A stretch of DNA of 63,416 nt from a bacterium (GTDB taxonomy: Bacteria; Elusimicrobiota; Elusimicrobia; Elusimicrobiales; UBA9959): positions 1 through 63,416 of the forward strand of contig JAJZRA010000005.1 of NCBI GenBank assembly GCA_021847485.1, given 5' to 3'. This document shows positions 1 through 63,416 of this stretch, in pieces. The notes below the pieces were generated by a model, which was given only the letters and a program-made list of their open reading frames with translations, had not been told where the DNA came from and did no database searches. How positions within the stretch are numbered: the first letter of the stretch is position 1; every line of letters starts with the position of its first letter. The translations under genes were made by a program, and so were the position numbers.

Positions 1-52
1 GCGAGAAGCGAAGTCGGTCCGACAAGGGGATGCCTTCCTCGGGTCGGTGTCG

Positions 53-150
53 GCCACACCGTGGCCGCACCTTGTTCGCTCAGGCCCGGCGCTTACGCAA
101 GCCGGGCCTTCCGCGACATCCCTCGAAAGGCATCCCCTTGCCGGCCCTCC
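53..150 (+). repeat. Dispersed repeat, copy A (inverted relative to copy B at the other end)
   Basis: This stretch matches the reverse complement of 63273-63416 almost base for base, with one substitution in the shared part. Copy B carries about 45 extra bases in the middle. No open frame here looks like a gene. A short further piece of the same family (AAGGGGATGCCTT, 25-37) lies just upstream in the opposite orientation. It is a dispersed non-coding repeat, and its position suggests the contig ends where the repeat could not be resolved. Confidence 0.75.
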
Positions 151-170
151 GGGTTCGATAGGCCTGACGC

Positions 171-285
171 GGGCCCGGGGGTTGGAAAAAGCCTCCGGAG
201 GCCGAGGCTTGCGTAAGCGCCGAGGCCGAGGTAGGCAGGCGCGCGCACGGTGTGCGCGACGCCGGTTTTTCCGGCCCCCGGGCCC
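171..285. repeat. GC-rich palindromic element downstream of the PorV-like gene
   Basis: Arms at about 171-190 and 265-285 are inverted copies of each other (GGGCCCGGGGG..GGAAAAA against its complement, about two mismatches). They could fold into a long hairpin. The loop contains GCTTGCGTAAGC, the complement of a 12-mer inside copy A of the dispersed repeat, so this is probably part of the same repeat family. It lies just past the stop of the gene at 321, so it may also help end that transcript, but there is no clear U-tract. Nothing else is visible in 1-320. Confidence 0.5.
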
Positions 286-320
286 ACGGCAGGCCTCTAG
301 GGTCCAGAGGTGCTACCACC

Positions 321-1874
321 TTAGCGGACCTGCCTGAGGAAGTTCTTGACCATCGCGTTGTTCGGGTTGATCTCGAGCACCTTCTCCCAGATGACCTTGG
401 CCTTCTCCTTCTGGTCCATCAGGTAGAACGAGCTGCCCATGATCTCGAGCGCGGTCTCGTTGTTGGGCTCCAGGTCCAGGATGTCCTGCGCGCGCTTCAT
501 CGCGAGGTCGTACTTGCCGTCGTAGATCGCCTGGCGCGCGTCGTAGGTGCGCTGGTCGATGTAGGTGAAGATCTCGGGGCCCTCGGGCTTGCGGGTCAGC
601 TCGGAGACGCCGGCCTCCTTCTCCACCATATTAAGGAGGGAGAGCAGGCGGTCGTTCTTCGGGTCCTTGTTGAAGGCGTGCCGCAGGATGTTGACCGAGG
701 AGCGCAGGTCCTTGCCGTCCACGTAGGCGATGATGCCGCGGCGGGTCAGCGTGGGCACCTCCTCGCCGCCGGTCGCGTCGGGCACGTAGTCGATGGCGGC
801 CTGCAGGCGCGTCACCATGCGGCGGATCTCGGCGTTGCCGGGGTCGGCGTCCATCGCGGCGCGCAGCTTCTCCATCGCGCGGGTGAAGTAGCCGGACTTG
901 AAGTACTGCAGCGCCTGGCGGATGATGTCGCGCACCTCGCGGTCGTGCTTGCTCTTGTTGCTCTGGCCCATGCGCAGGGTCAGCGACACCCGGGTGGTGG
1001 TGCCGAGCGCGTGCACGCCCTGGGCCACGTCCAGGCCCAGGTCCTTGTACTTGATGCCGAGGCCGAAGTCGGCCTCCTGGATGCCGGGGGCGCCCATCAC
1101 GCCGAAGCGCAGCGCGCTCCAGTACATCAGCCAGTACTCGCCGCCGAAGCGCCACTGGGTGGCGGCGCTCTGCGGCTTGGCGATGTCGAAGCCGAAGACC
1201 AGGCTGCCCTTGAACAGCGACAGGGCCTGGCCGAACTTGAGGGTCAGCGGCAGCTTGTCCTCGGTGTCGCCCGAGGCCATCGAGAAGACGTTCTGGATGC
1301 CCACCGCGGCGCGGTAGGTCTTGGAGAACTTGTTGAGCATCGCGATGTCGATGGAGTTGAAGGAGTCGGCCGAGGTGTCCATCACGCGGCTGATGTTCTT
1401 TATCATCACGCCGAAGGCCAGCTTGTCTGAAACGTCGCGGCCCCAGGAGAAGGCCAGCGCGCGCTCGCTGCTGTTGAAGGTGCCGAGGTTCTTGATATCC
1501 ACGATCTCGTCGCCGGCCGGGTTGGCCGTGATCGAGACCTTCTCGAAGCCGGTGGACTGCAGCTGGGTCATGCTGACGGCCCAGGTGCCCTTGGTGGTGG
1601 TCGGGTGCGCGTAGGTGAAGAAGTTCAGAGTGGTCTGCGCGAACAGCGTCGCCTGCATCGCGGTGAACTCTTTGCGCTCCAGCAGGGTGAGGGCCGCGGG
1701 GTTCCAGTAGGAGGCGGAGGCGTCGTCCGCCACCGCGAAGAAGGCGCCGCCCATGCCCAGGCCGCGGGCGCCGGCGCCGTAGCTCATGAAAGCGCCGGGC
1801 TGGCCGCCGCTCTGGGCCAGGGCCAGGGAGGCCGAGAACGCAATAAAAAGCCCCATGGCGGGGCTGAAGCGCAT
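321..1874 (-). CDS. PorV/PorQ (UPF0164)-type outer-membrane barrel fused to TPR repeats
   Basis: A 517-aa exported protein. The signal peptide starts MRFSPAMGLFIAF and ends near SLALAQ. Residues ~25-305 are a PorV/UPF0164/FadL-like barrel with the family signature GARGLGMGGAFFAVADDA followed by YWNPAAL. About 190 residues of TPR-like helices follow (for example ALQYFKSGYFTRAMEKL and AMKRAQDILDLEPNN). Ordinary PorV proteins end with the barrel, so the TPR tail is an extension. An upstream in-frame ATG at 1937 would add 21 residues; I prefer 1874 because the signal peptide begins there and the upstream ATG sits directly on the riboswitch. In type IX secretion PorV binds cargo C-terminal domains. 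The giant neighbour has a T9SS/FlgD-like C-terminus and shares this gene's promoter and riboswitch design, so a partner role is likely but inferred. Confidence 0.85.
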   Translation of the reverse strand: MRFSPAMGLFIAFSASLALAQSGGQPGAFMSYGAGARGLGMGGAFFAVADDASASYWNPAALTLLERKEFTAMQATLFAQTTLNFFTYAHPTTTKGTWAVSMTQLQSTGFEKVSITANPAGDEIVDIKNLGTFNSSERALAFSWGRDVSDKLAFGVMIKNISRVMDTSADSFNSIDIAMLNKFSKTYRAAVGIQNVFSMASGDTEDKLPLTLKFGQALSLFKGSLVFGFDIAKPQSAATQWRFGGEYWLMYWSALRFGVMGAPGIQEADFGLGIKYKDLGLDVAQGVHALGTTTRVSLTLRMGQSNKSKHDREVRDIIRQALQYFKSGYFTRAMEKLRAAMDADPGNAEIRRMVTRLQAAIDYVPDATGGEEVPTLTRRGIIAYVDGKDLRSSVNILRHAFNKDPKNDRLLSLLNMVEKEAGVSELTRKPEGPEIFTYIDQRTYDARQAIYDGKYDLAMKRAQDILDLEPNNETALEIMGSSFYLMDQKEKAKVIWEKVLEINPNNAMVKNFLRQVR

Positions 1875-1942
1875 TATACGCTTCACGATAGCCCAAATAG
1901 CCAAGGGGGCAAAAGCAATACAAAGATTGCGTTTCATCGTTT

Positions 1943-2018
1943 TCGGCAGCCTGACCCCCGCTCACATAGCGGGTCTTAGCTTTGCGCCGCCGGCTTTGGC
2001 CGGCTTTGCTATTATCGT
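1943..2018 (-). promoter_or_regulatory. GEMM-I class cyclic-dinucleotide riboswitch upstream of the PorV-like gene
   Basis: On the minus strand the GEMM landmarks appear in order: GATAATAGCAAAG, a 6-bp GCCGGC stem with a CAAA loop, the GGCGCAAAGC core, a GACCCGCU/AGCGGGGGUC stem with a 2-nt bulge, and GGCTGCC. The core is identical to the aptamer at 37553-37628, while the variable stem differs in sequence but keeps its pairing. By my alignment to Vc2, position 14 is G, 18 is A, 20 is A, 47 is A and 92 is C. A at position 20 is the variant associated with 3',3'-cGAMP recognition; G would mean c-di-GMP. The usual GNRA tetraloop is replaced by CAAA. The expression platform to the ATG at 1874 is unclear: ACGAT just after the aptamer can pair with ATCGT near the start, and a weak GCAAT/ATTGC hairpin with four Ts lies between. 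Confidence 0.85.
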
Positions 2019-2062
2019 AACAAGACCGCGTTACAAACACGTTACAGATTTACGGCATTAAT

Positions 2063-2090
2063 ATTATAGCAGATGGAACGGCTTTGTCAA
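2063..2090 (-). promoter_or_regulatory. Sigma70-type promoter of the PorV-like gene
   Basis: The minus strand has TTGACA (2085-2090), a 16-nt spacer ending in TCTGC, and TATAAT (2063-2068). The TGC before the -10 makes it an extended -10 promoter. Transcription would start near 2056, about 40 nt before the aptamer. Confidence 0.85.
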
Positions 2091-2101
2091 GGGGGACACC
2101 A

Positions 2102-2113
2102 TTGACACGTCAA
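2102..2113. promoter_or_regulatory. Putative operator TTGACACGTCAA
   Basis: A near-perfect 12-bp palindrome centred upstream of the promoter, separated from the -35 hexamer by 11 nt (2091-2101). The giant gene has a perfect version (TTGACGCGTCAA) at exactly the same distance. That shared geometry suggests a transcription-factor site. A degenerate extra -35 box is the simpler alternative, because TTGAC is also the -35 core. Confidence 0.5.
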
Positions 2114-2123
2114 GGCCTTTTCA

Positions 2124-2136
2124 CCCCCCCCCCCCC
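2124..2136. repeat. Homopolymer tract of 13 C (G on the coding strand)
   Basis: Thirteen consecutive C residues lie 8 nt past the stop codon of the giant gene, between it and the next promoter's operator. Tracts of this length slip easily in replication and in sequencing. It is outside both coding regions, so a length change would not alter either protein. Confidence 0.95.
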
Positions 2137-2144
2137 TGGAGGGC

Positions 2145-5100
2145 TTAGTGAATGACGCCCACCTTGCGCATCACGACCTTGCTGCCCTTGGGGCTGGAAG
2201 CCTTGACGCGCACTATATAGCCGCCCTTGGAGACGTAGCCGCCCAGGCCGTTCTTGCCGTCCCAGATCACGAAGTTCGGGCCCAGCTGGCCGCCCGGGGT
2301 CCCGCTGGTGAACTTGAACTCGCGGACCACGTAGCCCAGCAGGTCGTAGATCGTGATCGTGACCTCGGCGTTATCGTTCAAGGTATAGTTAATGACGGTA
2401 CGGCCTTCCACGCCGCCCTTGCGCAGGTCCACCGGGTTCGGATAGTTGGAGACCTTGCCGAGCAGCTCGGTGCCGATCTGGGTGCCGGCGGGCGTGGAGA
2501 CCTGCGACCACTCGGAATGCAGGCCGGCGAAGTTCCAGCTGCGGACGCGGTAGGTGTAGTACTTGCCGAGCGGCCGCGGCGACTCGCCGGGGTTGACCGG
2601 GTCGCCTATCGTGTAGATGTTGTTGATGGCGCCGCCGGTCTTGAAGCCGGGGATCGTGGCCACGGTCCTCCAGATCGGGTTGGTGCCCTCGCGCTCCTGG
2701 ATCTCGTAGGAGGCCACGTTGGACTCGGCGTCGGAGGACGCGTCCCACTTGAGCGTGTAGGCCTGGCCCGAGGAGACGCCCTTGGCCACCTGCGGCTCGG
2801 GCGCGCCTGGGGTGGTCGGGTAGGTGGTGTCGATGCGGTAGACCATCACCGGCACGCCGTTGACGCTGGGCACGTAGGTGCCGTCGGCCATCTGGCCGCG
2901 CACGCTCAGGATATAGCCGCGGTCGGAGACGGTCTCGCCCCACGCCGTGTGCGGCCCGCGGAAGGAGCCCTGCACGCCGCGCTGGTTTATCTTGAACGTG
3001 ACGCCGTCGAGCTTGGTGACGACCATCATCTCGTTGCCGACGTAGACCACGCCCTCGGCCGCGAAGCCGTCGGTGGAAAGCACCGTGAAGGAGGAGGTCT
3101 CCACCTCTATGCGGCTGGCCAGCTTGGTGAAGTGGCCGGGCGACAGGGCGACGTTGGTCACCTTGCCGGAGAGCTTGTCCCCCGCCGGCTGCCAGCCGTT
3201 CTTGATGCCGGTCGGGTCGGAGAAGCTGCCGCCCAGCGAGAGTTCGTAGAGGGCCACCGCGCCCGAGGCCGGGTTCCACCAGCCGGGCAGCTCGGTCGTG
3301 TTGGGCGACCAGCCGTTGGGGACGGCGCCCAGCTCGGAGACGGCCAGCTCCATCTTCACGTTCTGCACGTTGTCGCCCACGAAGTAGAGCGGCTTGCCGG
3401 TGCCGTCGTCGACGATGCGGTCCGGCACGTAGTCCAGGTTCTCGTCGAAGTCCAGCAGCCGGTCGCCGTCCAGGTCGTAGCTGGGCAGGCCGGAATTGTT
3501 CAGGCTGACGTCGTTGCACTTGCCGGCCTGGTAATAGTCGAAGTTGTCCGGCACGCCGTCGCCGTTGATGTCGATCTGCGGCTCGTCGGCGCGGCAGCCG
3601 TTGGCGGTGTAGTTGTAGATCCAGCGGCTCGGGTCGGCGATCGGCAGGTTGTTGGAGCCCAGCACGACGTTGCCGCTGGAGTCGCTCAGCGCGTAGGCGG
3701 GATAGCCGTTGGAGGCCAGCATGATGTGCTTGTAGACCGGCGTCAGCGGGATGATGGCCGGCGAGATCAGGATCTCGTTGGAGCTCATCGGGTAGTTGTC
3801 CAGGTAATACTGTCCGGCCGCCAGCTGCATGCCGGCCACGCCGCGCAGGTCCGAGAACGCGGCCAGGCTCAGGCCGGCCTGGTGGCCCATCGTGTCGGCG
3901 CCTGACATATCGGTAGCAGAACTGATGTCGCAGGCCATGTGGATGATGGTGGTCGCGGTGGAGATCACGAGGTAAGGCAGGTTGCCGTCCGTGATGTCCA
4001 CGGCGAAGCCGTCCTTGAACGGGGTGGTGGAGGAATGGGCGGTATAGCCTATGCGCTGGTCCGAGATCGGGCTGAAGGCGCCGTCCCCGTCGTCCTTCCA
4101 CAGCGAAACGCTGGTCAGGTCGCCGTCGCCGAGGTTGACCGTGGTGCTGCTGATAGTGCCGGTCTGGTGCAGGAAGACCTGGCCCAGCGCGACGTAGTCG
4201 GAGAGGGTCTTCATGTAGAAGGTCATGACCGGGACGTTACGCGTCCCCTTCTCCGCCGACTTCGGCGAAATGTCCACGGAATTGATGCTCAGGCTGATGG
4301 CCCTGATCGGCACCAGGCTGGAGCTGAACGGGTAGATCTGCGTGCCGGTGCCCTTCGGCAGGGCCTTCGTGATGCCCACGTACAGGCTGCTGGAGACGTC
4401 GTGCGGCGAGTTCACCACGACCCACGACTTGTCGCGGATCATCATGCCCACCTTGTTGGCCTTGATCGCCATTTCGCCCATGTCGTAGACCGCGAAGTAG
4501 GTCTGCGGCAGCGGCGACAGCGTCTGGTACTGCGACAGGTCTATATAGGTCTGCGTGTTGAGCGGGTTCTCCTGGTCGAACAGGTCCACCTTGCGCACGG
4601 AGGCGCGGGCGGGGTGGTTGACGACCGGCGTGTAGAAGTCGCCCAGCTTCTCGCCCCTCGAGAAGACGTGCAGGAACGGTTTGCCGCTGGCGGGGTCTAT
4701 GCCGGTGCCGGAATAAGAGGCGAGCTCCGCCTCGGAGATATAGATGCGGCCGGCGGCCGGGAAGCCGGCCGTCGAGTTGACGACCAGGTCCATAGGCAGC
4801 GTATCGGTGGACATGAACGGCATCATCGTCAGCGCGTTCGCCTCGGAGATGTTGACGTCGTTGACGTCGAGCACGTCGTTCTGGTTCGAGTCCTGGTAGA
4901 TCTTGATGAACTTGACGTCGGTGTTCTTGCCGAAAGGCGCGTTCGGGTCGTTGGAGGCGCCGGTGCGCTGCACCTTGAAGGCGCTCCAGCGGGCGTTGCC
5001 GGCCTCGGTCGCCAGGTTGAAGCGGATCATGGGCGCGTTGAGCTGGGCCTGGTTGACGCCGCCGGACAGCACGAGGTCGGTGGCGACGTCGTTGGCGCCG

Positions 5101-8100
5101 AGGACCACGTTGGACGGGATCTCCTTGACCACCATCGGCATCGTGCTGATGGGCCAAGTCGAGAGCGTGATCGTGTTCGGGATGCCGATCGTGAAGTAGC
5201 CGGCCGAGGAGATCGAGAGCGCGGCCGTGCTGCCGATAATCGCGAACTGCGACATGTCGTAGCTGATGAAGGCGCACAGCGGCGTCGTCGTCACCACGAT
5301 CGGCTTCTTCAGCACGATATTGACCGTGCTCGACGAGAAGGACTCGTTGCCGTAGCTCATCAGGTTCGGGTAGAGGCCGGCGGCGTCGCTCGAGGTGTCG
5401 ACCGAGTCCAGGATGCAGTTGTCGTTGGAGTCGGTCCAGACCTTCAGCAGGTCGATATCCGAGTCGTTGGAAGAGCCGCGGCGGTCCACGCGGATGGCCT
5501 CCACCTTGGCCGAGGTCTTGTCCGTCACGAAGCGCATCGCCAGCACGCCGACGTTCTTGTCGTTCTGCGTCACCGTGACCGGCGAGATATCCTCGGGGGT
5601 CATCGTGACGTTGTTCATCGTCGGCAGCAGCACGTTCATCTGGCTGAGCGTCGGGCTCAGGAACTGCGCCACGTGGCCCGAGTTCTCCGGCCCGAAGATG
5701 AAGTTGGTCTCGAACGGCACCTCGACGCCGAGCACGTCGTTCTGCGGGTTCAGCAGGACGTTCGAGAAGTTGGACGCCTTGTCGATGTCGACGGTGATGA
5801 AGATCTTCGTGGGCGTGGAGCGGATGACCACGTAGTTCTGGTCGTTCAGCGCCGGGTCCTTGACCAGGATGGTGGCCTTGCCGACGGCGTCGGTGCCGGT
5901 GCCGAAGCGCCCGGTGCCGATGATCGTGTCGGACGTGTTGAGGCCGGTGGCGGCGTCGCGGTCGAAGACGCCGTTGCCGTTGTCCTTCCAGATCTTTATC
6001 AGCGCGGTGTCGGAATCGTAGCCGTTCAGGCTGGACGGCTGCTTGCGGGACAGCTTGACGCCCTGCCAGCGGACGCCGTAGCCTTCGGTAGCCAGCGTCA
6101 TCTGCGCGAGCGGGTAGTTGCCCCAGCCCTGGTAGATCTCTCCGCCGACGACCGACCCGCTGGAGTGGTTGACGATCGGCGAGTTGAAGGCGCCGCGGGT
6201 CACCGTCAGCAGCGCCCCGGGCCCCGTAGAGTCGTAGTGGACTATCTCGTTGTCCACCATGGCATAGCCGGCGGACGGGATGCCGGCGGTGGAGGTAACG
6301 AGCCAGGCGGCGTCCTGGGGTCCGGGGCTGACGACGTCCTGCGTAAGGCGCATCGAGACCTGGGAGCCGGAGCCGCCGGGCGAGAAGACCGGCTCGGTCA
6401 GCACCGTGATCGTGCTGGGCGAGGAGATGATATCGCGGAGCTTCGAGACGAAGGTCAGGTTGGAGTTCTCCTGCGAGAAGTAGTTCGGCAGCGAGATGGC
6501 GTTCTTCAGCGCGTCGTCCACCGTCGGGCTGTTCTGCGGCAGCGAGTCCGGCTTCAGGTAGGCGCCGAGGTAGCGCGGGTTGCCCAGGGCGTCGTTCGGC
6601 ATGGCCGAGGCCCTGATATCGTAGGTCAGGAAATAGCGCTGCGAGACGGCGTTGTTGGCCGCCTCGAGCGGCGTGATAAGGCGCTGCTCCGCGCTGAAGT
6701 CCACGCGCGCGGTCAGCGGGCCGTAGATCGTGTTGCCGAAAGTGCCCGAGCCGATCATGACGTCGTTGGCGCCCAGGAAGCCGTTGTTGTCCTTGTCGTA
6801 CCAGACCTTGACGGCCGAAACGTCGCCGATGGCCGTACCGTCCTGGATGACGGTGCCGGTGGCGTAGACCATCAGCCAGCGCCACATCGCGTCGGCCACG
6901 TTGGTTTCGGCGTTGAACGTGAGCACGGGCTGGTTGACGGCCTGCTGCTGCAGGCTGGGGCCGGTGAACGTGTCGCTGGCCGTGAAGATGACCTGGTCGG
7001 GATACTCGCGCACCTTGCCGATCAGCGAGACCGACTTGCCGGGCGGCGTCACGCCGATATTGGCGGTGCTCATGATCTTGGGCGGCGCGATCATGAAGTA
7101 GTCGGTGGCCCTGATCGCGAGGCCGAGGTACGAGAAGTTGGAGACGTTGGCCAGCGGATCGATGTCGTAGGTTATGAAATAGTCCTTCGGGGAGTTGTAG
7201 ATGATCTGGCCGTCCAGCGCGCCGCCGTCGCCGATGATCGGCAGCACGGCCTGGCCGGACACCACGGTGCCGGTGGACCAGTCGCCGACCATCGTGCCTT
7301 CGGCGCCGCGGGTCAGGCCGCCGAAGCTGTTGTTAAGCACGTCCACGGTGGAGTAGTAGACGACTTCCTTCAGCGAAGGATCGGCCTGGGCGTCGTTGAC
7401 GACCAGGCGGCCGGGCGCCTGCGGGAACGGGCTGTCCGCGGGGAAGAAGCGCTGGATGTCGTAGACGCGCAGGACCGTGTCCGTGGAGGTCAGCGGGGCC
7501 TTCAGCGAGTCGTACGGGAACGTGCGGTCCTGCATGCCGATCATCAGCACTTCCGTATCCTTGACCGTGCCGGACGTCTCCAGCAGGCCGTCGCCGGTGG
7601 AGTCGTGCCAGATGCTGATCTTCTTGACGTCGGTGACCTTGTTCCAGAGCGGGGTGCCGCCGTTCTCGGCCCCGGTGATCCAGCGGTCCAGCTTGAGGCC
7701 GCTCCAGACCGCCGAGCCCTGCGAGCCGTTGATCTGCAGCGTCAGGCGGGCGACCGCCTTGTCCTTGTCGTTCTGCGTGACGAAAGAGGGCGTCGCGAAA
7801 TTGTTGGGCTGGGACTTGTTCACGTCCACCAGGTAGACGACGTCGGCCGTGGCGCGCAGCGGGATCGTGGAGGACACTATAGGCTGGAAGGCGCCGACGA
7901 CGCCGTCGATCAGGTTGACGCCGGAGTTCTCCATGCGGGCGCCGTGCGTCATGTTCGGGACCGAGTCGGGGCCGAACTCGTAGACCACGAAGTACGTGCG
8001 CGTGCTGATGGAGACCGCGCCGTCCAGGCCGGGATTGATCAGCGGCAGCACGAAGGTGTCGGGGTCGTTGACGTCGTAACCCGGCGGGTTGAGCGGGTCC

Positions 8101-11100
8101 GTGACCTCCTTGTCGATGCTGGGCTCGAAGATGCCGTCGCCCAGTTCCGGGTCGCCTCCGGAGGAGTCCATGAACAGGCGCACGCTCTTGAGGTCGGCGC
8201 CGGAGCCGGTGCCGGTCTTGATGATCTTGAACGACTTGATCGTGCCGACGAAGTTATCGGTCCAGGCCTTGACCGCGAGGAAGCCGACGCGGCCCTGGCC
8301 CTGTTCCACGTAGTCGTACTGCCCCAGCGTCAGCGTCGTGGTGCCCACCGTGGGCTGCCACCAGGCGCCGATGTCCTGGCCCTTGATCTGCACCGTGGCG
8401 GGCTGGTTGCGCACCGGCGAGGTGGCCGTCGCTATCGGGAAGTTGTTGTAGGCCACGCCGACGAACGTGGAGTTGAGCACCACGAACGACGGGTTGTCCA
8501 TCACCAGCGCGAAGCTGCGCGGCGTGGCCGCGACCGTGGACATGCGCACCGCGAAGAAGAAGTTGCGCGGGGTGTTGGAGACCAGCGCGGCGGTGGAGAC
8601 CTTCGTGGCCAGGTCGTCGAAGGTCCAGGCCATCAGGCCGGTGTCGTAGGTGCCGCTCGACATGAAGATGTCTATCGGCGTCCCGCCGAGCGAGGTCTCG
8701 CCGTCGAAGGCGCCGACCTGGCCGTAGGTCGGGTTGTCGGCGTACATCGCGACCTCGACGATGTCGGACCACGACAGCGTGCCCGAGCTCTTGAGCTGCA
8801 CCGACTTCAGGTAGGCCGGCGGGGCCCCGGCCGGCGAGGTCTGCATCGTCAGGCGCAGCATCGGCACCGGGGCCGGGACGTCGGGGATAACGCCGTCGCC
8901 CTGGTAGATGGCGTACTTATTGATGCCGAGCGAGGCTTTCGCGACCGGCAGCGGGTCCTCGGGCGCCAGGTCGGCCGGGGAGATCACGAGGCCGGACAGG
9001 ATGACGTCGGCGTTGGAGGGCACCGGCATGCCGCGCGCGCTGTCGCCGGTATAGCCGTAGATGTCGGCGCGGTAATAGTCGGTCACGTTAAGCTTCAGCG
9101 TCTCGACGAAAGTGTCCTGCACCAGCAGCTGGCGCTCGCCGTGGTCCGCCGGGACGAAGGTGTAATCGGTGGTGTTGTTCAGCCAGTCGCGCAGGTCGGC
9201 GGACCCCTTGGAATTGGTCGCCATATTGATCTTGCCGGTGTAGTACATGCCGTTGACGGCGTCGCCGGTGCAGACGTTGCCGAACCTGTCGCGCACGCGC
9301 AGCGTGACGTTGCCCGGGGTCTGCACGCGCAGCGGGTTGGTCAGGCTGTAGGCGTGATGCAGCGTGAAATACGCGGCGGTGCTCGGCGTGATATATTCGT
9401 CCTGGGTTATGGCCGGCAGCGTAATGCCGTCCGAAGGTATCGTCGTCTCGGCCTTGATCGTGGAGGTGCCGACGATGGTGTCCCAGACGTAGACATTGGC
9501 GTAGCTCTGGCCGGGGAAGATGCTGAGGTCCAGCGGGTTGGTCTTCAGCAGTTTCCACGCGGGATTGGAGGAGAGGACGTCCTCGTTGGGGTCGATGCCG
9601 CCGTACATCGTGTTGCGGACGGCCGTAAAGCGCACCGTGGCCACCGACGAGGTGGTCGTGGTGTTCTCGAAGCGGTCCTTCAGCACCACGCTCACCACCG
9701 AGACGGTGGTTATATTGCTGACGTAATCGGCGTACTGGACGGTGGTGCCGGCCACCAGCCGCCGCGGCGCCGTGTAGAAGGCGGCGTGGTCCGGCGGCGC
9801 GGCGACGATCACGTAGGAGGAGATCGCCGGCAGCCAGCCCTTCGGCATGACGGTATTTATCGTCAGCTGGTGGGAAGGCTCGGACAGCTTGGTGTCCGTC
9901 ATGTAGAAGCTGGTGGCGGACTCGCCGAGCGCCATCTTGGCCGAGCCGGGCCTGGCCGTCCACGAGGAGACGTCCGGCGCGGCGAACTTGACCTGGCCGG
10001 GCGAATCGGAGTCCATAGTGAAGGACACGCCGGCCCCGATCGCGTCCTCCTGGCCGCCGGCCACCGGGGTCGGGTTGCCGTACTTGTCCTCTATGGACAT
10101 CAGGAACATCTGCGACGTGGTGCCCGCCATGAAGGTCTGGCCCGCGTTGGAGCTGACGTTGATGCGGTACGTGAAGTCGGGCAGCACGTGCACGGCCTGC
10201 GTGGAGGCCGCCCAGGCCGGCCTGTCGGGCACGGACAGTTTTATGATAGGGCGCAGCGGGGTCGTGGAGCCGTAGATCGTGGACGCCGCGGTGTCCAGGT
10301 AGTAGAAAGTGGCCGAGTAGCCGTCGAGCGGGATGGTGATGTAGCTCAGAGTCGAGGCGAAGACCGGCGGGAACGCGCCGGACAGCGCGGTCGAGACCGA
10401 GAACGAGAAGGAATCGTTGATGGCCGAGGGCTGGCGCGTATCGGTGGACAGATAGACCTGCACCGCGGCCGTGGCCAGCGACGGGTTGTCGAACATGTCC
10501 CGCAGCTCGGCCTTGAAGTCCTGGTTCACGCCGAAGCTGTCTATGGTCTTGCCGGCCACCAGCGTGCGCCGCGCGTTGCCGAAGGAGACCTTGGCGATGT
10601 CGATCGGGTTCACGCGCAGCTGGTGAATGGCGGGCTGCATCGAGCCGGAGCGGGCCTCTATCTGCCAGTAGCCGGGCCTGCCCCCCTCCGCCGTGTTCTG
10701 GTCCGGGGACAGGCCGGAATAGGAGGAAGTCCTGTCGTGGTAGCGGAACGAGACGTTGGTCTGGTTGGGCAGGATGCTGGCGGCCGGGATGAACTGGTCG
10801 TTGAGCGTGGTGCGGAAGCCGTAGTCGCCGAAGGTGCCGAACGTGCCCAGGTTGCGGCCCAGGGCGGTATGGATGGAGATCTGGGCCGACGGGATGCCGA
10901 GATAGACGTCGGTCTGGCCCTGCTTGGTCAGGTTGTCGAAGTCGTCGCGGCGCTCCACCGTGAACAGCGCGCCGGAGCCGGCCACCTCCTGGATGCCGAC
11001 GGTAGCCGCCGGCTGGCTGGAGATGAACAGCAGCTTGGACGGCGTGCCGCCGGTAGTCGTCATCCTGCCGCTGATGTTCTGCCTGGCGGACAGGTAGGTG

Positions 11101-14100
11101 GCGTAGATCGGGGCCGTGTTGGAGGGCGCCGGGGTGGTGCCTATCCAGACGCGGGCCCAGTCGCCGGCCCTGGACGAGACGCCGTAAGCCACCGGGGTGG
11201 AAAGGCCGATCTGGCCGGTGGAGTCGGTATAGACCACCGTCGAAACGCCCATATCCAGCCAGGCCGAGGCGCTCTGGTACTGCAGCGTGCCGGTGGAGCC
11301 GTAGACCTCGGCGACCTGGATATAGGCCGGCACCCCGGCGGACGAAATGTTGTTGTCGAAGGCGTCCGAGAGCTGGGCCGTCATCGCCTGGCGGCCGGGC
11401 AGCAGGATCGAACCGGCCGGCACCTCGAGGTCGTCGTTGGGGACGACGCGGTAGATGTTGGGCGGGCCGGGCAGGACCATCACGTTCACGAGCGGGGAGA
11501 CGTTGACGCCCGGGCTCAGCGTATCGTAGGCGCCCAGCGTATTGACGCCGGCCTTGCGGAACGTGAACCAGCTCACCAGGTCCTTCACGCCCAGGTCGGA
11601 GGCGCCGAACGCCGTGTTGGGCGAGGCCAGGCTCGGGTCCTGGTTGGGGTTGATCTGGTCCACCACGGCGAAGGCCGCGGTGCCCAGGTAGACGTTGGGG
11701 CCGGTGGAGCAGTCGTTCTCGTAGATGTCGCGCACCTTCAGCGTGGCGGAGAACGGGAAGCCGGCGACCACGGTGGTGGACGGCAGCACGAAGATCATGT
11801 GGGTCGGCGGGCCCGGGTTGACGGCGAGGGTGGAGACCCCGGTCGCGTAGTCGGCCGCCGAGGAAGCCGTCGTGGCCGCGACCACGGTATAGGTGCTGAA
11901 CGAGGTGCGGGCGTCGATCGCGAACACCGCGCCGCCGTTGGAGAGCGTCTGCGGCGAGGGCGGCGAGATCTTGAGGTCGCCCGGCAGCGAGATCGCGACG
12001 TTGGGCATCACGGCGGCCGGGTTGGTGTCCTGCGCCGCGCCGGTCAGTTCCGTCGCCTTGTTATAGAACTTGTCGGTCACGTAGACGTTCGCGAACAGCG
12101 CGCCGGTGCCTATGGTGTGCGCGTTCGGCGGCCCGGTGCGGCCGGGCCAGGAGATCAGCGGGTCGCGGCAGGGCGGGCTGATATTGCACTTGCCCTCGGC
12201 CAGCGCCTGGCCGGGCAGCACCACCTCGATGCGCGTCGCCGTGGAAGAGAAGACCTTCAGCGACGCCTTGGCGGCCGCGTCGTCGCCGCGGCAGGCGCCG
12301 CCGAAGTTGCCGAAGCAGACGTTATTGTCGGCCGCGATCACCGGGTAGACCTTGATCGCGGAGACGCTCTTGCGGGTCACCAGGTTCATCTGCACCTGCA
12401 GCGTGCCGTAGTTCAGGGCCGAGCTGGAGACGTCCATGTCGTACGGGTCGTCCATCGAGACGATATAGACCGTCGGGCCCGCGGAGAGGTCCTGGTACCT
12501 GTTCATGTACGGGTCCACCAGGTTGACCGTCACGTTGAACGGCGTGCCCGCGGTCTGCGTGGAGACGACCGAGGACTTGCCGCCGTAGGGATAATTGCCG
12601 GAGCCGGGGACGGCCGTCTCGCCGGGCAGCAGGATCTGCAGGCCGACCGGGTCGGCGGGGCGCACCGTGAAGGTGGAGGACTGCGGGTCGTCCGAGAGGC
12701 CGGAGGAGCCGTAGTCGGTGGCCGTCAGGTAATGCGTGGCGGCCTTGTGCAGGTTCGCGTACATCAGGTCCGTGTAGCCCACGGCGGTATTGACCGCGGC
12801 GGTGCTGACCGCCGGCGCGTACGGGTCCGAGGGGGCGCTGACGCGCACGTCCGCCGGCCGGCCGGGGCACAGGTTGAAGAAGTCGTCCACGACGCCGACG
12901 CGCACGCCGAAGTCGGTGCCGGCCTTCTGCGGCCCCACCGCGCCGATCTTGCCGGTCGGGGAGCCCTGGTCGAAGGACTCGCCCGGCATCAGCAGCAGCA
13001 TGCGCTTCGGGATGCCGGGAGCCACGCTGACCACGGTGGCGGTGTCGACGTTGAGCGACGGGCCCCACGGCGGGATCGCGTTGACCAGCTCGGCCCGCAC
13101 GTAGGTGAAGCCGGCGCGCTTAGGCGTCACGGTGAACGTCGCCGAACCCACGATCACCTGCGTGGACGGGCTCACTATCGAGAACGGGTCGTCGCAGACC
13201 AGGCGGATCTCCTGGCTGGTGCCCGGCGTCAGGTTCCAGAAGGCGTCGGTGATGTCCACCGTCACCGCGAACGGGAAGCCGGCCTGCTGGCCGTCCACCG
13301 CGCCGGTGCGGCCGTTGGAGACGGAACCCGGGACGCGGGTCTCGCTGGGGACCATAGCGCGCAGCTTGGTCGGGTTGCTGGGGTTCAGGACGAACGTGCC
13401 GCTCTGGGTGGCGCCCAGGTTCGGGCTGGTGCCGCTCAGGTCGGCGGCCGTTATGGTCCGGAAGCCGGCGCTGCGCAGGCTGATATTGCTGATCGTGGCG
13501 CTGCCGTCGGCCATGTCGAAGAAGCCGAGGAGGCCGCCGTTCACGTTGAGGTCGTCGGTGGCCGCGCGCATATTGGTCTTGTTCACGCCGTAGACGCGGT
13601 TGTAGCGGCTGTCGGCGGCGTAGACCTGCGCGTTGAAGTAGACGCCGGCGGTCTGCGTGGAAATGGCCCCGGCCGCGCCGTAGGGCGGCGTCACCTTGCC
13701 GGGTACCAGGTACTGGGTCGGCAGCAGCACGATCAGGTGCGACGGCGCGCCGGGGACCACCGTCACCCCGGCGTCGGTGCTGGTGGACAGCTTGGGCACC
13801 ACGGTATCGTCGTCCAGAGCGTCTATCACCAGGTTATTGGTGGCCGCGCTGGGCACGAAACCGTTGATCAGCGCGATGCCGCCGGCCATAGGCTGCGCCG
13901 GCGGGTGCACGGCGTAGATATCGTTCGAGACCACCCTGACCATGCGGCCGTCCGTGGTCAGGTTGCCGTAGGCGTCCACGGCCCTGACCGTCAGCGTGTA
14001 GGTGGTGCCGGCGGTCAGCGGGCCGGCGGTGCCGGTCTTCCCCCCCGGCACGCCTTCGGCGGCGACCTCGTTGGGCACCAGCAGCAGCATGCTGGCCGCC

Positions 14101-17100
14101 TGCGCCGGGTTGACGACTATGCCCGAGACCGTGTCGGTACTGAAGGCGGTGTAGGTCAGGCCGGTGTCGGTCACGCGCACCGAGAGGCCCGGCGACTGGT
14201 TGCGCGTGACCGGGATCACCGGGAAGTTGGTCGTACCGGCGACGAGGCTCTTCTGGTACGGCGAAGGATGCATGCCGCGCAGCTGGATGTTCGGATCGTT
14301 CAGGAAGTCCACCTGGATGACCGGCGCGTTGGAGGAGACGGCCAGGAAGGGCGTGGTACCCCTGACGACGTTATAGTAGTCGTCGGTCAGGTAGACGCTC
14401 ATCCACGTCGTATTGCCGGCCTGCAGCGGCGAGGGCGAGCCGGCCTTGCCGCCGCCGGACGGGTCGGAGGTATAAGGCGGTTTGCCGGGGTCCAGGCTCT
14501 GGCCGGCGGCGATCAGGTGCAGCTTGACCGGCCTGTTCCACCAGACCCTGACCGGGTTGGGCGTGTAGTAGACGGACGTGGCCGGCGGCAGCGAGGAGCT
14601 CTGCGCCCGGATGACGTGAGTGGACGCGACCACCGGCACGAAAGCGAAGTTGGTGGCGCCGGAGACCAGGTTCTGGGCCGGCGGCGTTATGTCGTAAGGA
14701 TCGGTGTTCACGTCGGCCGAGACCTGGAAAGAGGCCGTCTTGTCCACGTTATAGTAGGGGTCTACGCCGTAGACCGTGACCGTCAGCGTGGAACCGGCCA
14801 CCGCGTCCGAAGGCGAGTCCTTCTTGCCGTAGGGCTGGACGGCGAACTTGCCTTCCACCAGCGTCTCGCCGGGCAGTTTCACCAGCAGCCTGTCCGCCGT
14901 CTGCGCCACCACCGGCACGTTGGAGGACGGGTTGCGCGGGTTGGTATAGAGGCCCTGGCCGGAGGCCGAGACGCCCCAGCCGGAAACGCTGGCCGAGACG
15001 AAGGTGCGGTAGATAGTGGTGGAGCCGACGAAATTGACATACCCGTCGGGCGATATCGGATCGTTGTTGTTGTCGGTATCGGTGATATAGACGCTCGCCG
15101 CGGACGAGACGACCAGGTTCCAGTAGCGGTCCGTCACCTGCAGCAGGAACGGGATGTTGGAGCCGGCCGGCTTGGTGCGCGGCGTGCCGGTGCTGCCCTC
15201 GACGCCGGCGTCCATGCGGCCGGGCATCGGCAGCTGGCCGGCCGGGTCGTAGTCGGCTATGACCTGCACCCGGTCCGGCGTCGTCGGGTTGGCGGTCACG
15301 TTCTTCGTGCCGAAGATGGCGGGGTTGTCCTTGTCCTCGGTGCGCAGCACGCGGCCGCCGGCCTTGCGCAGGCGCATCTGGAAGGTCTTCTTGCCGAAGT
15401 CGCCCGGCAGGAACGTGTACTGCTGCGGCAGGCCGTGGTAGTCGTCCATCACGGCGTCGTTGTCCATGACCTCGGGGCCGCCGGGCACGCCGTCCACGTA
15501 GAAGTTGACCGTTCCCTGGTAGGCCGCGGCCGTGTTGCCGGAGCCGCTCGGACCGTCCTTGGCCTCGACCGTGATATTGACGTCCGAGCCGGAGGTCATC
15601 GGGTCGGCCGAGACCGTTATCAGGAAGCTCTGGGCCGGGGCCGCGATGTAGAACTTGGGGCCCTGGTCGATGATAGCTTCGGTGTTGCCCGAGTTATCGG
15701 TCACGCGCACCCAGGCGGCGTACGGGTCGCCGCGCACCCAGCACGGCTCGCTGGTCGACACGCAGACCAGGCCCGAGTACTGCCAGTTGCCGAGCGAGTC
15801 CGTGAACTGCCCCTGGTTCCAGACCGGCCCGGCCGAGGCCGCGGTCCACGTGGAGCCGTTCCAGAAGTAGCCGGAACTGTCCCAGGCGCCGTAGATGATA
15901 GGCCCGTTGGAGGAGAGGTAAGGCTCCGTGTCGCGGAAGACCAGCGCCTCCACCTTCCCGGCGTGCCAGGGCTGGTCGGGGTAGACGCCGGAACCGGTGC
16001 CGTCTATCCCGGAAGTGAAGCCGGGGTCGGAGGCGTTGCCGAGCAGCACCTTGTTGTCGTTGTAGACGCTGGCGTTGACGGGGCTGACCACCACCGACTG
16101 CGGCTCGGTGGTGTCGTAGAGGAAGCGCGACTGCCCGACGATGTTCTGCACGTTGCCGATGGAGTCGGTGGCGGAGGACTTGACGATATAATGCCTCTTG
16201 TCCGCGAACGTGAGCATGCCGCTGGAATACGTCCAGGAGGACGGGTACAGGTTGGAGACGGACAGCCAAGTCTCGGCCGTATTGGCGAAGCCGGTGGAGC
16301 CGTTGAAATACTTGGGCCCGCCGGGCTCGTCCTGGCTGAGGACGGACACCTTGACGGAGCCCACGGTCGTCACGGCGTCTACGGAGGTGCCGGAGAGGAC
16401 CGGCAGGTTCTTGTACGCGGTGTCTATGCCGGGCTGCACCGGGGCCGACAGCGGCGGCACGTTGTCGAACTGGAACGTGCGCGTGGTAAGCGAGACCTGC
16501 TCGTTGGTGGTCGCGTCCACGGCCTTGGTCACGACATAGAACACCTTGCCGTTCTGCCCGTCGTGCGTGCCTTCCTTCCAGGCGAAGTTCACGGTGCCCG
16601 GGTTCGTGAAATCGGAGTTGGTATAGGACCAGGGGTTGTACGTGGCCTTGGGGCCGGGCGCGCCGCCTATGGACCACCAGCCGGTGTCGGAAGGGGACCA
16701 GTGCGGGGTGGTAGGCTGCCAGTAATAGGTGGAGCCGCCGCTCAGGTACCAGATGCGGATGCGCACGTCGCTGACGGCCGAAGTGAGGTCGAGCGAAGTG
16801 CCCGAGATGGCAGTCATCGAGGAGTAGAGCACGCCGTTCGTGGGCGGGTACAGGATGGCCGACAGCGGCGGCGTGGCGTCGTAGCTGAACGTGGAGGAGG
16901 CGAACGTGTAGTTGCCGGCCTGGTCGGCGACCTTGGCCTCTATCTGCAGTTCGTTGTCGCGGTCCGGCCACGCCACGGCCGAGGCGTCGTAGCGCCAGCC
17001 GAAGCTGCCGGCCGCCGAGGAGGAGTCCAGCGCCACGTTCCAGATCTCGGGGTAGCCGGCGCACAGGTCCCCGGGGCCCACCCAGATGCGGGTCTTCGGC

Positions 17101-20100
17101 TGGCCGTTGCAGACGCCGGAATCCAGCCAGTACTTGTTGAGCGGGATGTCGTAGACGCGGATCAGCGGGAAATTGACGTTGAAGGCGTCGGCCGCCGTGC
17201 CCGTGACCAGCGGCAGCGCGTTGAAGCGCGAGCCGTTGAGCGGCTGCGTCACGTAAGCGGTCGGGCTGGAAATATCGAACGTGAAGATGTTGCCCGCCAT
17301 GTAGACGCTCTGGGTGTTGGCGGCCACGTCGTAGGCGCGGGTCTGCACGGTGTAGGCTACGCCGTCGTGCAGCCCGGCGAAGTTGTCCGACGGCGGCAGC
17401 TGGGCCGCCTTGGTCCAGGACGCGCCGGCGACCGGGGCCAGCCAGGCCTCGGGCGAGCCCCACGTGGAACCGTTCCAGTAGAGGCCGTCGGTATTGCGCT
17501 GGATCTTCACCTGCGAGCCCGCGACGCCCGAAGGGTTGCTGTTCACGTCGGCCGCGGTGCCGGTGATGGCCGGGAGCGAGTTGATGAAGCCGTTGTTCGG
17601 CGGCGTAGCGGGCCCGGAGAGCGGCGGCGTGACGTCGTAGCGGATGACCGTGGGAGAAGGCGGCGCGAGCACGTTGCCGGCAGCGTCGTTGGCCGTGACC
17701 TGCAGGTTGTAGTTCTTGTTGTCGGTCAGCGGCGGGGCCGCGGCGGTCCAGGTGTAGTTGGGGGACGCGCCCGCTATCGCCGCGCCTATCCACTTCTGGG
17801 TCGGTGAGCTGAAGGTGGAGACCTGCGGGTCGTAGTAGAGCAGCGTGTCGGCTTCCTGCACCGAGACGGAGGCCGACTGGATGCCGAACTGCTCGTAAGC
17901 CGTGCCGGACACCGAGGCCAGCGCCTTCAGGTTGGCCCTGACGTCGGGCAGCGCGTACGGGTAGGTTATGGCCGCGGCAGGCGGCGTGGTGTCGTAGGTG
18001 AAAGTCACCGACGAGACCGCCGTCTCGGTATTGGGCGGGGTCACGTCGTCGGAAGCGCGCACCTTGACCACGTAGGTGTAGCCGTCGCGGAGGTCGGGGG
18101 CGTTGAAGCTCCAGTGCAGGCCGTCGTAGGAGGCGGACAGCGACGGGGCGCTCAGCGGCTGGAAGGTCTCGGAGGTGAGCGTGAACGTGCCCGGGTACAG
18201 GCCGTTCCAGCCCGCGCCGCCCTTCTCGGAGATGCTGACGCCTATCTGGTCCAGCGTGGAGATGCCGGCCAGGTTGTCCAGCGAAGTGCCGGTTATGACC
18301 GTCAGCGTCCTGACCCTGGCCTTGTCGGCCGGGGCGGTGACCCTGGAGACCGGGGGCGTCACGTCGTAAACGACGCTGCCGTTGGTGACCGCGTTGGCCA
18401 GCAGGGAGGCCGGGTTAGGCACCGGGACGGCGTTGTCCTGCGCGCGGGCCCTGAAGCGGTAGGTCTTGTCCGGCACCATCGCGGCGGACAGGCCGGCGGG
18501 CTGGTAGGTCCAGGTGCCGGAGGAAGGCCCCTGCGGCGTCCAGTAGTTGGCCGGCTGCCAGGAGGTCAGGTCGTTCAGGCCGGAAGTGAAGGTCGCGGCG
18601 CCGTCGTAGTAGTAGGTCACGCCGGCGTCCAGGTAGGAGACCTGGACCTGCACGTTGCCGGGGCCGGCTATGCCGGAATTGGTGGCGTAGTTGGGGTCGT
18701 TGGCGGTGCCGTAGACGGAGAGCACCGAGGAGATCTTGGTGTTGGCGGCCGGGGCCAGCACCGCCAGCGACGGGGCCGTCTTGTCCACGGTGAAGGTGAC
18801 CGACGAGCCGTTGCCGGAGAAAAGGGTCTGCACGTTGCCGGCCTTGTCCGAGGCCTCGGCCCACAGCGTATAGGAGCCGTCGTCGGCCCAGATGGGCAGC
18901 GCGGCCAGGGACCACGACGACTGGTAGACGGCGGCGTCGGCCCAGACGGCGGGGTTGGAGCTCCAGCCCGAGCCGTCCCAGTACTGCACCAGCTTGTTGT
19001 CCCTCAGGCGGACCTTGACCCCGGCGATCTGCGCGCCGGGCTGCTGGCCGATGTTGGCCAGAACGAGCTCCTCCTGCAGCGTGCCGCTGGCCACGCCCAC
19101 CGAGGAACGGCTCTGGCCGGGCGCCACCGCGGTCACCACGGCCGTAGGCACCACGGTGTCGTAATTAAACAGCACCTGCGCGGAGAAGTCCGACTCCGTG
19201 CCTTCCAGCGCCGCGTTGTTGTAGGTATTGTCCAGCGACTTGGCGCGCGCGCGGTACTGCACGCCGTTGGTGTAGGCCGCGGTAGGATAGCTGACGGTAT
19301 AGGTCCACGACGAGCCGGCCAGGAAGTAGGAGCCCTGGTTGCCGGCCTGGTCCCAGACGGCGGTGAAGGTGGAGGTGGCGTTGTCCCAGTAATTGCCGGA
19401 ATTGGGGCCGTTGACGTCCTGCAGTTCGGCCCAGACGCGGTAGATGCCGGCGGCCGGCGGCGTGGTCCCGGGCGGGTCGGAAGTCAGGCCGCCCAGGACG
19501 GGCAGGCTGTTGTAGTAGAGCTTGGCCGGCGACGGCAGCAGGACGGAGGCTACCGGCTTGTCGGTGTCGAAATAGACCTGGTTGGTGGCCGGCGCGGCCT
19601 CGTCCACGTCGGAATAGCTCTTGCCGATGGAGCGGAAAGTGTAGGACGAGCCGCTGACCAGCGGCGGCAGGTTCGTGCCGTAGGTCCAGGCTCCGCCCGA
19701 GGGGACTATGCCGGTAGCGGAGGAGAGCGCCAGCTGCCAGGCCTGGGTCCCGAAGTTCCAGTAGTAGTTGTCGCTGAGGCGCTGGACCTGCAGCGCCAGC
19801 GTCTTCGCGTCGGAATTGGCCGTGCCGCTGACCTGGGCCAGGGCCTTGTAGAACTTCAGGTTGTCGGGCACGTTGATGCGCGTGGAGGCCGGCGGGGGCG
19901 TGAACTTGAAGCGGCGCGTGCCCCAAGTCGCCTCGCCGTTATTGACGTTGTCCACGGCGCTGGACTTGACGACATAGTAGCATTGCGCCCTGAAGACCAC
20001 GGCGGAAGAGTCCAGGTTCCAGGCGCCGCCGGCGGGGTTGTAGGAATCCACCCCCAGCCATTTCTCGCCGGACTGCCAGGCGGTGCCGTTCCAGTACATG

Positions 20101-23100
20101 CCGTTATTGGAGGTATCCAGGCAGTCGGTCTGGGTCATGTCCTGCTGGATGCGGACCTGGACCGTGGAGATCCCGGAAGTGAAGTCGGCGGCGGTGCCGG
20201 TGATGCTGGAGACCACCAGCTGGGGACCGTTCTCCAGCGGAGGCGAAGTGACCTGGGAATCCGGCAGGATCAGGTCCAGCGTGAAAGTCGAATAATTCAC
20301 CGTGAAACTGGAGACGTTCAGCGCGTTGTCCGTGATCTTCACCTGCAGCAGGAAGGTCGCGCTGGAGCGGCCGACGGCCCAGGAGTTGGCCGCCGAAGGC
20401 GGGTTGTTAACAGGCAGCGAGGTCACGGTCCAGTTGGCCGCAGGGGCGGTGACGCTGGAGACGTAGGCGGCCTGCCAGGCCCCGTTCTGGAAGTCCCAGT
20501 AGCGGTTCGGCTTGCGGTCGGTATCCACCAGCAGGTACTCGATGGAGGCCATGCCGGACGGGATGCCCCCGCCCGCCACCGGGTCCTGGGCCGTGCCGGA
20601 CAGCGAGGAAACGGCCCTGAAATAGCTGTTATGCGGCGGCTGCGCGATGAACGCGGCCGGGGTGCTGAGGTCCACGAGGAAGGTGGAGGTGGCGTACAGC
20701 ACCTCGGTGTTGGGACCGCCGTTGACCGGCTGCGTGTTGTCCTTCGCCTCCGGCTGCACCTCGAAGCTGTAGCCGTCGCCGTTGTCGGTGCCGGAACCCG
20801 AGAAGGCCGAAGACGGGATGCTCCTGGTCCACGGGGTCAGCGCGGCGTCCACCGGGGTGAAGATCCAGGCGGCCGGGTCGGTGGTCCAGGTATTGAGCGA
20901 CCAGTTGTAATAGTAGCGCGTGCTGGCCGAGTTAAGTTTGGACAGGCGCAGCCGCACGCTGTTGAGGCCCGAAGGCACGCCGAGGCTGGAATCCGAGGCC
21001 GTGCCGTCCAGGTGCGAGACCGGCGCGTTGACGTAGGCGCCGGCGGCCGGGTAGGTCACGCGCGAGACCGGGACCACCGGGTCCACGGTGAACTCCACGT
21101 CCGGGTTGGCCGGCGCGGCGGCGCCGGGGCGGGACTGGTTGCCGGCGGCGTCCTTCGCCCGCACGAACAGCCTGAACTGCAGCGAGGCGTTGGAGGCCTT
21201 CAGGCTGTTGAACTCGGTGTTCAGGTTGGGGTCGGCCAGGCTCCACGAGGCCGGGCCTATCGTGGTGGCGTTGCGCCAGTGGGCGGCCGCGGAGAAGACG
21301 GCGTCCCAGCCGGTCCCGTTCCAGTAGTTCAGGTCGGAGACGCGCTGTATCACCAGCTGCACGCCGGAAACGGGGTCCGGGTAGCTCACCTTTTCGGAGA
21401 GGGTCCCGGAGATGACCGGCATCGAGACGTAGGCGAAGCTGCCCGGCATCGTGACGGCCACGGTCGGGGCGTAGACGTCGTAGCAGAAGGACTTTTCGAC
21501 GTAGTTCTCCAGGTTCAGGGCCCTGTCGTAGGCGCGCACGCGGACGGTGTAGGTGCTGCCTTCCACCAGCGTCGGCGGCCACGCGTCGGGGGACCGCGGG
21601 TACGACCAGTTGGCGGCCGTGACCAGGTCGAGACCGAAGATACCGTCGTTGACGAAGGTGGTCGTGGAGAAGACGGCCTTCCTCCAGTAGGAGCCGGAAG
21701 CGAAGCCGGCGCCGTTGAAGGTATTGCCGGAAGGGTCGAGGATCTGGACCTCCACTCCGTCGGGGGCCAGGCCGCTCATGGCCTCGGTGGAAGGGTTGAC
21801 CAGCCAGTCGGCGGCGAGGCCGGAGAAGGTCTGCACCTGCGCGGCGTTATGGAACGGCGCCGACGGGGACAGGATCGTGGAGGAGGGCGCGTTGACGTCG
21901 TAGATGAACTCGCGGGTATAGGTGTCGGCCGGCACCTGGTTGCCCGCGTAGTCCACCGCCCACAGCTCGGCCTTATAGCGCTTGTTGGCGGGCCAGCCCG
22001 GCGGGGAGAAGGTCCAGGGGCTCAGGCCGGAGACCGCCAGCCACGTGGAGGGGGTCACCGTCCACGCCGAGCCGTCCCACTTGGGCTTTACGGCGCCCGG
22101 CTCCGAGATGTTGGAGAGCTGAGTCTTGATAGGCGGCAGTATGCCGGCGGGGCTGTCGGCCGAGTTGCCGGTCAGCAGGCCGGTGGGCCTGGAGGGGCCG
22201 TAGAAGGCGGAAGCGCCGGCCATCGGCGTCGAGATCGTGAGCGCCGGATAGTTGAAGTCCGAGGTCACCGTTACGGCGGCCGGGGCTTCCGCGTTGCCGG
22301 CGTTGTCCGTGCCGGCGATCGAGATGGTATAGACCCTGTTGTTGGCCGTTATCGTGGGCGGCTCGTAGGTGGCCGGCGGGTACTTCCAGGTCACGGTGGA
22401 CTGGGAGGCCGTGTATTCCACCGGCAGGTCCGTCTGAACGTTCATCAGCCAGCCCACCGCCGCGGTGCCGCCCCAGTAATAGGTGTCCGCGCCCGACACG
22501 TAGGAGATGCGCAGCTTGAGCCCGTTCGGGAAGGGCAGCAGGCCGGAGCGCCCGCCGTAGCTGGTGCCGTCTATCTCCGGGAGCGTGCCCTGGATGAAGC
22601 TGTTCGCGGTAGGCGTGGAGACGCGCGAGACCGGCGGGGTGCCGTCCACCACGAAGCGGGCCACCGTCCACGGGTTCTGCTCGTTGCCGCCGTTGGCGTC
22701 CTGGGGCAGCGCGGTGTCGAAGGCGCGCACGCGCAGGATGTAGTCCCGGTCGGAGACCCAGTTGCCGAACCCGCCGGTGACGCCGTCGAACGGGTAGCGC
22801 CACGTGGAGGTGCCGATCACGTCGCTCCAGGCGCCGTCGAAGGTCAGCGTCCACGAGCTGAAGGTGGTGCCGGTCCAGTAATAGGACGTCCCGTCCTCCA
22901 GGTACAGCAGGTTCATCTGCACCTTCTTCAGGTGGTCCGTGCTGTAGGGCAGCGGCGCGTCGGAGGCCGTGCCGCGCAGCGGGTTCACGCCGGTCAGGCC
23001 CGACGGCTTATAGCTGGCCCCGTCCAGCGGCTGCTCGAGGAAAGTCTGCGGCGGCGTGGTGTCCCAGATGAAGGTCAGCGAGGAGACGTTGGTCTTGAAG

Positions 23101-26100
23101 CCGGCCTGGTCGTTGCCGGCCCGGTCCACCGCGCGGGCGTTGAGCACGTAGTACTTGCCGGACTGCAGCGAGGGCGCGAGGGCCGCGTTGGAGTAGCTCC
23201 AGTTGCTGGTGCCGGTAACGGCGTTGAAGCTGGAACTCAGCACCGAGAAAGCGCTGATGCCGGAGTGCCACCAGCGGTTGCTGGCCTCGTCGAAGATCTG
23301 CAGCTCGACGCGGTCCAGGTCCGATTTCAGGCTGGGCGCGTAGGTGCCGTTAGGGTCGGCCGCGGTGCCGGCGATGGCCGTCAGCGACCGGAGGATGGAG
23401 AAGGGCGCCGGGGCGGTTATGGCCGAGTCCGGCGTGGTAGTGTCGTAGATGACGGTGAAGGAAGGCGCCGTCAGCTCGTTGTCGTCGCGGTTGCCGGCCT
23501 TGTCCTCCGGCTTGGCGAAGACCGTATAGCTGCGGCCGTCCTTCATGTAGGGCGTGACGGCCGTGGCCGTGCTCCAGTTGAGCGTGCCGGCGGCCAGGAT
23601 GTTGCTGGACGACATGAACGTATCGAACGTCAGGCCGTTCCAGTAGGTGCCCATCGTGTTGTCCTTGACCATCACGAGGACGCGGCTCATGCCCTCCTGG
23701 TAGGCCGCGGGCAGCGCGGCGCGGCCGGGGTCGTAGGCGGTGCCGCTGATGTCCGGCATGGCGTTCACGTAGAGATAGCCGGGGGACAACACGGCGCCGA
23801 GCGGGACCGTATTGTCGACTATGACGTTGCGGTTGGTCGGGACGCTGGCCTCGTTGGCGGAGTTGTAGCCGGTCACCGCGAAGGTGTAGGTGGCGTTGTC
23901 CACCGTGAAGGCCGAGGCTCCGGAGACGCCCATCGACCAGGAACCGGCGCTGGCGTTGACGTAGGTATAGGTGTCGTAGGAGAGCCACGCGCCGGAGCCC
24001 TCGCTCCACCAGGCCGCGGGCTCCTTCTGCCGTTTGACGCGGATCTGCACGCTGTTGAGCGGGCGCAGGTTGGTGCCGTTGCCCAGCACCGCGCCGAGCG
24101 AGCTGGAACGGTAGTTGCCCATCTCGTCGGCGGGGATCGTGATGAAGACGGCCGCCGCCGGCGACACGAACTTGAAGCTCAGGTCCGGCGAGTTGGCGCC
24201 CGGGCAGGTGGCCGGGGTGGCCTGGCAGCGGACGTTGCCGGCCTTGTCTATGGCCAGGGCCTGCACGTCGTAATAGGAGCCGTTGGCCCAGGTGATGCCC
24301 GAGGTGTCCCAGGTCCAGTTGCCGGGCTGGCCGCGCGGGTCGTTGACCGTGCCGGTGGAGAACCACAGGCGGTCGTTAGGATAGGACCCGGTGGGGCAAT
24401 TCACCCAGTTGTTGTTGGCGTTGTCGTAGCAGGCCGTCGGCAGGTCGGTCTTGCGCAGCGCTATCCTTACCATGTCGCTGTTGCGCAGCTCGCCCGGCAG
24501 CGTGTCCTGCGCGGTGCCGATGATGGCGGTGATCTGGGACGGGTCGCCGGAGTGGACGGGCAGCACGTCTATCGCGCGGGAGTCGGGCGGCGTGGTGTCG
24601 CCGGTGAAGTAGTTGGTGGTGTAGGCCGTCTGCAGGTTGCCCACCAGGTCGCGCACGCGGCTCATCGCGTAATAGGTCGTGCCGTCGGCTATGGCGCCCG
24701 CCGGGATGTTGTAGACCCAGGTGCCGGACGAGGCGCCGGTGAAGGCCGCCAGGTGCCACTGCCGCGAGGCGGCGCCGAAGCCGGTGCCGTCCCACCACTT
24801 GTTGTCGGTCAGCCGCTGGATGGCCAGCTCCACGCCGGTATCGGTGCTGACGCCGGCCTCGTAGTTGCGCGGCGCGGCCCAGGAGTGCAGGTTCTCCACG
24901 GAATCGTCGGCGGTGCCGGTGATGGCCGGCACGGAGCCGATGAAGCTGTTGTGCGCCGGGAACGTGATCTTCGAGGTCGGCGTCGTGAGGTCCACCGTGA
25001 AGGTGAACGTGGAGAAGTAGGCGCCGGACTGGTTGTTATGCGCGTTGTCCACCGCGTAGTGGTAGATGTCGTACTGGTAGCCGTCCTCCTGCGAGGCGGC
25101 GTCTATGGCCTTGGTCCAGTTATTGGTGCCGTTGACGCCGAACGTGTCGCCGGGCATGGCGCTGGTCCAGTTGTTGTTGATGAAGCTCCAGTAGGCGCCG
25201 TCGGAGCGGCGGATGCGCAGGCGCACCTCGCTGACGCCCGAGGGCTCGGTGCCGGCGTCGAAGGCCGTGCCGGAGATCTGGCTGGTGGCGACGTTCAGCG
25301 CGTACCTGTCCGGGTAGGTGACGCCGGTCACCGGCAGCATGTTGTCGTAAGTGAAGTAATAGGCCGGCGACCCGTCGGCGTTAAGGTTCGCGTCTATCTG
25401 CGCCGGGGTCGGCGAGTTCTCCCAGTTCCCGGCCTGGTCCCTGGACCTGGTCCAGACGGAGATCTTGTTGTTGTTGACCGGGTCCAGCGAAGGCAGCTGC
25501 AGGCTCCAGGCGCCGTTGGCGTACGCGGCCGTGCTCCAGTAGACGTAACCGCCGGAGTCCGTCCAGTCGGCCACCGTATTGGTGTAGGGCGGGTATTTCA
25601 GGATGGCGTTGAAGGTGCCGCGGGCCTTCACCAGCACCTGCACCCCGGTTATCACGCCGGTGTCCGTGGCGACGCCGTACAGGTACGGCGCCGAGCTCTG
25701 GTAGGAGCCGTTGGCCGGCGAGGTGGCGACCGAGACCGGCTTCATGTTGTCGAACTTGAGGATGCGGCCCACCGCGGCCGGCACGTCGGCGCTGGCCGGG
25801 TCGGAGCCGCCCGGCCCGAACTCGCGGTTCTGGGCCAGGTCGTAGGCCCACGGCACTATCAGGTAGCTGCGCAGGTACGGCGAGGAGCCGCTCAGGCCGG
25901 AGATGACGCCCTGCATGTTGGCGGGCACCGCGTACTGCCAGTCCACCGTCGCCTGGCCGGCGCCGTAGGCGGCGGTGTCGACGGCGGCCTCGTACCACTT
26001 GGGGTTGGCGGAGTCGAAAGCGGTCGAACCGTTCCACCAGTTGCCGCCCACCAGGCGGATGGCGACCTTGACCGTGTAGGTGCCGAGGCCGGCCTCGTAG

Positions 26101-29100
26101 GTCCTGGGCCCGAAGCGCTCGTCGCTCGCGGTGCCGGTGACCAGCGGCAGGGCGTTGACGAACTCCGTCATCGGCGAGGTGATGGTGGAGGTCGGGATGT
26201 CCAGGTCGAACTTGGTCGTGACGGCCGCCACGCCGGAATAATTGCCCGCGTCGTCGGCGGAGCGGGCCTCGAACTTGTAGCTGTGGTCGCTGATGAAGGC
26301 AAGGTTCCCGTTGTTATAGGTCCAGTTGGCCACGGTACCCTGCGCGGGCAGCCAGACGCTCTGCGAGCAGGCCGTAAAGGACGTCCCGTCGAAGCAGGAA
26401 CCGGCGAGGTCGGAGATGGCGACCGTCACGGTGCTCGGGCCGCTGTACGGGGCGGTCTGGTTGTTGGAGGCCGTGCCGGCCAGCGGCGTGGACAGCAGGA
26501 TCTGGGAATAGGTGGCGCCGTCGACCGGGTAGGCCAGCGAGACCAGCGGCCCCGTAACGTCGTAAGTCACGGTGAAGGTGGAGTAGACGGCGGAGACGTT
26601 GCCGGCGTAGTCCACGGCCCTCGCCACCAGCGTATAGGCCGCGTCGTCCCTCAGGGCCGCCGGAGGCAGCGTATAGTACCAGGAGGCCGGCCCCAGCTTG
26701 GCCGCGTACAGCGCCGGCCACGCGGCGGTCTGCCAGCCGGTGCCGTTCCAGTAACGGGTCGCGGCGTCGACCCCGGTGGAGATCATGACCTCTACCCGGT
26801 TCAGCCCGGCTATATCGGCGTTAACGGTACCGCCGAAACCCGGCAGCTCGCGGACGGCCGGAACGGCCGGGGTGGTGATGGCGACCGTGGGCGGGGTATC
26901 GTCTATCAGGAAGTACCTGACGTTGGCGCCGCGGGTCTGCGGGTCCTCCAGGTTGCCGGGGCCGGAACCGTCGGCCAGCCGCGCGTCGTCCATGGCCCGT
27001 ATTTCCGCCTTGTACTCCCTGTCCCCGGCCGGCCAGGAGATGTCGTTGAGGTAGATCCAGCTCCAGTTCGGCCCTACGTAGGAGACCGAGACCGGCTGCC
27101 AGGCCGTGTCGGAGGAGATCGCGCTGGTGAAAGCCGAAGGCTGCCAGTAGTAGGTGGTCCCCCCCGCCACGTAGCTCAGCCGGAGGTCGCCGCTGTAGAC
27201 GCCGGCGTTGTTCTCGCTGTAGGCGTTGTCCGCGGAGGCGCCGTAGAACCTGGTGCCGCTGGCCGTCCTGCCGATATTGGCGGACCTGTAGCGCCCGCTG
27301 AAGCCGTCCTGGTCGTCCGCCGGCAGCGTGAAGGCCGAGGACGGCGGCATCTTGTCGACGTTGATGACCACCGAGGAGACGTCCACCGGCAGTACGTCCT
27401 GGGCGTTGCCGGCCACGTCCACGGCCTTGGAGAGCAGCAGGTATTTCAGGCCGGTGGTGCCGGCCGTGAAGCGCAGGTCCAGGCCGGCCGGCGCGTAAGT
27501 CCAGCTGGTGGCGCTGGGCAGGAGCGTGCCGTCGGCCTTCATCGAGATCCACACGGGGCTGACGCCGGGCGTCAGGAAGTCGGTGCCGTTGAACCACAGC
27601 GGCGGGTCGCCCTGCTGCTGCAGGGCCACGTAAACGTCGGAGTTGCCGAAATTGTCGGCCGCGGTGCCGGCGATGCGGTCCACCTGGCGCACGCCTTTCT
27701 TGTCGGCGTCGTAAGGCACCAGTATCCTGGCCACCGGGGAGGAGACGTCCATCGTGAACGTGAACGCGGAGGCGGAGCCCATGTTCCCGGCCTTGTCGGT
27801 GGCGTAGAGCTCGACGACATAGCTGCGGTCCGGCTCGAAGGCCAGGCCGGCCGTGAAGACCGAGGTGCTATAGTTTACGGTACCGGTCTTGAGGACGTCG
27901 TTCCAGGCCAGGGACGCCGGCAGATCGGTGTAAGTCCCGGCGGCGGTGAACGTCGAGGCCTGCCAGTTCCAGTACTCGGCCAGGCCCTGCCGCTTGACGC
28001 GGAAATAGGCGGAGGTCACCTCACCCGGCGCCGTATCCGACACCGTACCGGCGAGCGAGGTCAGCGAGCGCATGTAGACCTTGTCCGGCATAGTGACGCC
28101 GGCGGCCGGCGCGCTGGAGTCCACGATGAACTCCACGCCCACGCCCGGGGATTCGATGGTGCCGTTGATCTCGTGCGAGGCCTGCGAGATCACGCGGTAG
28201 CGGCGGTTGCCGTTCCACTTGGCGGTGGGAATGCTCCATTGCCAGTTCGGGGCCGCGTAGGTGTCGACCCCGGTAAAGCCCGTGAAGACCGAGGCCGGGG
28301 CCCAGGCCGCGCCGTTCCAGGCCAGGTCGTCGCCGCCGGCGTTCTCGGTCAGGTCCGGGCCGTAGTCCACCACGCGCACCGCCACGGTGGTGGCGTAAAC
28401 CGCCGTACCGATGACGGCCGGGGCCGGCGCCGGCTTGAAGTGCGGCACCGTGCCGTCCGGGATGACGATGGCGGAGACCGGCGGCGGAGGCTTGAGCGTG
28501 AACTCTATGTAAGGCGACAGCGGCCCGGGCAGGCCGGGCTTGGGCACCTCGTTGCCGGCCTGGTCCACGGCCTTCGCGAAGATCCGGTAGGTCGCTCCGG
28601 CCAGCGGGGCTATCCAGGTAGGGGTAGAGGCGCCGGTAGCCGTCCAGTTGTTGCCGGAGATCCCCGCTTCGTAGAAAAGCTCCGAGGCGGAGTCCCAGGC
28701 GTGAGTGGCGAAGTTCCAGTATCTGCCGATATCCGTCTTATAGTACGACAGCAGCACCTTGTCCAGCACCCCGGGCGGCACGTCGGAAGCCTGGCCCTGG
28801 ACGCTGTTCAGCTCGGCCTGTATCAGCGCCCCGTTGGTGGGATAGGTGATAGTGGATGACGGGTTGGTGAAGTCCGCCTTGATATTGGTGGCGGTGGAGT
28901 AGTCCAGCTGGTAGTTGCCGGCCTTGTCCACGGCCCAGGCGTTCATCTCGTAGATCTCGCCGGTGGCCCACGGGGAGGTATTGAGCTGCCACCAGGTGGC
29001 CGCGGGGCTCAGCGTGCCGTAGGAGACGACGCTGTTGGCCAGGGCGGCCGCCGCCCACGAGGACCCCGCCACGCTCCAGTACTTGCCGGCGTTGGGACCG

Positions 29101-32100
29101 GCAAGCTGCTTGATGCGGACATTGACGTCGGCCACCTTGCCGTTGGGCTTGTCGTAGGAACCGCCGGCCACCTTGCCGGACGCGCTGATGTAGCCGTTGT
29201 CGTACGGGTAGGAGATGGCCGCGGTGGGCCGGCTCACGTCGTAGACGAAAGAGGCTTTAAGGCCGTAACCCTCCTCGTTGGTGGCGCGGTCCCCGGCGTT
29301 GGTCTGCACCCGGAAGATCTCCCCGTCGTTGTTCTGGAACATGTTGGCGCTGATGGCCCAGGTCCAGCTGCCGAAAGGCGCGGCGGCGCTCAGCAGCTGG
29401 GGCGTCGGGTCCCAGCCGCCGGTGCCGTTCCAGTACCAGCCGTCCGAGGCGCGGGAGACGTAGAGGTAGATATGGTCCACCCCCGAGGAGCCGGGGTCGT
29501 AGCTGGTGCCCTGCAGCTGCGCGGGCTGGTAGTTCAGGTTGGCGCCGTCGGACGGGACCGTGACCGTGGAGACCGGCGCCTGGTTGTCGAAGAGGAACGT
29601 GGCCGTGGTGTAGACGTTATCGTAGTTGCCGGACACGTCCCGCGCCCGCGCCCTGATACTGTACCAGGCGCCGCTGGTCCAGGAGGAATCCTGCACGGTA
29701 TAGCTCCAGGCCGAGGAGCTCTGGTAGACGGTCTCCTGCACCGGGATCCACGGCGCGTCGTTCTCGTTGGCGCCGGGCGCGGACCAGGGCAGCGGCGTGA
29801 ACGACCGGGAATAGTATTTGTTCAGCGTCGTATTGAACAGCGTGATGCGCGTCTCGGCGATCCCGACGTTGTCGCCGGAGGTGCCGGAGATGGTCGGGAT
29901 GCTGTTATAGTACTGCAGCGCCGGCATGGTGACGTAGCTGCGCGGCGGCTCGTTGTCGAAGGTCACCAGCCGGCCCACGCCGGGCGGGATGTCGGCCTCC
30001 AGCGGGTCGCCGGCCTGGGGCCCGAACTCGCGGTTGAGCGCCAGGTCGTAGGACCACGGGACCACCCAGTAAGAGACGTTCTGGTTGGCCGGGTCGGTCA
30101 GCTTGGAGATCATCGCCGCCGGCAGGTCGTAGCGGAACTTGTTGGGCGTCGTCGTGGTGGAATTTACCGCCTCGTACCACTTGGCGAGGCCCGAAGTGAA
30201 GTCGCCGGCCGCGCCGTCCCACCAGCCGGCCGGGGCGGTGAGGCGCTTTACCGCCACCTTGACCGTGTAGCTGGAGAGCTTGGCCTCCCACTGCCGGGAG
30301 CCGTAACGCTCGTCGTCGGCGGTGCCGGAGATATAGGTGAAGCCGGTGGTCAGCCCGGGCAGCGGATAGGTCAGCGTGGACGTGGGCTTCTCCACGTCGT
30401 ACCTGATCGTGACCAGCGCCGGAGGCGAGTCGTTGCCGGCGAAGTCGGTGGCCCTGGCCTCCACCTGGTAGCTGTGGTCGTTGACGAAGGACAGCGCGGC
30501 GCCGGTGTAGTTCCAGGCGCCGGGGGGCCCGCCGGCCGGCAGCCAGACCGGGCAGGCCGCCCAGCCGGAGCCGGTGAAGCAGACGTTGCCGCCGTCCACG
30601 TCCGTTATCTTGACCGCCGCGGTGCTGACGCCGGTGTAGGCCGAGAGCTGCCCCGGCTGCGAGGAGGCGCCGGCGATGGGCGTGGAGACCTTGATCTGCG
30701 AATAGGCCGCGCCGTCGAGCGGGAATCCTATGGAGACCGCCGGCGGCGTTATGTCATAAGTGAAGGTCTGGGTGGAGTAGACGGCGGAATAATTGCCGGC
30801 GTAGTCCAGCGCCCTGGCGGACATGGTATAGACCACGTCGTCCTTCAGCACCACCGGGTCCACGAGGCAGTACCAGGAGGTGGGGCCGAGGGTGGTGGCC
30901 GGGTTCCAGGTCTCCGCGTTGGAGGTCCAGACGCCGCCGGCCTTGTCCCAGTACCTGGTGCCGTCCACGCCCGTGGTGGAGAGGCGCACGTAGGTCAGTT
31001 TATGGCCGGCCAGCGCCGCGTCGGCCGTGCCGTCTATGCGGGTCAGCGAGTTCAGCGCCAGGACGGACGGCGTGGTTATGGCCACCGCCGGCGGGGTGCC
31101 GTCCACGATGAACCGCGTCGAGGGATAGGGCCAGGAATTCCAGTTGCCCGCGCCCGAGTCGTCGGAAAGGCGGGCGTCGTCCATGGCCTTGGTCTCCAGC
31201 AGGTATTCCCTGTCGCCGGCCGGCCAGGCGATATCCGTCATGTAGTTCCAGTTCCAGACCGGCCCCGAGCCGGAAACGGAAGCCGTCTGCCAGGCCGTCT
31301 CGGACGAGACGGCGCTGCTGAACGCGCCGCCGTCCCAGTAATAGGTGACGGTCCCCGACAGGTAGGAAAGCCTTATGCTGACGGCGCTCACGCCGGAGTT
31401 GACGTTGGCCGGGCTGTCCACGGCCGTACCCTTGAGCTGCGTGGAATTGGCCGTCTTGCCTATCATCCCCGGCTGGTAGCGGCCGCTGACCCCGTCGGAG
31501 TCGTCCAACGGGTTGACGGTCTTAGGCGAAGGCGCGGACTTGTCTATCTTCACCACCATCGAGGACTGGCCCACGACGAAGGTCTGCTGCGTGTTCTGCG
31601 CCACGTCCACGGCCCTGGCCAGGATCAGGTAGCGGTAATCCTCGGCGAAGACGTTGTCGAGGCCGGCCGGGACGTAGGTCCAGGAAGTGGCGTCCGGGGA
31701 GAGGTAGCCGCTGGCCCCGTTCACTTCCAGCCAGTGGGCCGGGTCGTTGGTGTCGGTGAAGCCCGCTCCGTCGAACCACACCGGGGTGGAGGCCAGCTTG
31801 CGGATGGCCACCTGGACCCTGGAGTTCTTATAGTTGTCGTAGGCCGTGCCGGAGAGGGCGGGCAGGTAGCGGATACCGGCGCCGTTGGCGTCGTACGGAA
31901 CGAGTATCCTGGCGGCGGGAGAGGAGGCGTCCAGCGTAAAGGTGGCCTCCGTCGCCGCGCCGGTATTGCCGGCCTTGTCCGTCGAGAAGAGCTGGACCAC
32001 GTAAGTCCTGTCCGGCTCCCAGGCCTGGCCGGCGGAGAAATAATCGGTGGTGTACGAGGCCAGGCCGGCCGCCACGGCCGCGGGCAGGTCGGTATAGCCT

Positions 32101-35100
32101 CCGGAAAGGGCCGTGAACGTGGAGGCCTGCCAGTTCCAGTACTCGTTGGCGCTCTGGCGCTTGACGCGGAAATAGGTGCGCTGCAGCGCGCCCGGGGGAG
32201 TGTCGGACACGGAGCCTTCCAACTGCGGCACGGCGTTCATGTAGGCCTGGGCCGGGTAGGAAATGGCCACGGCCGGGGCGCTGGAGTCTATTATGAACTC
32301 GGCGCTGGACGGGGAACCCTCGGGCACGGCGCCCAGCCAGGCCTTGGAGTAGACCCGGTATTTGCGGTTGCCGTTCCAGCCGGCTGACGGCATCGTGAAC
32401 TGCCAGGCGGAACCGTCGAAGCTCTGCACGCCGATGAACAGGTTCGGGTTGGCCGCCGCCGACACCCACGCCGCGCCGTCCCAGACCAGGTTGTCCGCCG
32501 TGGCCAGCTCGTCGAGGTCGGGGCCATAGTCAACTATGCGCACCTGCACGGTACTGGAGAACACCGCCGTGCCGACTATGGGCTGGCTGGGCAGCGGCTT
32601 CCAGTGAGGCACCGTGGAATCGGGCGAAATTATTACGCTGGAAGGCAGCGGCGTATGGAGCCTGAACTGCACCAAGGGGCTGTTGTAGGCCGGCGAACCG
32701 GGCTTGACCACCTCGTTGCCGGCCTTGTCCACGGCCTTGGCGAAGATCTGGTAATCGATACCGGGATCGGAGGTGATCCACGTCGGGGTGGAGGCGCCGG
32801 TGGCCTGCCATTTCCTGTTGGGGGCGTCCACGCTCGTGGCCTCGTAGAAAAGCTCCGAGGCGGAAGACCAGTTGTTGGCCGCCATGTTCCAGTAGCCCGA
32901 CGGCGCCGTGACCTTGTAATAGGACAGCAGCACCTTGTCCACCGAGCCGGGCGCCACGTCGGAGGCCGAGCCGGAGATGACGGTCAGGTCGGTAGTCAGG
33001 TCGTCGCCGTTGTTGGGGTAGGTGACGCTGGAAGAGGGGAGCGTAAAGTCGGCGGCGACGTTCAGGGCCGTGGAGTACAGCACGGTCCAGTTGCCGGCCC
33101 TATCCTGCGCCTTGGCGTCCACGTCGTAGAACACGCCGGTGGTCCACGGGGAGGCGTTGAGCTGCCACCAGGTGCCGTTGGGACTGAGCGTGCCGTAGAG
33201 CGTGACGTCGTTCCAGACCTCGGGGGCGCCGGTATTCGTCCAGTTGGAGATGGAGCTGTTCCAGTACCAGTTGTCCGAATTGCGCTTTATGCGCACGTAG
33301 ACCTTGGCCGGGCGGCCGGGCCACAGGTCCGCCGCCGTGCCGGCCGGCTTGCCGGCCGCGGAAACGTAGCCGTTGGTGATAGGGTAGGTCACCGTGACCG
33401 TCGGCCTGTCCAGGTCGTAGACGAAGCTGGCCGTGGACCAGACCTGCTCGTAGTTGCCGGCCTTGTCCTTGGCCCGGGAGACGATCTCGTAGCGGCGGCC
33501 GGGCTTCCAGAAATTAGTCTGCGGCGTGCCCGACTGCGGGGTGTTCCAGTACCAGCCGCCGCCGTTGGTATCGAAACTTCCGCCGTCGCTGGCCGAGGCG
33601 TCCGGCCAATTGGCGGTGTTGGCGTTGGGGTCCGCGGCTTCCCAGTCCTGCGTGGCGCGGTTCCAGTAATACGTCGTGTTCTCTCCCAGCGAAGGGGTCG
33701 GGTAGCGCAGGACCTTCAACTTGACGCCGGTGACGATATTGCGGACGTTGTCGTCGTAGGTGCCGCTGCTGGAGAGGAACTGGTAATTATAGTGCGTATC
33801 GTCGGCCGGCACGGTCACGTCGGAGTTGGGCTTCTCGGGCAGGGCCTGGTAGACGTCGTAGACGAAGTTCACCGTCGAGAGCGCCACCTCCTCGTTGTCG
33901 GCCAGGTCCACGGCCTTGCTGACCACGCGGTAGGCTATGCTGTTGCCCCAGGCCGGCGAGGCGAAAGTCCAGGTGCCGGAGCTGGTCCCCACGAAGCTGG
34001 CGGGATACCAGTAAGTGTCCCCCAGCTGCTCGCCGGCGGCCCAGAGGGACGGGTCGGGGTTGCCGTTGTAGGTCCTGCCGTTGACCGAGTCGTAGATATT
34101 GAGCCTCACCGAAGAGATGCCGGGCACATAGTAAACCGCCGGGTCGCGGTCGTCGGCCGTGCCCGCGATGACCGGCAGGCTGTTGACCTGGTCGCCGTCC
34201 GCCAGGCTGGTAAGTTTGGAGGAGGGCTTCTCGGGGTCGTAGACCAGCGTGACGCTGTTGAGCCCCACGCCGTTCTTCTCGATATTGCCGGCGGCGTCCA
34301 CGGCCTTGATCGTCAGGGCGAAGGTGCCGCCGTCGCTCCAGACGCAGACCCCGGAAGAGCCGGTGGACCAGTCAACGTCGTAGGTGTTGAACTCCCAGCC
34401 GCCGGCCACGATGGAGGCGTTGTTCTCCAGCGTGCTGTCCCGCTCCCAGTTGCCGGTGGCGGCGTTCCAGTAGCAGCCGAAGCCGGGGCTGTCCACCTTC
34501 CCGATCTTCAGCTTGACCGACGCCACGCCGCCGTAGGGGGTGGCGGGCCAGTCGTCGGCCGCGCCGTTGACGAGGGTTATGTTGTGGAAATAGGTACGGG
34601 AGAGGAACGGCACCGGCACGCCGTCCTCGTAGGCGTTCACCAGCGTGGACGTGGGCCAGGAGACGTCGTACTTGAAGCGGCGCTCGTTGACGCCGTTGGT
34701 CCACGAGGCCTCCAGGTTGCCCACCGAGTCCACGGCCCGCGACCGCAGCCGGTAGTCCTTGCCCTGCTGCAGGTTTATGCCGGCCGGCAGGGTATAGGCC
34801 CAGTCGGCCGGGATGAAATCCGCGGGGTTGGACAGGCGCGCGTAGGTGCTGAAAGAGGTGCTGTAGGCCTTCCAGGAGGAGCCGTTCCAGACGCTGACGG
34901 GGTCGTAGGGGGCGATGGGCGACAATTCGGCCAGCTCCAGGTCCAGGTACTTCACGTTGGTGATGCCCGGCGCGTCCTTGGCCGTGCCGGTGATCTGGGG
35001 GAAGGCCTTCATGAAAGCCGCGGCCGGCACGGAGATATAGGAATCGGGCGGCAGGTTATCGCAGGTGAAGGTGTTGGACGCCGTGCCGGCCGCGAAGACG

Positions 35101-37313
35101 CTCTGGTAGTTGCCAGGGGAGGAGGAGTCCTTCGCCCTGGAGACCAGCAGGTACTGGTGGTTGGGCGTAAGCGAAAGGGCGGCGTTGTAGTAGGTCCAGG
35201 AGCTGGCCCAGACCTGCGCGTCCGGCCAGTCGTCGGCGGTAGGCGGCGGCACCGTCTGCCAGCCGGTGCCCCAGTACCACTGGGTCGGCACGGCGGTCTG
35301 GTCCATCAGCAGGATCTCCACCTTGCCGCCGGTAACGGGGCCGATGCCGGAATCCTTGTCGTAATAGCCGCCCGAGAACGTAGGGTTGGTGCCGACGTAA
35401 TCGTACTGGGCGGGATAGGTTATGGCGGAGGTGGGCACGTCCACGTCCCATTTGAAGACGCGTTCGGCGGTCCACGCCTGCTGGTTGTCCGCTATGTCCT
35501 TGATCCGGCACGAGACCGCGTAGCTGGAACCGGACACACCCCAGTCCACCAGGGAGGCGTCATAGGACCAGTTGATGACGGAGCCGGCGTTATTGGTGAC
35601 GTTGATGGTGGTATCCGGGCCCCAGGACCCGCCGGTCCAGTACTGGTTGCCGGCGCCGGAGAGTTTGCGTATCTTGACCTGCTGGGCGTTGGCGACGAAG
35701 CCTGACCCCGCCAGCGAGTCGGTGGCCGTGCCGGTTATCGTGGTCATGACGCCGTACCAGGGCTTGATCCCGTCGGGCTGGGTAGGGGCCGACAGCGGCA
35801 GCGAGTTGTCGAACTTGAACACGGTGTTGCCGCCCATCGGGACGGTCAGGTCGGAATTATCCTTGGCGGAGACCCTTATGGTGTAGCTCAGGTTGGAGCC
35901 GAAAGTGGCCCAGTTGGGCGCTATATACCACCAGGCCGTGGCCTGCGGGCTCAGCGTGGCCGTCAGCGGGTATTCGGTAGAGCTGTTGAAGCCGGAGCCG
36001 TCCCAGTACCAGCCGGAAGTGTTCTTTATACTTATGGAGACGCTCTTGATGCCGCTGTTGAAGCCGTTGGCGTTCACCGGGTCGTCGGCGGTGCCTTGTA
36101 TCTGGGGCAGCGCCTTGGTGCTGTCGTTATAGGCGTCCCCGTTGGCGGGCAGCGATACTCCGGCGGTAGGGGCTATCTGGTCCACGTTGAAGATCATGGA
36201 CGGGTCGTAATAGTTATAGCTTGTCCACGCCCCGCCGCCGGTCCTGTACTGGGTCTTGCCGTTAGTCCCTTCCCAGGAGTAGTCCTGGTAGGGTGTGGCG
36301 TTGGTCGTGTATTGGTTGTTGAGGTTGAAGTAGTTGCTGCTGGTATTGGACCCGCCCGGGGACCAGAAATAGATCTGGTAGGTCTTTCCGTTGACCAGCC
36401 TTACGGCGGTAGGATTATCGTTCAGGTCGCGGATCTGCTTCTCGAACCAGGTCAGCGTGGTGGAAAGCATCGTGCCGTTGATGAACGTGCCGGTGGTCAC
36501 TATGACGCTGTCGGTCTGGTTATAGAAGCAGTAGTTGAGGTCCCCGGTGGGGGTGCCGGTCTTGGAGAGGGCCGCGCCTATGGAGTTGATCACCTTGTCG
36601 CCGCCGGTTACCGTCAGCAGCATGCCCGCCACGCGGGACAGCGTGTCGCCGTCGGCCGGCAGGCCTGTGCCGCCGCCGTAGCCTATGGTGTAATTGGCCT
36701 GGCCGTAATAGACGTTGCCGAGGAACTTGCCGCTGGCGAAATCCAGCATGAAGACCGGGGTATTGGTGCCCTGGATGGCCCAGGTGGCGCCGCTGTCGAG
36801 CGACTGCAGCACCGCGCGGTTGGTATCGTCCACCTGGTTGATGGGGTCGTACTCCTGGTAGGGCGTGCCGTACAGCAGACGCGAGGAGTAGGCGGTATTC
36901 TTCACTATTATAACCATGTGGTAGACGGAAGCGTTGCCCAGGTACGCGTCCGGCAGCGTACCCACCTTCCAGCCGGAGCCGGTGCCTATGGCCAGGGTAT
37001 TCGAGGTTATGTAAACGCCCGAGGGGTCGCCCGAGGCGTCTTCCTGTATGCCGGCGTCCACGTTGGGGAGGTCTTTACCTCCGTCGACATTGTAGATCCT
37101 GACGCCGGTGACCGTGTCGTTGAACGGCATCGTGAAGCGGTAGGAGAACCGCTTCGTGGGCGTGTTCATCGCGTTCTGCGTCTGGTTGGTCTGCCAGTAA
37201 TTGTTGCCGTAATAATAATCCGCGCGCGCGTAGACCGAGGAGAGGAGCAGCACGGCGGCCGCAAAAAGCGCCCGGCGGGTATTCTTTCCGAATACCCGCT
37301 CCAGCGCTTTCAT
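2145..37313 (-). CDS. Giant multidomain exported adhesin/fibre-like protein (~11,722 aa)
   Basis: One uninterrupted frame. I place the start at ATG 37313, where a signal peptide begins (MKALERVFGKNTRRALF ... SVYARA). In-frame starts at 37334 (ATG) and 37352 (TTG) only add residues ahead of it, and none has a strong Shine-Dalgarno. Approximate layout: 1-31 signal; 32-375 beta-rich N-terminal region; 375-7225 about 53 Ig-like domains, each opening with a P-x-S-x-I-x-x-P strand and holding ISGTA.D, YWNG..W and RA.D.AGN motifs; 7225-9430 about 17 repeats with LLPGE and D.Y.N motifs; 9430-11195 about 8 modules with D.N.DG.L loops; ~11250-11310 DINGDGVPDNFD-type calcium loops; ~11500-11610 fn3-like; 11624-end a FlgD/T9SS-type domain (NYPNPVD ... 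VIWDGKNGLGG). No catalytic domain was recognised. Adhesion, predation or matrix roles are all possible. A dedicated promoter, riboswitch and terminator precede it. Confidence 0.93.
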   Translation of the reverse strand: MKALERVFGKNTRRALFAAAVLLLSSVYARADYYYGNNYWQTNQTQNAMNTPTKRFSYRFTMPFNDTVTGVRIYNVDGGKDLPNVDAGIQEDASGDPSGVYITSNTLAIGTGSGWKVGTLPDAYLGNASVYHMVIIVKNTAYSSRLLYGTPYQEYDPINQVDDTNRAVLQSLDSGATWAIQGTNTPVFMLDFASGKFLGNVYYGQANYTIGYGGGTGLPADGDTLSRVAGMLLTVTGGDKVINSIGAALSKTGTPTGDLNYCFYNQTDSVIVTTGTFINGTMLSTTLTWFEKQIRDLNDNPTAVRLVNGKTYQIYFWSPGGSNTSSNYFNLNNQYTTNATPYQDYSWEGTNGKTQYRTGGGAWTSYNYYDPSMIFNVDQIAPTAGVSLPANGDAYNDSTKALPQIQGTADDPVNANGFNSGIKSVSISIKNTSGWYWDGSGFNSSTEYPLTATLSPQATAWWYIAPNWATFGSNLSYTIRVSAKDNSDLTVPMGGNTVFKFDNSLPLSAPTQPDGIKPWYGVMTTITGTATDSLAGSGFVANAQQVKIRKLSGAGNQYWTGGSWGPDTTINVTNNAGSVINWSYDASLVDWGVSGSSYAVSCRIKDIADNQQAWTAERVFKWDVDVPTSAITYPAQYDYVGTNPTFSGGYYDKDSGIGPVTGGKVEILLMDQTAVPTQWYWGTGWQTVPPPTADDWPDAQVWASSWTYYNAALSLTPNHQYLLVSRAKDSSSPGNYQSVFAAGTASNTFTCDNLPPDSYISVPAAAFMKAFPQITGTAKDAPGITNVKYLDLELAELSPIAPYDPVSVWNGSSWKAYSTSFSTYARLSNPADFIPADWAYTLPAGINLQQGKDYRLRSRAVDSVGNLEASWTNGVNERRFKYDVSWPTSTLVNAYEDGVPVPFLSRTYFHNITLVNGAADDWPATPYGGVASVKLKIGKVDSPGFGCYWNAATGNWERDSTLENNASIVAGGWEFNTYDVDWSTGSSGVCVWSDGGTFALTIKAVDAAGNIEKNGVGLNSVTLVYDPEKPSSKLTSLADGDQVNSLPVIAGTADDRDPAVYYVPGISSVRLNIYDSVNGRTYNGNPDPSLWAAGEQLGDTYWYPASFVGTSSGTWTFASPAWGNSIAYRVVSKAVDLADNEEVALSTVNFVYDVYQALPEKPNSDVTVPADDTHYNYQFLSSSGTYDDNVRNIVTGVKLKVLRYPTPSLGENTTYYWNRATQDWEAADPNANTANWPDASASDGGSFDTNGGGWYWNTPQSGTPQTNFWKPGRRYEIVSRAKDKAGNYEQVWSTASFVYDLDRPTVTVTYPITNGYVSAAGKPAGTAADLWPGRPAKVYVRIKRNSDNWYWNSSISNWTNTGAPEVWNDVTLYGTLSPNGTWWQLNASPWTTGVFYDVDAKAQDRAGNWTVLYSTALNVAADFTLPSSSVTYPNNGDDLTTDLTVISGSASDVAPGSVDKVLLSYYKVTAPSGYWNMAANNWSSASELFYEATSVDAPNRKWQATGASTPTWITSDPGIDYQIFAKAVDKAGNEVVKPGSPAYNSPLVQFRLHTPLPSSVIISPDSTVPHWKPLPSQPIVGTAVFSSTVQVRIVDYGPDLDELATADNLVWDGAAWVSAAANPNLFIGVQSFDGSAWQFTMPSAGWNGNRKYRVYSKAWLGAVPEGSPSSAEFIIDSSAPAVAISYPAQAYMNAVPQLEGSVSDTPPGALQRTYFRVKRQSANEYWNWQASTFTALSGGYTDLPAAVAAGLASYTTDYFSAGQAWEPDRTYVVQLFSTDKAGNTGAATEATFTLDASSPAARILVPYDANGAGIRYLPALSGTAYDNYKNSRVQVAIRKLASTPVWFDGAGFTDTNDPAHWLEVNGASGYLSPDATSWTYVPAGLDNVFAEDYRYLILARAVDVAQNTQQTFVVGQSSMVVKIDKSAPSPKTVNPLDDSDGVSGRYQPGMIGKTANSTQLKGTAVDSPANVNSGVSAVSIRLSYLSGTVTYYWDGGAFSSAVSSETAWQTASVSGSGPVWNWNYMTDIAWPAGDREYLLETKAMDDARLSDDSGAGNWNSWPYPSTRFIVDGTPPAVAITTPSVLALNSLTRIDGTADAALAGHKLTYVRLSTTGVDGTRYWDKAGGVWTSNAETWNPATTLGPTSWYCLVDPVVLKDDVVYTMSARALDYAGNYSAVYSTQTFTYDITPPAVSIGFPLDGAAYSQIKVSTPIAGASSQPGQLSAYTGVSTAAVKITDVDGGNVCFTGSGWAACPVWLPAGGPPGAWNYTGAALSFVNDHSYQVEARATDFAGNDSPPALVTIRYDVEKPTSTLTYPLPGLTTGFTYISGTADDERYGSRQWEAKLSSYTVKVAVKRLTAPAGWWDGAAGDFTSGLAKWYEAVNSTTTTPNKFRYDLPAAMISKLTDPANQNVSYWVVPWSYDLALNREFGPQAGDPLEADIPPGVGRLVTFDNEPPRSYVTMPALQYYNSIPTISGTSGDNVGIAETRITLFNTTLNKYYSRSFTPLPWSAPGANENDAPWIPVQETVYQSSSAWSYTVQDSSWTSGAWYSIRARARDVSGNYDNVYTTATFLFDNQAPVSTVTVPSDGANLNYQPAQLQGTSYDPGSSGVDHIYLYVSRASDGWYWNGTGGWDPTPQLLSAAAPFGSWTWAISANMFQNNDGEIFRVQTNAGDRATNEEGYGLKASFVYDVSRPTAAISYPYDNGYISASGKVAGGSYDKPNGKVADVNVRIKQLAGPNAGKYWSVAGSSWAAAALANSVVSYGTLSPAATWWQLNTSPWATGEIYEMNAWAVDKAGNYQLDYSTATNIKADFTNPSSTITYPTNGALIQAELNSVQGQASDVPPGVLDKVLLSYYKTDIGRYWNFATHAWDSASELFYEAGISGNNWTATGASTPTWIAPLAGATYRIFAKAVDQAGNEVPKPGLPGPLSPYIEFTLKPPPPVSAIVIPDGTVPHFKPAPAPAVIGTAVYATTVAVRVVDYGPDLTENAGGDDLAWNGAAWAPASVFTGFTGVDTYAAPNWQWSIPTAKWNGNRRYRVISQASHEINGTIESPGVGVEFIVDSSAPAAGVTMPDKVYMRSLTSLAGTVSDTAPGEVTSAYFRVKRQGLAEYWNWQASTFTAAGTYTDLPASLAWNDVLKTGTVNYSTSVFTAGLAFEPDRSYVVELYATDKAGNMGSASAFTFTMDVSSPVARILVPYDADKKGVRQVDRIAGTAADNFGNSDVYVALQQQGDPPLWFNGTDFLTPGVSPVWISMKADGTLLPSATSWTYAPAGLDLRFTAGTTGLKYLLLSKAVDVAGNAQDVLPVDVSSVVINVDKMPPSSAFTLPADDQDGFSGRYRSANIGRTASGTRFYGASADNAYSENNAGVYSGDLRLSYVAGGTTYYWQPSAFTSAISSDTAWQPVSVSYVGPNWSWIYLNDISWPAGDREYKAEIRAMDDARLADGSGPGNLEDPQTRGANVRYFLIDDTPPTVAITTPAVPAVRELPGFGGTVNADIAGLNRVEVMISTGVDAATRYWNGTGWQTAAWPALYAAKLGPASWYYTLPPAALRDDAAYTLVARAVDYAGNVSAVYSTFTVTYDVTGPLVSLAYPVDGATYSQILLSTPLAGTASNNQTAPYSGPSTVTVAISDLAGSCFDGTSFTACSQSVWLPAQGTVANWTYNNGNLAFISDHSYKFEARSADDAGNYSGVAAVTTKFDLDIPTSTITSPMTEFVNALPLVTGTASDERFGPRTYEAGLGTYTVKVAIRLVGGNWWNGSTAFDSANPKWYEAAVDTAAYGAGQATVDWQYAVPANMQGVISGLSGSSPYLRSYLIVPWAYDLAQNREFGPGGSDPASADVPAAVGRILKFDNMKPVSVATSPANGSYQSSAPYLYGVATDTGVITGVQVLVKARGTFNAILKYPPYTNTVADWTDSGGYVYWSTAAYANGAWSLQLPSLDPVNNNKISVWTRSRDQAGNWENSPTPAQIDANLNADGSPAYYFTYDNMLPVTGVTYPDRYALNVATSQISGTAFDAGTEPSGVSEVRLRIRRSDGAYWSFINNNWTSAMPGDTFGVNGTNNWTKAIDAASQEDGYQYDIYHYAVDNAHNNQSGAYFSTFTFTVDLTTPTSKITFPAHNSFIGSVPAITGTADDSVENLHSWAAPRNYEAGVSTDTGVELAIQRLTDNKWWDGTGFGAASRQWHLAAFTGASSGTWVYNIPAGAIADGTTYYAMSRVRDLVGNLQTAYTTNYFTGDTTPPDSRAIDVLPVHSGDPSQITAIIGTAQDTLPGELRNSDMVRIALRKTDLPTACYDNANNNWVNCPTGSYPNDRLWFSTGTVNDPRGQPGNWTWDTSGITWANGSYYDVQALAIDKAGNVRCQATPATCPGANSPDLSFKFVSPAAAVFITIPADEMGNYRSSSLGAVLGNGTNLRPLNSVQIRVKRQKEPAAWWSEGSGAWLSYDTYTYVNASAGSWSMGVSGASAFTVDNATYTFAVTGYNSANEASVPTNRNVIVDNTVPLGAVLSPGYLYVNAMPDISGTAYDPGRAALPAAYQEGMSRVLVMVKDNTMGTYWNGLTFDTFMSSSNILAAGTLNWSTATAVTPYMKDGRSYTVFAKPEDKAGNRDDNELTAPSFTVIYDTTTPDSAITAPAPFSILRSLTAIAGTAADPNGTYAPSLKSDLDRVELQIFDEASNRWWHSGISAFSVLSSSFNAVTGTSNWSYSNAALAPSLQSGKYYVLNARAVDRAGNDQAGFKTNVSSLTFIWDTTPPQTFLEQPLDGASYKPSGLTGVNPLRGTASDAPLPYSTDHLKKVQMNLLYLEDGTSYYWTGTTFSSWTLTFDGAWSDVIGTSTWRYPFDGVTGGFGNWVSDRDYILRVRAFDTALPQDANGGNEQNPWTVARFVVDGTPPVSRVSTPTANSFIQGTLPEIDGTSYGGRSGLLPFPNGLKLRISYVSGADTYYWGGTAAVGWLMNVQTDLPVEYTASQSTVTWKYPPATYEPPTITANNRVYTISIAGTDNAGNAEAPAAVTVTSDFNYPALTISTPMAGASAFYGPSRPTGLLTGNSADSPAGILPPIKTQLSNISEPGAVKPKWDGSAWTVTPSTWLAVSGLSPWTFSPPGWPANKRYKAELWAVDYAGNQVPADTYTREFIYDVNAPSSTILSPSAPFHNAAQVQTFSGLAADWLVNPSTEAMSGLAPDGVEVQILDPSGNTFNGAGFASGSYWRKAVFSTTTFVNDGIFGLDLVTAANWSYPRSPDAWPPTLVEGSTYTVRVRAYDRALNLENYVEKSFCYDVYAPTVAVTMPGSFAYVSMPVISGTLSEKVSYPDPVSGVQLVIQRVSDLNYWNGTGWDAVFSAAAHWRNATTIGPASWSLADPNLNTEFNSLKASNASLQFRLFVRAKDAAGNQSRPGAAAPANPDVEFTVDPVVPVSRVTYPAAGAYVNAPVSHLDGTASDSSLGVPSGLNSVRLRLSKLNSASTRYYYNWSLNTWTTDPAAWIFTPVDAALTPWTRSIPSSAFSGSGTDNGDGYSFEVQPEAKDNTQPVNGGPNTEVLYATSTFLVDLSTPAAFIAQPPHNSYFRAVSSLSGTAQDPVAGGGIPSGMASIEYLLVDTDRKPNRYWDFQNGAWQAAYVSSVTAPAANWTVTSLPVNNPPSAANSWAVGRSSATFLLQVKITDNALNVSSFTVNYSTFTLDLILPDSQVTSPPLENGPQLVVSSITGTAADFTSGISTVQVRIQQDMTQTDCLDTSNNGMYWNGTAWQSGEKWLGVDSYNPAGGAWNLDSSAVVFRAQCYYVVKSSAVDNVNNGEATWGTRRFKFTPPPASTRINVPDNLKFYKALAQVSGTANSDAKTLALQVQRLSDNYYWNFGTQAWQLALSSATGIVPSGGAWTYGTNLPPLVSGSSYTFRSIGKSYSDVDEAAPATNQVYFDTDKPVASVLLPSPAKLYYNSLPVLGGLTSDPPGTTPPAAGIYRVWAELQDVNGPNSGNYWDNATSTFTAVWDQAGNQGSYFLAGSSWTYTVSYPTAAYTNGVQYRARAKSLDNTYNNAALEGTESDFSAQVLFNYDTVVPTAVVTAVAPGQSRSSVGVASGTLQEELVLANIGQQPGAQIAGVKVRLRDNKLVQYWDGSGWSSNPAVWADAAVYQSSWSLAALPIWADDGSYTLWAEASDKAGNVQTLFSGNGSSVTFTVDKTAPSLAVLAPAANTKISSVLSVYGTANDPNYATNSGIAGPGNVQVQVSYLDAGVTYYYDGAATFTSGLNDLTSWQPANYWTPQGPSSGTWTYQPAGLSAAMVPDKTYRFRARAQDNAVPVPNPASLLANAVTNGSVVYDVTPPVSRVTAPADKARVRTLTVITGTSLDNLAGISTLDQIGVSISEKGGAGWNGLYPGTFTLTSETFQPLSAPSLSASYDGLHWSFNAPDLRDGYTYVVKVRASDDVTPPNTETAVSSVTFTYDTTPPAAAITYPYALPDVRANLKALASVSGTAYEQFGIQSASVSVQEADTLLYYDPQVSTFSSPTQKWIGAAIAGASPNYTWTAAAPPLTDNKNYNLQVTANDAAGNVLAPPSPTVIRYDVTPPLSGPATPPNNGFINSLPAITGTAADVNSNPSGVAGSQVKIQRNTDGLYWNGSTWGSPEAWLAPVAGASWTKAAQLPPSDNFAGLHDGVAYTVQTRAYDVAANTQSVYMAGNIFTFDISSPTAYVTQPLNGSRFNALPLVTGTAADAFNVNFPLIRVYDIPLNKYWLDSGVCNGQPKTRIWVGPGDLCAGYPEIWNVALDSSSAAGSFGWRYDASAVAWPDRDNELQIEAKVADQAGNYTFASSTFSYDATPPLSAILYPPTNGVLYSSMTAISGTSLDLTSAVSDVRIRIWYLSGGSTYYWQPTTPHWSPSDTGWWSIGGAPGPKATYNPWSYTNSDFTNPGTVNFAWKEGTHDGQNGKVFYVVTKAVDATTNEQVSLTTRTFQFDNVPPLSAPVQPGIDTAYKNLPVLSGTSVDAVTTVGSVKVSVLSQDEPGGPKYFNGSTGFANTAETWLSVSNLYPSSWTYSSGMLTFADKRHYIVKSSATDSIGNVQNIVGQSRFLYDTTEPQSVVVSPVNASVYNDNKVLLGNASDPGFTSGIDGTGSGVYPDQPWHAGKVEALVFRDTEPYLSSNGPIIYGAWDSSGYFWNGSTWTAASAGPVWNQGQFTDSLGNWQYSGLVCVSTSEPCWVRGDPYAAWVRVTDNSGNTEAIIDQGPKFYIAAPAQSFLITVSADPMTSGSDVNITVEAKDGPSGSGNTAAAYQGTVNFYVDGVPGGPEVMDNDAVMDDYHGLPQQYTFLPGDFGKKTFQMRLRKAGGRVLRTEDKDNPAIFGTKNVTANPTTPDRVQVIADYDPAGQLPMPGRMDAGVEGSTGTPRTKPAGSNIPFLLQVTDRYWNLVVSSAASVYITDTDNNNDPISPDGYVNFVGSTTIYRTFVSASVSGWGVSASGQGLYTNPRNPSSNVPVVAQTADRLLVKLPGETLVEGKFAVQPYGKKDSPSDAVAGSTLTVTVYGVDPYYNVDKTASFQVSADVNTDPYDITPPAQNLVSGATNFAFVPVVASTHVIRAQSSSLPPATSVYYTPNPVRVWWNRPVKLHLIAAGQSLDPGKPPYTSDPSGGGKAGSPSPLQAGNTTWMSVYLTDDYYNVVRGTTPFLAVSSNAPVIQVDFLNDPNIQLRGMHPSPYQKSLVAGTTNFPVIPVTRNQSPGLSVRVTDTGLTYTAFSTDTVSGIVVNPAQAASMLLLVPNEVAAEGVPGGKTGTAGPLTAGTTYTLTVRAVDAYGNLTTDGRMVRVVSNDIYAVHPPAQPMAGGIALINGFVPSAATNNLVIDALDDDTVVPKLSTSTDAGVTVVPGAPSHLIVLLPTQYLVPGKVTPPYGAAGAISTQTAGVYFNAQVYAADSRYNRVYGVNKTNMRAATDDLNVNGGLLGFFDMADGSATISNISLRSAGFRTITAADLSGTSPNLGATQSGTFVLNPSNPTKLRAMVPSETRVPGSVSNGRTGAVDGQQAGFPFAVTVDITDAFWNLTPGTSQEIRLVCDDPFSIVSPSTQVIVGSATFTVTPKRAGFTYVRAELVNAIPPWGPSLNVDTATVVSVAPGIPKRMLLLMPGESFDQGSPTGKIGAVGPQKAGTDFGVRVGVVDDFFNLCPGRPADVRVSAPSDPYAPAVSTAAVNTAVGYTDLMYANLHKAATHYLTATDYGSSGLSDDPQSSTFTVRPADPVGLQILLPGETAVPGSGNYPYGGKSSVVSTQTAGTPFNVTVNLVDPYMNRYQDLSAGPTVYIVSMDDPYDMDVSSSALNYGTLQVQMNLVTRKSVSAIKVYPVIAADNNVCFGNFGGACRGDDAAAKASLKVFSSTATRIEVVLPGQALAEGKCNISPPCRDPLISWPGRTGPPNAHTIGTGALFANVYVTDKFYNKATELTGAAQDTNPAAVMPNVAISLPGDLKISPPSPQTLSNGGAVFAIDARTSFSTYTVVAATTASSAADYATGVSTLAVNPGPPTHMIFVLPSTTVVAGFPFSATLKVRDIYENDCSTGPNVYLGTAAFAVVDQINPNQDPSLASPNTAFGASDLGVKDLVSWFTFRKAGVNTLGAYDTLSPGVNVSPLVNVMVLPGPPNIYRVVPNDDLEVPAGSILLPGRQAMTAQLSDAFDNNISSAGVPAYIQVAEVYGSTGTLQYQSASAWLDMGVSTVVYTDSTGQIGLSTPVAYGVSSRAGDWARVWIGTTPAPSNTAPIYATYLSARQNISGRMTTTGGTPSKLLFISSQPAATVGIQEVAGSGALFTVERRDDFDNLTKQGQTDVYLGIPSAQISIHTALGRNLGTFGTFGDYGFRTTLNDQFIPAASILPNQTNVSFRYHDRTSSYSGLSPDQNTAEGGRPGYWQIEARSGSMQPAIHQLRVNPIDIAKVSFGNARRTLVAGKTIDSFGVNQDFKAELRDMFDNPSLATAAVQVYLSTDTRQPSAINDSFSFSVSTALSGAFPPVFASTLSYITIPLDGYSATFYYLDTAASTIYGSTTPLRPIIKLSVPDRPAWAASTQAVHVLPDFTYRINVSSNAGQTFMAGTTSQMFLMSIEDKYGNPTPVAGGQEDAIGAGVSFTMDSDSPGQVKFAAPDVSSWTARPGSAKMALGESATSFYMTDTKLSEPSHQLTINTVMPKGWLPAISSYVIVAAPPDHAAFYTAPRRLVAGTTVQYADYVSNITTVSVVSVVLKDRFENTTTTSSVATVRFTAVRNTMYGGIDPNEDVLSSNPAWKLLKTNPLDLSIFPGQSYANVYVWDTIVGTSTIKAETTIPSDGITLPAITQDEYITPSTAAYFTLHHAYSLTNPLRVQTPGNVTLRVRDRFGNVCTGDAVNGMYYTGKINMATNSKGSADLRDWLNNTTDYTFVPADHGERQLLVQDTFVETLKLNVTDYYRADIYGYTGDSARGMPVPSNADVILSGLVISPADLAPEDPLPVAKASLGINKYAIYQGDGVIPDVPAPVPMLRLTMQTSPAGAPPAYLKSVQLKSSGTLSWSDIVEVAMYADNPTYGQVGAFDGETSLGGTPIDIFMSSGTYDTGLMAWTFDDLATKVSTAALVSNTPRNFFFAVRMSTVAATPRSFALVMDNPSFVVLNSTFVGVAYNNFPIATATSPVRNQPATVQIKGQDIGAWWQPTVGTTTLTLGQYDYVEQGQGRVGFLAVKAWTDNFVGTIKSFKIIKTGTGSGADLKSVRLFMDSSGGDPELGDGIFEPSIDKEVTDPLNPPGYDVNDPDTFVLPLINPGLDGAVSISTRTYFVVYEFGPDSVPNMTHGARMENSGVNLIDGVVGAFQPIVSSTIPLRATADVVYLVDVNKSQPNNFATPSFVTQNDKDKAVARLTLQINGSQGSAVWSGLKLDRWITGAENGGTPLWNKVTDVKKISIWHDSTGDGLLETSGTVKDTEVLMIGMQDRTFPYDSLKAPLTSTDTVLRVYDIQRFFPADSPFPQAPGRLVVNDAQADPSLKEVVYYSTVDVLNNSFGGLTRGAEGTMVGDWSTGTVVSGQAVLPIIGDGGALDGQIIYNSPKDYFITYDIDPLANVSNFSYLGLAIRATDYFMIAPPKIMSTANIGVTPPGKSVSLIGKVREYPDQVIFTASDTFTGPSLQQQAVNQPVLTFNAETNVADAMWRWLMVYATGTVIQDGTAIGDVSAVKVWYDKDNNGFLGANDVMIGSGTFGNTIYGPLTARVDFSAEQRLITPLEAANNAVSQRYFLTYDIRASAMPNDALGNPRYLGAYLKPDSLPQNSPTVDDALKNAISLPNYFSQENSNLTFVSKLRDIISSPSTITVLTEPVFSPGGSGSQVSMRLTQDVVSPGPQDAAWLVTSTAGIPSAGYAMVDNEIVHYDSTGPGALLTVTRGAFNSPIVNHSSGSVVGGEIYQGWGNYPLAQMTLATEGYGVRWQGVKLSRKQPSSLNGYDSDTALIKIWKDNGNGVFDRDAATGLNTSDTIIGTGRFGTGTDAVGKATILVKDPALNDQNYVVIRSTPTKIFITVDIDKASNFSNVLLNPQNDVLGVEVPFETNFIFGPENSGHVAQFLSPTLSQMNVLLPTMNNVTMTPEDISPVTVTQNDKNVGVLAMRFVTDKTSAKVEAIRVDRRGSSNDSDIDLLKVWTDSNDNCILDSVDTSSDAAGLYPNLMSYGNESFSSSTVNIVLKKPIVVTTTPLCAFISYDMSQFAIIGSTAALSISSAGYFTIGIPNTITLSTWPISTMPMVVKEIPSNVVLGANDVATDLVLSGGVNQAQLNAPMIRFNLATEAGNARWSAFKVQRTGASNDPNAPFGKNTDVKFIKIYQDSNQNDVLDVNDVNISEANALTMMPFMSTDTLPMDLVVNSTAGFPAAGRIYISEAELASYSGTGIDPASGKPFLHVFSRGEKLGDFYTPVVNHPARASVRKVDLFDQENPLNTQTYIDLSQYQTLSPLPQTYFAVYDMGEMAIKANKVGMMIRDKSWVVVNSPHDVSSSLYVGITKALPKGTGTQIYPFSSSLVPIRAISLSINSVDISPKSAEKGTRNVPVMTFYMKTLSDYVALGQVFLHQTGTISSTTVNLGDGDLTSVSLWKDDGDGAFSPISDQRIGYTAHSSTTPFKDGFAVDITDGNLPYLVISTATTIIHMACDISSATDMSGADTMGHQAGLSLAAFSDLRGVAGMQLAAGQYYLDNYPMSSNEILISPAIIPLTPVYKHIMLASNGYPAYALSDSSGNVVLGSNNLPIADPSRWIYNYTANGCRADEPQIDINGDGVPDNFDYYQAGKCNDVSLNNSGLPSYDLDGDRLLDFDENLDYVPDRIVDDGTGKPLYFVGDNVQNVKMELAVSELGAVPNGWSPNTTELPGWWNPASGAVALYELSLGGSFSDPTGIKNGWQPAGDKLSGKVTNVALSPGHFTKLASRIEVETSSFTVLSTDGFAAEGVVYVGNEMMVVTKLDGVTFKINQRGVQGSFRGPHTAWGETVSDRGYILSVRGQMADGTYVPSVNGVPVMVYRIDTTYPTTPGAPEPQVAKGVSSGQAYTLKWDASSDAESNVASYEIQEREGTNPIWRTVATIPGFKTGGAINNIYTIGDPVNPGESPRPLGKYYTYRVRSWNFAGLHSEWSQVSTPAGTQIGTELLGKVSNYPNPVDLRKGGVEGRTVINYTLNDNAEVTITIYDLLGYVVREFKFTSGTPGGQLGPNFVIWDGKNGLGGYVSKGGYIVRVKASSPKGSKVVMRKVGVIH
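3720..9015 (-). repeat. About 8 modules with Asp-rich calcium-type loops in the giant protein
   Basis: Units of roughly 170-230 aa combine a beta core (LTLATEGYGVRWQGVKL type) with a loop such as VWYDKDNNGFLGANDV, IWKDNGNGVFDRDA or IYQDSNQNDVLDVNDV. These resemble EF-hand or dockerin loops and are expected to bind calcium. A separate ~70-aa insert recurs inside some of them (TSTAGIPSAGYAMVDNEIV, NSTAGFPAAGRIYISEAEL). Confidence 0.6.
9015..15640 (-). repeat. About 17 'LLPGE' beta-repeats of ~130 aa in the giant protein
   Basis: Each unit carries a strand such as LQILLPGETAVPG or IEVVLPGQALAEG, then a short Gly-rich link, then TAGT.F.V.V...D.Y.N (for example TAGTTYTLTVRAVDAYGN). This resembles bacterial Ig/invasin-like folds, but I do not recognise the exact family. 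The units become less regular toward the C-terminal side. Confidence 0.7.
16460..20670 (-). repeat. Super-repeat D: 11 Ig-like domains, more diverged
   Basis: The order is preserved: a PPAST-type third domain, a sixth domain with SYLDAGVTYYY at about 18635 (4.27 kb from block C), then a PPVSRVTAP seventh domain. Two extra Ig-like domains follow (about 15640-16460) before the fold changes to the LLPGE repeats. The boundaries are by eye. Confidence 0.6.
20671..24985 (-). repeat. Super-repeat C: 11 Ig-like domains, more diverged
   Basis: The eleven domains open TPTSKITFP, PPDSRAIDVLP, SPAAAVFITIP, VPLGAVLSP, TPDSAITAP, PPQTFLEQP, PPVSRVSTP, YPALTISTP, APSSTILSP, APTVAVTMP and VPVSRVTYP. The sixth-domain landmark (LYLEDGTSYYW) is at about 22905, 4.27 kb from that of block B. 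Confidence 0.65.
24986..29232 (-). repeat. Super-repeat B: 11 Ig-like domains
   Basis: Colinear with block A domain by domain, and the most similar pair by eye. Matching landmarks are DKVLLSYYK, VVDYGPDL, EYWNWQASTFTA, ARILVPYDA, SYVAGGTTYYW, WPAGDREY and YDLAQNREFGP. The SYV..TYYW landmark lies at about 27172 against 31363 in block A, a 4.19-kb period. Confidence 0.8.
29233..33405 (-). repeat. Super-repeat A: 11 Ig-like domains (~1,391 aa)
   Basis: Within the giant gene. The block opens with RPTVTVTYP and its eleven domains open in turn RPTVTVTYP, LPSSSVTYP, LPSSVIISP, APAVAISYP, SPAARILVP, APSPKTVNP, PPAVAITTP, PPAVSIGFP, KPTSTLTYP, PPRSYVTMP and APVSTVTVP. Domain-specific quirks (VVDYGPDL in the third, SYLSGTVTYYW in the sixth, YDLALNREFGP in the ninth) recur at the same places in block B. 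The seven domains upstream (33405 to about 36190) look like a partial unit. Confidence 0.8.
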
Positions 37314-37474
37314 GGTCCCGGCCGGCTTTATCATCGTTCTATAAAAAGGCAAAGGACGGCCCCGCAGGAATATTTCTTCCAGCAGGGTCGTTCAGTGCCA
37401 TCCTATTATAATAAATAATTATTGTTTCGCAAATGTTGCAGGCCCGCGAAATACCCGGCGCGCGCGCGGACGAC

Positions 37475-37506
37475 AAAAAAGCCGCCACGGCGCGAGCCGG
37501 GACGGC
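37475..37506 (-). terminator. Intrinsic terminator in the giant gene's leader
   Basis: On the minus strand GCCGTCCCGGC, a TCGC loop and GCCGTGGCGGC form an 11-bp stem with one mismatch, followed by six T residues. It lies about 45 nt past the aptamer and about 160 nt before the start codon, where a riboswitch-controlled attenuator would be. No gene ends here, so it is not an ordinary gene-end terminator. Confidence 0.8.
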
Positions 37507-37552
37507 CACATAGAAAGGACAAACGCGGGAAAACCGCTTTTCCATATCGTCT

Positions 37553-37628
37553 TCGGCAGCCTGACGCCCGGGCACTTACCGGGTCACAGCTTTGCGCCGC
37601 CGGCTTTGGCCGGCTTTGCTATTATCGG
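37553..37628 (-). promoter_or_regulatory. GEMM-I class cyclic-dinucleotide riboswitch of the giant gene
   Basis: The conserved core is the same as in the aptamer at 1943-2018 (GATAATAGCAAAG, GCCGGC-CAAA-GCCGGC, GGCGCAAAGC, GGCTGCC). The third stem has a different but still paired sequence (GACCCGG/CCCGGGCGUC). The base I align to Vc2 position 20 is A (37620), the cGAMP-type state. Together with the downstream terminator at 37475-37506 this is a complete transcription-control riboswitch. Whether ligand turns the gene on or off cannot be told from the sequence. Confidence 0.87.
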
Positions 37629-37642
37629 ATCAGGAACTGACA

Positions 37643-37745
37643 CCCCGCCCTTTTGGGACAACCGCACGCTCACACCGCTACCGCTGTCTGCGACCGCTGC
37701 AGCTTCCGACCGCACCGCTGTACCGCACAAGCCAAAAGGGCGGGG
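37643..37745 (-). repeat. Leader element: 14-bp inverted repeat enclosing seven GCGGT repeats
   Basis: Arms CCCCGCCCTTTTGG (37643-37656) and its exact complement (37732-37745) frame 75 nt. On the transcribed strand GCGGT occurs seven times in this loop, mostly preceded by CA, TA or TGC. An eighth copy lies just outside. It sits between the promoter and the aptamer, so it is at the very 5' end of the giant mRNA. I know no family for it. Confidence 0.7.
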
Positions 37746-37767
37746 CACAGCACCGCTCTGCCTTGAT

Positions 37768-37795
37768 ATTATAGCAGATAAAAGTTGTTTGTCAA
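37768..37795 (-). promoter_or_regulatory. Sigma70-type promoter of the giant gene
   Basis: TTGACA (37790-37795), a 16-nt spacer ending TCTGC, and TATAAT (37768-37773) on the minus strand. The hexamers, spacer length and extended -10 are identical to those of the PorV-like gene's promoter. The start site would be near 37761, giving a leader of about 450 nt. Confidence 0.9.
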
Positions 37796-37806
37796 GCCCC
37801 CCCGGC

Positions 37807-37818
37807 TTGACGCGTCAA
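37807..37818. promoter_or_regulatory. Putative operator TTGACGCGTCAA
   Basis: A perfect 12-bp palindrome 11 nt upstream of the -35 box, the same spacing as at 2102-2113. An overlapping 8-bp inverted repeat (GTCAAGCC, 37791-37798, with GGCTTGAC, 37804-37811) spans the -35. It lies 3 nt from the stop codon of the preceding gene. Confidence 0.55.
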
Positions 37819-37821
37819 CGG

Positions 37822-39576
37822 TTATTTCTTGAACACCACGGAGGGATTGTACTTCGGGGCCTCGGCCCCCCCGGCCAGGCGGGCCTGGGCTTCGCGGCGC
37901 TGCTCTTCCGCCTCGCGCCTGAGGCCCAGCGCCATATAGGCGTTGGCCAGGTTCAACCGCGCCTCTATCTGGTCCGGGTCCAGATCAACGGCCTTCCTGA
38001 AGTATTCAGCGGCCTGGCGCGCCTTCCCCTCCCCGGCCGCCAGCACGCCGAGGTTGGTATAGACGCCCGGTGAGCGCGGGTTCAGGGCGGCGGCCTCCAG
38101 GTAGAGCGCCCTCGCCTTGGCCCTGTCCCCGGAAAGCAGGTACATGGACCCCAGGTTCATGCGCAGCTCGGCGCTGCCGGGCTCCAGCCGGCTAGCCTCC
38201 GTAAAGTACCCTATTGCCCCCTTCACGTCGCCTTTAGCCTGGGCCAGCACGCCCAGATTGGCGTAGATGGAGCTGTTGCCCGGGAAGCGGCGCAGCAGCT
38301 GGAGGTAGACTTTCTCCGCCTCGGAGTAAGCACCCGCGCGCATAAGGCCGGCCGCCAGGTTATCATAGGCCCGGCCCGGATTTTCCCTGAGCGCCTGCGC
38401 CCAGAAACGTATTTCGTCGGCCCAGAGCGCGTTGCGGGCCATTATCATATAGCCGAAGAACAGCAGCAAGGCCGCCAGAGCCGCGCCCGCGTATTTTCTG
38501 TAAGCGCCCAACCCGCCGTATAGGGCCGCCAGAAAACCTCCCAGCAGGAAGGCCACGCCCGCGGAGGGTACATAGAGGCGCTGCTCAGCCACCGGGCGGG
38601 CGGCCAAAGGCACCAGGTTGGAAACAGGCCCCAGGAACAGGAAGATCCAGGCGGCGGAGAACAGGTAAACGCCGGCCCCGGCCGGCCTGCGCTTGTACAG
38701 CACCCAGGCGACGGCCGCCCAGAAAAGCGCGAAGAACAGGAAAGCCGGGCTCGCGGGCCCCGACAGCAGGTCGAGCCGCCTGTCCAGTTCCAGTTTAAAA
38801 GGGAAAAAAAGCAGATAGAAGTACTGGGTCAGCGTGCTCGCTACCAACCGCAGCGGGCCGGCCCCGGCCAGCAGCGGGTTGGCCTCGGCCAGGCCGGCCG
38901 GCACCTTAAGGTAGAGCAGTTTGAGCGCCAGCAGCCCCGCGGCCGGAATAAAATACGGGAGGGTTCTTTTAAAAACACTCCCTTTCCCCTCCCGGCCCGC
39001 CAGGAAAAGCAGCACAAAGGGGTAGGCCACGGCCAGTTCCTTGGCGAAAAGGGCCGCTATGTAGGCGGCCAGCGATACGCCCTTCCTGCCTTTCATAAAG
39101 GCGTAAAGCGAGGCTAACAGCAGGATGAGGCACAGTATATCCGACCTGTTCTTTATGAAGTTGACGGTTTCGGCGTGCATCGGGTGAAAAGCGAAGACCA
39201 GGCCGGAAAAGAGCGCCGCCGTCTCGGACAGGAACAGCTCCCGCGCCGCCAGGCAGATCAGCCCCACCGCGGCCAGGTTAAGCAGGTAATTGGTGAAATG
39301 GTACCCGGCGGGCCGGTTGCTCCAGAGACTATAGTCAAAAGTGAAGGTCAGGTTACGCAGAGGCCGGTACTGGCCTTTGGAGCCGGGATGTTCGGTAAGC
39401 CAGTAGCCGGGCCTGAATGTGGACAGCGAAGACCCCCAGCTCTTGACGGCGGGGTTTTCCAAAATGACACCTCTGTCATCCCAGAAAAAGCCGCCCTTCA
39501 GCGAGTTCAGGTAAAGGATACCGGAAAGCGCCACCGGGAGCAGCCACCAGAGGTTATTGGTTATTTTTTCGCGCAC
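37822..39576 (-). CDS. TMTC-like multi-pass membrane protein with C-terminal TPRs (584 aa)
   Basis: GTG start, with GGAAG five bases upstream. About ten hydrophobic segments fill residues ~10-395. The first loop has FFWDD, and a later one has HPMHAE followed by FIKNRSDIL; this is the GT-C-type layout of TMTC-like O-mannosyltransferases, where the acidic loop motif is usually catalytic. The C-terminal ~180 residues are TPRs (VYLQLLRRFPGNSSIYANLG and AKARALYLEAAALNPRSPG types). It overlaps the preceding paralogue by 16 nt, so the two are translationally coupled. Transfer of a lipid-linked sugar to exported proteins is the family-based expectation; the substrate is unknown. The giant gene's operator begins right after its stop. 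Confidence 0.75.
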   Translation of the reverse strand: MREKITNNLWWLLPVALSGILYLNSLKGGFFWDDRGVILENPAVKSWGSSLSTFRPGYWLTEHPGSKGQYRPLRNLTFTFDYSLWSNRPAGYHFTNYLLNLAAVGLICLAARELFLSETAALFSGLVFAFHPMHAETVNFIKNRSDILCLILLLASLYAFMKGRKGVSLAAYIAALFAKELAVAYPFVLLFLAGREGKGSVFKRTLPYFIPAAGLLALKLLYLKVPAGLAEANPLLAGAGPLRLVASTLTQYFYLLFFPFKLELDRRLDLLSGPASPAFLFFALFWAAVAWVLYKRRPAGAGVYLFSAAWIFLFLGPVSNLVPLAARPVAEQRLYVPSAGVAFLLGGFLAALYGGLGAYRKYAGAALAALLLFFGYMIMARNALWADEIRFWAQALRENPGRAYDNLAAGLMRAGAYSEAEKVYLQLLRRFPGNSSIYANLGVLAQAKGDVKGAIGYFTEASRLEPGSAELRMNLGSMYLLSGDRAKARALYLEAAALNPRSPGVYTNLGVLAAGEGKARQAAEYFRKAVDLDPDQIEARLNLANAYMALGLRREAEEQRREAQARLAGGAEAPKYNPSVVFKK

Positions 39577-41084
39577 AGGTCTTCCAGGTTCTTGCGGGCG
39601 GGGGCGTAGGCCGGGTCCACGGCCAGGGCCCTGCGGTAAAGTTCCCCCGCCCTCTTGCAGTCCCCGGTCTTCTCGTAGACTATGGCCATGTTATTGTAGA
39701 GGTCGGGACTGGGTCTCTGGGCCAGCCTCTCCACCATCCTGTAGGCCTCCAGCGACCTGGGATATTCTCCAACTTTGTCGTAGCAGAAAGCAAGGGAATA
39801 GTAGATCTCCGGGAGATCGGCGTCGCGGGCGGCCGCCTCATAATACTTCACCGCCTCTCCGAAGCTCCCCCGGCGCTGGTATTCCGCGGCCAGGTTATAG
39901 TTAGCCCGGTAATTAGAGGGGTTCTTCGCCACCGCGTCCCGCCAGAAGGAAAGATCGTCGCGCCAGACGAAGGTCCTGCCCAGGCTGGCCGCGGAGAGGA
40001 CCAGCAGCAGCGCGCCGAGCAGCGGCCGGGCCGGGCGCCAGCCGCGCAGGCGCCAGGCGGCCAGCGCGGCCAGCCAGGCGACGCCGAGCGAAGGAAGGTA
40101 GAGCCGCTGCTCGGCCAGCGGCCGGCTCTCCAGCGGCACGAAGTTCAGCACCGGCAGCAGCAGCAGCAGCGTCCAGCCCAGCGCGAACAGGGCCTCCCTG
40201 TCCCGGCGGTACCAGAGCCAGGCGGCCAGCGCCGGCAAGGCGGCCAGCGCCAGCTTTACCCCCGGGGGCCAGCCTCCGGCCGGTTCGAAAGCGCGCTCGG
40301 CCGCCAGCCTGAAAGGGAAGGCCAGCAGCGCCAGATAAGAACCGAGGGTATAGAGGACGGCGGCCAACTGCGAGTGCGCGTCCCCGGGGGGCGCGGCGGC
40401 CAGTTCCGGCCGCCACCAGAACTCCTTGGAGACGAACCACGCGGCGGCGGCGGCCAGCAGCCCCAGCCAAAGCAGGTAGCCGCGCCGCCGCTCCGCCCCT
40501 TCGGCAAAAAGACGGGACATGGCCAGCCCGGCCAGCGGCACGGCGGCGGCCGTCTCCTTGGAAAGCAGGCCCAGCAGGCAGAAGCCGGCGGCCGCGGCGG
40601 CCGCCCGGGCCCGCCCGCGCCGCATGAACAGCAGCCCCGCCCACAGCGAGAGGAAGCTGAAAAGGGCGCAGAGCAGGTCGGAGCGGTTCTTTACCCAGGC
40701 CACCGACTCCACGTGCACCGGGTAGGCCGCGAAGACGGCGGCGCCGGCCAGGCCCGTCCAGGGCCCGAACAGCGCCTCCCCGAAGCCGGCCGCCGCCAGG
40801 ACGGCCGCCGTGTTCAGCAGCGCGTTGGTCAGGTGGTAGCCGGCGGGCCGCTCCCCGTAAACGGCGCGGTCCGCCAGCAGCGAAAGCGTCCGCAACGGGC
40901 GGAAGCGCCCCCGACGCTCCTCCGGCACCCCCTTCCAATAAGCGGGGCTGAAAAGTTCCCCGGCCGAAGGCGGGGTAAGGGCGCGGTCCTGCAGCAGGGC
41001 GAAATCGTCGGAGAGGAAGCCGTTGAAGAGCGCCGGCGAGTACAGCAGGAAGGAGAAGGCCGCGAGCAGCAGGTATCTCTTCAT
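39561..41084 (-). CDS. TMTC-like multi-pass membrane protein with TPRs, paralogue (507 aa)
   Basis: A shorter paralogue of the neighbour downstream. It opens MKRYLLLAAFSFLLYSPALF and has the acidic loop FLSDD and the motif YPVHVESVAWVKNRSDLL. Multiple membrane segments follow, then about three TPRs (YRANYNLAAEYQRRGSFGEA onward). It overlaps the methyltransferase gene by 4 nt (ATGA). Two divergent copies side by side suggest different acceptors or donors, or a heteromer. A role in protein or glycan mannosylation is inferred only from family resemblance. Confidence 0.75.
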   Translation of the reverse strand: MKRYLLLAAFSFLLYSPALFNGFLSDDFALLQDRALTPPSAGELFSPAYWKGVPEERRGRFRPLRTLSLLADRAVYGERPAGYHLTNALLNTAAVLAAAGFGEALFGPWTGLAGAAVFAAYPVHVESVAWVKNRSDLLCALFSFLSLWAGLLFMRRGRARAAAAAAGFCLLGLLSKETAAAVPLAGLAMSRLFAEGAERRRGYLLWLGLLAAAAAWFVSKEFWWRPELAAAPPGDAHSQLAAVLYTLGSYLALLAFPFRLAAERAFEPAGGWPPGVKLALAALPALAAWLWYRRDREALFALGWTLLLLLPVLNFVPLESRPLAEQRLYLPSLGVAWLAALAAWRLRGWRPARPLLGALLLVLSAASLGRTFVWRDDLSFWRDAVAKNPSNYRANYNLAAEYQRRGSFGEAVKYYEAAARDADLPEIYYSLAFCYDKVGEYPRSLEAYRMVERLAQRPSPDLYNNMAIVYEKTGDCKRAGELYRRALAVDPAYAPARKNLEDLCAKK

Positions 41085-41665
41085 TTGCGGCCCACGGCTA
41101 TGTTGTAGAACAGCGGAAAAGGCATGGGGGAAGCCTCAGCCGCCGCGAAACCGGCCCGTTCCAGGGCGGCCTTCAGCTCAGGCAGGGAATAGTTGCGGAA
41201 ATGGTCGCTCTTCTTGAAGCCGGTGAGCACGGTCAGTTTCTCGTACAGCGGCAGAACGGCTATGACGCACAGGGCGCCGCCCGGTTTAAGCACCCGCCGG
41301 GCTTCGGCCAGGCCGGCGGCCTCGCCTTCCACGTGCTCCAGCACCGAGCTCATCACGACGAAGTCGAAGGTCCCGTCGGGAAAATCCAGATCCTCTGCCC
41401 GGCCGGCCCGCACTCTCACCCTCGGGTCGGAGACGCGGGCCAGGAAGCGGGGGTCGGGCTCCACGCCCTCGCAGCGGGCCTCCGGCAGGCGGTCCTTCAG
41501 GTAGGAGAGCATCCGGCCGTCGCAGGCCCCTATGTCCAGCACGGCCGGCGCCTCGTTGCCGGGGCAGTAAAGCCTCAGGCGGTCATAGACAGCCTCGCAT
41601 CGTTTCCGCAGCTTGTAAGTCGCGAAGCCGCCGGCGCCCCTGCGCTTCAGGTAGGATAGCTCCAT
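41081..41665 (-). CDS. Class I SAM-dependent methyltransferase (194 aa)
   Basis: A Methyltransf_11-type Rossmann fold. Motif I is VLDIGACDGRML, the acidic residue after beta 2 is in GVEPDP, the AEDLDFPDGTFDFVVMS motif contains the post-II region, and LEHV and LKPGG follow. It is first of three overlapping genes with the two TMTC-like proteins, so the methyl acceptor may be a glycan or lipid-linked sugar (inference). No convincing Shine-Dalgarno precedes the ATG. A hairpin ends a few bases upstream. Confidence 0.85.
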   Translation of the reverse strand: MELSYLKRRGAGGFATYKLRKRCEAVYDRLRLYCPGNEAPAVLDIGACDGRMLSYLKDRLPEARCEGVEPDPRFLARVSDPRVRVRAGRAEDLDFPDGTFDFVVMSSVLEHVEGEAAGLAEARRVLKPGGALCVIAVLPLYEKLTVLTGFKKSDHFRNYSLPELKAALERAGFAAAEASPMPFPLFYNIAVGRK

Positions 41666-41666
41666 A

Positions 41667-41693
41667 AAAATCCGGCGGCGCTCAGGCCGCCGG
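41667..41693 (-). terminator. Hairpin plus T-tract after the PQQ-propeller gene
   Basis: Minus-strand CCGGCGGC, a 6-nt loop, GCCGCCGG, then ATTTTTAT. It fits an intrinsic terminator for the gene ending at 41729. Oddly, it directly abuts the ATG at 41665, and a TATAAT (41698-41703, no good -35) lies just upstream of it. It could instead be a 5'-UTR hairpin or attenuator of the methyltransferase operon. Confidence 0.6.
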
Positions 41694-41728
41694 TAAGATT
41701 ATACAAGATAAACCCGTCCCCGCCGCCG

Positions 41729-43165
41729 TCAGGGGGACGGCGGCAAAGAAGTGGAATAGAAGGCATAGACGGCCCCGTTATCGTCCGTGGCGTATACCGT
41801 ACCGTCGGCCACGGCCGACGGCATGTTGAAAGCCGTGGCCGGAGGGGCGGCCGTGACCGGCCCCCAAAGAGCAGTATCGCCGGATCTGGCGGCGGCCAGG
41901 TCCGCCGTGGAGACGGCGTAGACGGCTCCGTCCCGCCCGGAGGCCGCCGGCTGGGTAACGGCCGCGAAGGAGGAGCTGAAAGCGAAGCCGACCCCGGTCT
42001 CGGAACTTACCCGGATCACCCCCGACCCGCTGTCGAGTACATATACCCCTCCGTCTAGTCCTATCAAGGGACCCACATCGGCCAAGGAAGGAATGTACGA
42101 AAAAGGCGCCGCCCACTTCGTCGAGCCGGCCGCGGTCGCGGCGTTCAGGTTATTGGAAAGGTCCAGCCAGTAGACAGAACCGTCCGCCCCCACCGCAGGC
42201 GGCATTGTTATGCCGGTCACGATGGTCGGCGTAGACCCGCTCAGGCCGGCCGCCGGCACCGCGTAGAGAACGTCGTCAACGCCGTCATTGGCCGCCACGT
42301 AGATAGAGCCGTTCGGGCCCGCTACCGGCGCGACCAGTATCCCGGAGAGGTCGGTGAAAGTCGAGACTTCCACCCCGGTCACAGGGTCTAGGGAATAGAG
42401 GGCGGCGCTGGTACCGTCATACACGTATATCCCGCCGTCCGGCCCCACAACCGGGGAAGCGTCCACGGTAACGGCAGGCAGCGTGGTATTGCTCCATTTG
42501 AGCGTGCCGTCGGGCCGGACGGCGTAGACATTGTCAGAACTGTCCACGGCATATACCATCCCGTCGGCGGAGACCACGGGAGGATAGTTGAGCGCGGCCG
42601 CGGTGGTATAGCTCCATTTCTGCGCGCCCGCGCCGTCCAGGGCGTACAGGACGCCGCCGGAATCGGAAACGTAAACGGTCCCGTCGGGGGCCGGCACCGG
42701 GGGAAGGCTGAACGGGTTCGCGGCGGAAAAGTCCCATTTCGGCGTGCCAGGCGCCACCGCCGTCACCACGACCGAAGTGGACACCGAGAGGGAGCCGTCA
42801 GAGGCGGCGCATGAGAGCGTGTATACCCCCGAGACCGCGGGGGCCAGCCAATAAGGCGCCGCGCCGGAGCCCTGGAATACCCCGGCCGTGGATGTCCAGA
42901 CGTAGGTTACGGTGTCGCCGTCCGGGTCGGCCGCGGCCGCGGAAACGCGGGTATAGCCCCCGGCGGCCACGGTGGTGGAAACAGCCGCCGAAGCGCTGAA
43001 GACAGGGGGGCGGTCCGGCGATGCCGGCGCCCGCGCGGCGGCGCGGACCTTGTCGTCCAGCTTGTCCACGCGCTTTTTCACCGCGGCCGGGCGGCCGAGG
43101 CTGAAGCCGGCAGGGGCGGGCGCGGCCAGACCGAGCAGGAAGAGGAAGGCCAAGGTCTTCTTCAT
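41729..43165 (-). CDS. Exported PQQ-type beta-propeller protein with an Ig/PKD-like domain (478 aa)
   Basis: Signal peptide MKKTLAFLFLLGLAAPAPAG, then a basic linker. Residues ~55-140 are an Ig/PKD-like domain (DPDGDTVTYVWTSTAG, GVYTLSCAASDGSLS). The rest is a chain of propeller blades with the repeating pattern DGTVYVSDSGG, LYALDGAGAQKWSY, DGMVYAVDSS, VYAVRPDGTLKWS. PQQ-like repeats here are structural; no dehydrogenase residues are evident. It overlaps the small OM barrel gene by 4 nt. Surface or periplasmic scaffolding is the likely role; no precise function can be given. Confidence 0.8.
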   Translation of the reverse strand: MKKTLAFLFLLGLAAPAPAGFSLGRPAAVKKRVDKLDDKVRAAARAPASPDRPPVFSASAAVSTTVAAGGYTRVSAAAADPDGDTVTYVWTSTAGVFQGSGAAPYWLAPAVSGVYTLSCAASDGSLSVSTSVVVTAVAPGTPKWDFSAANPFSLPPVPAPDGTVYVSDSGGVLYALDGAGAQKWSYTTAAALNYPPVVSADGMVYAVDSSDNVYAVRPDGTLKWSNTTLPAVTVDASPVVGPDGGIYVYDGTSAALYSLDPVTGVEVSTFTDLSGILVAPVAGPNGSIYVAANDGVDDVLYAVPAAGLSGSTPTIVTGITMPPAVGADGSVYWLDLSNNLNAATAAGSTKWAAPFSYIPSLADVGPLIGLDGGVYVLDSGSGVIRVSSETGVGFAFSSSFAAVTQPAASGRDGAVYAVSTADLAAARSGDTALWGPVTAAPPATAFNMPSAVADGTVYATDDNGAVYAFYSTSLPPSP

Positions 43166-43665
43166 AGCTTACCCGTTGAGAAATAGAAATTGACGCCGAA
43201 GGTCATCAGGAACTCCAGCCCGTCCTCCAGCAGCGAGGTGTCCTTGTCCGTGACCGAGACGTATAGCGCGCCCAGGTCAGCCTGCACCGAGAACTTGGGC
43301 CCGAGGCGGTACTCGGCGCCGGCGAAAAGACCTCCGCCCCAGCCGGAGCCCTTGGAATACTTCCCTTTGAAATCCAGGTAGTCGCCTTCCGCCGCCAGGT
43401 ACGGGGCGATGGCGCGCCCGGCCAGCTTTTCCGGGTAATAATAGTACCGCAGGGAGCCGGTGAAGATCTCGTCCTGCTTCTGGCCTATCAGTTCCAGCGC
43501 CCTGCCGGAGGCAGGGAACCAGCGCAGGCCCGCGCCGGGGTAATTGAGGTCCAGGTTCAGCGCGCCTTTGGCCGGGAAGAACTTCCCGGCGGCGGGCGCT
43601 TCTTCGGCGCGGACCAGGGAAGGGGCGGCAGCGAGCAGCAGCAGGATGAGGAGGCGTCGAAGCAT
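43162..43665 (-). CDS. Small outer-membrane beta-barrel protein (167 aa)
   Basis: A signal peptide (MLRRLLILLLLAAAPSLVRA) is followed by alternating amphipathic strands such as ALNLDLNYPGAGLRWF, AEGDYLDFKGKYS, GGGLFAGAEYRLG and SVQADLGALYVSVT, ending in an aromatic-rich last strand (TFGVNFYFSTG). This matches an 8-stranded OmpX/OmpA-like barrel in size. It is the middle gene of a three-gene transcript with the 47-aa membrane peptide and the PQQ-propeller protein. The ligand or function is unknown. Confidence 0.75.
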   Translation of the reverse strand: MLRRLLILLLLAAAPSLVRAEEAPAAGKFFPAKGALNLDLNYPGAGLRWFPASGRALELIGQKQDEIFTGSLRYYYYPEKLAGRAIAPYLAAEGDYLDFKGKYSKGSGWGGGLFAGAEYRLGPKFSVQADLGALYVSVTDKDTSLLEDGLEFLMTFGVNFYFSTGKL

Positions 43666-43680
43666 TTTATAATAAGGGGT

Positions 43681-43824
43681 TCAGGCCTTTCTTTTCAGGA
43701 TCATCTTAGCCAGCTTGAGGGCGCTTATAGTGTCCAGCGACAGCAGGAAGCACAAGATCACGAAATCGTAGTCGGTGTTGAACCTGGCTATGAAATGAAA
43801 GCCCAAAAAAAATAAAGTTCCCAT
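43681..43824 (-). CDS. 47-aa membrane microprotein
   Basis: A short open frame with strong start signals: AGGAGG five bases before the ATG and a TTGAAA/TATAAT promoter about 25 nt further up. The peptide opens MGTLFFLGFHFIARF, has a second hydrophobic stretch YDFVILCFLLSLDTI and ends in a basic tail (KLAKMILKRKA). Both stretches could span or line the membrane. It leads the operon with the OM barrel and the PQQ protein. I recognise no family. The promoter plus Shine-Dalgarno makes it likely to be expressed despite its size. Confidence 0.7.
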   Translation of the reverse strand: MGTLFFLGFHFIARFNTDYDFVILCFLLSLDTISALKLAKMILKRKA

Positions 43825-43849
43825 TGTACCCTCCTGGACCGTTCATTTC

Positions 43850-43877
43850 ATTATATCTAAATTCCAGTAAGTTTCAA
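43850..43877 (-). promoter_or_regulatory. Promoter of the microprotein/OM barrel/PQQ operon
   Basis: TTGAAA (43872-43877), 16 nt, TATAAT (43850-43855) on the minus strand. The -35 overlaps the stop codon of the upstream radical SAM gene. Confidence 0.8.
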
Positions 43878-45283
43878 TCCGGCCCGCCGCCGCGCCGGAA
43901 GACCTTCCCGGGATACGCGCGCAGGTAGTAGAAGAACCGCCGGTCCCGGCGCAGCAGGCCGGCCAGCAGCTCCGGCGGCTTCACCGCCGCGCCCGGCAGG
44001 AAGCGCAGCGCCTTCCATAGCCCGGAGCGGGCGGCGAAGGCCAGCCCGCGCCCGCCGAGCAGGCCGTAGAGCTTGAAAAGATTGCGGAAACCGGCGTCGG
44101 GGCCGCGCATGGCCGGCGCGGCCCTGTCCCCGCTGAAGAAATCCCCCCGGGCCAGCGCGGCCTCGCCGGCCATGCCTTCCCTGACCGCGTAGTCCGCTAT
44201 CGGCAGGCCGCGGTAATAGACCAGGTTATGGCATTTTATCCGGTTGAGGAGCTTCAGCCCCGAAAAGAACTCCGCCGCGGCGAGGTGGTCGGCGAGGGTC
44301 TCCCCGGGCAGGCCGAAGATATAGTCGGCGTCGTAGGCCAGGCCGGCCGCGTCGCAGGCGGCGAAGGCCTTTTTAACCGCCTCCAGGCTTTCGGGACGCT
44401 TCAGCAAGCCGGTCCGCAGTCCCTCGTTGAGCGTCTGCAGGCCGAACTCCACGCAATAGCAGCCGGAGGACTTCAGCAGCGCGGCGGTCTCCGCGTCGAA
44501 GGCGTCCGGGCGGCCGAAACATTTGAACGGCGCGCCGACCTTCCGCCGGTAAAGCCCTAGGAACTCCCGCAGCCAGGCCTTGTCGGCGGTAAGGACGGAG
44601 TCCTTGAACGTTATCTCCCGCGTGCCGAAACGCGCCCGGACCGCGGCCAGTTCCTCTATCACCCGGGCGGGCCGGCGCAGCCGCACGTAACCGGGGCCGT
44701 AGGCGCTCCTGTAGAAAGGCTCCTCGCAGTAGGAGCAGGAACCGGAACAGCCCCGGCCGGCGTAGGCCATGTAGCTGGCGCCGAAGTCCTCGTAGCCGGC
44801 GAAAAGGCCGTGGTCCGGCAGGGGCAGCGCGTCCAGGTCCGACGGCCCCGGGGCCGTTATCGCCGCCGGCGGGGCCGGCAGCGCCTTAAGGAACTCCCCG
44901 AAAGCCTTCTCGGGCTCGCCGTAAAGCGAGACGTCCGCGGCGAAATGGCCGCGGCAGGCGAGCACGGCGGTACGGCCTTTATAGCCGGCCCTCCACAGGT
45001 CGGAGAGGAAGCGTTCCACCCAGGGGCCGTTGTGGACGTTCTCGAGCAGCACCACCCAGGACGGGCCGGCGGCCGCGGCCTTCTTCGCGGCGGCCGCCTG
45101 GTCGAAAAGCAGGCGGTTGAGCCGCGGCAGGCTGAGCACGTTGTCGGAAACCCCGAAGAGGTCCCGGTCGTAAGCGAGCGAGGTCGCGTGGCCGGCGGCC
45201 TTGGCCATGGCGGACAGCGTCTCCAGCACGCGGGTATCGCGCACCCAGTAACGGCCCCTGTAGGCGAAGACGATCCTATTCAT
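43874..45283 (-). CDS. B12-binding-type radical SAM enzyme (469 aa)
   Basis: Residues ~1-150 form a cobalamin-binding-like Rossmann region (VWVLLENVHNGPW-like core, no clear DxHxxG). The radical SAM cluster motif is GRGCSGSCSYCEEPFY (CX3CX2C), followed by ITFKDSVLTADKAWL, FGLQTLNEG and DYIFGLPGETLADH, which are typical of the B12-radical SAM/Elp3-like group. It overlaps the second radical SAM gene by 8 nt. Members often methylate or rearrange lipids, glycans or peptides at unactivated carbons. With a GT9 enzyme in the same operon, a glycan or lipid substrate is plausible. Confidence 0.85.
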   Translation of the reverse strand: MNRIVFAYRGRYWVRDTRVLETLSAMAKAAGHATSLAYDRDLFGVSDNVLSLPRLNRLLFDQAAAAKKAAAAGPSWVVLLENVHNGPWVERFLSDLWRAGYKGRTAVLACRGHFAADVSLYGEPEKAFGEFLKALPAPPAAITAPGPSDLDALPLPDHGLFAGYEDFGASYMAYAGRGCSGSCSYCEEPFYRSAYGPGYVRLRRPARVIEELAAVRARFGTREITFKDSVLTADKAWLREFLGLYRRKVGAPFKCFGRPDAFDAETAALLKSSGCYCVEFGLQTLNEGLRTGLLKRPESLEAVKKAFAACDAAGLAYDADYIFGLPGETLADHLAAAEFFSGLKLLNRIKCHNLVYYRGLPIADYAVREGMAGEAALARGDFFSGDRAAPAMRGPDAGFRNLFKLYGLLGGRGLAFAARSGLWKALRFLPGAAVKPPELLAGLLRRDRRFFYYLRAYPGKVFRRGGGPD

Positions 45284-46784
45284 GGTCCGCCTTCCAGCGC
45301 AGGCGGCGCAGCAGCACCCTGAAGATGTTCTCCGGGTAGGCCAGGAACCGGCCGCGGCCCTTGGAGAAAAGCATGGCCAGGAAAGCGCCGGTCTTGCGGA
45401 AGAACTCGGCGAGGGAGCGGCATTTCAGGGCGTGGCGCAGCAGGAAGAGCGGCCGCGAATGGTAGCTGACGTAGGCCCAGCGGGCCAGCTCGTCCACCTG
45501 TTCGTTGGTCAGGGTCTTCAGCCAGGGCCGGGGCAGCTCGCGGTCGGTCTCCTTGCCGAGTACCCAGTCGCGCCAGTAGTCCTTGCCGGTGGCCTCCACC
45601 AGCTCGCGCCAGAGCGGCGTCAGCGGCTTGGCGAGGAGCTTGGAGAACTGCACGTAGTCGAGGTCCAGCTCCTTGGCGAAAGCCACGGTGCGGCGCACGG
45701 TCTCCCTGGTCTCGCCCGGCACGCCGACGAGGAAGAAGCCGAGGTTCTCGAGCCCGGCCCGGCGGCTGGCCTTCATCGTCTCTTTTATCCTCTCGAGCGT
45801 GATGCCTTTGTTCAGGGAATCCAGCGTGGCCTGCGAGCCGCTCTCTATGCCCCAGTAGATCCTGCGGCAGCCGGCGGAATACATCTCCCCCAGCAGTTCC
45901 GGGTCGGCGGTGTCCACGCGCGAGCGGCAGGCCCAGTGGACGTCCAGCTTTTCGCGCCTGATGCCGGCGCAGATGTCCAGCACGCGCCGCCTGGCGCCGG
46001 TGAACTCGTAGTCGAAGATGTCTATCTCCCTCACGCCGTGCTTCTCCACGCATTCCTTCATCTCCGCCACGACCGTGGCCGGGGAGCGCGGGTTGTACTC
46101 GCAGCCGCCGGCCTCGCAGAACGCGCACTCGAACGGGCAGCCCAGCGACGTCACCATCACGGTGAAGTTCCTGCGGCGCGTCGGGAACTCGGCGTAGAGA
46201 TCGTTGGGCAGCAGGTCGCGCGCCGGATTGGGGAACTTGTCGAAGTCTATCTTCTGCGGGTGCGGGTTGACCACGATCTCGGCGCCGCGTTTCCACGCGA
46301 GGCCCGGCACCGACGACAGGTCCGTCTCCCCCCGCTCCAGCGCGGCCAGCAGCGCCGGCACCGTGTAATAGGCGTGCTCGACGCAGCCGAAGTCGATATC
46401 AGGATGGCTTATGGATTCTTTCGGGTATACCCGCAGGTTATAGCCGCCTATGAGCACCTTGCACTTCATTCCGGAGGCGTGCAGCTCGCCGCGCAGATAG
46501 CGCAGCCAGGAGAGCGTCTCCGGGAACATGTAGGTGGTCATCATGGCCCCTATCACGTCCGGCCGGAACTTCCTGAGCGCCGCGGCCACCTCGGGCATCG
46601 TCAGCCGCAGGGTGCGCGCGTCTATGAGTATGACCTCGTGCCCAGCCTGGCGGGCTATGGCGGCCACCCAGCTCATAGAAAGCGGCGGGAACAGCCCGAA
46701 ATACCGCTGCACCACGCGGAGGTTCTCCTCGTGCGTCTTATAGGAAAAAGGATTAAAGACCAGCGCCAGTCTCATAGCGATCAT
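45276..46784 (-). CDS. B12-binding radical SAM enzyme (502 aa)
   Basis: N-terminal B12-type domain (SWVAAIARQAGHEVILIDA, RPDVIGAMMTTYMFPET) and the cluster motif LGCPFECAFCEAGGC (CX3CX2C). GIESGSQATLDSLNKGI and FFLVGVPGETRETV follow, as expected for this family. I chose ATG 46784, which has GGCGAGG upstream; an ATG at 46775 also fits. It overlaps the GT9 gene by about 30 nt. It is not a close copy of the gene at 43874, so the two probably act on successive steps or different substrates. Confidence 0.87.
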   Translation of the reverse strand: MIAMRLALVFNPFSYKTHEENLRVVQRYFGLFPPLSMSWVAAIARQAGHEVILIDARTLRLTMPEVAAALRKFRPDVIGAMMTTYMFPETLSWLRYLRGELHASGMKCKVLIGGYNLRVYPKESISHPDIDFGCVEHAYYTVPALLAALERGETDLSSVPGLAWKRGAEIVVNPHPQKIDFDKFPNPARDLLPNDLYAEFPTRRRNFTVMVTSLGCPFECAFCEAGGCEYNPRSPATVVAEMKECVEKHGVREIDIFDYEFTGARRRVLDICAGIRREKLDVHWACRSRVDTADPELLGEMYSAGCRRIYWGIESGSQATLDSLNKGITLERIKETMKASRRAGLENLGFFLVGVPGETRETVRRTVAFAKELDLDYVQFSKLLAKPLTPLWRELVEATGKDYWRDWVLGKETDRELPRPWLKTLTNEQVDELARWAYVSYHSRPLFLLRHALKCRSLAEFFRKTGAFLAMLFSKGRGRFLAYPENIFRVLLRRLRWKADHE

Positions 46785-47901
46785 CGAGGCTTCGCCTCGC
46801 CGGGAGCAGGTCTTCCATGGCTTTTATCACCATGGCGGGGGTGACGCCGGTCACGCATTCGTTGGACTCGCGGACGCAGTTCAGTTCCTTGCCCTTCAGG
46901 GCGTCTATGCACGGACTGCAGGGCAGGCCCAGGTAGAGGGCCCTGTGCTTCGGCCCCAGCGGGGCGTAGCCGGCCGGCGTCTCCGGCCCGAAGATGGAAA
47001 CGGTGGGACAGCCCATGGCCGCGGCTATGTGCAGCGGGCCGCTGTCGTGGGTCACGAACAGGGCCGCGCGGGAGAACAGCCCCGCCAGCCCGCGGTAATC
47101 CAGCTTGCCGGAAAGGTTTACCAGCCGGGGCCGGGCGGGCAGCTCTACCCGGCGCTGGCTTATGACGACGGCCCGGTACCTGCCTCCGGCCAGGACCTGC
47201 TCGAGCACGGCCGCGTAATGCTCCCGCGGCCAGGCGCGCTCCGGCATGATGTCCTTGCGGTCGTAGTTGAGGACTATAAAGGGTCCCTCGCCCAGTTCCT
47301 CCAGGCCGGCGGAGGAGGCTTCGAGCGGCCCGCGGTCCGCCCCGGAGGCCTCTACGCCGGCCGCCCTGAAAAAAGCCTCGTAGTTGGCCGTCATATGGCT
47401 GGCGGGCTCGAAAGGGACCGTTATGCCGTGGAACCCGCCGCGGTAGAAGCCCTCGCGGCCGAACCCGGCGGCGCAGGCCGGCTTTACCGCGGCCGTCACC
47501 AGCGCCGAGAAGCGGCTGAGGAACTCCAGGTCGAGCAGCAGGTCGTAGCGTTCCGCGCGCAGGGCGGGCAGCGCGCGCGCCAGGTCGAGGAAAAATAAAG
47601 GCAGGCCCGCGGAGACCCGCAGCGGGATCACCCTGTCGGCGGCCCCCAGCATCCCGCAGAGCTGCGCGTTGACGTCCAGCGTGAGGAAATCTATCCTGGC
47701 GCCGGGATAGCGCCTGCGCAGGGCGCGGTACCACGGCGCCCCCATGACTATGAGGCCGCCTTCCCAGAACTTAAGTACCAGTATCCTGGCCGGCTTTTCG
47801 GGAAGCGCGCCGCGGGGAGGCGCGCGGAAGAGGGAAAGCAGGGCGCAGGCCGGGTAGCCCGCGTAGCGGTCCAGGAACCGCGCCGCCGCGACCGGGATCA
47901 T
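46753..47901 (-). CDS. GT9-family glycosyltransferase (ADP-heptose:LPS heptosyltransferase type, 382 aa)
   Basis: GT-B fold. Conserved C-terminal donor-binding motif FVTHDSGPLHIAAAMG followed by PTVSIFGPETPAGYAPLG. The N-terminal half has ILVLKFWEGGLIVMGAPWY and the ARIDFLTLD strand typical of WaaC/WaaF/RfaQ relatives. Late cysteines (LPCSPCID, ELNCV) occur in many family members. It transfers a sugar, often heptose, to a lipid or LPS-core acceptor at the inner face of the inner membrane. It overlaps the HEAT-repeat gene by 4 nt (ATGA) and the radical SAM gene downstream. Confidence 0.88.
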   Translation of the reverse strand: MIPVAAARFLDRYAGYPACALLSLFRAPPRGALPEKPARILVLKFWEGGLIVMGAPWYRALRRRYPGARIDFLTLDVNAQLCGMLGAADRVIPLRVSAGLPLFFLDLARALPALRAERYDLLLDLEFLSRFSALVTAAVKPACAAGFGREGFYRGGFHGITVPFEPASHMTANYEAFFRAAGVEASGADRGPLEASSAGLEELGEGPFIVLNYDRKDIMPERAWPREHYAAVLEQVLAGGRYRAVVISQRRVELPARPRLVNLSGKLDYRGLAGLFSRAALFVTHDSGPLHIAAAMGCPTVSIFGPETPAGYAPLGPKHRALYLGLPCSPCIDALKGKELNCVRESNECVTGVTPAMVIKAMEDLLPARRSLDDRYETGAGL

Positions 47902-48542
47902 TTCTTTTTGGGAGCTGCGGCCTTCCGGGCTTCGCCCTTGACGCGCGGGTCTTTGTCGTTGCGGTAAAGGTTTATCCTGTCGGCCGCTTCCTTGGTGCCT
48001 ATGCGGGCCAGGGAATTTACGGCGAGCTGCCGCATCTCGCCGGGATTGCCGGTATTGCCGGCCACGTAGTCCAGCAGCCGGACGGAATCGGTGCTGACGT
48101 GGAAGCCCAGAGCGTTGACGATGGCCTGCTTGACCCTGGCGGGCACGGCCTTATCCTTTACGGCGGTTTCGAAGACCGGCACCACTCTGGCGGAATCGGA
48201 GCAGGCCCCCAGCGAGATAGCGGCGGACTGCGCCACGTACTGATTAGGGTCTTTCAGCAGTTTCGCCACGAACGCAAAGGCCGCCGAGGAGACATTGACG
48301 TCTATCGCTTCCACGAGCCTCGCCCTCAGCCCCGCGTTGGGCTCGGAGCCTATGCGTTCCATGAGGACGGCGTCGGCCGGAGCCGAATGCTGGTCCCGGA
48401 AATACTCCACGGCCGCCGCCCTGAGCGCCGGGGAAGAGCCGGCGAGATCGTACTTGCTCTGGTCGAACCGGCTTTGCGCGCAGGCCGGAACCGCGAAAGA
48501 AGCCGCGAGCGCGGCGGATAAAAGAACGGACATCGTCCTCAT
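47898..48542 (-). CDS. Periplasmic HEAT-repeat protein (214 aa)
   Basis: I start at ATG 48542, which opens a signal peptide (MRTMSVLLSAALAASFAVPACAQ) and has GGGAGG upstream. An earlier in-frame start (48569) would put nine hydrophilic residues in front of it. The mature part is helical HEAT/PBS-lyase-like repeats: SPALRAAAVEYFRDQ, NAGLRARLVEAID, QYVAQSAAISLGA, PARVKQAIVNALGF, EMRQLAVNSLARIG, DPRVKGEARKAA. Such repeats bind proteins; no enzyme motif is present. The partner is unknown. Confidence 0.82.
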   Translation of the reverse strand: MRTMSVLLSAALAASFAVPACAQSRFDQSKYDLAGSSPALRAAAVEYFRDQHSAPADAVLMERIGSEPNAGLRARLVEAIDVNVSSAAFAFVAKLLKDPNQYVAQSAAISLGACSDSARVVPVFETAVKDKAVPARVKQAIVNALGFHVSTDSVRLLDYVAGNTGNPGEMRQLAVNSLARIGTKEAADRINLYRNDKDPRVKGEARKAAAPKKK

Positions 48543-48601
48543 AAAGTTGCTGCCTCCCTTGACTGGCACGGGGCGGAATACGCCCTCATGAAGATTTTAA
48601 T

Positions 48602-49732
48602 TTATTTGGACAGGATTTCCACCGCCGCGGCGTAGGCCCGGTCGCCCAGCAGCGCGGTCTCGCTGGAGGAGCCCCAGGCCTCGCGCAGGTCCTGGCGCGC
48701 CTTCTCGTCCACGTCCACCGGGACGTCGGGCTCGGCGCCCTTGCCCTCCAGGTCCAGGCCCGAGGGCGGCAGGATCCTGGCCACGGTCAGCTCCAGCCCC
48801 TTGCCCCCGCGGCCCAGCCGGAAGGTCCTCGTCACGGAAACGTCGCCCATGGTGCGCCCGCCCACCAGGCGCGCGCCGGCCAGCTCGCGCAGGGCCTGCG
48901 CGAAGGCCTCGGCGGCCTTGCCGGTGCCGGCGTCGGTCAGCACCGCCGTCTTCAGGTCCGCGAACCGGCCGCGGCCGGAGGCTTCGAAGACGGCCGCGTA
49001 GCCCGGGTGCGCCGACTTGAGCTCCAGCACCGGGCCGGCCCTGGGCGCGAAAGCCCCGAGCAGGCCGGCGGCTTCGGCGGCCACGCCGCCGGGGCTGTCG
49101 CGCAGGTCCAGCACCAGCTTCCTGGCGCCCAGCGCGGAAAGGGCCTCGAGGCCGGCGGTCACGGCGGAACTGGACCCCTGCACCAGCATGCCCACCTTGA
49201 CGTAGGCCGTGTCGGTGCCGGGCTCCATGAAGCCGAAGACCAGCGGGAAATAGAACTCCTGCCGGTTAAGCCTGACCTCGGAGGCGGCCGCCCCGGGCCG
49301 GGGCCCCGCGGTCTTAAGGCTATAGCCGAAAGCGTCCGTCATCTTCTCGGCCACCGCATGCGGGGTGGCCTGCTGGCCGTCTATCTCGAGCAGCCGGTCC
49401 CCGTCCCTGAGGCCGGCGGCCTCGGCGGGCGAGCCGCGGAAGACCTTGAGCACGTAGACCGCGCCGCGGCTGTAGCCGACGAGCAGGCCCGCCGAAAGCG
49501 GCGCCTTCCCCGCGCGCTGGCGCACCGGCAGTTTGCCCGGCACCAGCCGGGCGTGCGGGTCCAGAGCGGCCAGGCCGGGAAAGCCTTTGGCCTCCAGCGC
49601 GGAGCGGACCTCCGCCGCGCTATAGTCGCGGTAGCCGTGCCTCTCGAACGCCTTGACGGCGTCGTCGTAGAGGCCCTTATCGGAACAGGCCGAGCCGAGG
49701 AGCAGAGCGAGGAGCAGGGCGGTTCTTTTCAT
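48602..49732 (-). CDS. S41/CtpA-like PDZ lipoprotein with degenerate catalytic residues (376 aa)
   Basis: A lipoprotein signal (LLLGSAC then S) precedes a PDZ domain at ~90-145 (SPAEAAGLRDGDRLLEIDG) and an S41 peptidase fold (ARKLVLDLRDSPGGVAAEA). In E. coli Tsp the active site reads FSASASE (Ser430) and GEPTFGKG (Lys455). Here the aligned segments are AGTGKAAE and GGRTMGDV, so the nucleophile position is Thr and the general base Lys is Asp. The family expectation of tail-specific proteolysis therefore probably does not hold. A binding or regulatory role in the envelope is more likely (inference). Confidence 0.82.
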   Translation of the reverse strand: MKRTALLLALLLGSACSDKGLYDDAVKAFERHGYRDYSAAEVRSALEAKGFPGLAALDPHARLVPGKLPVRQRAGKAPLSAGLLVGYSRGAVYVLKVFRGSPAEAAGLRDGDRLLEIDGQQATPHAVAEKMTDAFGYSLKTAGPRPGAAASEVRLNRQEFYFPLVFGFMEPGTDTAYVKVGMLVQGSSSAVTAGLEALSALGARKLVLDLRDSPGGVAAEAAGLLGAFAPRAGPVLELKSAHPGYAAVFEASGRGRFADLKTAVLTDAGTGKAAEAFAQALRELAGARLVGGRTMGDVSVTRTFRLGRGGKGLELTVARILPPSGLDLEGKGAEPDVPVDVDEKARQDLREAWGSSSETALLGDRAYAAAVEILSK

Positions 49733-49754
49733 GTCGCGGGATATGTCCTCCGGG

Positions 49755-51074
49755 TCAGACCGGCTTCGTGTTGACTGTCGGGAAATCGCCCGTGACCCCG
49801 GCGCCGTAGTTGCCGCAGGGGTCGTTGGGCTGGAAAGGCCCGTAGAGCGGGCAGGAGTTGTTCACGCTGTTCTGGGGCAGGCAGCAGCACGGGGCCTCCG
49901 GGGTGCAGCCGCACTCCTGGCCGTAGCCCTCGGTGGCCACGTAGTCCTCCAGCGCCAGGCCGGTGATCTCGGCCTGGTCCTCGGGGGTGACGGAGAGCAG
50001 GCCGGGGCCGCCGCCGTCCCCCTCTTCCTGCGCGGGGTCCTCCGGGCCGGACCGGGCGGTGTTGCCGCCGCCGAAGAAGGTGCCCATCGGGTTGACGGCG
50101 CCGGCGTAGAGGTCCTTGGCCATCTTCTTGGCCTGGTAATCCTTATCGTTCTTGAGGGCCTCCTTGGTGCCCTCGGCGTTGACCGAGGGCTTGCCGACCT
50201 CCGGGGAGGCCAGCGTCTTGGCCTCGGCGGCGCTGATGTCCTGCTCGCGCAGGAACTGCGGGATGGAGGAAGGGTTGACCCTGTCCAGCTTGGCCTTCAT
50301 CTTCTCGTCGTATTCCAGCGACTGCTCGGCCTCGGCCGAACCGTCGAACTGGCGGGAGATCCAGCTCTTGGCGGAATCCTGGGAGGCTATGCGGGCGCCG
50401 TAGAGCGAGGCGCGGAAGGCGCCTTTGAGGGCGTCCAGCACGCCGCCTCCGCCGCCCTTGCGGACATTGGCCGCGGCGGTATCGCGCTGGGCCGCCGGCT
50501 TGGCGGCGGCCGCCGCCCCGCGGGAGAACGGGACCTCGTCCGCCGCGTAATTCCTGCCTTTGACGGCGGGCGGGGCCTTGCCGCGGGAGAGGTGCGCGCC
50601 GGCCTGCAGCCTGGCCTGGGGGGCGTCCTGGGCGGCGGCCGCCCCGCCGGCCTCCCGGTCCCCGGCCTTATCCTCTTCGGAATAGGCCACCGGAGCCGGA
50701 ACGGCCCCGGAGTCCCCGCCGCCCCGGGAGGCGCGGCGGGCGGTAAGCCCGGCTTTAGCGGGGGCCGCCTGGCCGGCCTGCCCGGCCTTTACGGCCGGCT
50801 CGTCCGTATCCGTCTCCCCGTAAGAGAAAGCCTCCGCGCCGGCGCCGGCGGCGGAGCGGCCGCTGTAGACGGCGTCGTTGGAGGCCAGCTGGTCGTAGTC
50901 CGAGCCGCCGGCCAGCTTATGGGCGCTCTTGCCCATGGAGGTGAGGGCGTAGAAGCCACCGCCGGCCAGCAGCAGGAAGATCAGCGAAAGCGCCAGCCAC
51001 CAGTAGCTACGCTTTCCCGGCCGCTCTTCAGAAGCCCCTACCGCGCCGTCCTTCTCCGTATCTTCTGGCGACAT
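49755..51074 (-). CDS. Single-pass membrane protein with Cys-rich C-terminal tail (439 aa)
   Basis: Not recognised. ATG 51074 has GGAGG five bases upstream. The extra 29 codons of a longer frame (from GTG 51161) include TTA TTA AGG, unlike the GC-rich codon use here, so they look untranslated. A short cytoplasmic part is followed by one membrane segment (YWWLALSLIFLLLAGGGFYA), then a long Ala/Gly-rich, charged, mostly unstructured periplasmic region. The last ~60 residues hold seven cysteines in the pattern CxC, CCC, C, C. It is the first gene after the promoter at 51180-51208, ahead of the S41-like lipoprotein. Confidence 0.7.
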   Translation of the reverse strand: MSPEDTEKDGAVGASEERPGKRSYWWLALSLIFLLLAGGGFYALTSMGKSAHKLAGGSDYDQLASNDAVYSGRSAAGAGAEAFSYGETDTDEPAVKAGQAGQAAPAKAGLTARRASRGGGDSGAVPAPVAYSEEDKAGDREAGGAAAAQDAPQARLQAGAHLSRGKAPPAVKGRNYAADEVPFSRGAAAAAKPAAQRDTAAANVRKGGGGGVLDALKGAFRASLYGARIASQDSAKSWISRQFDGSAEAEQSLEYDEKMKAKLDRVNPSSIPQFLREQDISAAEAKTLASPEVGKPSVNAEGTKEALKNDKDYQAKKMAKDLYAGAVNPMGTFFGGGNTARSGPEDPAQEEGDGGGPGLLSVTPEDQAEITGLALEDYVATEGYGQECGCTPEAPCCCLPQNSVNNSCPLYGPFQPNDPCGNYGAGVTGDFPTVNTKPV

Positions 51075-51179
51075 ATAGCCTCCGGAACCCCTTAATAAAA
51101 AAATCTTCAGGTCTGCCGACTGGCCGCCTTCCGGGGCACCGCCCGGGACGTCCATCGCCACGACCTTTCCTTACCAAAT

Positions 51180-51208
51180 GTTATAGCAGAGGGAACCGGG
51201 ATTTTCAA
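51180..51208 (-). promoter_or_regulatory. Promoter of the 51.1-43.9 kb operon
   Basis: TTGAAA (51203-51208), 17 nt ending TCTGC, TATAAC (51180-51185) on the minus strand, again an extended -10. It lies directly after the FtsH-like gene and before the single-pass Cys-rich protein. The following genes are closely packed down to 43874. Confidence 0.8.
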
Positions 51209-51211
51209 GGC

Positions 51212-52828
51212 CTATTTCCCGAGCATCCTGGAGGGCTTGCCGAACTCGGCGAAGACGGCCGCGATCTCGTCGTAGTCCAGCTCCTCGCGCTCCAGCAGCT
51301 CCTTGATGAAGCGCTCCACTATCCGCCAATGCTCCTTGAGCAGCGCGTCCACCTCGGCCAGCTGGGCCTTCAGCAGCTCCTGGGACTCCTTCTCCAGCCC
51401 GTCCTTTATGGCCGAGGAGCGCTCGGCGCCGGGGACGGCGGAATAGTTGCCTATGAACCCGGAGTTGCCCATGCCCATCTCCCAGACCATGGAATGGGCT
51501 ATGCGCGTGGCCTTGGCGAAATCGTTCCCCACCCCGGACGAGGTGACGCCGTACTTTATCCGCTCCGCGGCGTAGCCGGCGAGGGCGGTCCTGAGGCCGC
51601 CGAGGTACGTCTCCCTGTCCGGCACGTAGATCTCCTCCGCCGGCATCTGGTAGACCCCGCCCAGCGCGCCGGCCCGGTGCAGGATGGAGGCCTTGAAGAC
51701 GTCGTTGGTGGGGTGGGACAGGTAGGCCGCCACCAGGTGGCCGGCCTCGTGGCAGGCGATGCGCTCGCGTTCGCGCGAGGTGACGTCCAGCCGGTGGGCC
51801 ACGCCCAGGTTGACGCGGGCTATGGCGCCGCTGATGTCCTTGTAGGTGACCCGGTCGCGGGAGTCGCGCACGGCCAGCAGCGCGGCCTCCTTGACCACGT
51901 TCTCTATCTCGGCCGGCGTGTCGCCCACCGACTTGCGGGCGAGGCGCCCCAGGTCCATGCCGGCGTCGTACCTGACCTTGCCCAGGTAATGGGCGTAGAG
52001 CTTCTCGCGCTCCGACAGGCTGGGCCTGCCCACGAAGATCTTGCGGTCGAAGCGGCCCGGCCGCAGCAGGGCCTCGTCCAGGGCGAACTCGGCGGCGTTG
52101 GTCGCGCCGAAGACCACCACGTTGGAGGCGGGGTCCAGGCCGTCCATCTCCACCAGCAGCTGGTTCTGCGTGCCGTTGGTCTCGGAGCCGCCGCCGAAAG
52201 CGTCGTAGAGGACGCGGCGGCGCCCGACGACCTCGATCTCGTCTATGAAGACGATGCAGGCCCCGTAGGCCCCGGCGTAGTCGCGGGCCAGCGCGAAAAG
52301 CTTGCGCACGCGCGCCGCGCCGACGCCGACGAAGACCTCCACGAACTCGGAGCCGGCCGCCGACAGGAACGGCACGCCGGCCTCGGCGGCCACGGCCTTG
52401 GCCAGCATGGTCTTGCCGCAGCCAGGCGGGCCCACCAGCAGGGCCCCCTTGAGGATCTTGCCGCCTATGGCCCTGACCTTGGTGCGGTCCCGGATGAGCT
52501 GCACCACCTCCCAGGCCTCGCGCTTGGCCTCCTCCAGGCCGACGATGTCGGAGAAGCGCACGTCCACGGCCCCGGCGTCCACGCGGGTCTTCCTGAGCGC
52601 GCTGAAGCCGCCGGCCTGCATCAGGTACAGGAACCCGACGAAGATGACCGTGTTCAGCACCATCCACGGCATGCTGGCGACGTTCATGCCTATGACGTAG
52701 GCGCGGAAGTTCTCTTCCATGCCGGCCAGGTACCAGACCGGGAACAGCAGCGCCAGCGCGGCCACGGCGCCGAGGGTGAGCGCCAGCCAGTGGCGCCGGA
52801 CGAAGAGGCGTACTTTGAAGAGGAACAT
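51212..52828 (-). CDS. FtsH-like membrane AAA+ zinc metalloprotease (538 aa)
   Basis: Two N-terminal membrane segments (~14-36, ~52-71) flank a very short periplasmic loop. The AAA+ module has Walker A GPPGCGKT (133-140), pore region FVGVGAARVRKLF, Walker B IVFIDE (D196/E197) and arginine-finger region LRPGRFDRK. The M41 protease has HEAGH (360-364) and a third-ligand Asp in GVGNDFAKAT (D437), so it looks active. At 538 aa it is shorter than housekeeping FtsH (about 610-650). It starts 2 nt after the TadE-like gene, so it is co-translated with the pilin genes. Quality control of pseudopilins is a reasonable guess. Confidence 0.88.
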   Translation of the reverse strand: MFLFKVRLFVRRHWLALTLGAVAALALLFPVWYLAGMEENFRAYVIGMNVASMPWMVLNTVIFVGFLYLMQAGGFSALRKTRVDAGAVDVRFSDIVGLEEAKREAWEVVQLIRDRTKVRAIGGKILKGALLVGPPGCGKTMLAKAVAAEAGVPFLSAAGSEFVEVFVGVGAARVRKLFALARDYAGAYGACIVFIDEIEVVGRRRVLYDAFGGGSETNGTQNQLLVEMDGLDPASNVVVFGATNAAEFALDEALLRPGRFDRKIFVGRPSLSEREKLYAHYLGKVRYDAGMDLGRLARKSVGDTPAEIENVVKEAALLAVRDSRDRVTYKDISGAIARVNLGVAHRLDVTSRERERIACHEAGHLVAAYLSHPTNDVFKASILHRAGALGGVYQMPAEEIYVPDRETYLGGLRTALAGYAAERIKYGVTSSGVGNDFAKATRIAHSMVWEMGMGNSGFIGNYSAVPGAERSSAIKDGLEKESQELLKAQLAEVDALLKEHWRIVERFIKELLEREELDYDEIAAVFAEFGKPSRMLGK

Positions 52829-52830
52829 AG

Positions 52831-53412
52831 CTATTTCAGGCCGGGCAGCACGAACTGGATCGGCCTGTCGCGGTTGGGCACGTACTTGACGACCTCCAGC
52901 GACTTGCCGCCGGCGCAGAGGTAGTCGTGCCCGGTCATGCAGGCGGCGCCGTAGGGATAGGTGCAGACGGCCTGCTTCGGGTACTTGCAGAGGATCTTGA
53001 CGCCGGACGGGTTGGTGATCACCGTCAGCGTCACGACGTTCCAGACCTGCGTGCGGACCACGTCTATCTTGAGGTCGCGGAGATTGAGGAACTTGGAGAC
53101 GGCGGGCGTGTCGAAGCCGATGTAGCCGCGCACGTTCTTCTCGATGTCCTTCTTCAGCGTGCCGTCGTCCCAGCCGACGAAGTCGGCGTTCAGGTGCGAT
53201 TCCAGCTGCCAGCGGCGGGCCGCGTAGTAGGAGGCGATCTCCAGCTTCTGCACCAGCACCAGCAGCGCGAAGATCTTGGCCGTGACGAAGACGATGACCA
53301 GGAACAGCGGGAACAGCAGCACGACCTCGGTCATCGCCTGGCCGGGGCGGCCGGCGCGCAGCGCCGAAGCGGCGCGCCCGAGGCGGGCGCCGACGGTCCT
53401 AAGGGGCCTCAT
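52831..53412 (-). CDS. TadE-like pseudopilin (193 aa)
   Basis: The start is at ATG 53412, overlapping the stop of the TadG-like gene (ATGA); the same frame continues open upstream but as non-gene sequence. A basic N-terminus ends in RPGQAMTEVVLLFPLFLVIV, the TadE signature with Gly before the cleavage site and Glu at +5 of the hydrophobic segment. The C-terminal region holds four cysteines (LCKYPKQAVC, AACMTGHDYLC). These minor pilins set up Flp pilus assembly. No tad ATPase or secretin gene is in the window. Confidence 0.8.
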   Translation of the reverse strand: MRPLRTVGARLGRAASALRAGRPGQAMTEVVLLFPLFLVIVFVTAKIFALLVLVQKLEIASYYAARRWQLESHLNADFVGWDDGTLKKDIEKNVRGYIGFDTPAVSKFLNLRDLKIDVVRTQVWNVVTLTVITNPSGVKILCKYPKQAVCTYPYGAACMTGHDYLCAGGKSLEVVKYVPNRDRPIQFVLPGLK

Positions 53413-54593
53413 GGGTAGAGCCTCGTCTGGTACTTGGGCGTCGGGTTGGGCCAGACGCAGTTGTTGCCGTCCTTGAGCTGCGGGCACTGCGTCGCCACGC
53501 GGGCGTGCACGCAGGGCTTGTCCATGCCCCTGCACCGGCCCAGCATGTTCAGGTCCACGCTGAAATAGTTCTTCGGCGCCTGCCAGGACTGGTAGACCTC
53601 CAGGCCGGTGCCCAGCGTCCCCAGCGTGGAGTCGGGGATGGTGGCCAGCTGGAACAGGCCGTCCTTGGCCATCGTGGTCATGTCCATCGGGGGCGTGGTC
53701 TCGCCGAGGTAGTACGGCGGCAGCGTGGCGCCGGTGAAGACCTTGGCGAAGAACACGATCTTGCGCGCGTAGTGCATCAGGAAGGTGTTGCTCTCCTTCT
53801 TGATCCGGTTGCCGTAGAAGCTGTTGGTGCCGTGCAGGCCGACGTCGCCGCAGAGCTGCGGGTTGTCGGTGCATTCCTGCGTGTTGGCGTTCAGGTAATA
53901 GGACTTGCGGAAGAAGTTGAAATTGTCGGTCAGGCGGTCGAAGACGGTGTACTGGGATTCCTCCACCGAGCCGAGCAGCGTGTAGACCTGGGCGTAGAAC
54001 TTGTAGTAGCCGATGGCCGTGCCCCACTCCAGCATGATCTTGTTGCCCTGCTCCCAGGTGATCAGGTGCAGCACATCCGGGCCGCGGCCGTCGGCGTTCT
54101 TGGCGTGGCTGCGGATGCCGGACTGCTGGGCGATATCGGGCGGGTTCTTGTTGATATCCGGGCGCGCCGGCGCGAACTCTATCTCCCACTTGGACAGGCC
54201 GTCCAGCGAGGAGGGCTGGGAGCCGGAGGTGTCGTCCTTGTACTTGGGAAAGGCCCCGGCGGCGTAGAGCATGTCGTAGGGGCAGATCTGGCCGGACTGG
54301 TCGGATTTCTGCAGCGGCTTCTCGGGAGGGCACTCGTAGGCTTCCTTGAAGATGCGGTACGGGAACGCGCCGTTGACGTAGGCCGTGCGGTTCAGGAGGT
54401 TGGTGTAGTCGCCCATCTGGATGAAGGCGGCCGAGTCCACGGCGAACTGCTGGCGGATCTTCTCGCGGGAGATCTTGGTGGTCTCGAAGAGCAGGTAGAC
54501 GAACAGCAGCAGCGACGGGATGACGAGCAGCGACGGGATCAGGATCTGCCCCGCCCGCCTGGAAAGATGGATAGCCTTCGTCCCGGCGTTCAT
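53409..54593 (-). CDS. TadG-like pseudopilin/assembly protein (394 aa)
   Basis: The N-terminus SRRAGQILIPSLLVIPSLL and the following KIRQQFAVDSAAFI have the TadG/TadE layout: one membrane helix after a Gly-Gln site, then the Ala-rich segment. The rest is a ~340-aa periplasmic domain with at least nine cysteines (YECPPE, QICPYD, QECTDNPQLCG, GRCRGMDKPCVH), probably disulfide-linked. There is no vWA domain as in classical TadG. It starts 3 nt after the Flp-like pilin gene. Its function in the pilus is inferred from the N-terminus and the operon. Confidence 0.7.
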   Translation of the reverse strand: MNAGTKAIHLSRRAGQILIPSLLVIPSLLLFVYLLFETTKISREKIRQQFAVDSAAFIQMGDYTNLLNRTAYVNGAFPYRIFKEAYECPPEKPLQKSDQSGQICPYDMLYAAGAFPKYKDDTSGSQPSSLDGLSKWEIEFAPARPDINKNPPDIAQQSGIRSHAKNADGRGPDVLHLITWEQGNKIMLEWGTAIGYYKFYAQVYTLLGSVEESQYTVFDRLTDNFNFFRKSYYLNANTQECTDNPQLCGDVGLHGTNSFYGNRIKKESNTFLMHYARKIVFFAKVFTGATLPPYYLGETTPPMDMTTMAKDGLFQLATIPDSTLGTLGTGLEVYQSWQAPKNYFSVDLNMLGRCRGMDKPCVHARVATQCPQLKDGNNCVWPNPTPKYQTRLYP

Positions 54594-54596
54594 AAG

Positions 54597-54845
54597 CTAT
54601 TTCGGCGTCCCGGCGCCTATGATCATGCCCACCAGCGTGAAGATGCCGCCCAGGATGCGCTTGTGGAACAGGACGGCCATCATCGCGGCCATGCCCGCCA
54701 CCACGGCCAGCATCAGCAGGTACTCCACGGTGGTCTGCCCCGGCCTGCGCCGCAGCGCGGCGCTCCCCGGCAGCGGGCCGCCGCGGGCGCACCAATGCGC
54801 CCGCAGCCCGATCTCCGCCAGTACGCCGGCCAGCAGCCTCTTCAT
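54597..54845 (-). CDS. Flp/class III-type pilin-like protein (82 aa)
   Basis: The true start is ATG 54845, because the promoter -10 (54856-54861) lies upstream of it and inside the longer frame. A ~35-residue basic leader ends RRRPGQTTVEYLLMLAVVAG, the Flp-type cleavage motif (G, then Q-T-T-V-E-Y) with Glu at +5 and Tyr next. One hydrophobic helix follows and the protein ends GMIIGAGTPK. The leader is long for Flp. The mRNA 5' end would be only about 4 nt before the ATG, so this may be a leaderless message. Confidence 0.78.
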   Translation of the reverse strand: MKRLLAGVLAEIGLRAHWCARGGPLPGSAALRRRPGQTTVEYLLMLAVVAGMAAMMAVLFHKRILGGIFTLVGMIIGAGTPK

Positions 54846-54855
54846 CGTTCCAGAT

Positions 54856-54884
54856 GTTATACCAGCAAAACTGCCCATTTTCAA
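54856..54884 (-). promoter_or_regulatory. Promoter of the Flp/Tad/FtsH-like operon
   Basis: TTGAAA (54879-54884), 17 nt ending GCTGG, TATAAC (54856-54861) on the minus strand. The -10 is only 10 nt from the ATG at 54845. Confidence 0.8.
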
Positions 54885-54918
54885 GTATATAGGACGCGTG
54901 TTTCCGTATTATTAATAA

Positions 54919-54956
54919 AAAGGCGGCTAGCTCCCCGCGGGGAACTAACCGCCTTT
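54919..54956 (-). terminator. Intrinsic terminator after the NarL-type regulator
   Basis: An ~18-bp minus-strand stem (AAAGGCGG ... CCGCCTTT, with two G-T pairs) centred on CCCCGCGGGG and followed by TTATT. It separates the signalling cluster from the pilin operon. Confidence 0.88.
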
Positions 54957-54972
54957 CGGGGCCGCGGCGGGC

Positions 54973-55647
54973 CTAGCGGCCGTCTTCGGGCGAGATCAGG
55001 CCCTTCTCTATGGCCTTGACCACCGCCTCGGTGCGGTTGTTCACGCCGAGCTTCTGGAAGATGCTGTTCAGGTGGTTCTTCACCGTCTTCACGGAGCAGT
55101 CCAGCTCCGCCGCTATCTCTTTGTTGCTCTTGCCCTTGCCGAGCAGCGCCATCACCTTGATCTCGGTGGCGGTCAGGCTGTCGGGGGCGCTGTCGTAGCC
55201 GCCGGAGCCCATCTGGCGCAGGCCCTGGATCAGCTTGCCCATGATGGGCTGCGGGATCATCACGCCCTCGGCGGTGAAGGTCTTCAGCGCGTGCACCAGC
55301 TCGCTGGCCGGGAGCATCTTGGACAGGTAGCCGTTGGCGCCGGCCTGGATGGCCTCGGTCACGTGGGCCTCGTCCTCGTAGGAGGACAGGATCAGCACGT
55401 TGGTCTGCGGACAGTCCTTGCGGATGATGCGCGTGGCGGACACGCCGTCCATCTGCGGCAGCTTGATGTCCATCAGGATCACGTCGGGCTTGATCTTCTT
55501 GGCGAGCGCCACCGCCTCGGGCCCGGTGGAGGCTTCGCCCACCACCTCTATGCCCTTCTCGTCCTCGAGAAGGTCCTTGATGCCTTCCCTGAACAGCGTC
55601 TGGTCGTCCGCTATGAGTACGGTTACAGTCTTCTTTGCCGTGGCCAT
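54973..55647 (-). CDS. NarL/FixJ-type response regulator (224 aa)
   Basis: The receiver domain (8-125) has the acidic pair ADDQ, the phospho-acceptor Asp in VILMDIKLPQMDG, a conserved Ser in LILSSYED and Lys in YLSKMLP. The C-terminal LuxR-type HTH runs from LTATEIKVMALLGKG through NKEIAAELDCSVKTVKNHLN. AAGGAG lies six bases before the ATG. It is 31 nt downstream of a receiver-kinase hybrid, which is its likely partner. Target genes are unknown. Confidence 0.92.
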   Translation of the reverse strand: MATAKKTVTVLIADDQTLFREGIKDLLEDEKGIEVVGEASTGPEAVALAKKIKPDVILMDIKLPQMDGVSATRIIRKDCPQTNVLILSSYEDEAHVTEAIQAGANGYLSKMLPASELVHALKTFTAEGVMIPQPIMGKLIQGLRQMGSGGYDSAPDSLTATEIKVMALLGKGKSNKEIAAELDCSVKTVKNHLNSIFQKLGVNNRTEAVVKAIEKGLISPEDGR

Positions 55648-55678
55648 GTTCCGCTCCTTGCTCGCTTGCTTTTTACCG

Positions 55679-56848
55679 CTAGTGCGCCTGCCCTTCGCCC
55701 TGCCCCTGCTGCGCCTGCGCGGGCGGGGCCTCCTTGGCGAAAGGGATCACGAACTTGAAGGCCGAGCCCTTGCCCACGCCCTCGCTCTCCACTATTATCC
55801 TGCCGTCGTGGCTCTGCACGATCTCCTTGGAGATCGACAGGCCGAGGCCCAGCCGCCCGTGCGGCGACTTGCCGCCGGCGGGCTGGTAAAAGCTCTGTCC
55901 CAGCTTGGGGAGCACTTCGGGGTCTATGCCCTCGCCGTTGTCCCTGACGGACACGCAGACGTTGTCGGCGTCGAACGGGGCGACCGAGACGACTATCCGG
56001 CCGCCGCGCTGCGTGTGGCGGATCGCGTTCTCGAGCAGGTTCAGCAGCACCTGCCCTATGCGGCGGCGGTCCGCGCAGACCATCTTGAGGCCGGGCGAGA
56101 CCTCGGTGGCGATCTCGATGTTCTTCTGCTGCGCGCGGCCCTTCGGGCCGACGACCATCTCCTCGACCATCTTGTCCATCTCGAAGTAGTTCTTCTCGAG
56201 CCGGAACTTGCCCTGCTCGATCGAGGCCCAGTCCACGAGGTCGCCGATCAGGCGCGAGATCTGCGTGATGCTCGCGCTGATGAAATCCATCTTCTTCTTC
56301 TGGTCGTCCGAGGGCTTGATCGTGGCGGCCAGCATCTCGAAGCTGATCTGCAGCGTCATCAGCGAGTTGGACAGGTCGTGCGACGCCATCGACATGAACT
56401 TGCTCTTCATGCCGTTGAGCCTGTCGAGCTCCTCGTTGTTGTGCTTGAGCATGTCGATCAGGCGCTTGTTCTCCTGCTCGAGGTACAGCTTCTCCTCCGC
56501 CTTCTTTATCGCGCGGCGCAGGTAATTGAAATCGACGGGCTTGATCAGGAAATCGTAGACCGACTCCTGGATGGCCTTGACCGCGGTGTCGAGCGAGGCG
56601 TGCGCGGTCATCATCAGGATCTGGCTGTCGGTGTTGAGCTTGCGGATGTCCTTGATGACCTCGATGCCGGTCTTGTCGGTCAGGTTGAAGTCCATCAGGA
56701 TGACGTGGAAGAAGTCGCTGACGACCATCTTCATCGCCGCGGCGCCGCTCTCGGCCTCGGAGACCTTGTAGCCCTCCATCTCCAGCAGGTCGCGAAGGGT
56801 CTCGCGCAGGTGCGCGTCGTCGTCCACGATCAGGATCTTGCTTTCCAT
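55679..56848 (-). CDS. Receiver-histidine kinase hybrid (389 aa)
   Basis: A cytoplasmic protein with a receiver first (1-120: IVDDDAHLRE, Asp in HVILMDFNL, Lys in LIKPVDF), a coiled coil (~125-155), a HisKA domain (H box SMASHDLSNSLMTLQ) and HATPase_c (N box LLENAIRHT, G1 DNGEGID, G2 GRLGLGLS). I start at ATG 56848, where the receiver begins; a start at 56881 would add eleven Arg/Pro-rich residues. It can receive phosphate and signal on to the NarL-type regulator. There is no membrane segment, so input probably comes from another kinase. Confidence 0.9.
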   Translation of the reverse strand: MESKILIVDDDAHLRETLRDLLEMEGYKVSEAESGAAAMKMVVSDFFHVILMDFNLTDKTGIEVIKDIRKLNTDSQILMMTAHASLDTAVKAIQESVYDFLIKPVDFNYLRRAIKKAEEKLYLEQENKRLIDMLKHNNEELDRLNGMKSKFMSMASHDLSNSLMTLQISFEMLAATIKPSDDQKKKMDFISASITQISRLIGDLVDWASIEQGKFRLEKNYFEMDKMVEEMVVGPKGRAQQKNIEIATEVSPGLKMVCADRRRIGQVLLNLLENAIRHTQRGGRIVVSVAPFDADNVCVSVRDNGEGIDPEVLPKLGQSFYQPAGGKSPHGRLGLGLSISKEIVQSHDGRIIVESEGVGKGSAFKFVIPFAKEAPPAQAQQGQGEGQAH

Positions 56849-56903
56849 GTGCAGCCGGCGCGGGCCCCGGGCCCGTGCCATCCAATATTTATATTAATTT
56901 ATA

Positions 56904-56932
56904 GCCCGCAACACAATAGGGACGTTGCGGGC
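56904..56932 (-). terminator. Perfect 9-bp hairpin after the Cache-HAMP kinase gene
   Basis: GCCCGCAAC and GTTGCGGGC flank an 11-nt loop, 26 nt past the kinase stop. There is no U-tract (TATAAATTAAT follows), so it may be a weak terminator or an mRNA 3'-end stem. The AT-rich stretch after it may supply a -10 for the hybrid kinase. Confidence 0.5.
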
Positions 56933-56957
56933 GGGCGGGACGGCGCCGCGGCTCCCG

Positions 56958-58847
56958 TCACCTGGGGGCCGGGGGCGGGTTCTGGACGATGGGCAGGAAG
57001 ATCCTGAAGCAGGTGCCCTGACCCACCACGCTCGTGACCTCGACGCGGCCCTTGTGGCGGTCGGCCACCTTCTTGACGACGGCGAGGCCCAGGCCGGTGC
57101 CGCGGGCCTTCGTGGTGAAGAACGGCGCGAAGATCTTCTCGAGGGTCTCTTTCGGGATGCCGGGGCCGGTGTCCTCCACGTCCACGCGGACGGTGCCCGG
57201 GTCCACGACCTCGCTGCGCACGTAGACCTTGCCGTGCTCCGGCATGACCTCGATGCCGTTCTTGATCAGGTTGCGGATGGCCTGCGCCATCTCGTCCGGG
57301 TCGATGCTGACCACCGGGTTCTCCGGCGCCAGGCTCTTGACCAGCTCCACGTGCGGCGGCACCGGGAAGCTCATCGTCAGGTCCTCGAGGTAGGAATTGA
57401 TGTGCATGATCTTCGGGTTCAGCTCGCGCGTGCGGGCGAAGCCGAGGATCTCGTCGATGATGCCGTTGGCCTGCCGGATCTCGGACTCGATGATCGAGAT
57501 GTGCTTGGCGACCTTAGGGTCGGGCGCCGGCACGGCGTTGTTCTTGGTCTTGATGAAATAGATCGAGTTGTTGATGACGGCCAGCGGGTTGCGGATCTCG
57601 TGGCCTACGACGGAAGCCATCTGCCCGATCGCGGCCAGCCTCTCCTTCTTGATCAGCTCGTCCTGCGCGCTCTTGAGTTCCCTCGTGCGGGCCTCGACGC
57701 GGTTCTCGAGGCTGCGGTTCAGGCGCTCGAGCTCGTCCTTGGCGGTCATGATCTCGGCCGTCTTGACCTTGAGGCTCTCGCTCATCTGCATGAAAGTGTG
57801 GGCCAGCTCGCCTATTTCGTCGTTGGGCATGCTGAGGTCGGGCAGGTAGTCGAAGTCGCCCTCGCCCAGCTTGATCGCCGCCTCGCGCAGCGCCTGGATG
57901 GGCTGCGTGATGACGAGCGACACGGCGTAGCCGAGGAACAGCACGAAAACGGTGACTATCAGCATCATGCGCCAGGTGCGCTTGAGCATGTCGTCGGAGG
58001 CCTGGTAGGCGACCGAGACCGACCGCTGGATGTAGACCACCCAGCCCAGCTCGGTGACCTCGGCGAAGGCCGCGAGCACGCGCTCGCCGGTGGACTCCAG
58101 GATCATCTCGCCGCTGCCGGTCTTGGCGTCGTTGCGCAGCAGCACGTTAAGCACGTCGTCGGGGAGCTTCGCGTCGGGCTTGTAGATCTCCTTCGAGTTG
58201 GAGTGGGCTATCAGGAACCCGCTGGAATCTATCACCGCGGCCTGCGTGTGCGTGGCCTCGGGGAAGCCGGTCTTCAGCAGGCTCGACAGGGCGGTCAGGC
58301 TCATCTTGGCCAGCACCGCGCCGACCGGCTGGTTGGTCTGCGGGTTGACTATCTGCACGCCCATCGTGATGGCCGGGTAGGAGCCCATGTACTTCTCGAG
58401 CCCGCCCACGAACTCGCCCGCGCGCATCACCTTGGTGAACAGCGCGTCGTTGGAGAGGTCGCGCATCTTGGTGTCGTGCACGAAGCGCCCGAGGCGCACG
58501 GTCTCCTGGCCGTCCGCGTTGATGACCGAGATCTCCAGGAAGGCCGGGTGCAGCTGCATGATGTGGCTGACCAGGGCCTGCTGCTTGGCGACGTTCATCG
58601 AGGCGAAATCCTCGAGGTGGGCCGCGTCGAAGAGCACGTTGCGGAAATTGATGATGTAGCTGGAGACGGTGTCCGCGAAGCCCACGGCCAGCGCTTCCTG
58701 GTCGCGCGAGATCGCGCGGTTCAGCGTGATCTGGCTGAGGTTGACCAGGTAATAGCCGACGATGCCCAGCGGCACGAGAGATACGATCAGGAAGATCAGC
58801 AGGAACTTGTAAAAAAGTCTTCCGCGCTTCTTGGGTGCTTCTGTCAT
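56958..58847 (-). CDS. Cache-HAMP sensor histidine kinase (629 aa)
   Basis: TM1 (~11-36), a periplasmic double-Cache sensor (~40-285, e.g. [33 protein letters not shown]), TM2 (~292-316), HAMP (~318-370), coiled coil, HisKA (H box [13 protein letters not shown]) and HATPase_c ([36 protein letters not shown]). It is complete and probably active. The Cache fold usually binds small molecules such as amino or carboxylic acids. It lies directly upstream of the receiver-kinase hybrid and may pass phosphate to it. Confidence 0.93.
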
Positions 58848-58868
58848 ACGGTAAGCCGGGCCCTCATA

Positions 58869-58885
58869 GGATAACTATATTATCC
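58869..58885 (-). promoter_or_regulatory. Candidate -10 with overlapping palindrome before the Cache-HAMP kinase
   Basis: GGATAA, CTATA, TTATCC is an inverted repeat. On the minus strand it contains TCTGG followed by GATAAT (58879-58884), like the extended -10 boxes elsewhere here. No good -35 is seen. The palindrome could be a repressor site overlapping the -10. Confidence 0.4.
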
Positions 58886-58921
58886 CAGACCCCTGTTACG
58901 GAATTGTTTCCTGGCCGAAAA

Positions 58922-58944
58922 AAGGCCGGCTCGCGGCCGGCCTT
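58922..58944 (-). terminator. Intrinsic terminator after the thioredoxin-like gene
   Basis: A 9-bp stem AAGGCCGGC/GCCGGCCTT with a 5-nt loop and a run of six T on the minus strand, 13 nt past the stop at 58957. Confidence 0.9.
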
Positions 58945-58956
58945 TTCCCCTGCGCG

Positions 58957-60396
58957 CTACTTGGCGCAGCCGGCGGCGGGCTGCCCCGGCGGCGGCACTT
59001 TCTCGAAGCCCGGCGTCTTGATCAGCTCGCCGAGGCCCACCATGAAGTCCTGCCCGTCGACGATGAAGGACGGCGAGGTGGTGATGCCGAGGGCCGTGGT
59101 GGCGGCGAAGTCCTCCGCCAGCATGTCCTTGGCCTCCTCGAAGCCCTTCTCCACCTTGGCAGGGTCCACGCCGGCCGCCTTGGCGGCCTTCTGCCAGTCG
59201 GGGGAGTTGATGTCCTTGTTGCGCTCGGCCACGTAGGCGACGAACTTGTCCGGGAACTTCCTGGCGATGTAGATCTGCCTGGCGTCCTCCTCCCACTCGG
59301 CCTGGCCGTGGAGGCTGTTGAAGGTCCAGCCGCCCTTGTCGTCCTTGCGGGCGTCGCCGATGAAGTGGACCTCGAGTTTGAGGCCCGGGGGCAGCAGCTT
59401 GTTCTTCTCGGCGTCGAAGACCGAGTTCTCGGCCATCACGCCGAACGGGCAGTGGCTCATCACGTAGAGCTCCAGCGTATCCTTCTTCGCGGGGCGGGAA
59501 GGGTAGAGGCCGGTGCGCTGCCGGTCCTCGTAGACCAGGTAGCCGCCGACAGGCCTGAACAGGCCGGCCCGGATCTCGTTGGCCAGCTTCTCCCTGACCT
59601 CGGGCGTGGCCTCCAGGATGTAGGCCGGCACGAACTCCATCGACTTGAACTTGGCCTCGCGCTCCGGGGAGGAGTAATCCAGCACTACGGGCTTGATCCC
59701 CTCGAAATAGCGGTCGAAGACGCTTATCAGCGAAGCGCTCTTCTGCATGCCCTTGCCCAGCACCACCCACAGGCCGGGCGGCGGCGCCTTGGGCTTGGGC
59801 TTGTAACCGGCCGGCGGCGGCACGCGGCGGGAGGCCGGCAGCGCGGCGTTGACGGCGTCGTAGAGCGGCAGCAGGCGCTGCGAGCCCTCGTAGCGCTTGC
59901 CGTCCAGGTACAGCGAGGTCTCGGCCGCGCCGGCGGCCCTGGAGGCCTCGTAGGCGGCGGCGAGGTCCTTCTGACCCTCGGAGTCGGCGCGCTTCTCCAG
60001 CTCGTCCGGGTTGATGCCGGCGAACAGCGCGGCGTCGCGCCAGCCCTCCGCGGAAGGCGACAGCGAGCGGGCGTTGAGGTAGGTGAGCAGCTTGCCGGGC
60101 CACGCGCGGTCTATCACGGCGAGACGCCGGGATTCGGCCAGCTCGGGCTCGCCGCGGCGGGCGGCGAAGGAACCGTCGGAATTGCGGGTCACGAGCGGGT
60201 AGACCGCCAGTTCCGAGGCGCCGAGGCGGCGCCGGACGGTATCGGCCAGGAAGAACCACTGCCAGCCCTGGCCGTCCATGGCCTCGAGGTAGAGGGTCAT
60301 CCTGCCGCCGGCCTTGGCGGGCGCGGCGGAGGCGGGGAGGGCGGCCGGGACGGCCAGCAGCAGCGAAAGCGCGAGCGGGACGAGGCGTTTCATCAT
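58957..60396 (-). CDS. Exported protein with DsbA/thioredoxin-like C-terminal domain (479 aa)
   Basis: A signal peptide (MMKRLVPLALSLLLAVPAALP) is followed by a ~270-aa region I do not recognise, rich in Ala and Lys, with a Pro-rich hinge near 190-208. Residues ~305-460 are thioredoxin/DsbA-like: LELYVMSHCPFG (Cys near 316), then TSPSFIVDGQDFMVG with the cis-Pro type SPSF. Only one cysteine sits at the active site (CPFG rather than CxxC), and the only other is near the C-terminus. It overlaps the lone receiver gene by 4 nt with GAGGAGG before the start. A thiol or thioether role is possible; oxidase activity is doubtful. Confidence 0.75.
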   Translation of the reverse strand: MMKRLVPLALSLLLAVPAALPASAAPAKAGGRMTLYLEAMDGQGWQWFFLADTVRRRLGASELAVYPLVTRNSDGSFAARRGEPELAESRRLAVIDRAWPGKLLTYLNARSLSPSAEGWRDAALFAGINPDELEKRADSEGQKDLAAAYEASRAAGAAETSLYLDGKRYEGSQRLLPLYDAVNAALPASRRVPPPAGYKPKPKAPPPGLWVVLGKGMQKSASLISVFDRYFEGIKPVVLDYSSPEREAKFKSMEFVPAYILEATPEVREKLANEIRAGLFRPVGGYLVYEDRQRTGLYPSRPAKKDTLELYVMSHCPFGVMAENSVFDAEKNKLLPPGLKLEVHFIGDARKDDKGGWTFNSLHGQAEWEEDARQIYIARKFPDKFVAYVAERNKDINSPDWQKAAKAAGVDPAKVEKGFEEAKDMLAEDFAATTALGITTSPSFIVDGQDFMVGLGELIKTPGFEKVPPPGQPAAGCAK

Positions 60397-60776
60397 TTCC
60401 CCCTCCTCGCGAGCAGCTGGCGGATGCGGATGGAGAGCTCCTGGATGTCGAAAGGCTTGGTCAGGTACTCGTCGGCGCCGAGGCTCAGCCCCTGCGTCTT
60501 CTCCTCGGCGGAGAGGAAGCGGCCGGTCATCATGATCAGCACCCAGTCCCTGGAGTGCCTGCGCAGCTCCTGGCAGATCTGGAAGCCGGAGGAGTCCGGC
60601 AGCTGGATGTCCATGATCACCACGTCCGGGTTGTGCTTCTTGGCGGAGGCTATGCCGCTCTTGGCGTTGCCGGCCTCGATGGTGGCGTAGCCCTCCAGGT
60701 CGAGCACCTCGGCCAGGCTCTCGCGCAGGTGGTTGTCGTCGTCGATTATCAGGATCTTGTGTTTCTGCTGGGCCAT
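60393..60776 (-). CDS. Single-domain response regulator (127 aa)
   Basis: A stand-alone CheY-like receiver with IIDDDNHLRE, phospho-acceptor Asp in VVIMDIQLPDSSG, Thr in LIMMTGRF and Lys in EYLTKPFD; all active-site residues are present. The protein ends soon after the last helix, so it has no output domain. GGAGG precedes the ATG. It sits between the OmpR-type regulator with a degenerate receiver and the thioredoxin-like gene. A phosphate shuttle or protein-interaction role is likely. Confidence 0.9.
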   Translation of the reverse strand: MAQQKHKILIIDDDNHLRESLAEVLDLEGYATIEAGNAKSGIASAKKHNPDVVIMDIQLPDSSGFQICQELRRHSRDWVLIMMTGRFLSAEEKTQGLSLGADEYLTKPFDIQELSIRIRQLLARRGK

Positions 60777-60796
60777 AGTTAAATCCTCCGTTCCCC

Positions 60797-61558
60797 TTAT
60801 TTGGTGCCGGGCACCAGTTTGTAGCCTACGCAGGGCACGGTGTGCACGTACCTGGCGGCCTTCCCCATCTTGGAGCGCAGCCGGCGCACGTGGACGTCCA
60901 CGGTGCGCGGCGAGCCGAAGTAGTTGTAGCCCCAGACGCGCTCGATCAGGTAAGGCCTGGAGAGCACCCGGTTAGGGGAGCTGAGGAAGACGTAGAGCAG
61001 GTCGAACTCCTTGGCCGTCACGGTGATCTCCTTGTTGGCGATGCGCACCGTGTAGCTCGACATGTTCAGCTCGATCTCGTTGAGCTTGATGACCTCGTCG
61101 GGCTGCACGCTGACGGTGCGGCGCACGACGGCGCGGATGCGGGCCACGCTCTCGTGCAGGTCCTGGCTGTAGGCGAGCACTTCGTCGGCGCCCAGCTGGA
61201 AGAACGCGAGCTTATAGGAGATCTTGGGCGTCTCGCGGCCGGCCGGGCCGTGCGGCAGCAGCGCCTCGGCCGTCAGCCCGGAGGGCATGTGGTCGAGGAA
61301 GGTGTCCGGCGATTCCAGCACCGCTATCGCCGGGATGGTCTTGTTCTTGGCCCTGAGGTTCTTGAGGAAGGTCAGGCCTTCCTCGTCGGCGAGGTTCTGC
61401 CCCACCATCACCATGTCGAAGGATTTCTCGGCCAGCATGCCCATGACCTCGCGGGCGCGGTGGGCGGTGGCCACGGAGTAGCCCTGGCGGGAAAGCATCT
61501 CCAGCATCAGGGATGCCCTCGAAAGGTCTTTCGAAGCGAAAATGATGTTTATCTTCAC
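60797..61558 (-). CDS. OmpR/PhoB-type regulator with degenerate receiver (253 aa)
   Basis: GTG start with AGGAG five bases upstream. The C-terminal winged helix is normal (VTAKEFDLLYVFLSSPNRVL, RTVDVHVRRLRSKMG, GYKLVP). The receiver is not: the acidic pair is replaced by ASKD, the phospho-acceptor position in SFDMVMVGQNLADEEG is Gly, and the usual Lys of LTKP is replaced in VLAYSQ. About 30 extra residues (LDHMPSGLTAEALL onward) separate beta 4 and beta 5. It should bind DNA independently of phosphorylation. The intact receiver gene 20 nt downstream may compensate. Confidence 0.88.
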   Translation of the reverse strand: MKINIIFASKDLSRASLMLEMLSRQGYSVATAHRAREVMGMLAEKSFDMVMVGQNLADEEGLTFLKNLRAKNKTIPAIAVLESPDTFLDHMPSGLTAEALLPHGPAGRETPKISYKLAFFQLGADEVLAYSQDLHESVARIRAVVRRTVSVQPDEVIKLNEIELNMSSYTVRIANKEITVTAKEFDLLYVFLSSPNRVLSRPYLIERVWGYNYFGSPRTVDVHVRRLRSKMGKAARYVHTVPCVGYKLVPGTK

Positions 61559-61631
61559 AGCGTCTCCTAAAAGGGGGCGCCGGGAGGCCCCGGGCGCCTG
61601 GCGCCGCGGAAGGCCGTGCCGGCGCCGGCCG

Positions 61632-61928
61632 TCAGTCGTGATGCAGTTCTTCTATGTCGAGCGTGATGCCGCGCAGTCCCATTACGCCGGTGAGCACGTT
61701 ATAGACGAAAGCCGCGAAGACGAGGGCCGCCGTGGTGATGACCACGTAGAGCAGCGCGTACAGGCCGACGCTCAGCAGCCTCTGGCCGACCGTCATCGGC
61801 GCCAGCTGCGGGTTATCGACCACGAAGAAGGTGACGGCCCCGCCGAGCACGGCGAGCGCGAACACCACGAGAGGCACGGACGAGGTAACCAGGGAAGAGA
61901 CGCTTACGTTGCGGACTTCGAGTTTCAT
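61632..61928 (-). CDS. Small DUF3566-like two-pass membrane protein (98 aa)
   Basis: GGAGGG lies just before the ATG. The layout matches a common bacterial/archaeal small membrane family: a short beta-like N-terminus (MKLEVRNVSVSSL), TM1 (~16-36), TM2 (~50-76), then FVYNVLTGVMGLRGITLDIEEL. The YN..... GG/RGI end is typical of DUF3566-like proteins, whose function is unknown. It lies between the HAMP-PAS sensor and the OmpR-type regulator and may be transcribed with the latter. Confidence 0.7.
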   Translation of the reverse strand: MKLEVRNVSVSSLVTSSVPLVVFALAVLGGAVTFFVVDNPQLAPMTVGQRLLSVGLYALLYVVITTAALVFAAFVYNVLTGVMGLRGITLDIEELHHD

Positions 61929-62000
61929 TTTCCCTCCATAGAACGCGGTCCCGGAACGCCCCGCGGCGCCCGGTCGTCAATATAATACATAATTTTAAAT

Positions 62001-62033
62001 AAAAAAAGGGGCCGGGCCGCAGGGCCCGGCCCC
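62001..62033 (-). terminator. Intrinsic terminator after the HAMP-PAS sensor gene
   Basis: A GGGGCCGGGC/GCCCGGCCCC stem with a short loop, followed by seven T on the minus strand, 16 nt past the stop codon at 62050. Confidence 0.92.
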
Positions 62034-62049
62034 GGAAGGCCGCGGGCGC

Positions 62050-63165
62050 CTACAGGCTTACGCTCTGCTTGGGGTAGAAGAGGATCAGGGTGCGGTTGGT
62101 CTCCGCGGTCTGGCCCACGTGCAGCACTTTCACGTTGAAGCTCTGGTTCTTGAAGACCGTCTCGCCGTCCACCGGCTGGTCCGGCATCTCGAAGGCCTGC
62201 CCGACCAGGCGCAGCAGCGTCTGCTGCTGGCTGTCCACCACGTCGAGCAGGTGGATGTTCTTGGCGTCCATCCCCTGCGCCAGCTCGAAGTTGGCGTACA
62301 GGATCGTGTTGTTCTCATCGACCACGATCACGTAGTTGCTCGGCGGCACGATGATGTTCAGCAGGGACCGCCACCACCGCTGTTCGGCCTCTTTGTAGGT
62401 CTTATCGCGGTTGGAGATCCCCTCTATCTCTGTCTTCATTTTGCCCATCAGCCGGTTGATGGCCCCGGCCAGGTCGCCGATCTCGTCCTTGCGCGGCGGG
62501 AAGCGCAGGTCGAAGTTCTTGAGCGACACGCCCTCGACGCTGTCGCGCAGCGTGTCCATAGGCGAGATCACGTAATGGTGGAAGAAGAAATAGAGCGGCA
62601 GCCCCAGCAGGAAAAGCACGCCGACGGCCCCGAAGACGTACTTGCGCATCGCGGAGCCTATCAGCACCTCGGCGCCGGCGCGCGAGACCATCAGGTCGAT
62701 GATGCCGATGATCTCGCCGCGCAGCGAGAACGGGATGGCGATCTCGTAGAACGGCTCGCCCTTGACCTGGCGCACCTTAGGCAGCTTCGAGAGGTAGGCC
62801 TGGTTGATGGCGTCGGTGGGCGGCGGCACCTGGGCCTTGAAGTCGTCCCACGCCATGCCGATGAAGCGGGCCTCCTTGTGCCAGCGCACCTTGCCCTGGC
62901 GGCTCAGGTAGAGCATCGAGGTGATGCGCTCGTCCTTGGCGAGCGACATCATGATGTCGTACTCCTCGAACGAGATGGCCGCCGGGTTGTTCAGCAGGCC
63001 GTTGCGCATCGTCGGCGCGTAGACCTTTACGGTCTCGATGACGTCCTGCTTGAGCTTCTCGTCGAAGGTCCACTTGAAGAGGTTGTAGTAGAAAACGCCG
63101 CCGAGGAACATGACATAGACCCCTATGCCAATGAACCACAGCAGCCATTTCATCGTCAGACGCAT
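62050..63165 (-). CDS. Membrane sensor with HAMP and PAS-like domains, no kinase (371 aa)
   Basis: I start at ATG 63165 (MRLTMKWLLW), with AAGGCGG five bases upstream; a TTG at 63180 is less likely. TM1 (~5-25), a single-Cache-like periplasmic domain (~30-165, ERITSMLYLSRQGKVRWH, FYEIAIPFSLRGEIIGIID), TM2 (~178-200), HAMP (~201-255) and a PAS-like domain (~275-350, NYVIVVDENNTILYANFEL). The protein ends there: no HisKA, HATPase, GGDEF or MCP signalling domain. It must signal through a partner, possibly the kinases or the degenerate regulator nearby. Confidence 0.85.
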   Translation of the reverse strand: MRLTMKWLLWFIGIGVYVMFLGGVFYYNLFKWTFDEKLKQDVIETVKVYAPTMRNGLLNNPAAISFEEYDIMMSLAKDERITSMLYLSRQGKVRWHKEARFIGMAWDDFKAQVPPPTDAINQAYLSKLPKVRQVKGEPFYEIAIPFSLRGEIIGIIDLMVSRAGAEVLIGSAMRKYVFGAVGVLFLLGLPLYFFFHHYVISPMDTLRDSVEGVSLKNFDLRFPPRKDEIGDLAGAINRLMGKMKTEIEGISNRDKTYKEAEQRWWRSLLNIIVPPSNYVIVVDENNTILYANFELAQGMDAKNIHLLDVVDSQQQTLLRLVGQAFEMPDQPVDGETVFKNQSFNVKVLHVGQTAETNRTLILFYPKQSVSL

Positions 63166-63204
63166 AATTCCGCCTTGCAAAATCCGTTCTTTACCGCTGT
63201 ATAG

Positions 63205-63210
63205 ATTCTA
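63205..63210 (-). promoter_or_regulatory. Candidate extended -10 of the HAMP-PAS sensor gene
   Basis: Minus-strand TCTGG followed by TAGAAT, about 40 nt before the ATG at 63165. It fits the TCTGS-TATAAT pattern of other promoters here, but I find no good -35. Confidence 0.4.
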
Positions 63211-63272
63211 CCAGATGCTTATTTCGGAATTGTTAATTCCGGCAACAAAACCGCCATCACCGCTCCAGCCCT

Positions 63273-63416
63273 GGAGGGCCGGCAAGGGTATGCCTTTCGA
63301 GGGATGTCGCGGAAGGCCCGGCTTGCGTAAGGCCGCCTGACGCGCATAGCGCTTGATGCGGCACGGCCATAGGCCAGCGCCGGGCCTGAGCGAACAAGGT
63401 GCGGCCACGGTGTGGC
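63273..63416 (-). repeat. Dispersed repeat, copy B (inverted relative to copy A)
   Basis: The reverse complement matches 53-150 across both flanks, with about 45 inserted bases between GGCGCT and TACGCAAGCC. There is no gene in it. It ends exactly at the window end, as expected if assembly broke inside the repeat. Confidence 0.75.

Follow-up and report, generated by a model that had tools for sequence, protein, structure and literature searches.

The window analysed here, a stretch of 63,416 nt of contig JAJZRA010000005.1 (GCA_021847485.1), comes from an Elusimicrobiota bacterium of the UBA9959 lineage, whose genome comprises 2.2 Mb in 122 contigs and is 83% complete. A cmscan of the whole window gave exactly two matches at or above the gathering score (35 for RF01051 in Rfam), both to RF01051 (c-di-GMP-I, GEMM-I) and both on the minus strand, which also carries the genes, leader elements and promoter-like sites of the window described below. 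Aptamer 1 (1942–2020; 56.7 bits, E 2e-8) precedes a gene of the PorV/PorQ family, and aptamer 2 (37552–37630; 55.7 bits, E 3.5e-8) is located upstream of a giant gene; the model is matched end to end in both cases. An earlier reading made from the sequence only had placed GEMM riboswitches at these two sites, with coordinates that proved correct within 2 nt (the strand was unstated), and its description of the RNAs was borne out: the junctions and P2 are the same in both copies, P3 differs in sequence with its pairing retained, and the GNRA loop of P2 is replaced by CAAA in each. Elsewhere in the family of the window genome (f1; 59 genomes searched, 48 with a match, all 107 aptamers read) the P2 loop is GAAA, TAAA, TTAA, GCAA, among others. 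The CUAA/AuG columns of the model, which we take to be the tetraloop receptor, are gapped in both window copies, so that neither the GNRA loop nor its receptor is present; this pair of elements varies within the GEMM-I class and is hence not decisive for membership. In an RNAalifold consensus derived from the very alignment on which it was tested, the P2 and P3 pairs are standard in nearly all of the 76 distinct short-type family aptamers, with several pair types per position. The claim that such aptamers precede only these two genes holds within the window; the genome, however, carries a third aptamer with A20 (G000:C66:17500-17589), in front of an ORF that appears kelch-like by eye (locus L003). 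Downstream of this third aptamer, within positions 1300–1600 of the locus (minus strand), lies a second copy of its 3' end, GGCUGCCGAA, which could serve as 5' arm in a terminator (11 of 40 shuffles were equally strong); a 9-nt perfect complement to a stretch inside the third aptamer also occurs downstream of it.

Upstream of each window aptamer there is a promoter-like TTGACA-16-TATAAT (2063–2090 for aptamer 1, 37768–37795 for aptamer 2), a perfect sigma-70-type site (12/12) in both instances, compared with the 0.2–0.3 sites of at least 9/12 per region that shuffled sequences yield. The PorV-family gene (321–1937) starts with an ATG 4 nt after aptamer 1 and encodes a protein with C-terminal TPRs, which belongs to the PorV/PorQ family by its NF033709 score (103.9 bits, cut-off 90) and scores under the cut-offs of the PorV, PorQ and PorV2 equivalogs. 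The giant ORF (2145–37334) comprises about 11,730 codons, counted from its ATG (37334), and carries bacterial Ig-like domains; its C-terminus gives a T9SS-tail-like/FlgD-Ig-like match under the cut-off (TIGR04183, 18.6 vs 23 bits). SprA-like matches were obtained in 21/21 genomes, all under the curated cut-off. Between aptamer 2 and the giant gene lies a leader ORF of 68 aa (37339–37545), whose ATG follows the aptamer by 6 nt and whose stop is separated from the giant ATG by 4 nt. Downstream of the giant gene, 13 consecutive C (2124–2136) lie between its stop codon and the promoter that precedes aptamer 1. Immediately upstream of the aptamer 2 promoter there is a 584-codon ORF on the same strand (37822–39576).

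The order aptamer, giant gene, aptamer, PorV gene is conserved among relatives. Wherever a contig of the family holds a second short aptamer besides the one at PorV (18/18 contigs), this second aptamer is found 34–60 kb upstream on the same strand. In each of six such contigs that were read through, the gap is largely taken up by a single ORF, of 11,806 to 16,135 residues between stops. A seventh region shows a truncated ORF in front of the PorV aptamer, ending in the same C-terminus; the 19.5 kb read of an eighth (G156) contain no giant ORF. In some relatives two short aptamers, spaced by about 1 to 9 kb, occur upstream of the giant-gene region (G150:C303 7480-8609; G128:C1 144452-153351; G143:C42 35-2803).

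The early part of the PorV ORF contains a terminator-like stem, with its 5' arm at 1890–1911 (ORF nt 26–47) and its 3' arm plus U-tract at 1841–1864. The stem sits within the first ~36 codons, and its 3' arm adjoins the U-tract, which encodes Phe, Leu and Ile of the signal peptide. The consensus scan also lists a short stem at 1865–1849 in this leader. Throughout the family the PorV frame can be read from an ATG that follows the aptamer by 3–7 nt (37/37 leaders, nine genera), and the 5' arm begins at ORF nt 26–32 in 34/37, the exceptions being G133, G156 and G111. By eye, the arms vary in sequence among genera and retain their complementarity. In a long-range arm test that was designed once the leader alignment had been inspected, and was therefore not blind, at most 5% of 200 synonymous-codon shuffles matched the native pairing in 29 of the 37 leaders; the eight that failed (G112, G130, G133, G135, G136, G145, G148 and G156) count against the model favoured below. 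A terminator test limited to short stems was discarded, only 7/37 leaders reaching the 5% level or better. In predicted folds of the 37 leaders the aptamer and terminator helices are compatible, with a mean terminator pairing of 0.71 (0.54 in the window leader); values below 0.3 in six leaders again speak against that model. An antiterminator pairing of the aptamer with a stem arm was not conserved in the 37 folds (mean 0.37, uneven).

Outside the family, where "PorV" denotes a tblastn match to the window protein (36–63% identical, orthology not implied), an ORF of 80 codons or more begins no further than 12 nt from the aptamer in 31 of 38 PorV-linked leaders among the matches listed, a count for which the reading frame was not checked leader by leader. 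Two PorV-linked leaders of family f9 (L137, L138) follow the same plan by eye. In the relatives L142 (G175:C43) and L139 (G168:C171) the 3' strand of the aptamer itself appears, by eye, to take part in the terminator, for instance CCAGACUGCC paired with GGCAGUCUGG next to a U-tract; since this is the ON arrangement of the pilM type, the phylum may contain both ON and OFF switches.

The leader of the giant gene is less uniform. A terminator-like hairpin with a U-tract is visible within the leader ORF (37475–37507; predicted −17.4 kcal/mol). The consensus scan does not list it, and in the arm test 5 of 40 shuffles equalled the best stem, which is another one than the visible hairpin. For the same leader type in relatives, 0 to 21 of 40 shuffles were as good, a further point against the favoured model. 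Other leaders of the genus possess a different, stronger terminator. A promoter-like TTGCGA-16-TATAAT (10/12; 37405–37432) lies between the hairpin and the giant ATG; as it comes after the hairpin, it could act as a bypass promoter, and the giant gene may also be transcribed independently of the switch. Similar TATTATAAT blocks are recognizable by eye in relatives. Seven leaders of the genus have a short leader ORF (up to 77 aa), the stop of which is separated by −17 to +4 nt from the nearest long-ORF ATG, the gap being measured to whichever ATG among those of long ORFs is closest to the stop, and the long ORF being the giant gene by coordinates only in the window, G126 and G128. Among the 14 leader ORFs examined, five extend to 300–328 aa and two outside the genus have no adjoining long ORF, which counts against the favoured model. 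The five (G137, G139, G133, G145:C79 and G147) had been considered as fusions with the giant gene and were excluded, as their ORFs stop at 300–328 aa. A codon-position test of leader codons, for leaders chosen by a YYN motif (n=14, not a frequency), gave no third-position excess; conservation of the frame is the stronger argument for translation.

The special feature of both window aptamers is an adenine at position 20, as the sequence-only reading had rightly observed. The G-C of J1/2 is preceded by U and A in both copies, compared with a and G in the model, and Vc2 position 20 is therefore A. The numbering, and the retention of G14, A18, A47 and C92 in both copies, presumably hold, the alignment to Vc2 having been made by eye. 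In the family A20 was found in 96 of the 107 aptamers and G20 in 11; the window's own genus has A20 in 62/63, and the PorV-linked aptamers in 37/37. Counted by genome, 39 have A only, two G only and seven both (G112, G116, G111, G126, G113, G107 and G114). Beyond the family 78 aptamers were read among the matches listed; since best scores come first against a G20 consensus, A20 may be under-sampled there. Among these matches, 35 of 38 PorV-linked aptamers have G20, the three with A20 all belonging to family f13, and A20 precedes other genes in 12 of the remaining 40. From both counts it follows that the pairing of riboswitch and PorV gene has G20 in most of the families sampled and A20 in two.

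The rule by which G20 would denote c-di-GMP and A20 3',3'-cGAMP was also part of the earlier reading. According to PMC6456294, it holds in Geobacter, where A20 goes with cGAMP and the exchange A20G switches the RNA to c-di-GMP; A20 is typical of cGAMP-selective GEMM-Ib aptamers, with about 1200-fold selectivity in one Geobacter case. It is reportedly no strict rule: PMC9262584 describes position 20 as a selectivity factor and not a hard filter, and cites cGAMP riboswitches reported to bind c-di-GMP via a protonated adenine. Among natural enzymes, those with Ser/Thr are reported to have GGDE[F/Y] without exception, and Asp/GGEEF mutants of GacA to turn into diguanylate cyclases (PMC6456294; the GEMM-Ib points also draw on PMC8835794 and PMC6274999). 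The Hypr-type GGDEF that the earlier reading expected (Ser/Thr at the Asp site, GGDE[F/Y]) was not encountered alongside the A20 of the two aptamers. All three GGDEF domains in the window's own 83%-complete genome have Asp, as do 64/64 matches above 100 bits in 21 relatives (92–100% complete), where 122 matches were obtained in total and four of the 58 weaker ones, also Asp, were read. The same residue is present in 60/60 domains at 30 tandem-pair loci, 58 of them with GGEEF. A further eight genomes, of which seven have an A20 aptamer, gave 58 matches; the 28 domains read there all have Asp as well, and L335 and L341 yielded no readable motif.

The tandem pair of Asp/GGEEF cyclases tends to accompany the aptamers: among the 59 genomes 44 have both, four the aptamer only, three the pair only and eight neither (Fisher p 3e-5, uncorrected for shared descent). 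Genomes with aptamers only are that of the window (83% complete), G140 (79%), G117 (60%) and G147 (95%); the absence of the pair from the window genome, at its 83% completeness, counts against the favoured model. PilZ was found in 55/59 family genomes, including the window's own. SMODS CD-NTases (PF18144) were considered as a source of cGAMP and set aside as sporadic (6/59 family genomes). With Hypr GGDEFs missing from those read, SMODS enzymes so scattered and position 20 no hard filter, specific control of the giant protein by cGAMP, as originally proposed, is unsupported. Circumstantially, the genomic evidence, together with G20 in 35 of the 38 PorV-linked aptamers read beyond the family, favours c-di-GMP over cGAMP as ligand, and cGAMP is somewhat disfavoured. 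A20 is nearly fixed in the family; a sensor of c-di-GMP alone should have no need of it, and this burdens the favoured model.

As far as can be judged from sequence, the GEMM-I aptamers, with their A20 and in a gene order conserved among relatives, sit where they could control both the giant gene and the one of the PorV family. Tentatively, and with somewhat less than even confidence, we favour control of translation start by a cyclic dinucleotide, likelier c-di-GMP, coupled to transcription termination in the OFF direction. Each aptamer would be transcribed from its own strong promoter and be folded by the ligand, more probably c-di-GMP than cGAMP. Because the 3' end of the aptamer is only 4–6 nt before the first ATG, bound ligand would hinder ribosome entry. 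The blocked start would be the PorV gene's own ATG in one case and, in the other, that of the leader ORF whose stop abuts the start codon of the giant gene. With the first ~36 codons free of ribosomes, the encoded terminator hairpin would form and transcription would stop, a role that the weaker hairpin of the giant leader may share. Without ligand, translation would start and hold the hairpin open, so that both proteins, the giant one with its Ig-like domains and the PorV-type partner, would be made. Ligand-blocked initiation with termination of the uncovered RNA is the simplest reading, as the start codon follows 4–6 nt behind the aptamer.

Other explanations concern either the ligand or the expression platform, and the two kinds are not mutually exclusive. 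That both RNAs are cGAMP-selective GEMM-Ib switches, through which cGAMP controls the giant protein and PorV, would agree with A20 in both copies and in most family aptamers, with the behaviour of the Geobacter RNAs (PMC6456294), and with the seven genomes that hold A20 and G20 aptamers side by side, which would fit two signals. Given Asp in every GGDEF motif read, the rarity of SMODS CD-NTases and the reported tolerance at position 20 (PMC9262584), we regard it as rather unlikely. A bolder version seems improbable. In it, the tandem Asp/GGEEF cyclases and not Hypr enzymes would produce 3',3'-cGAMP as the signal for the family aptamers; position 20 of the PorV-linked RNAs would have changed back and forth between G (c-di-GMP) and A (cGAMP) in separate Elusimicrobiota families, with gene partner and architecture unchanged; and the RNA would act via the terminator in the signal-peptide codons.

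As to the platform, the aptamer might simply block the adjoining start codon in a purely translational switch, with the hairpin and U-tract as by-products of U-rich signal-peptide codons. The GC-rich families f14 and f15 suit this explanation: the start codon is 1–7 nt after the aptamer in 24/25 of their PorV-linked leaders among the matches listed, and 3 of 10 leaders scanned lack a qualifying stem plus U-tract. In the window's family, however, the stem surpasses its synonymous shuffles in 29/37 leaders and keeps its position in 34/37, and we judge this explanation unlikely. A conventional transcriptional switch with an antiterminator, for which the position of the start codon would be incidental, finds a foothold in the second leader type of the genus, where the aptamer tail CCGAAGA is complementary, by eye, to UCUUCGG in the 5' arm of the strong terminator. 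The PorV leaders, on the other hand, have no conserved aptamer-to-arm pairing, and the start codon adjoins the aptamer in 37/37, such that an antiterminator is distinctly unlikely to be the general solution.

The architecture is more interesting than first described. With the riboswitch-PorV pair bearing A20 in two families and G20 in others sampled, and only canonical GGDEFs among those read, the phylum constitutes a natural experiment, and its aptamers could tell whether the rule equating A20 with cGAMP is readable from sequence beyond Geobacter. A terminator-like stem inside signal-peptide codons, behind a start codon that adjoins the aptamer, is an expression-platform design of interest in itself; in the titles and abstract openings listed for riboswitches with intragenic or signal-peptide-codon terminators, such a design is not described, nor is such a system reported in those listed for Elusimicrobiota with riboswitches, cGAMP or c-di-GMP. 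In this uncultured lineage, the locus would also link a second messenger to a bacterial protein of very large size and to the partner that probably serves its secretion.

Among known systems, the PorV/PorQ proteins of type IX secretion resemble the window protein in the NF033709 score over its cut-off and in the company of SprA-like matches in 21/21 genomes, below cut-off; the window protein differs by its TPRs and by scores below the PorV, PorQ and PorV2 equivalog cut-offs. The RNAs share with the GEMM-I riboswitches Vc2 and Cd1 (RF01051) the end-to-end model match and the pairing of P2 and P3, and the ligand-contact residues of Vc2 other than position 20 are presumably kept, as judged by eye. 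In contrast to Vc2 and Cd1, they have A20, missing receptor columns, an ATG 4–6 nt downstream and a terminator-like stem in the coding frame. In the OFF switch Cd1 the aptamer and terminator helices coexist, which is not so in the ON switch pilM (PMC9262584); the PorV leaders are predicted to fold in the Cd1-like manner, allowing both helices together, and unlike pilM their terminator stem uses no aptamer strand. With the Geobacter GEMM-Ib cGAMP riboswitches (pgcA, pilM) A20 is held in common; here, by contrast, a Hypr GGDEF was not found among the domains read, and the adjoining genes encode PorV and a giant protein with Ig-like domains. Bc2 of Bacillus thuringiensis (PMC4933901), a c-di-GMP riboswitch on the collagen adhesion gene cap, is comparable in having a surface adhesion protein as its target; it differs in the phylum of its host and in being described as part of the 5'-UTR.
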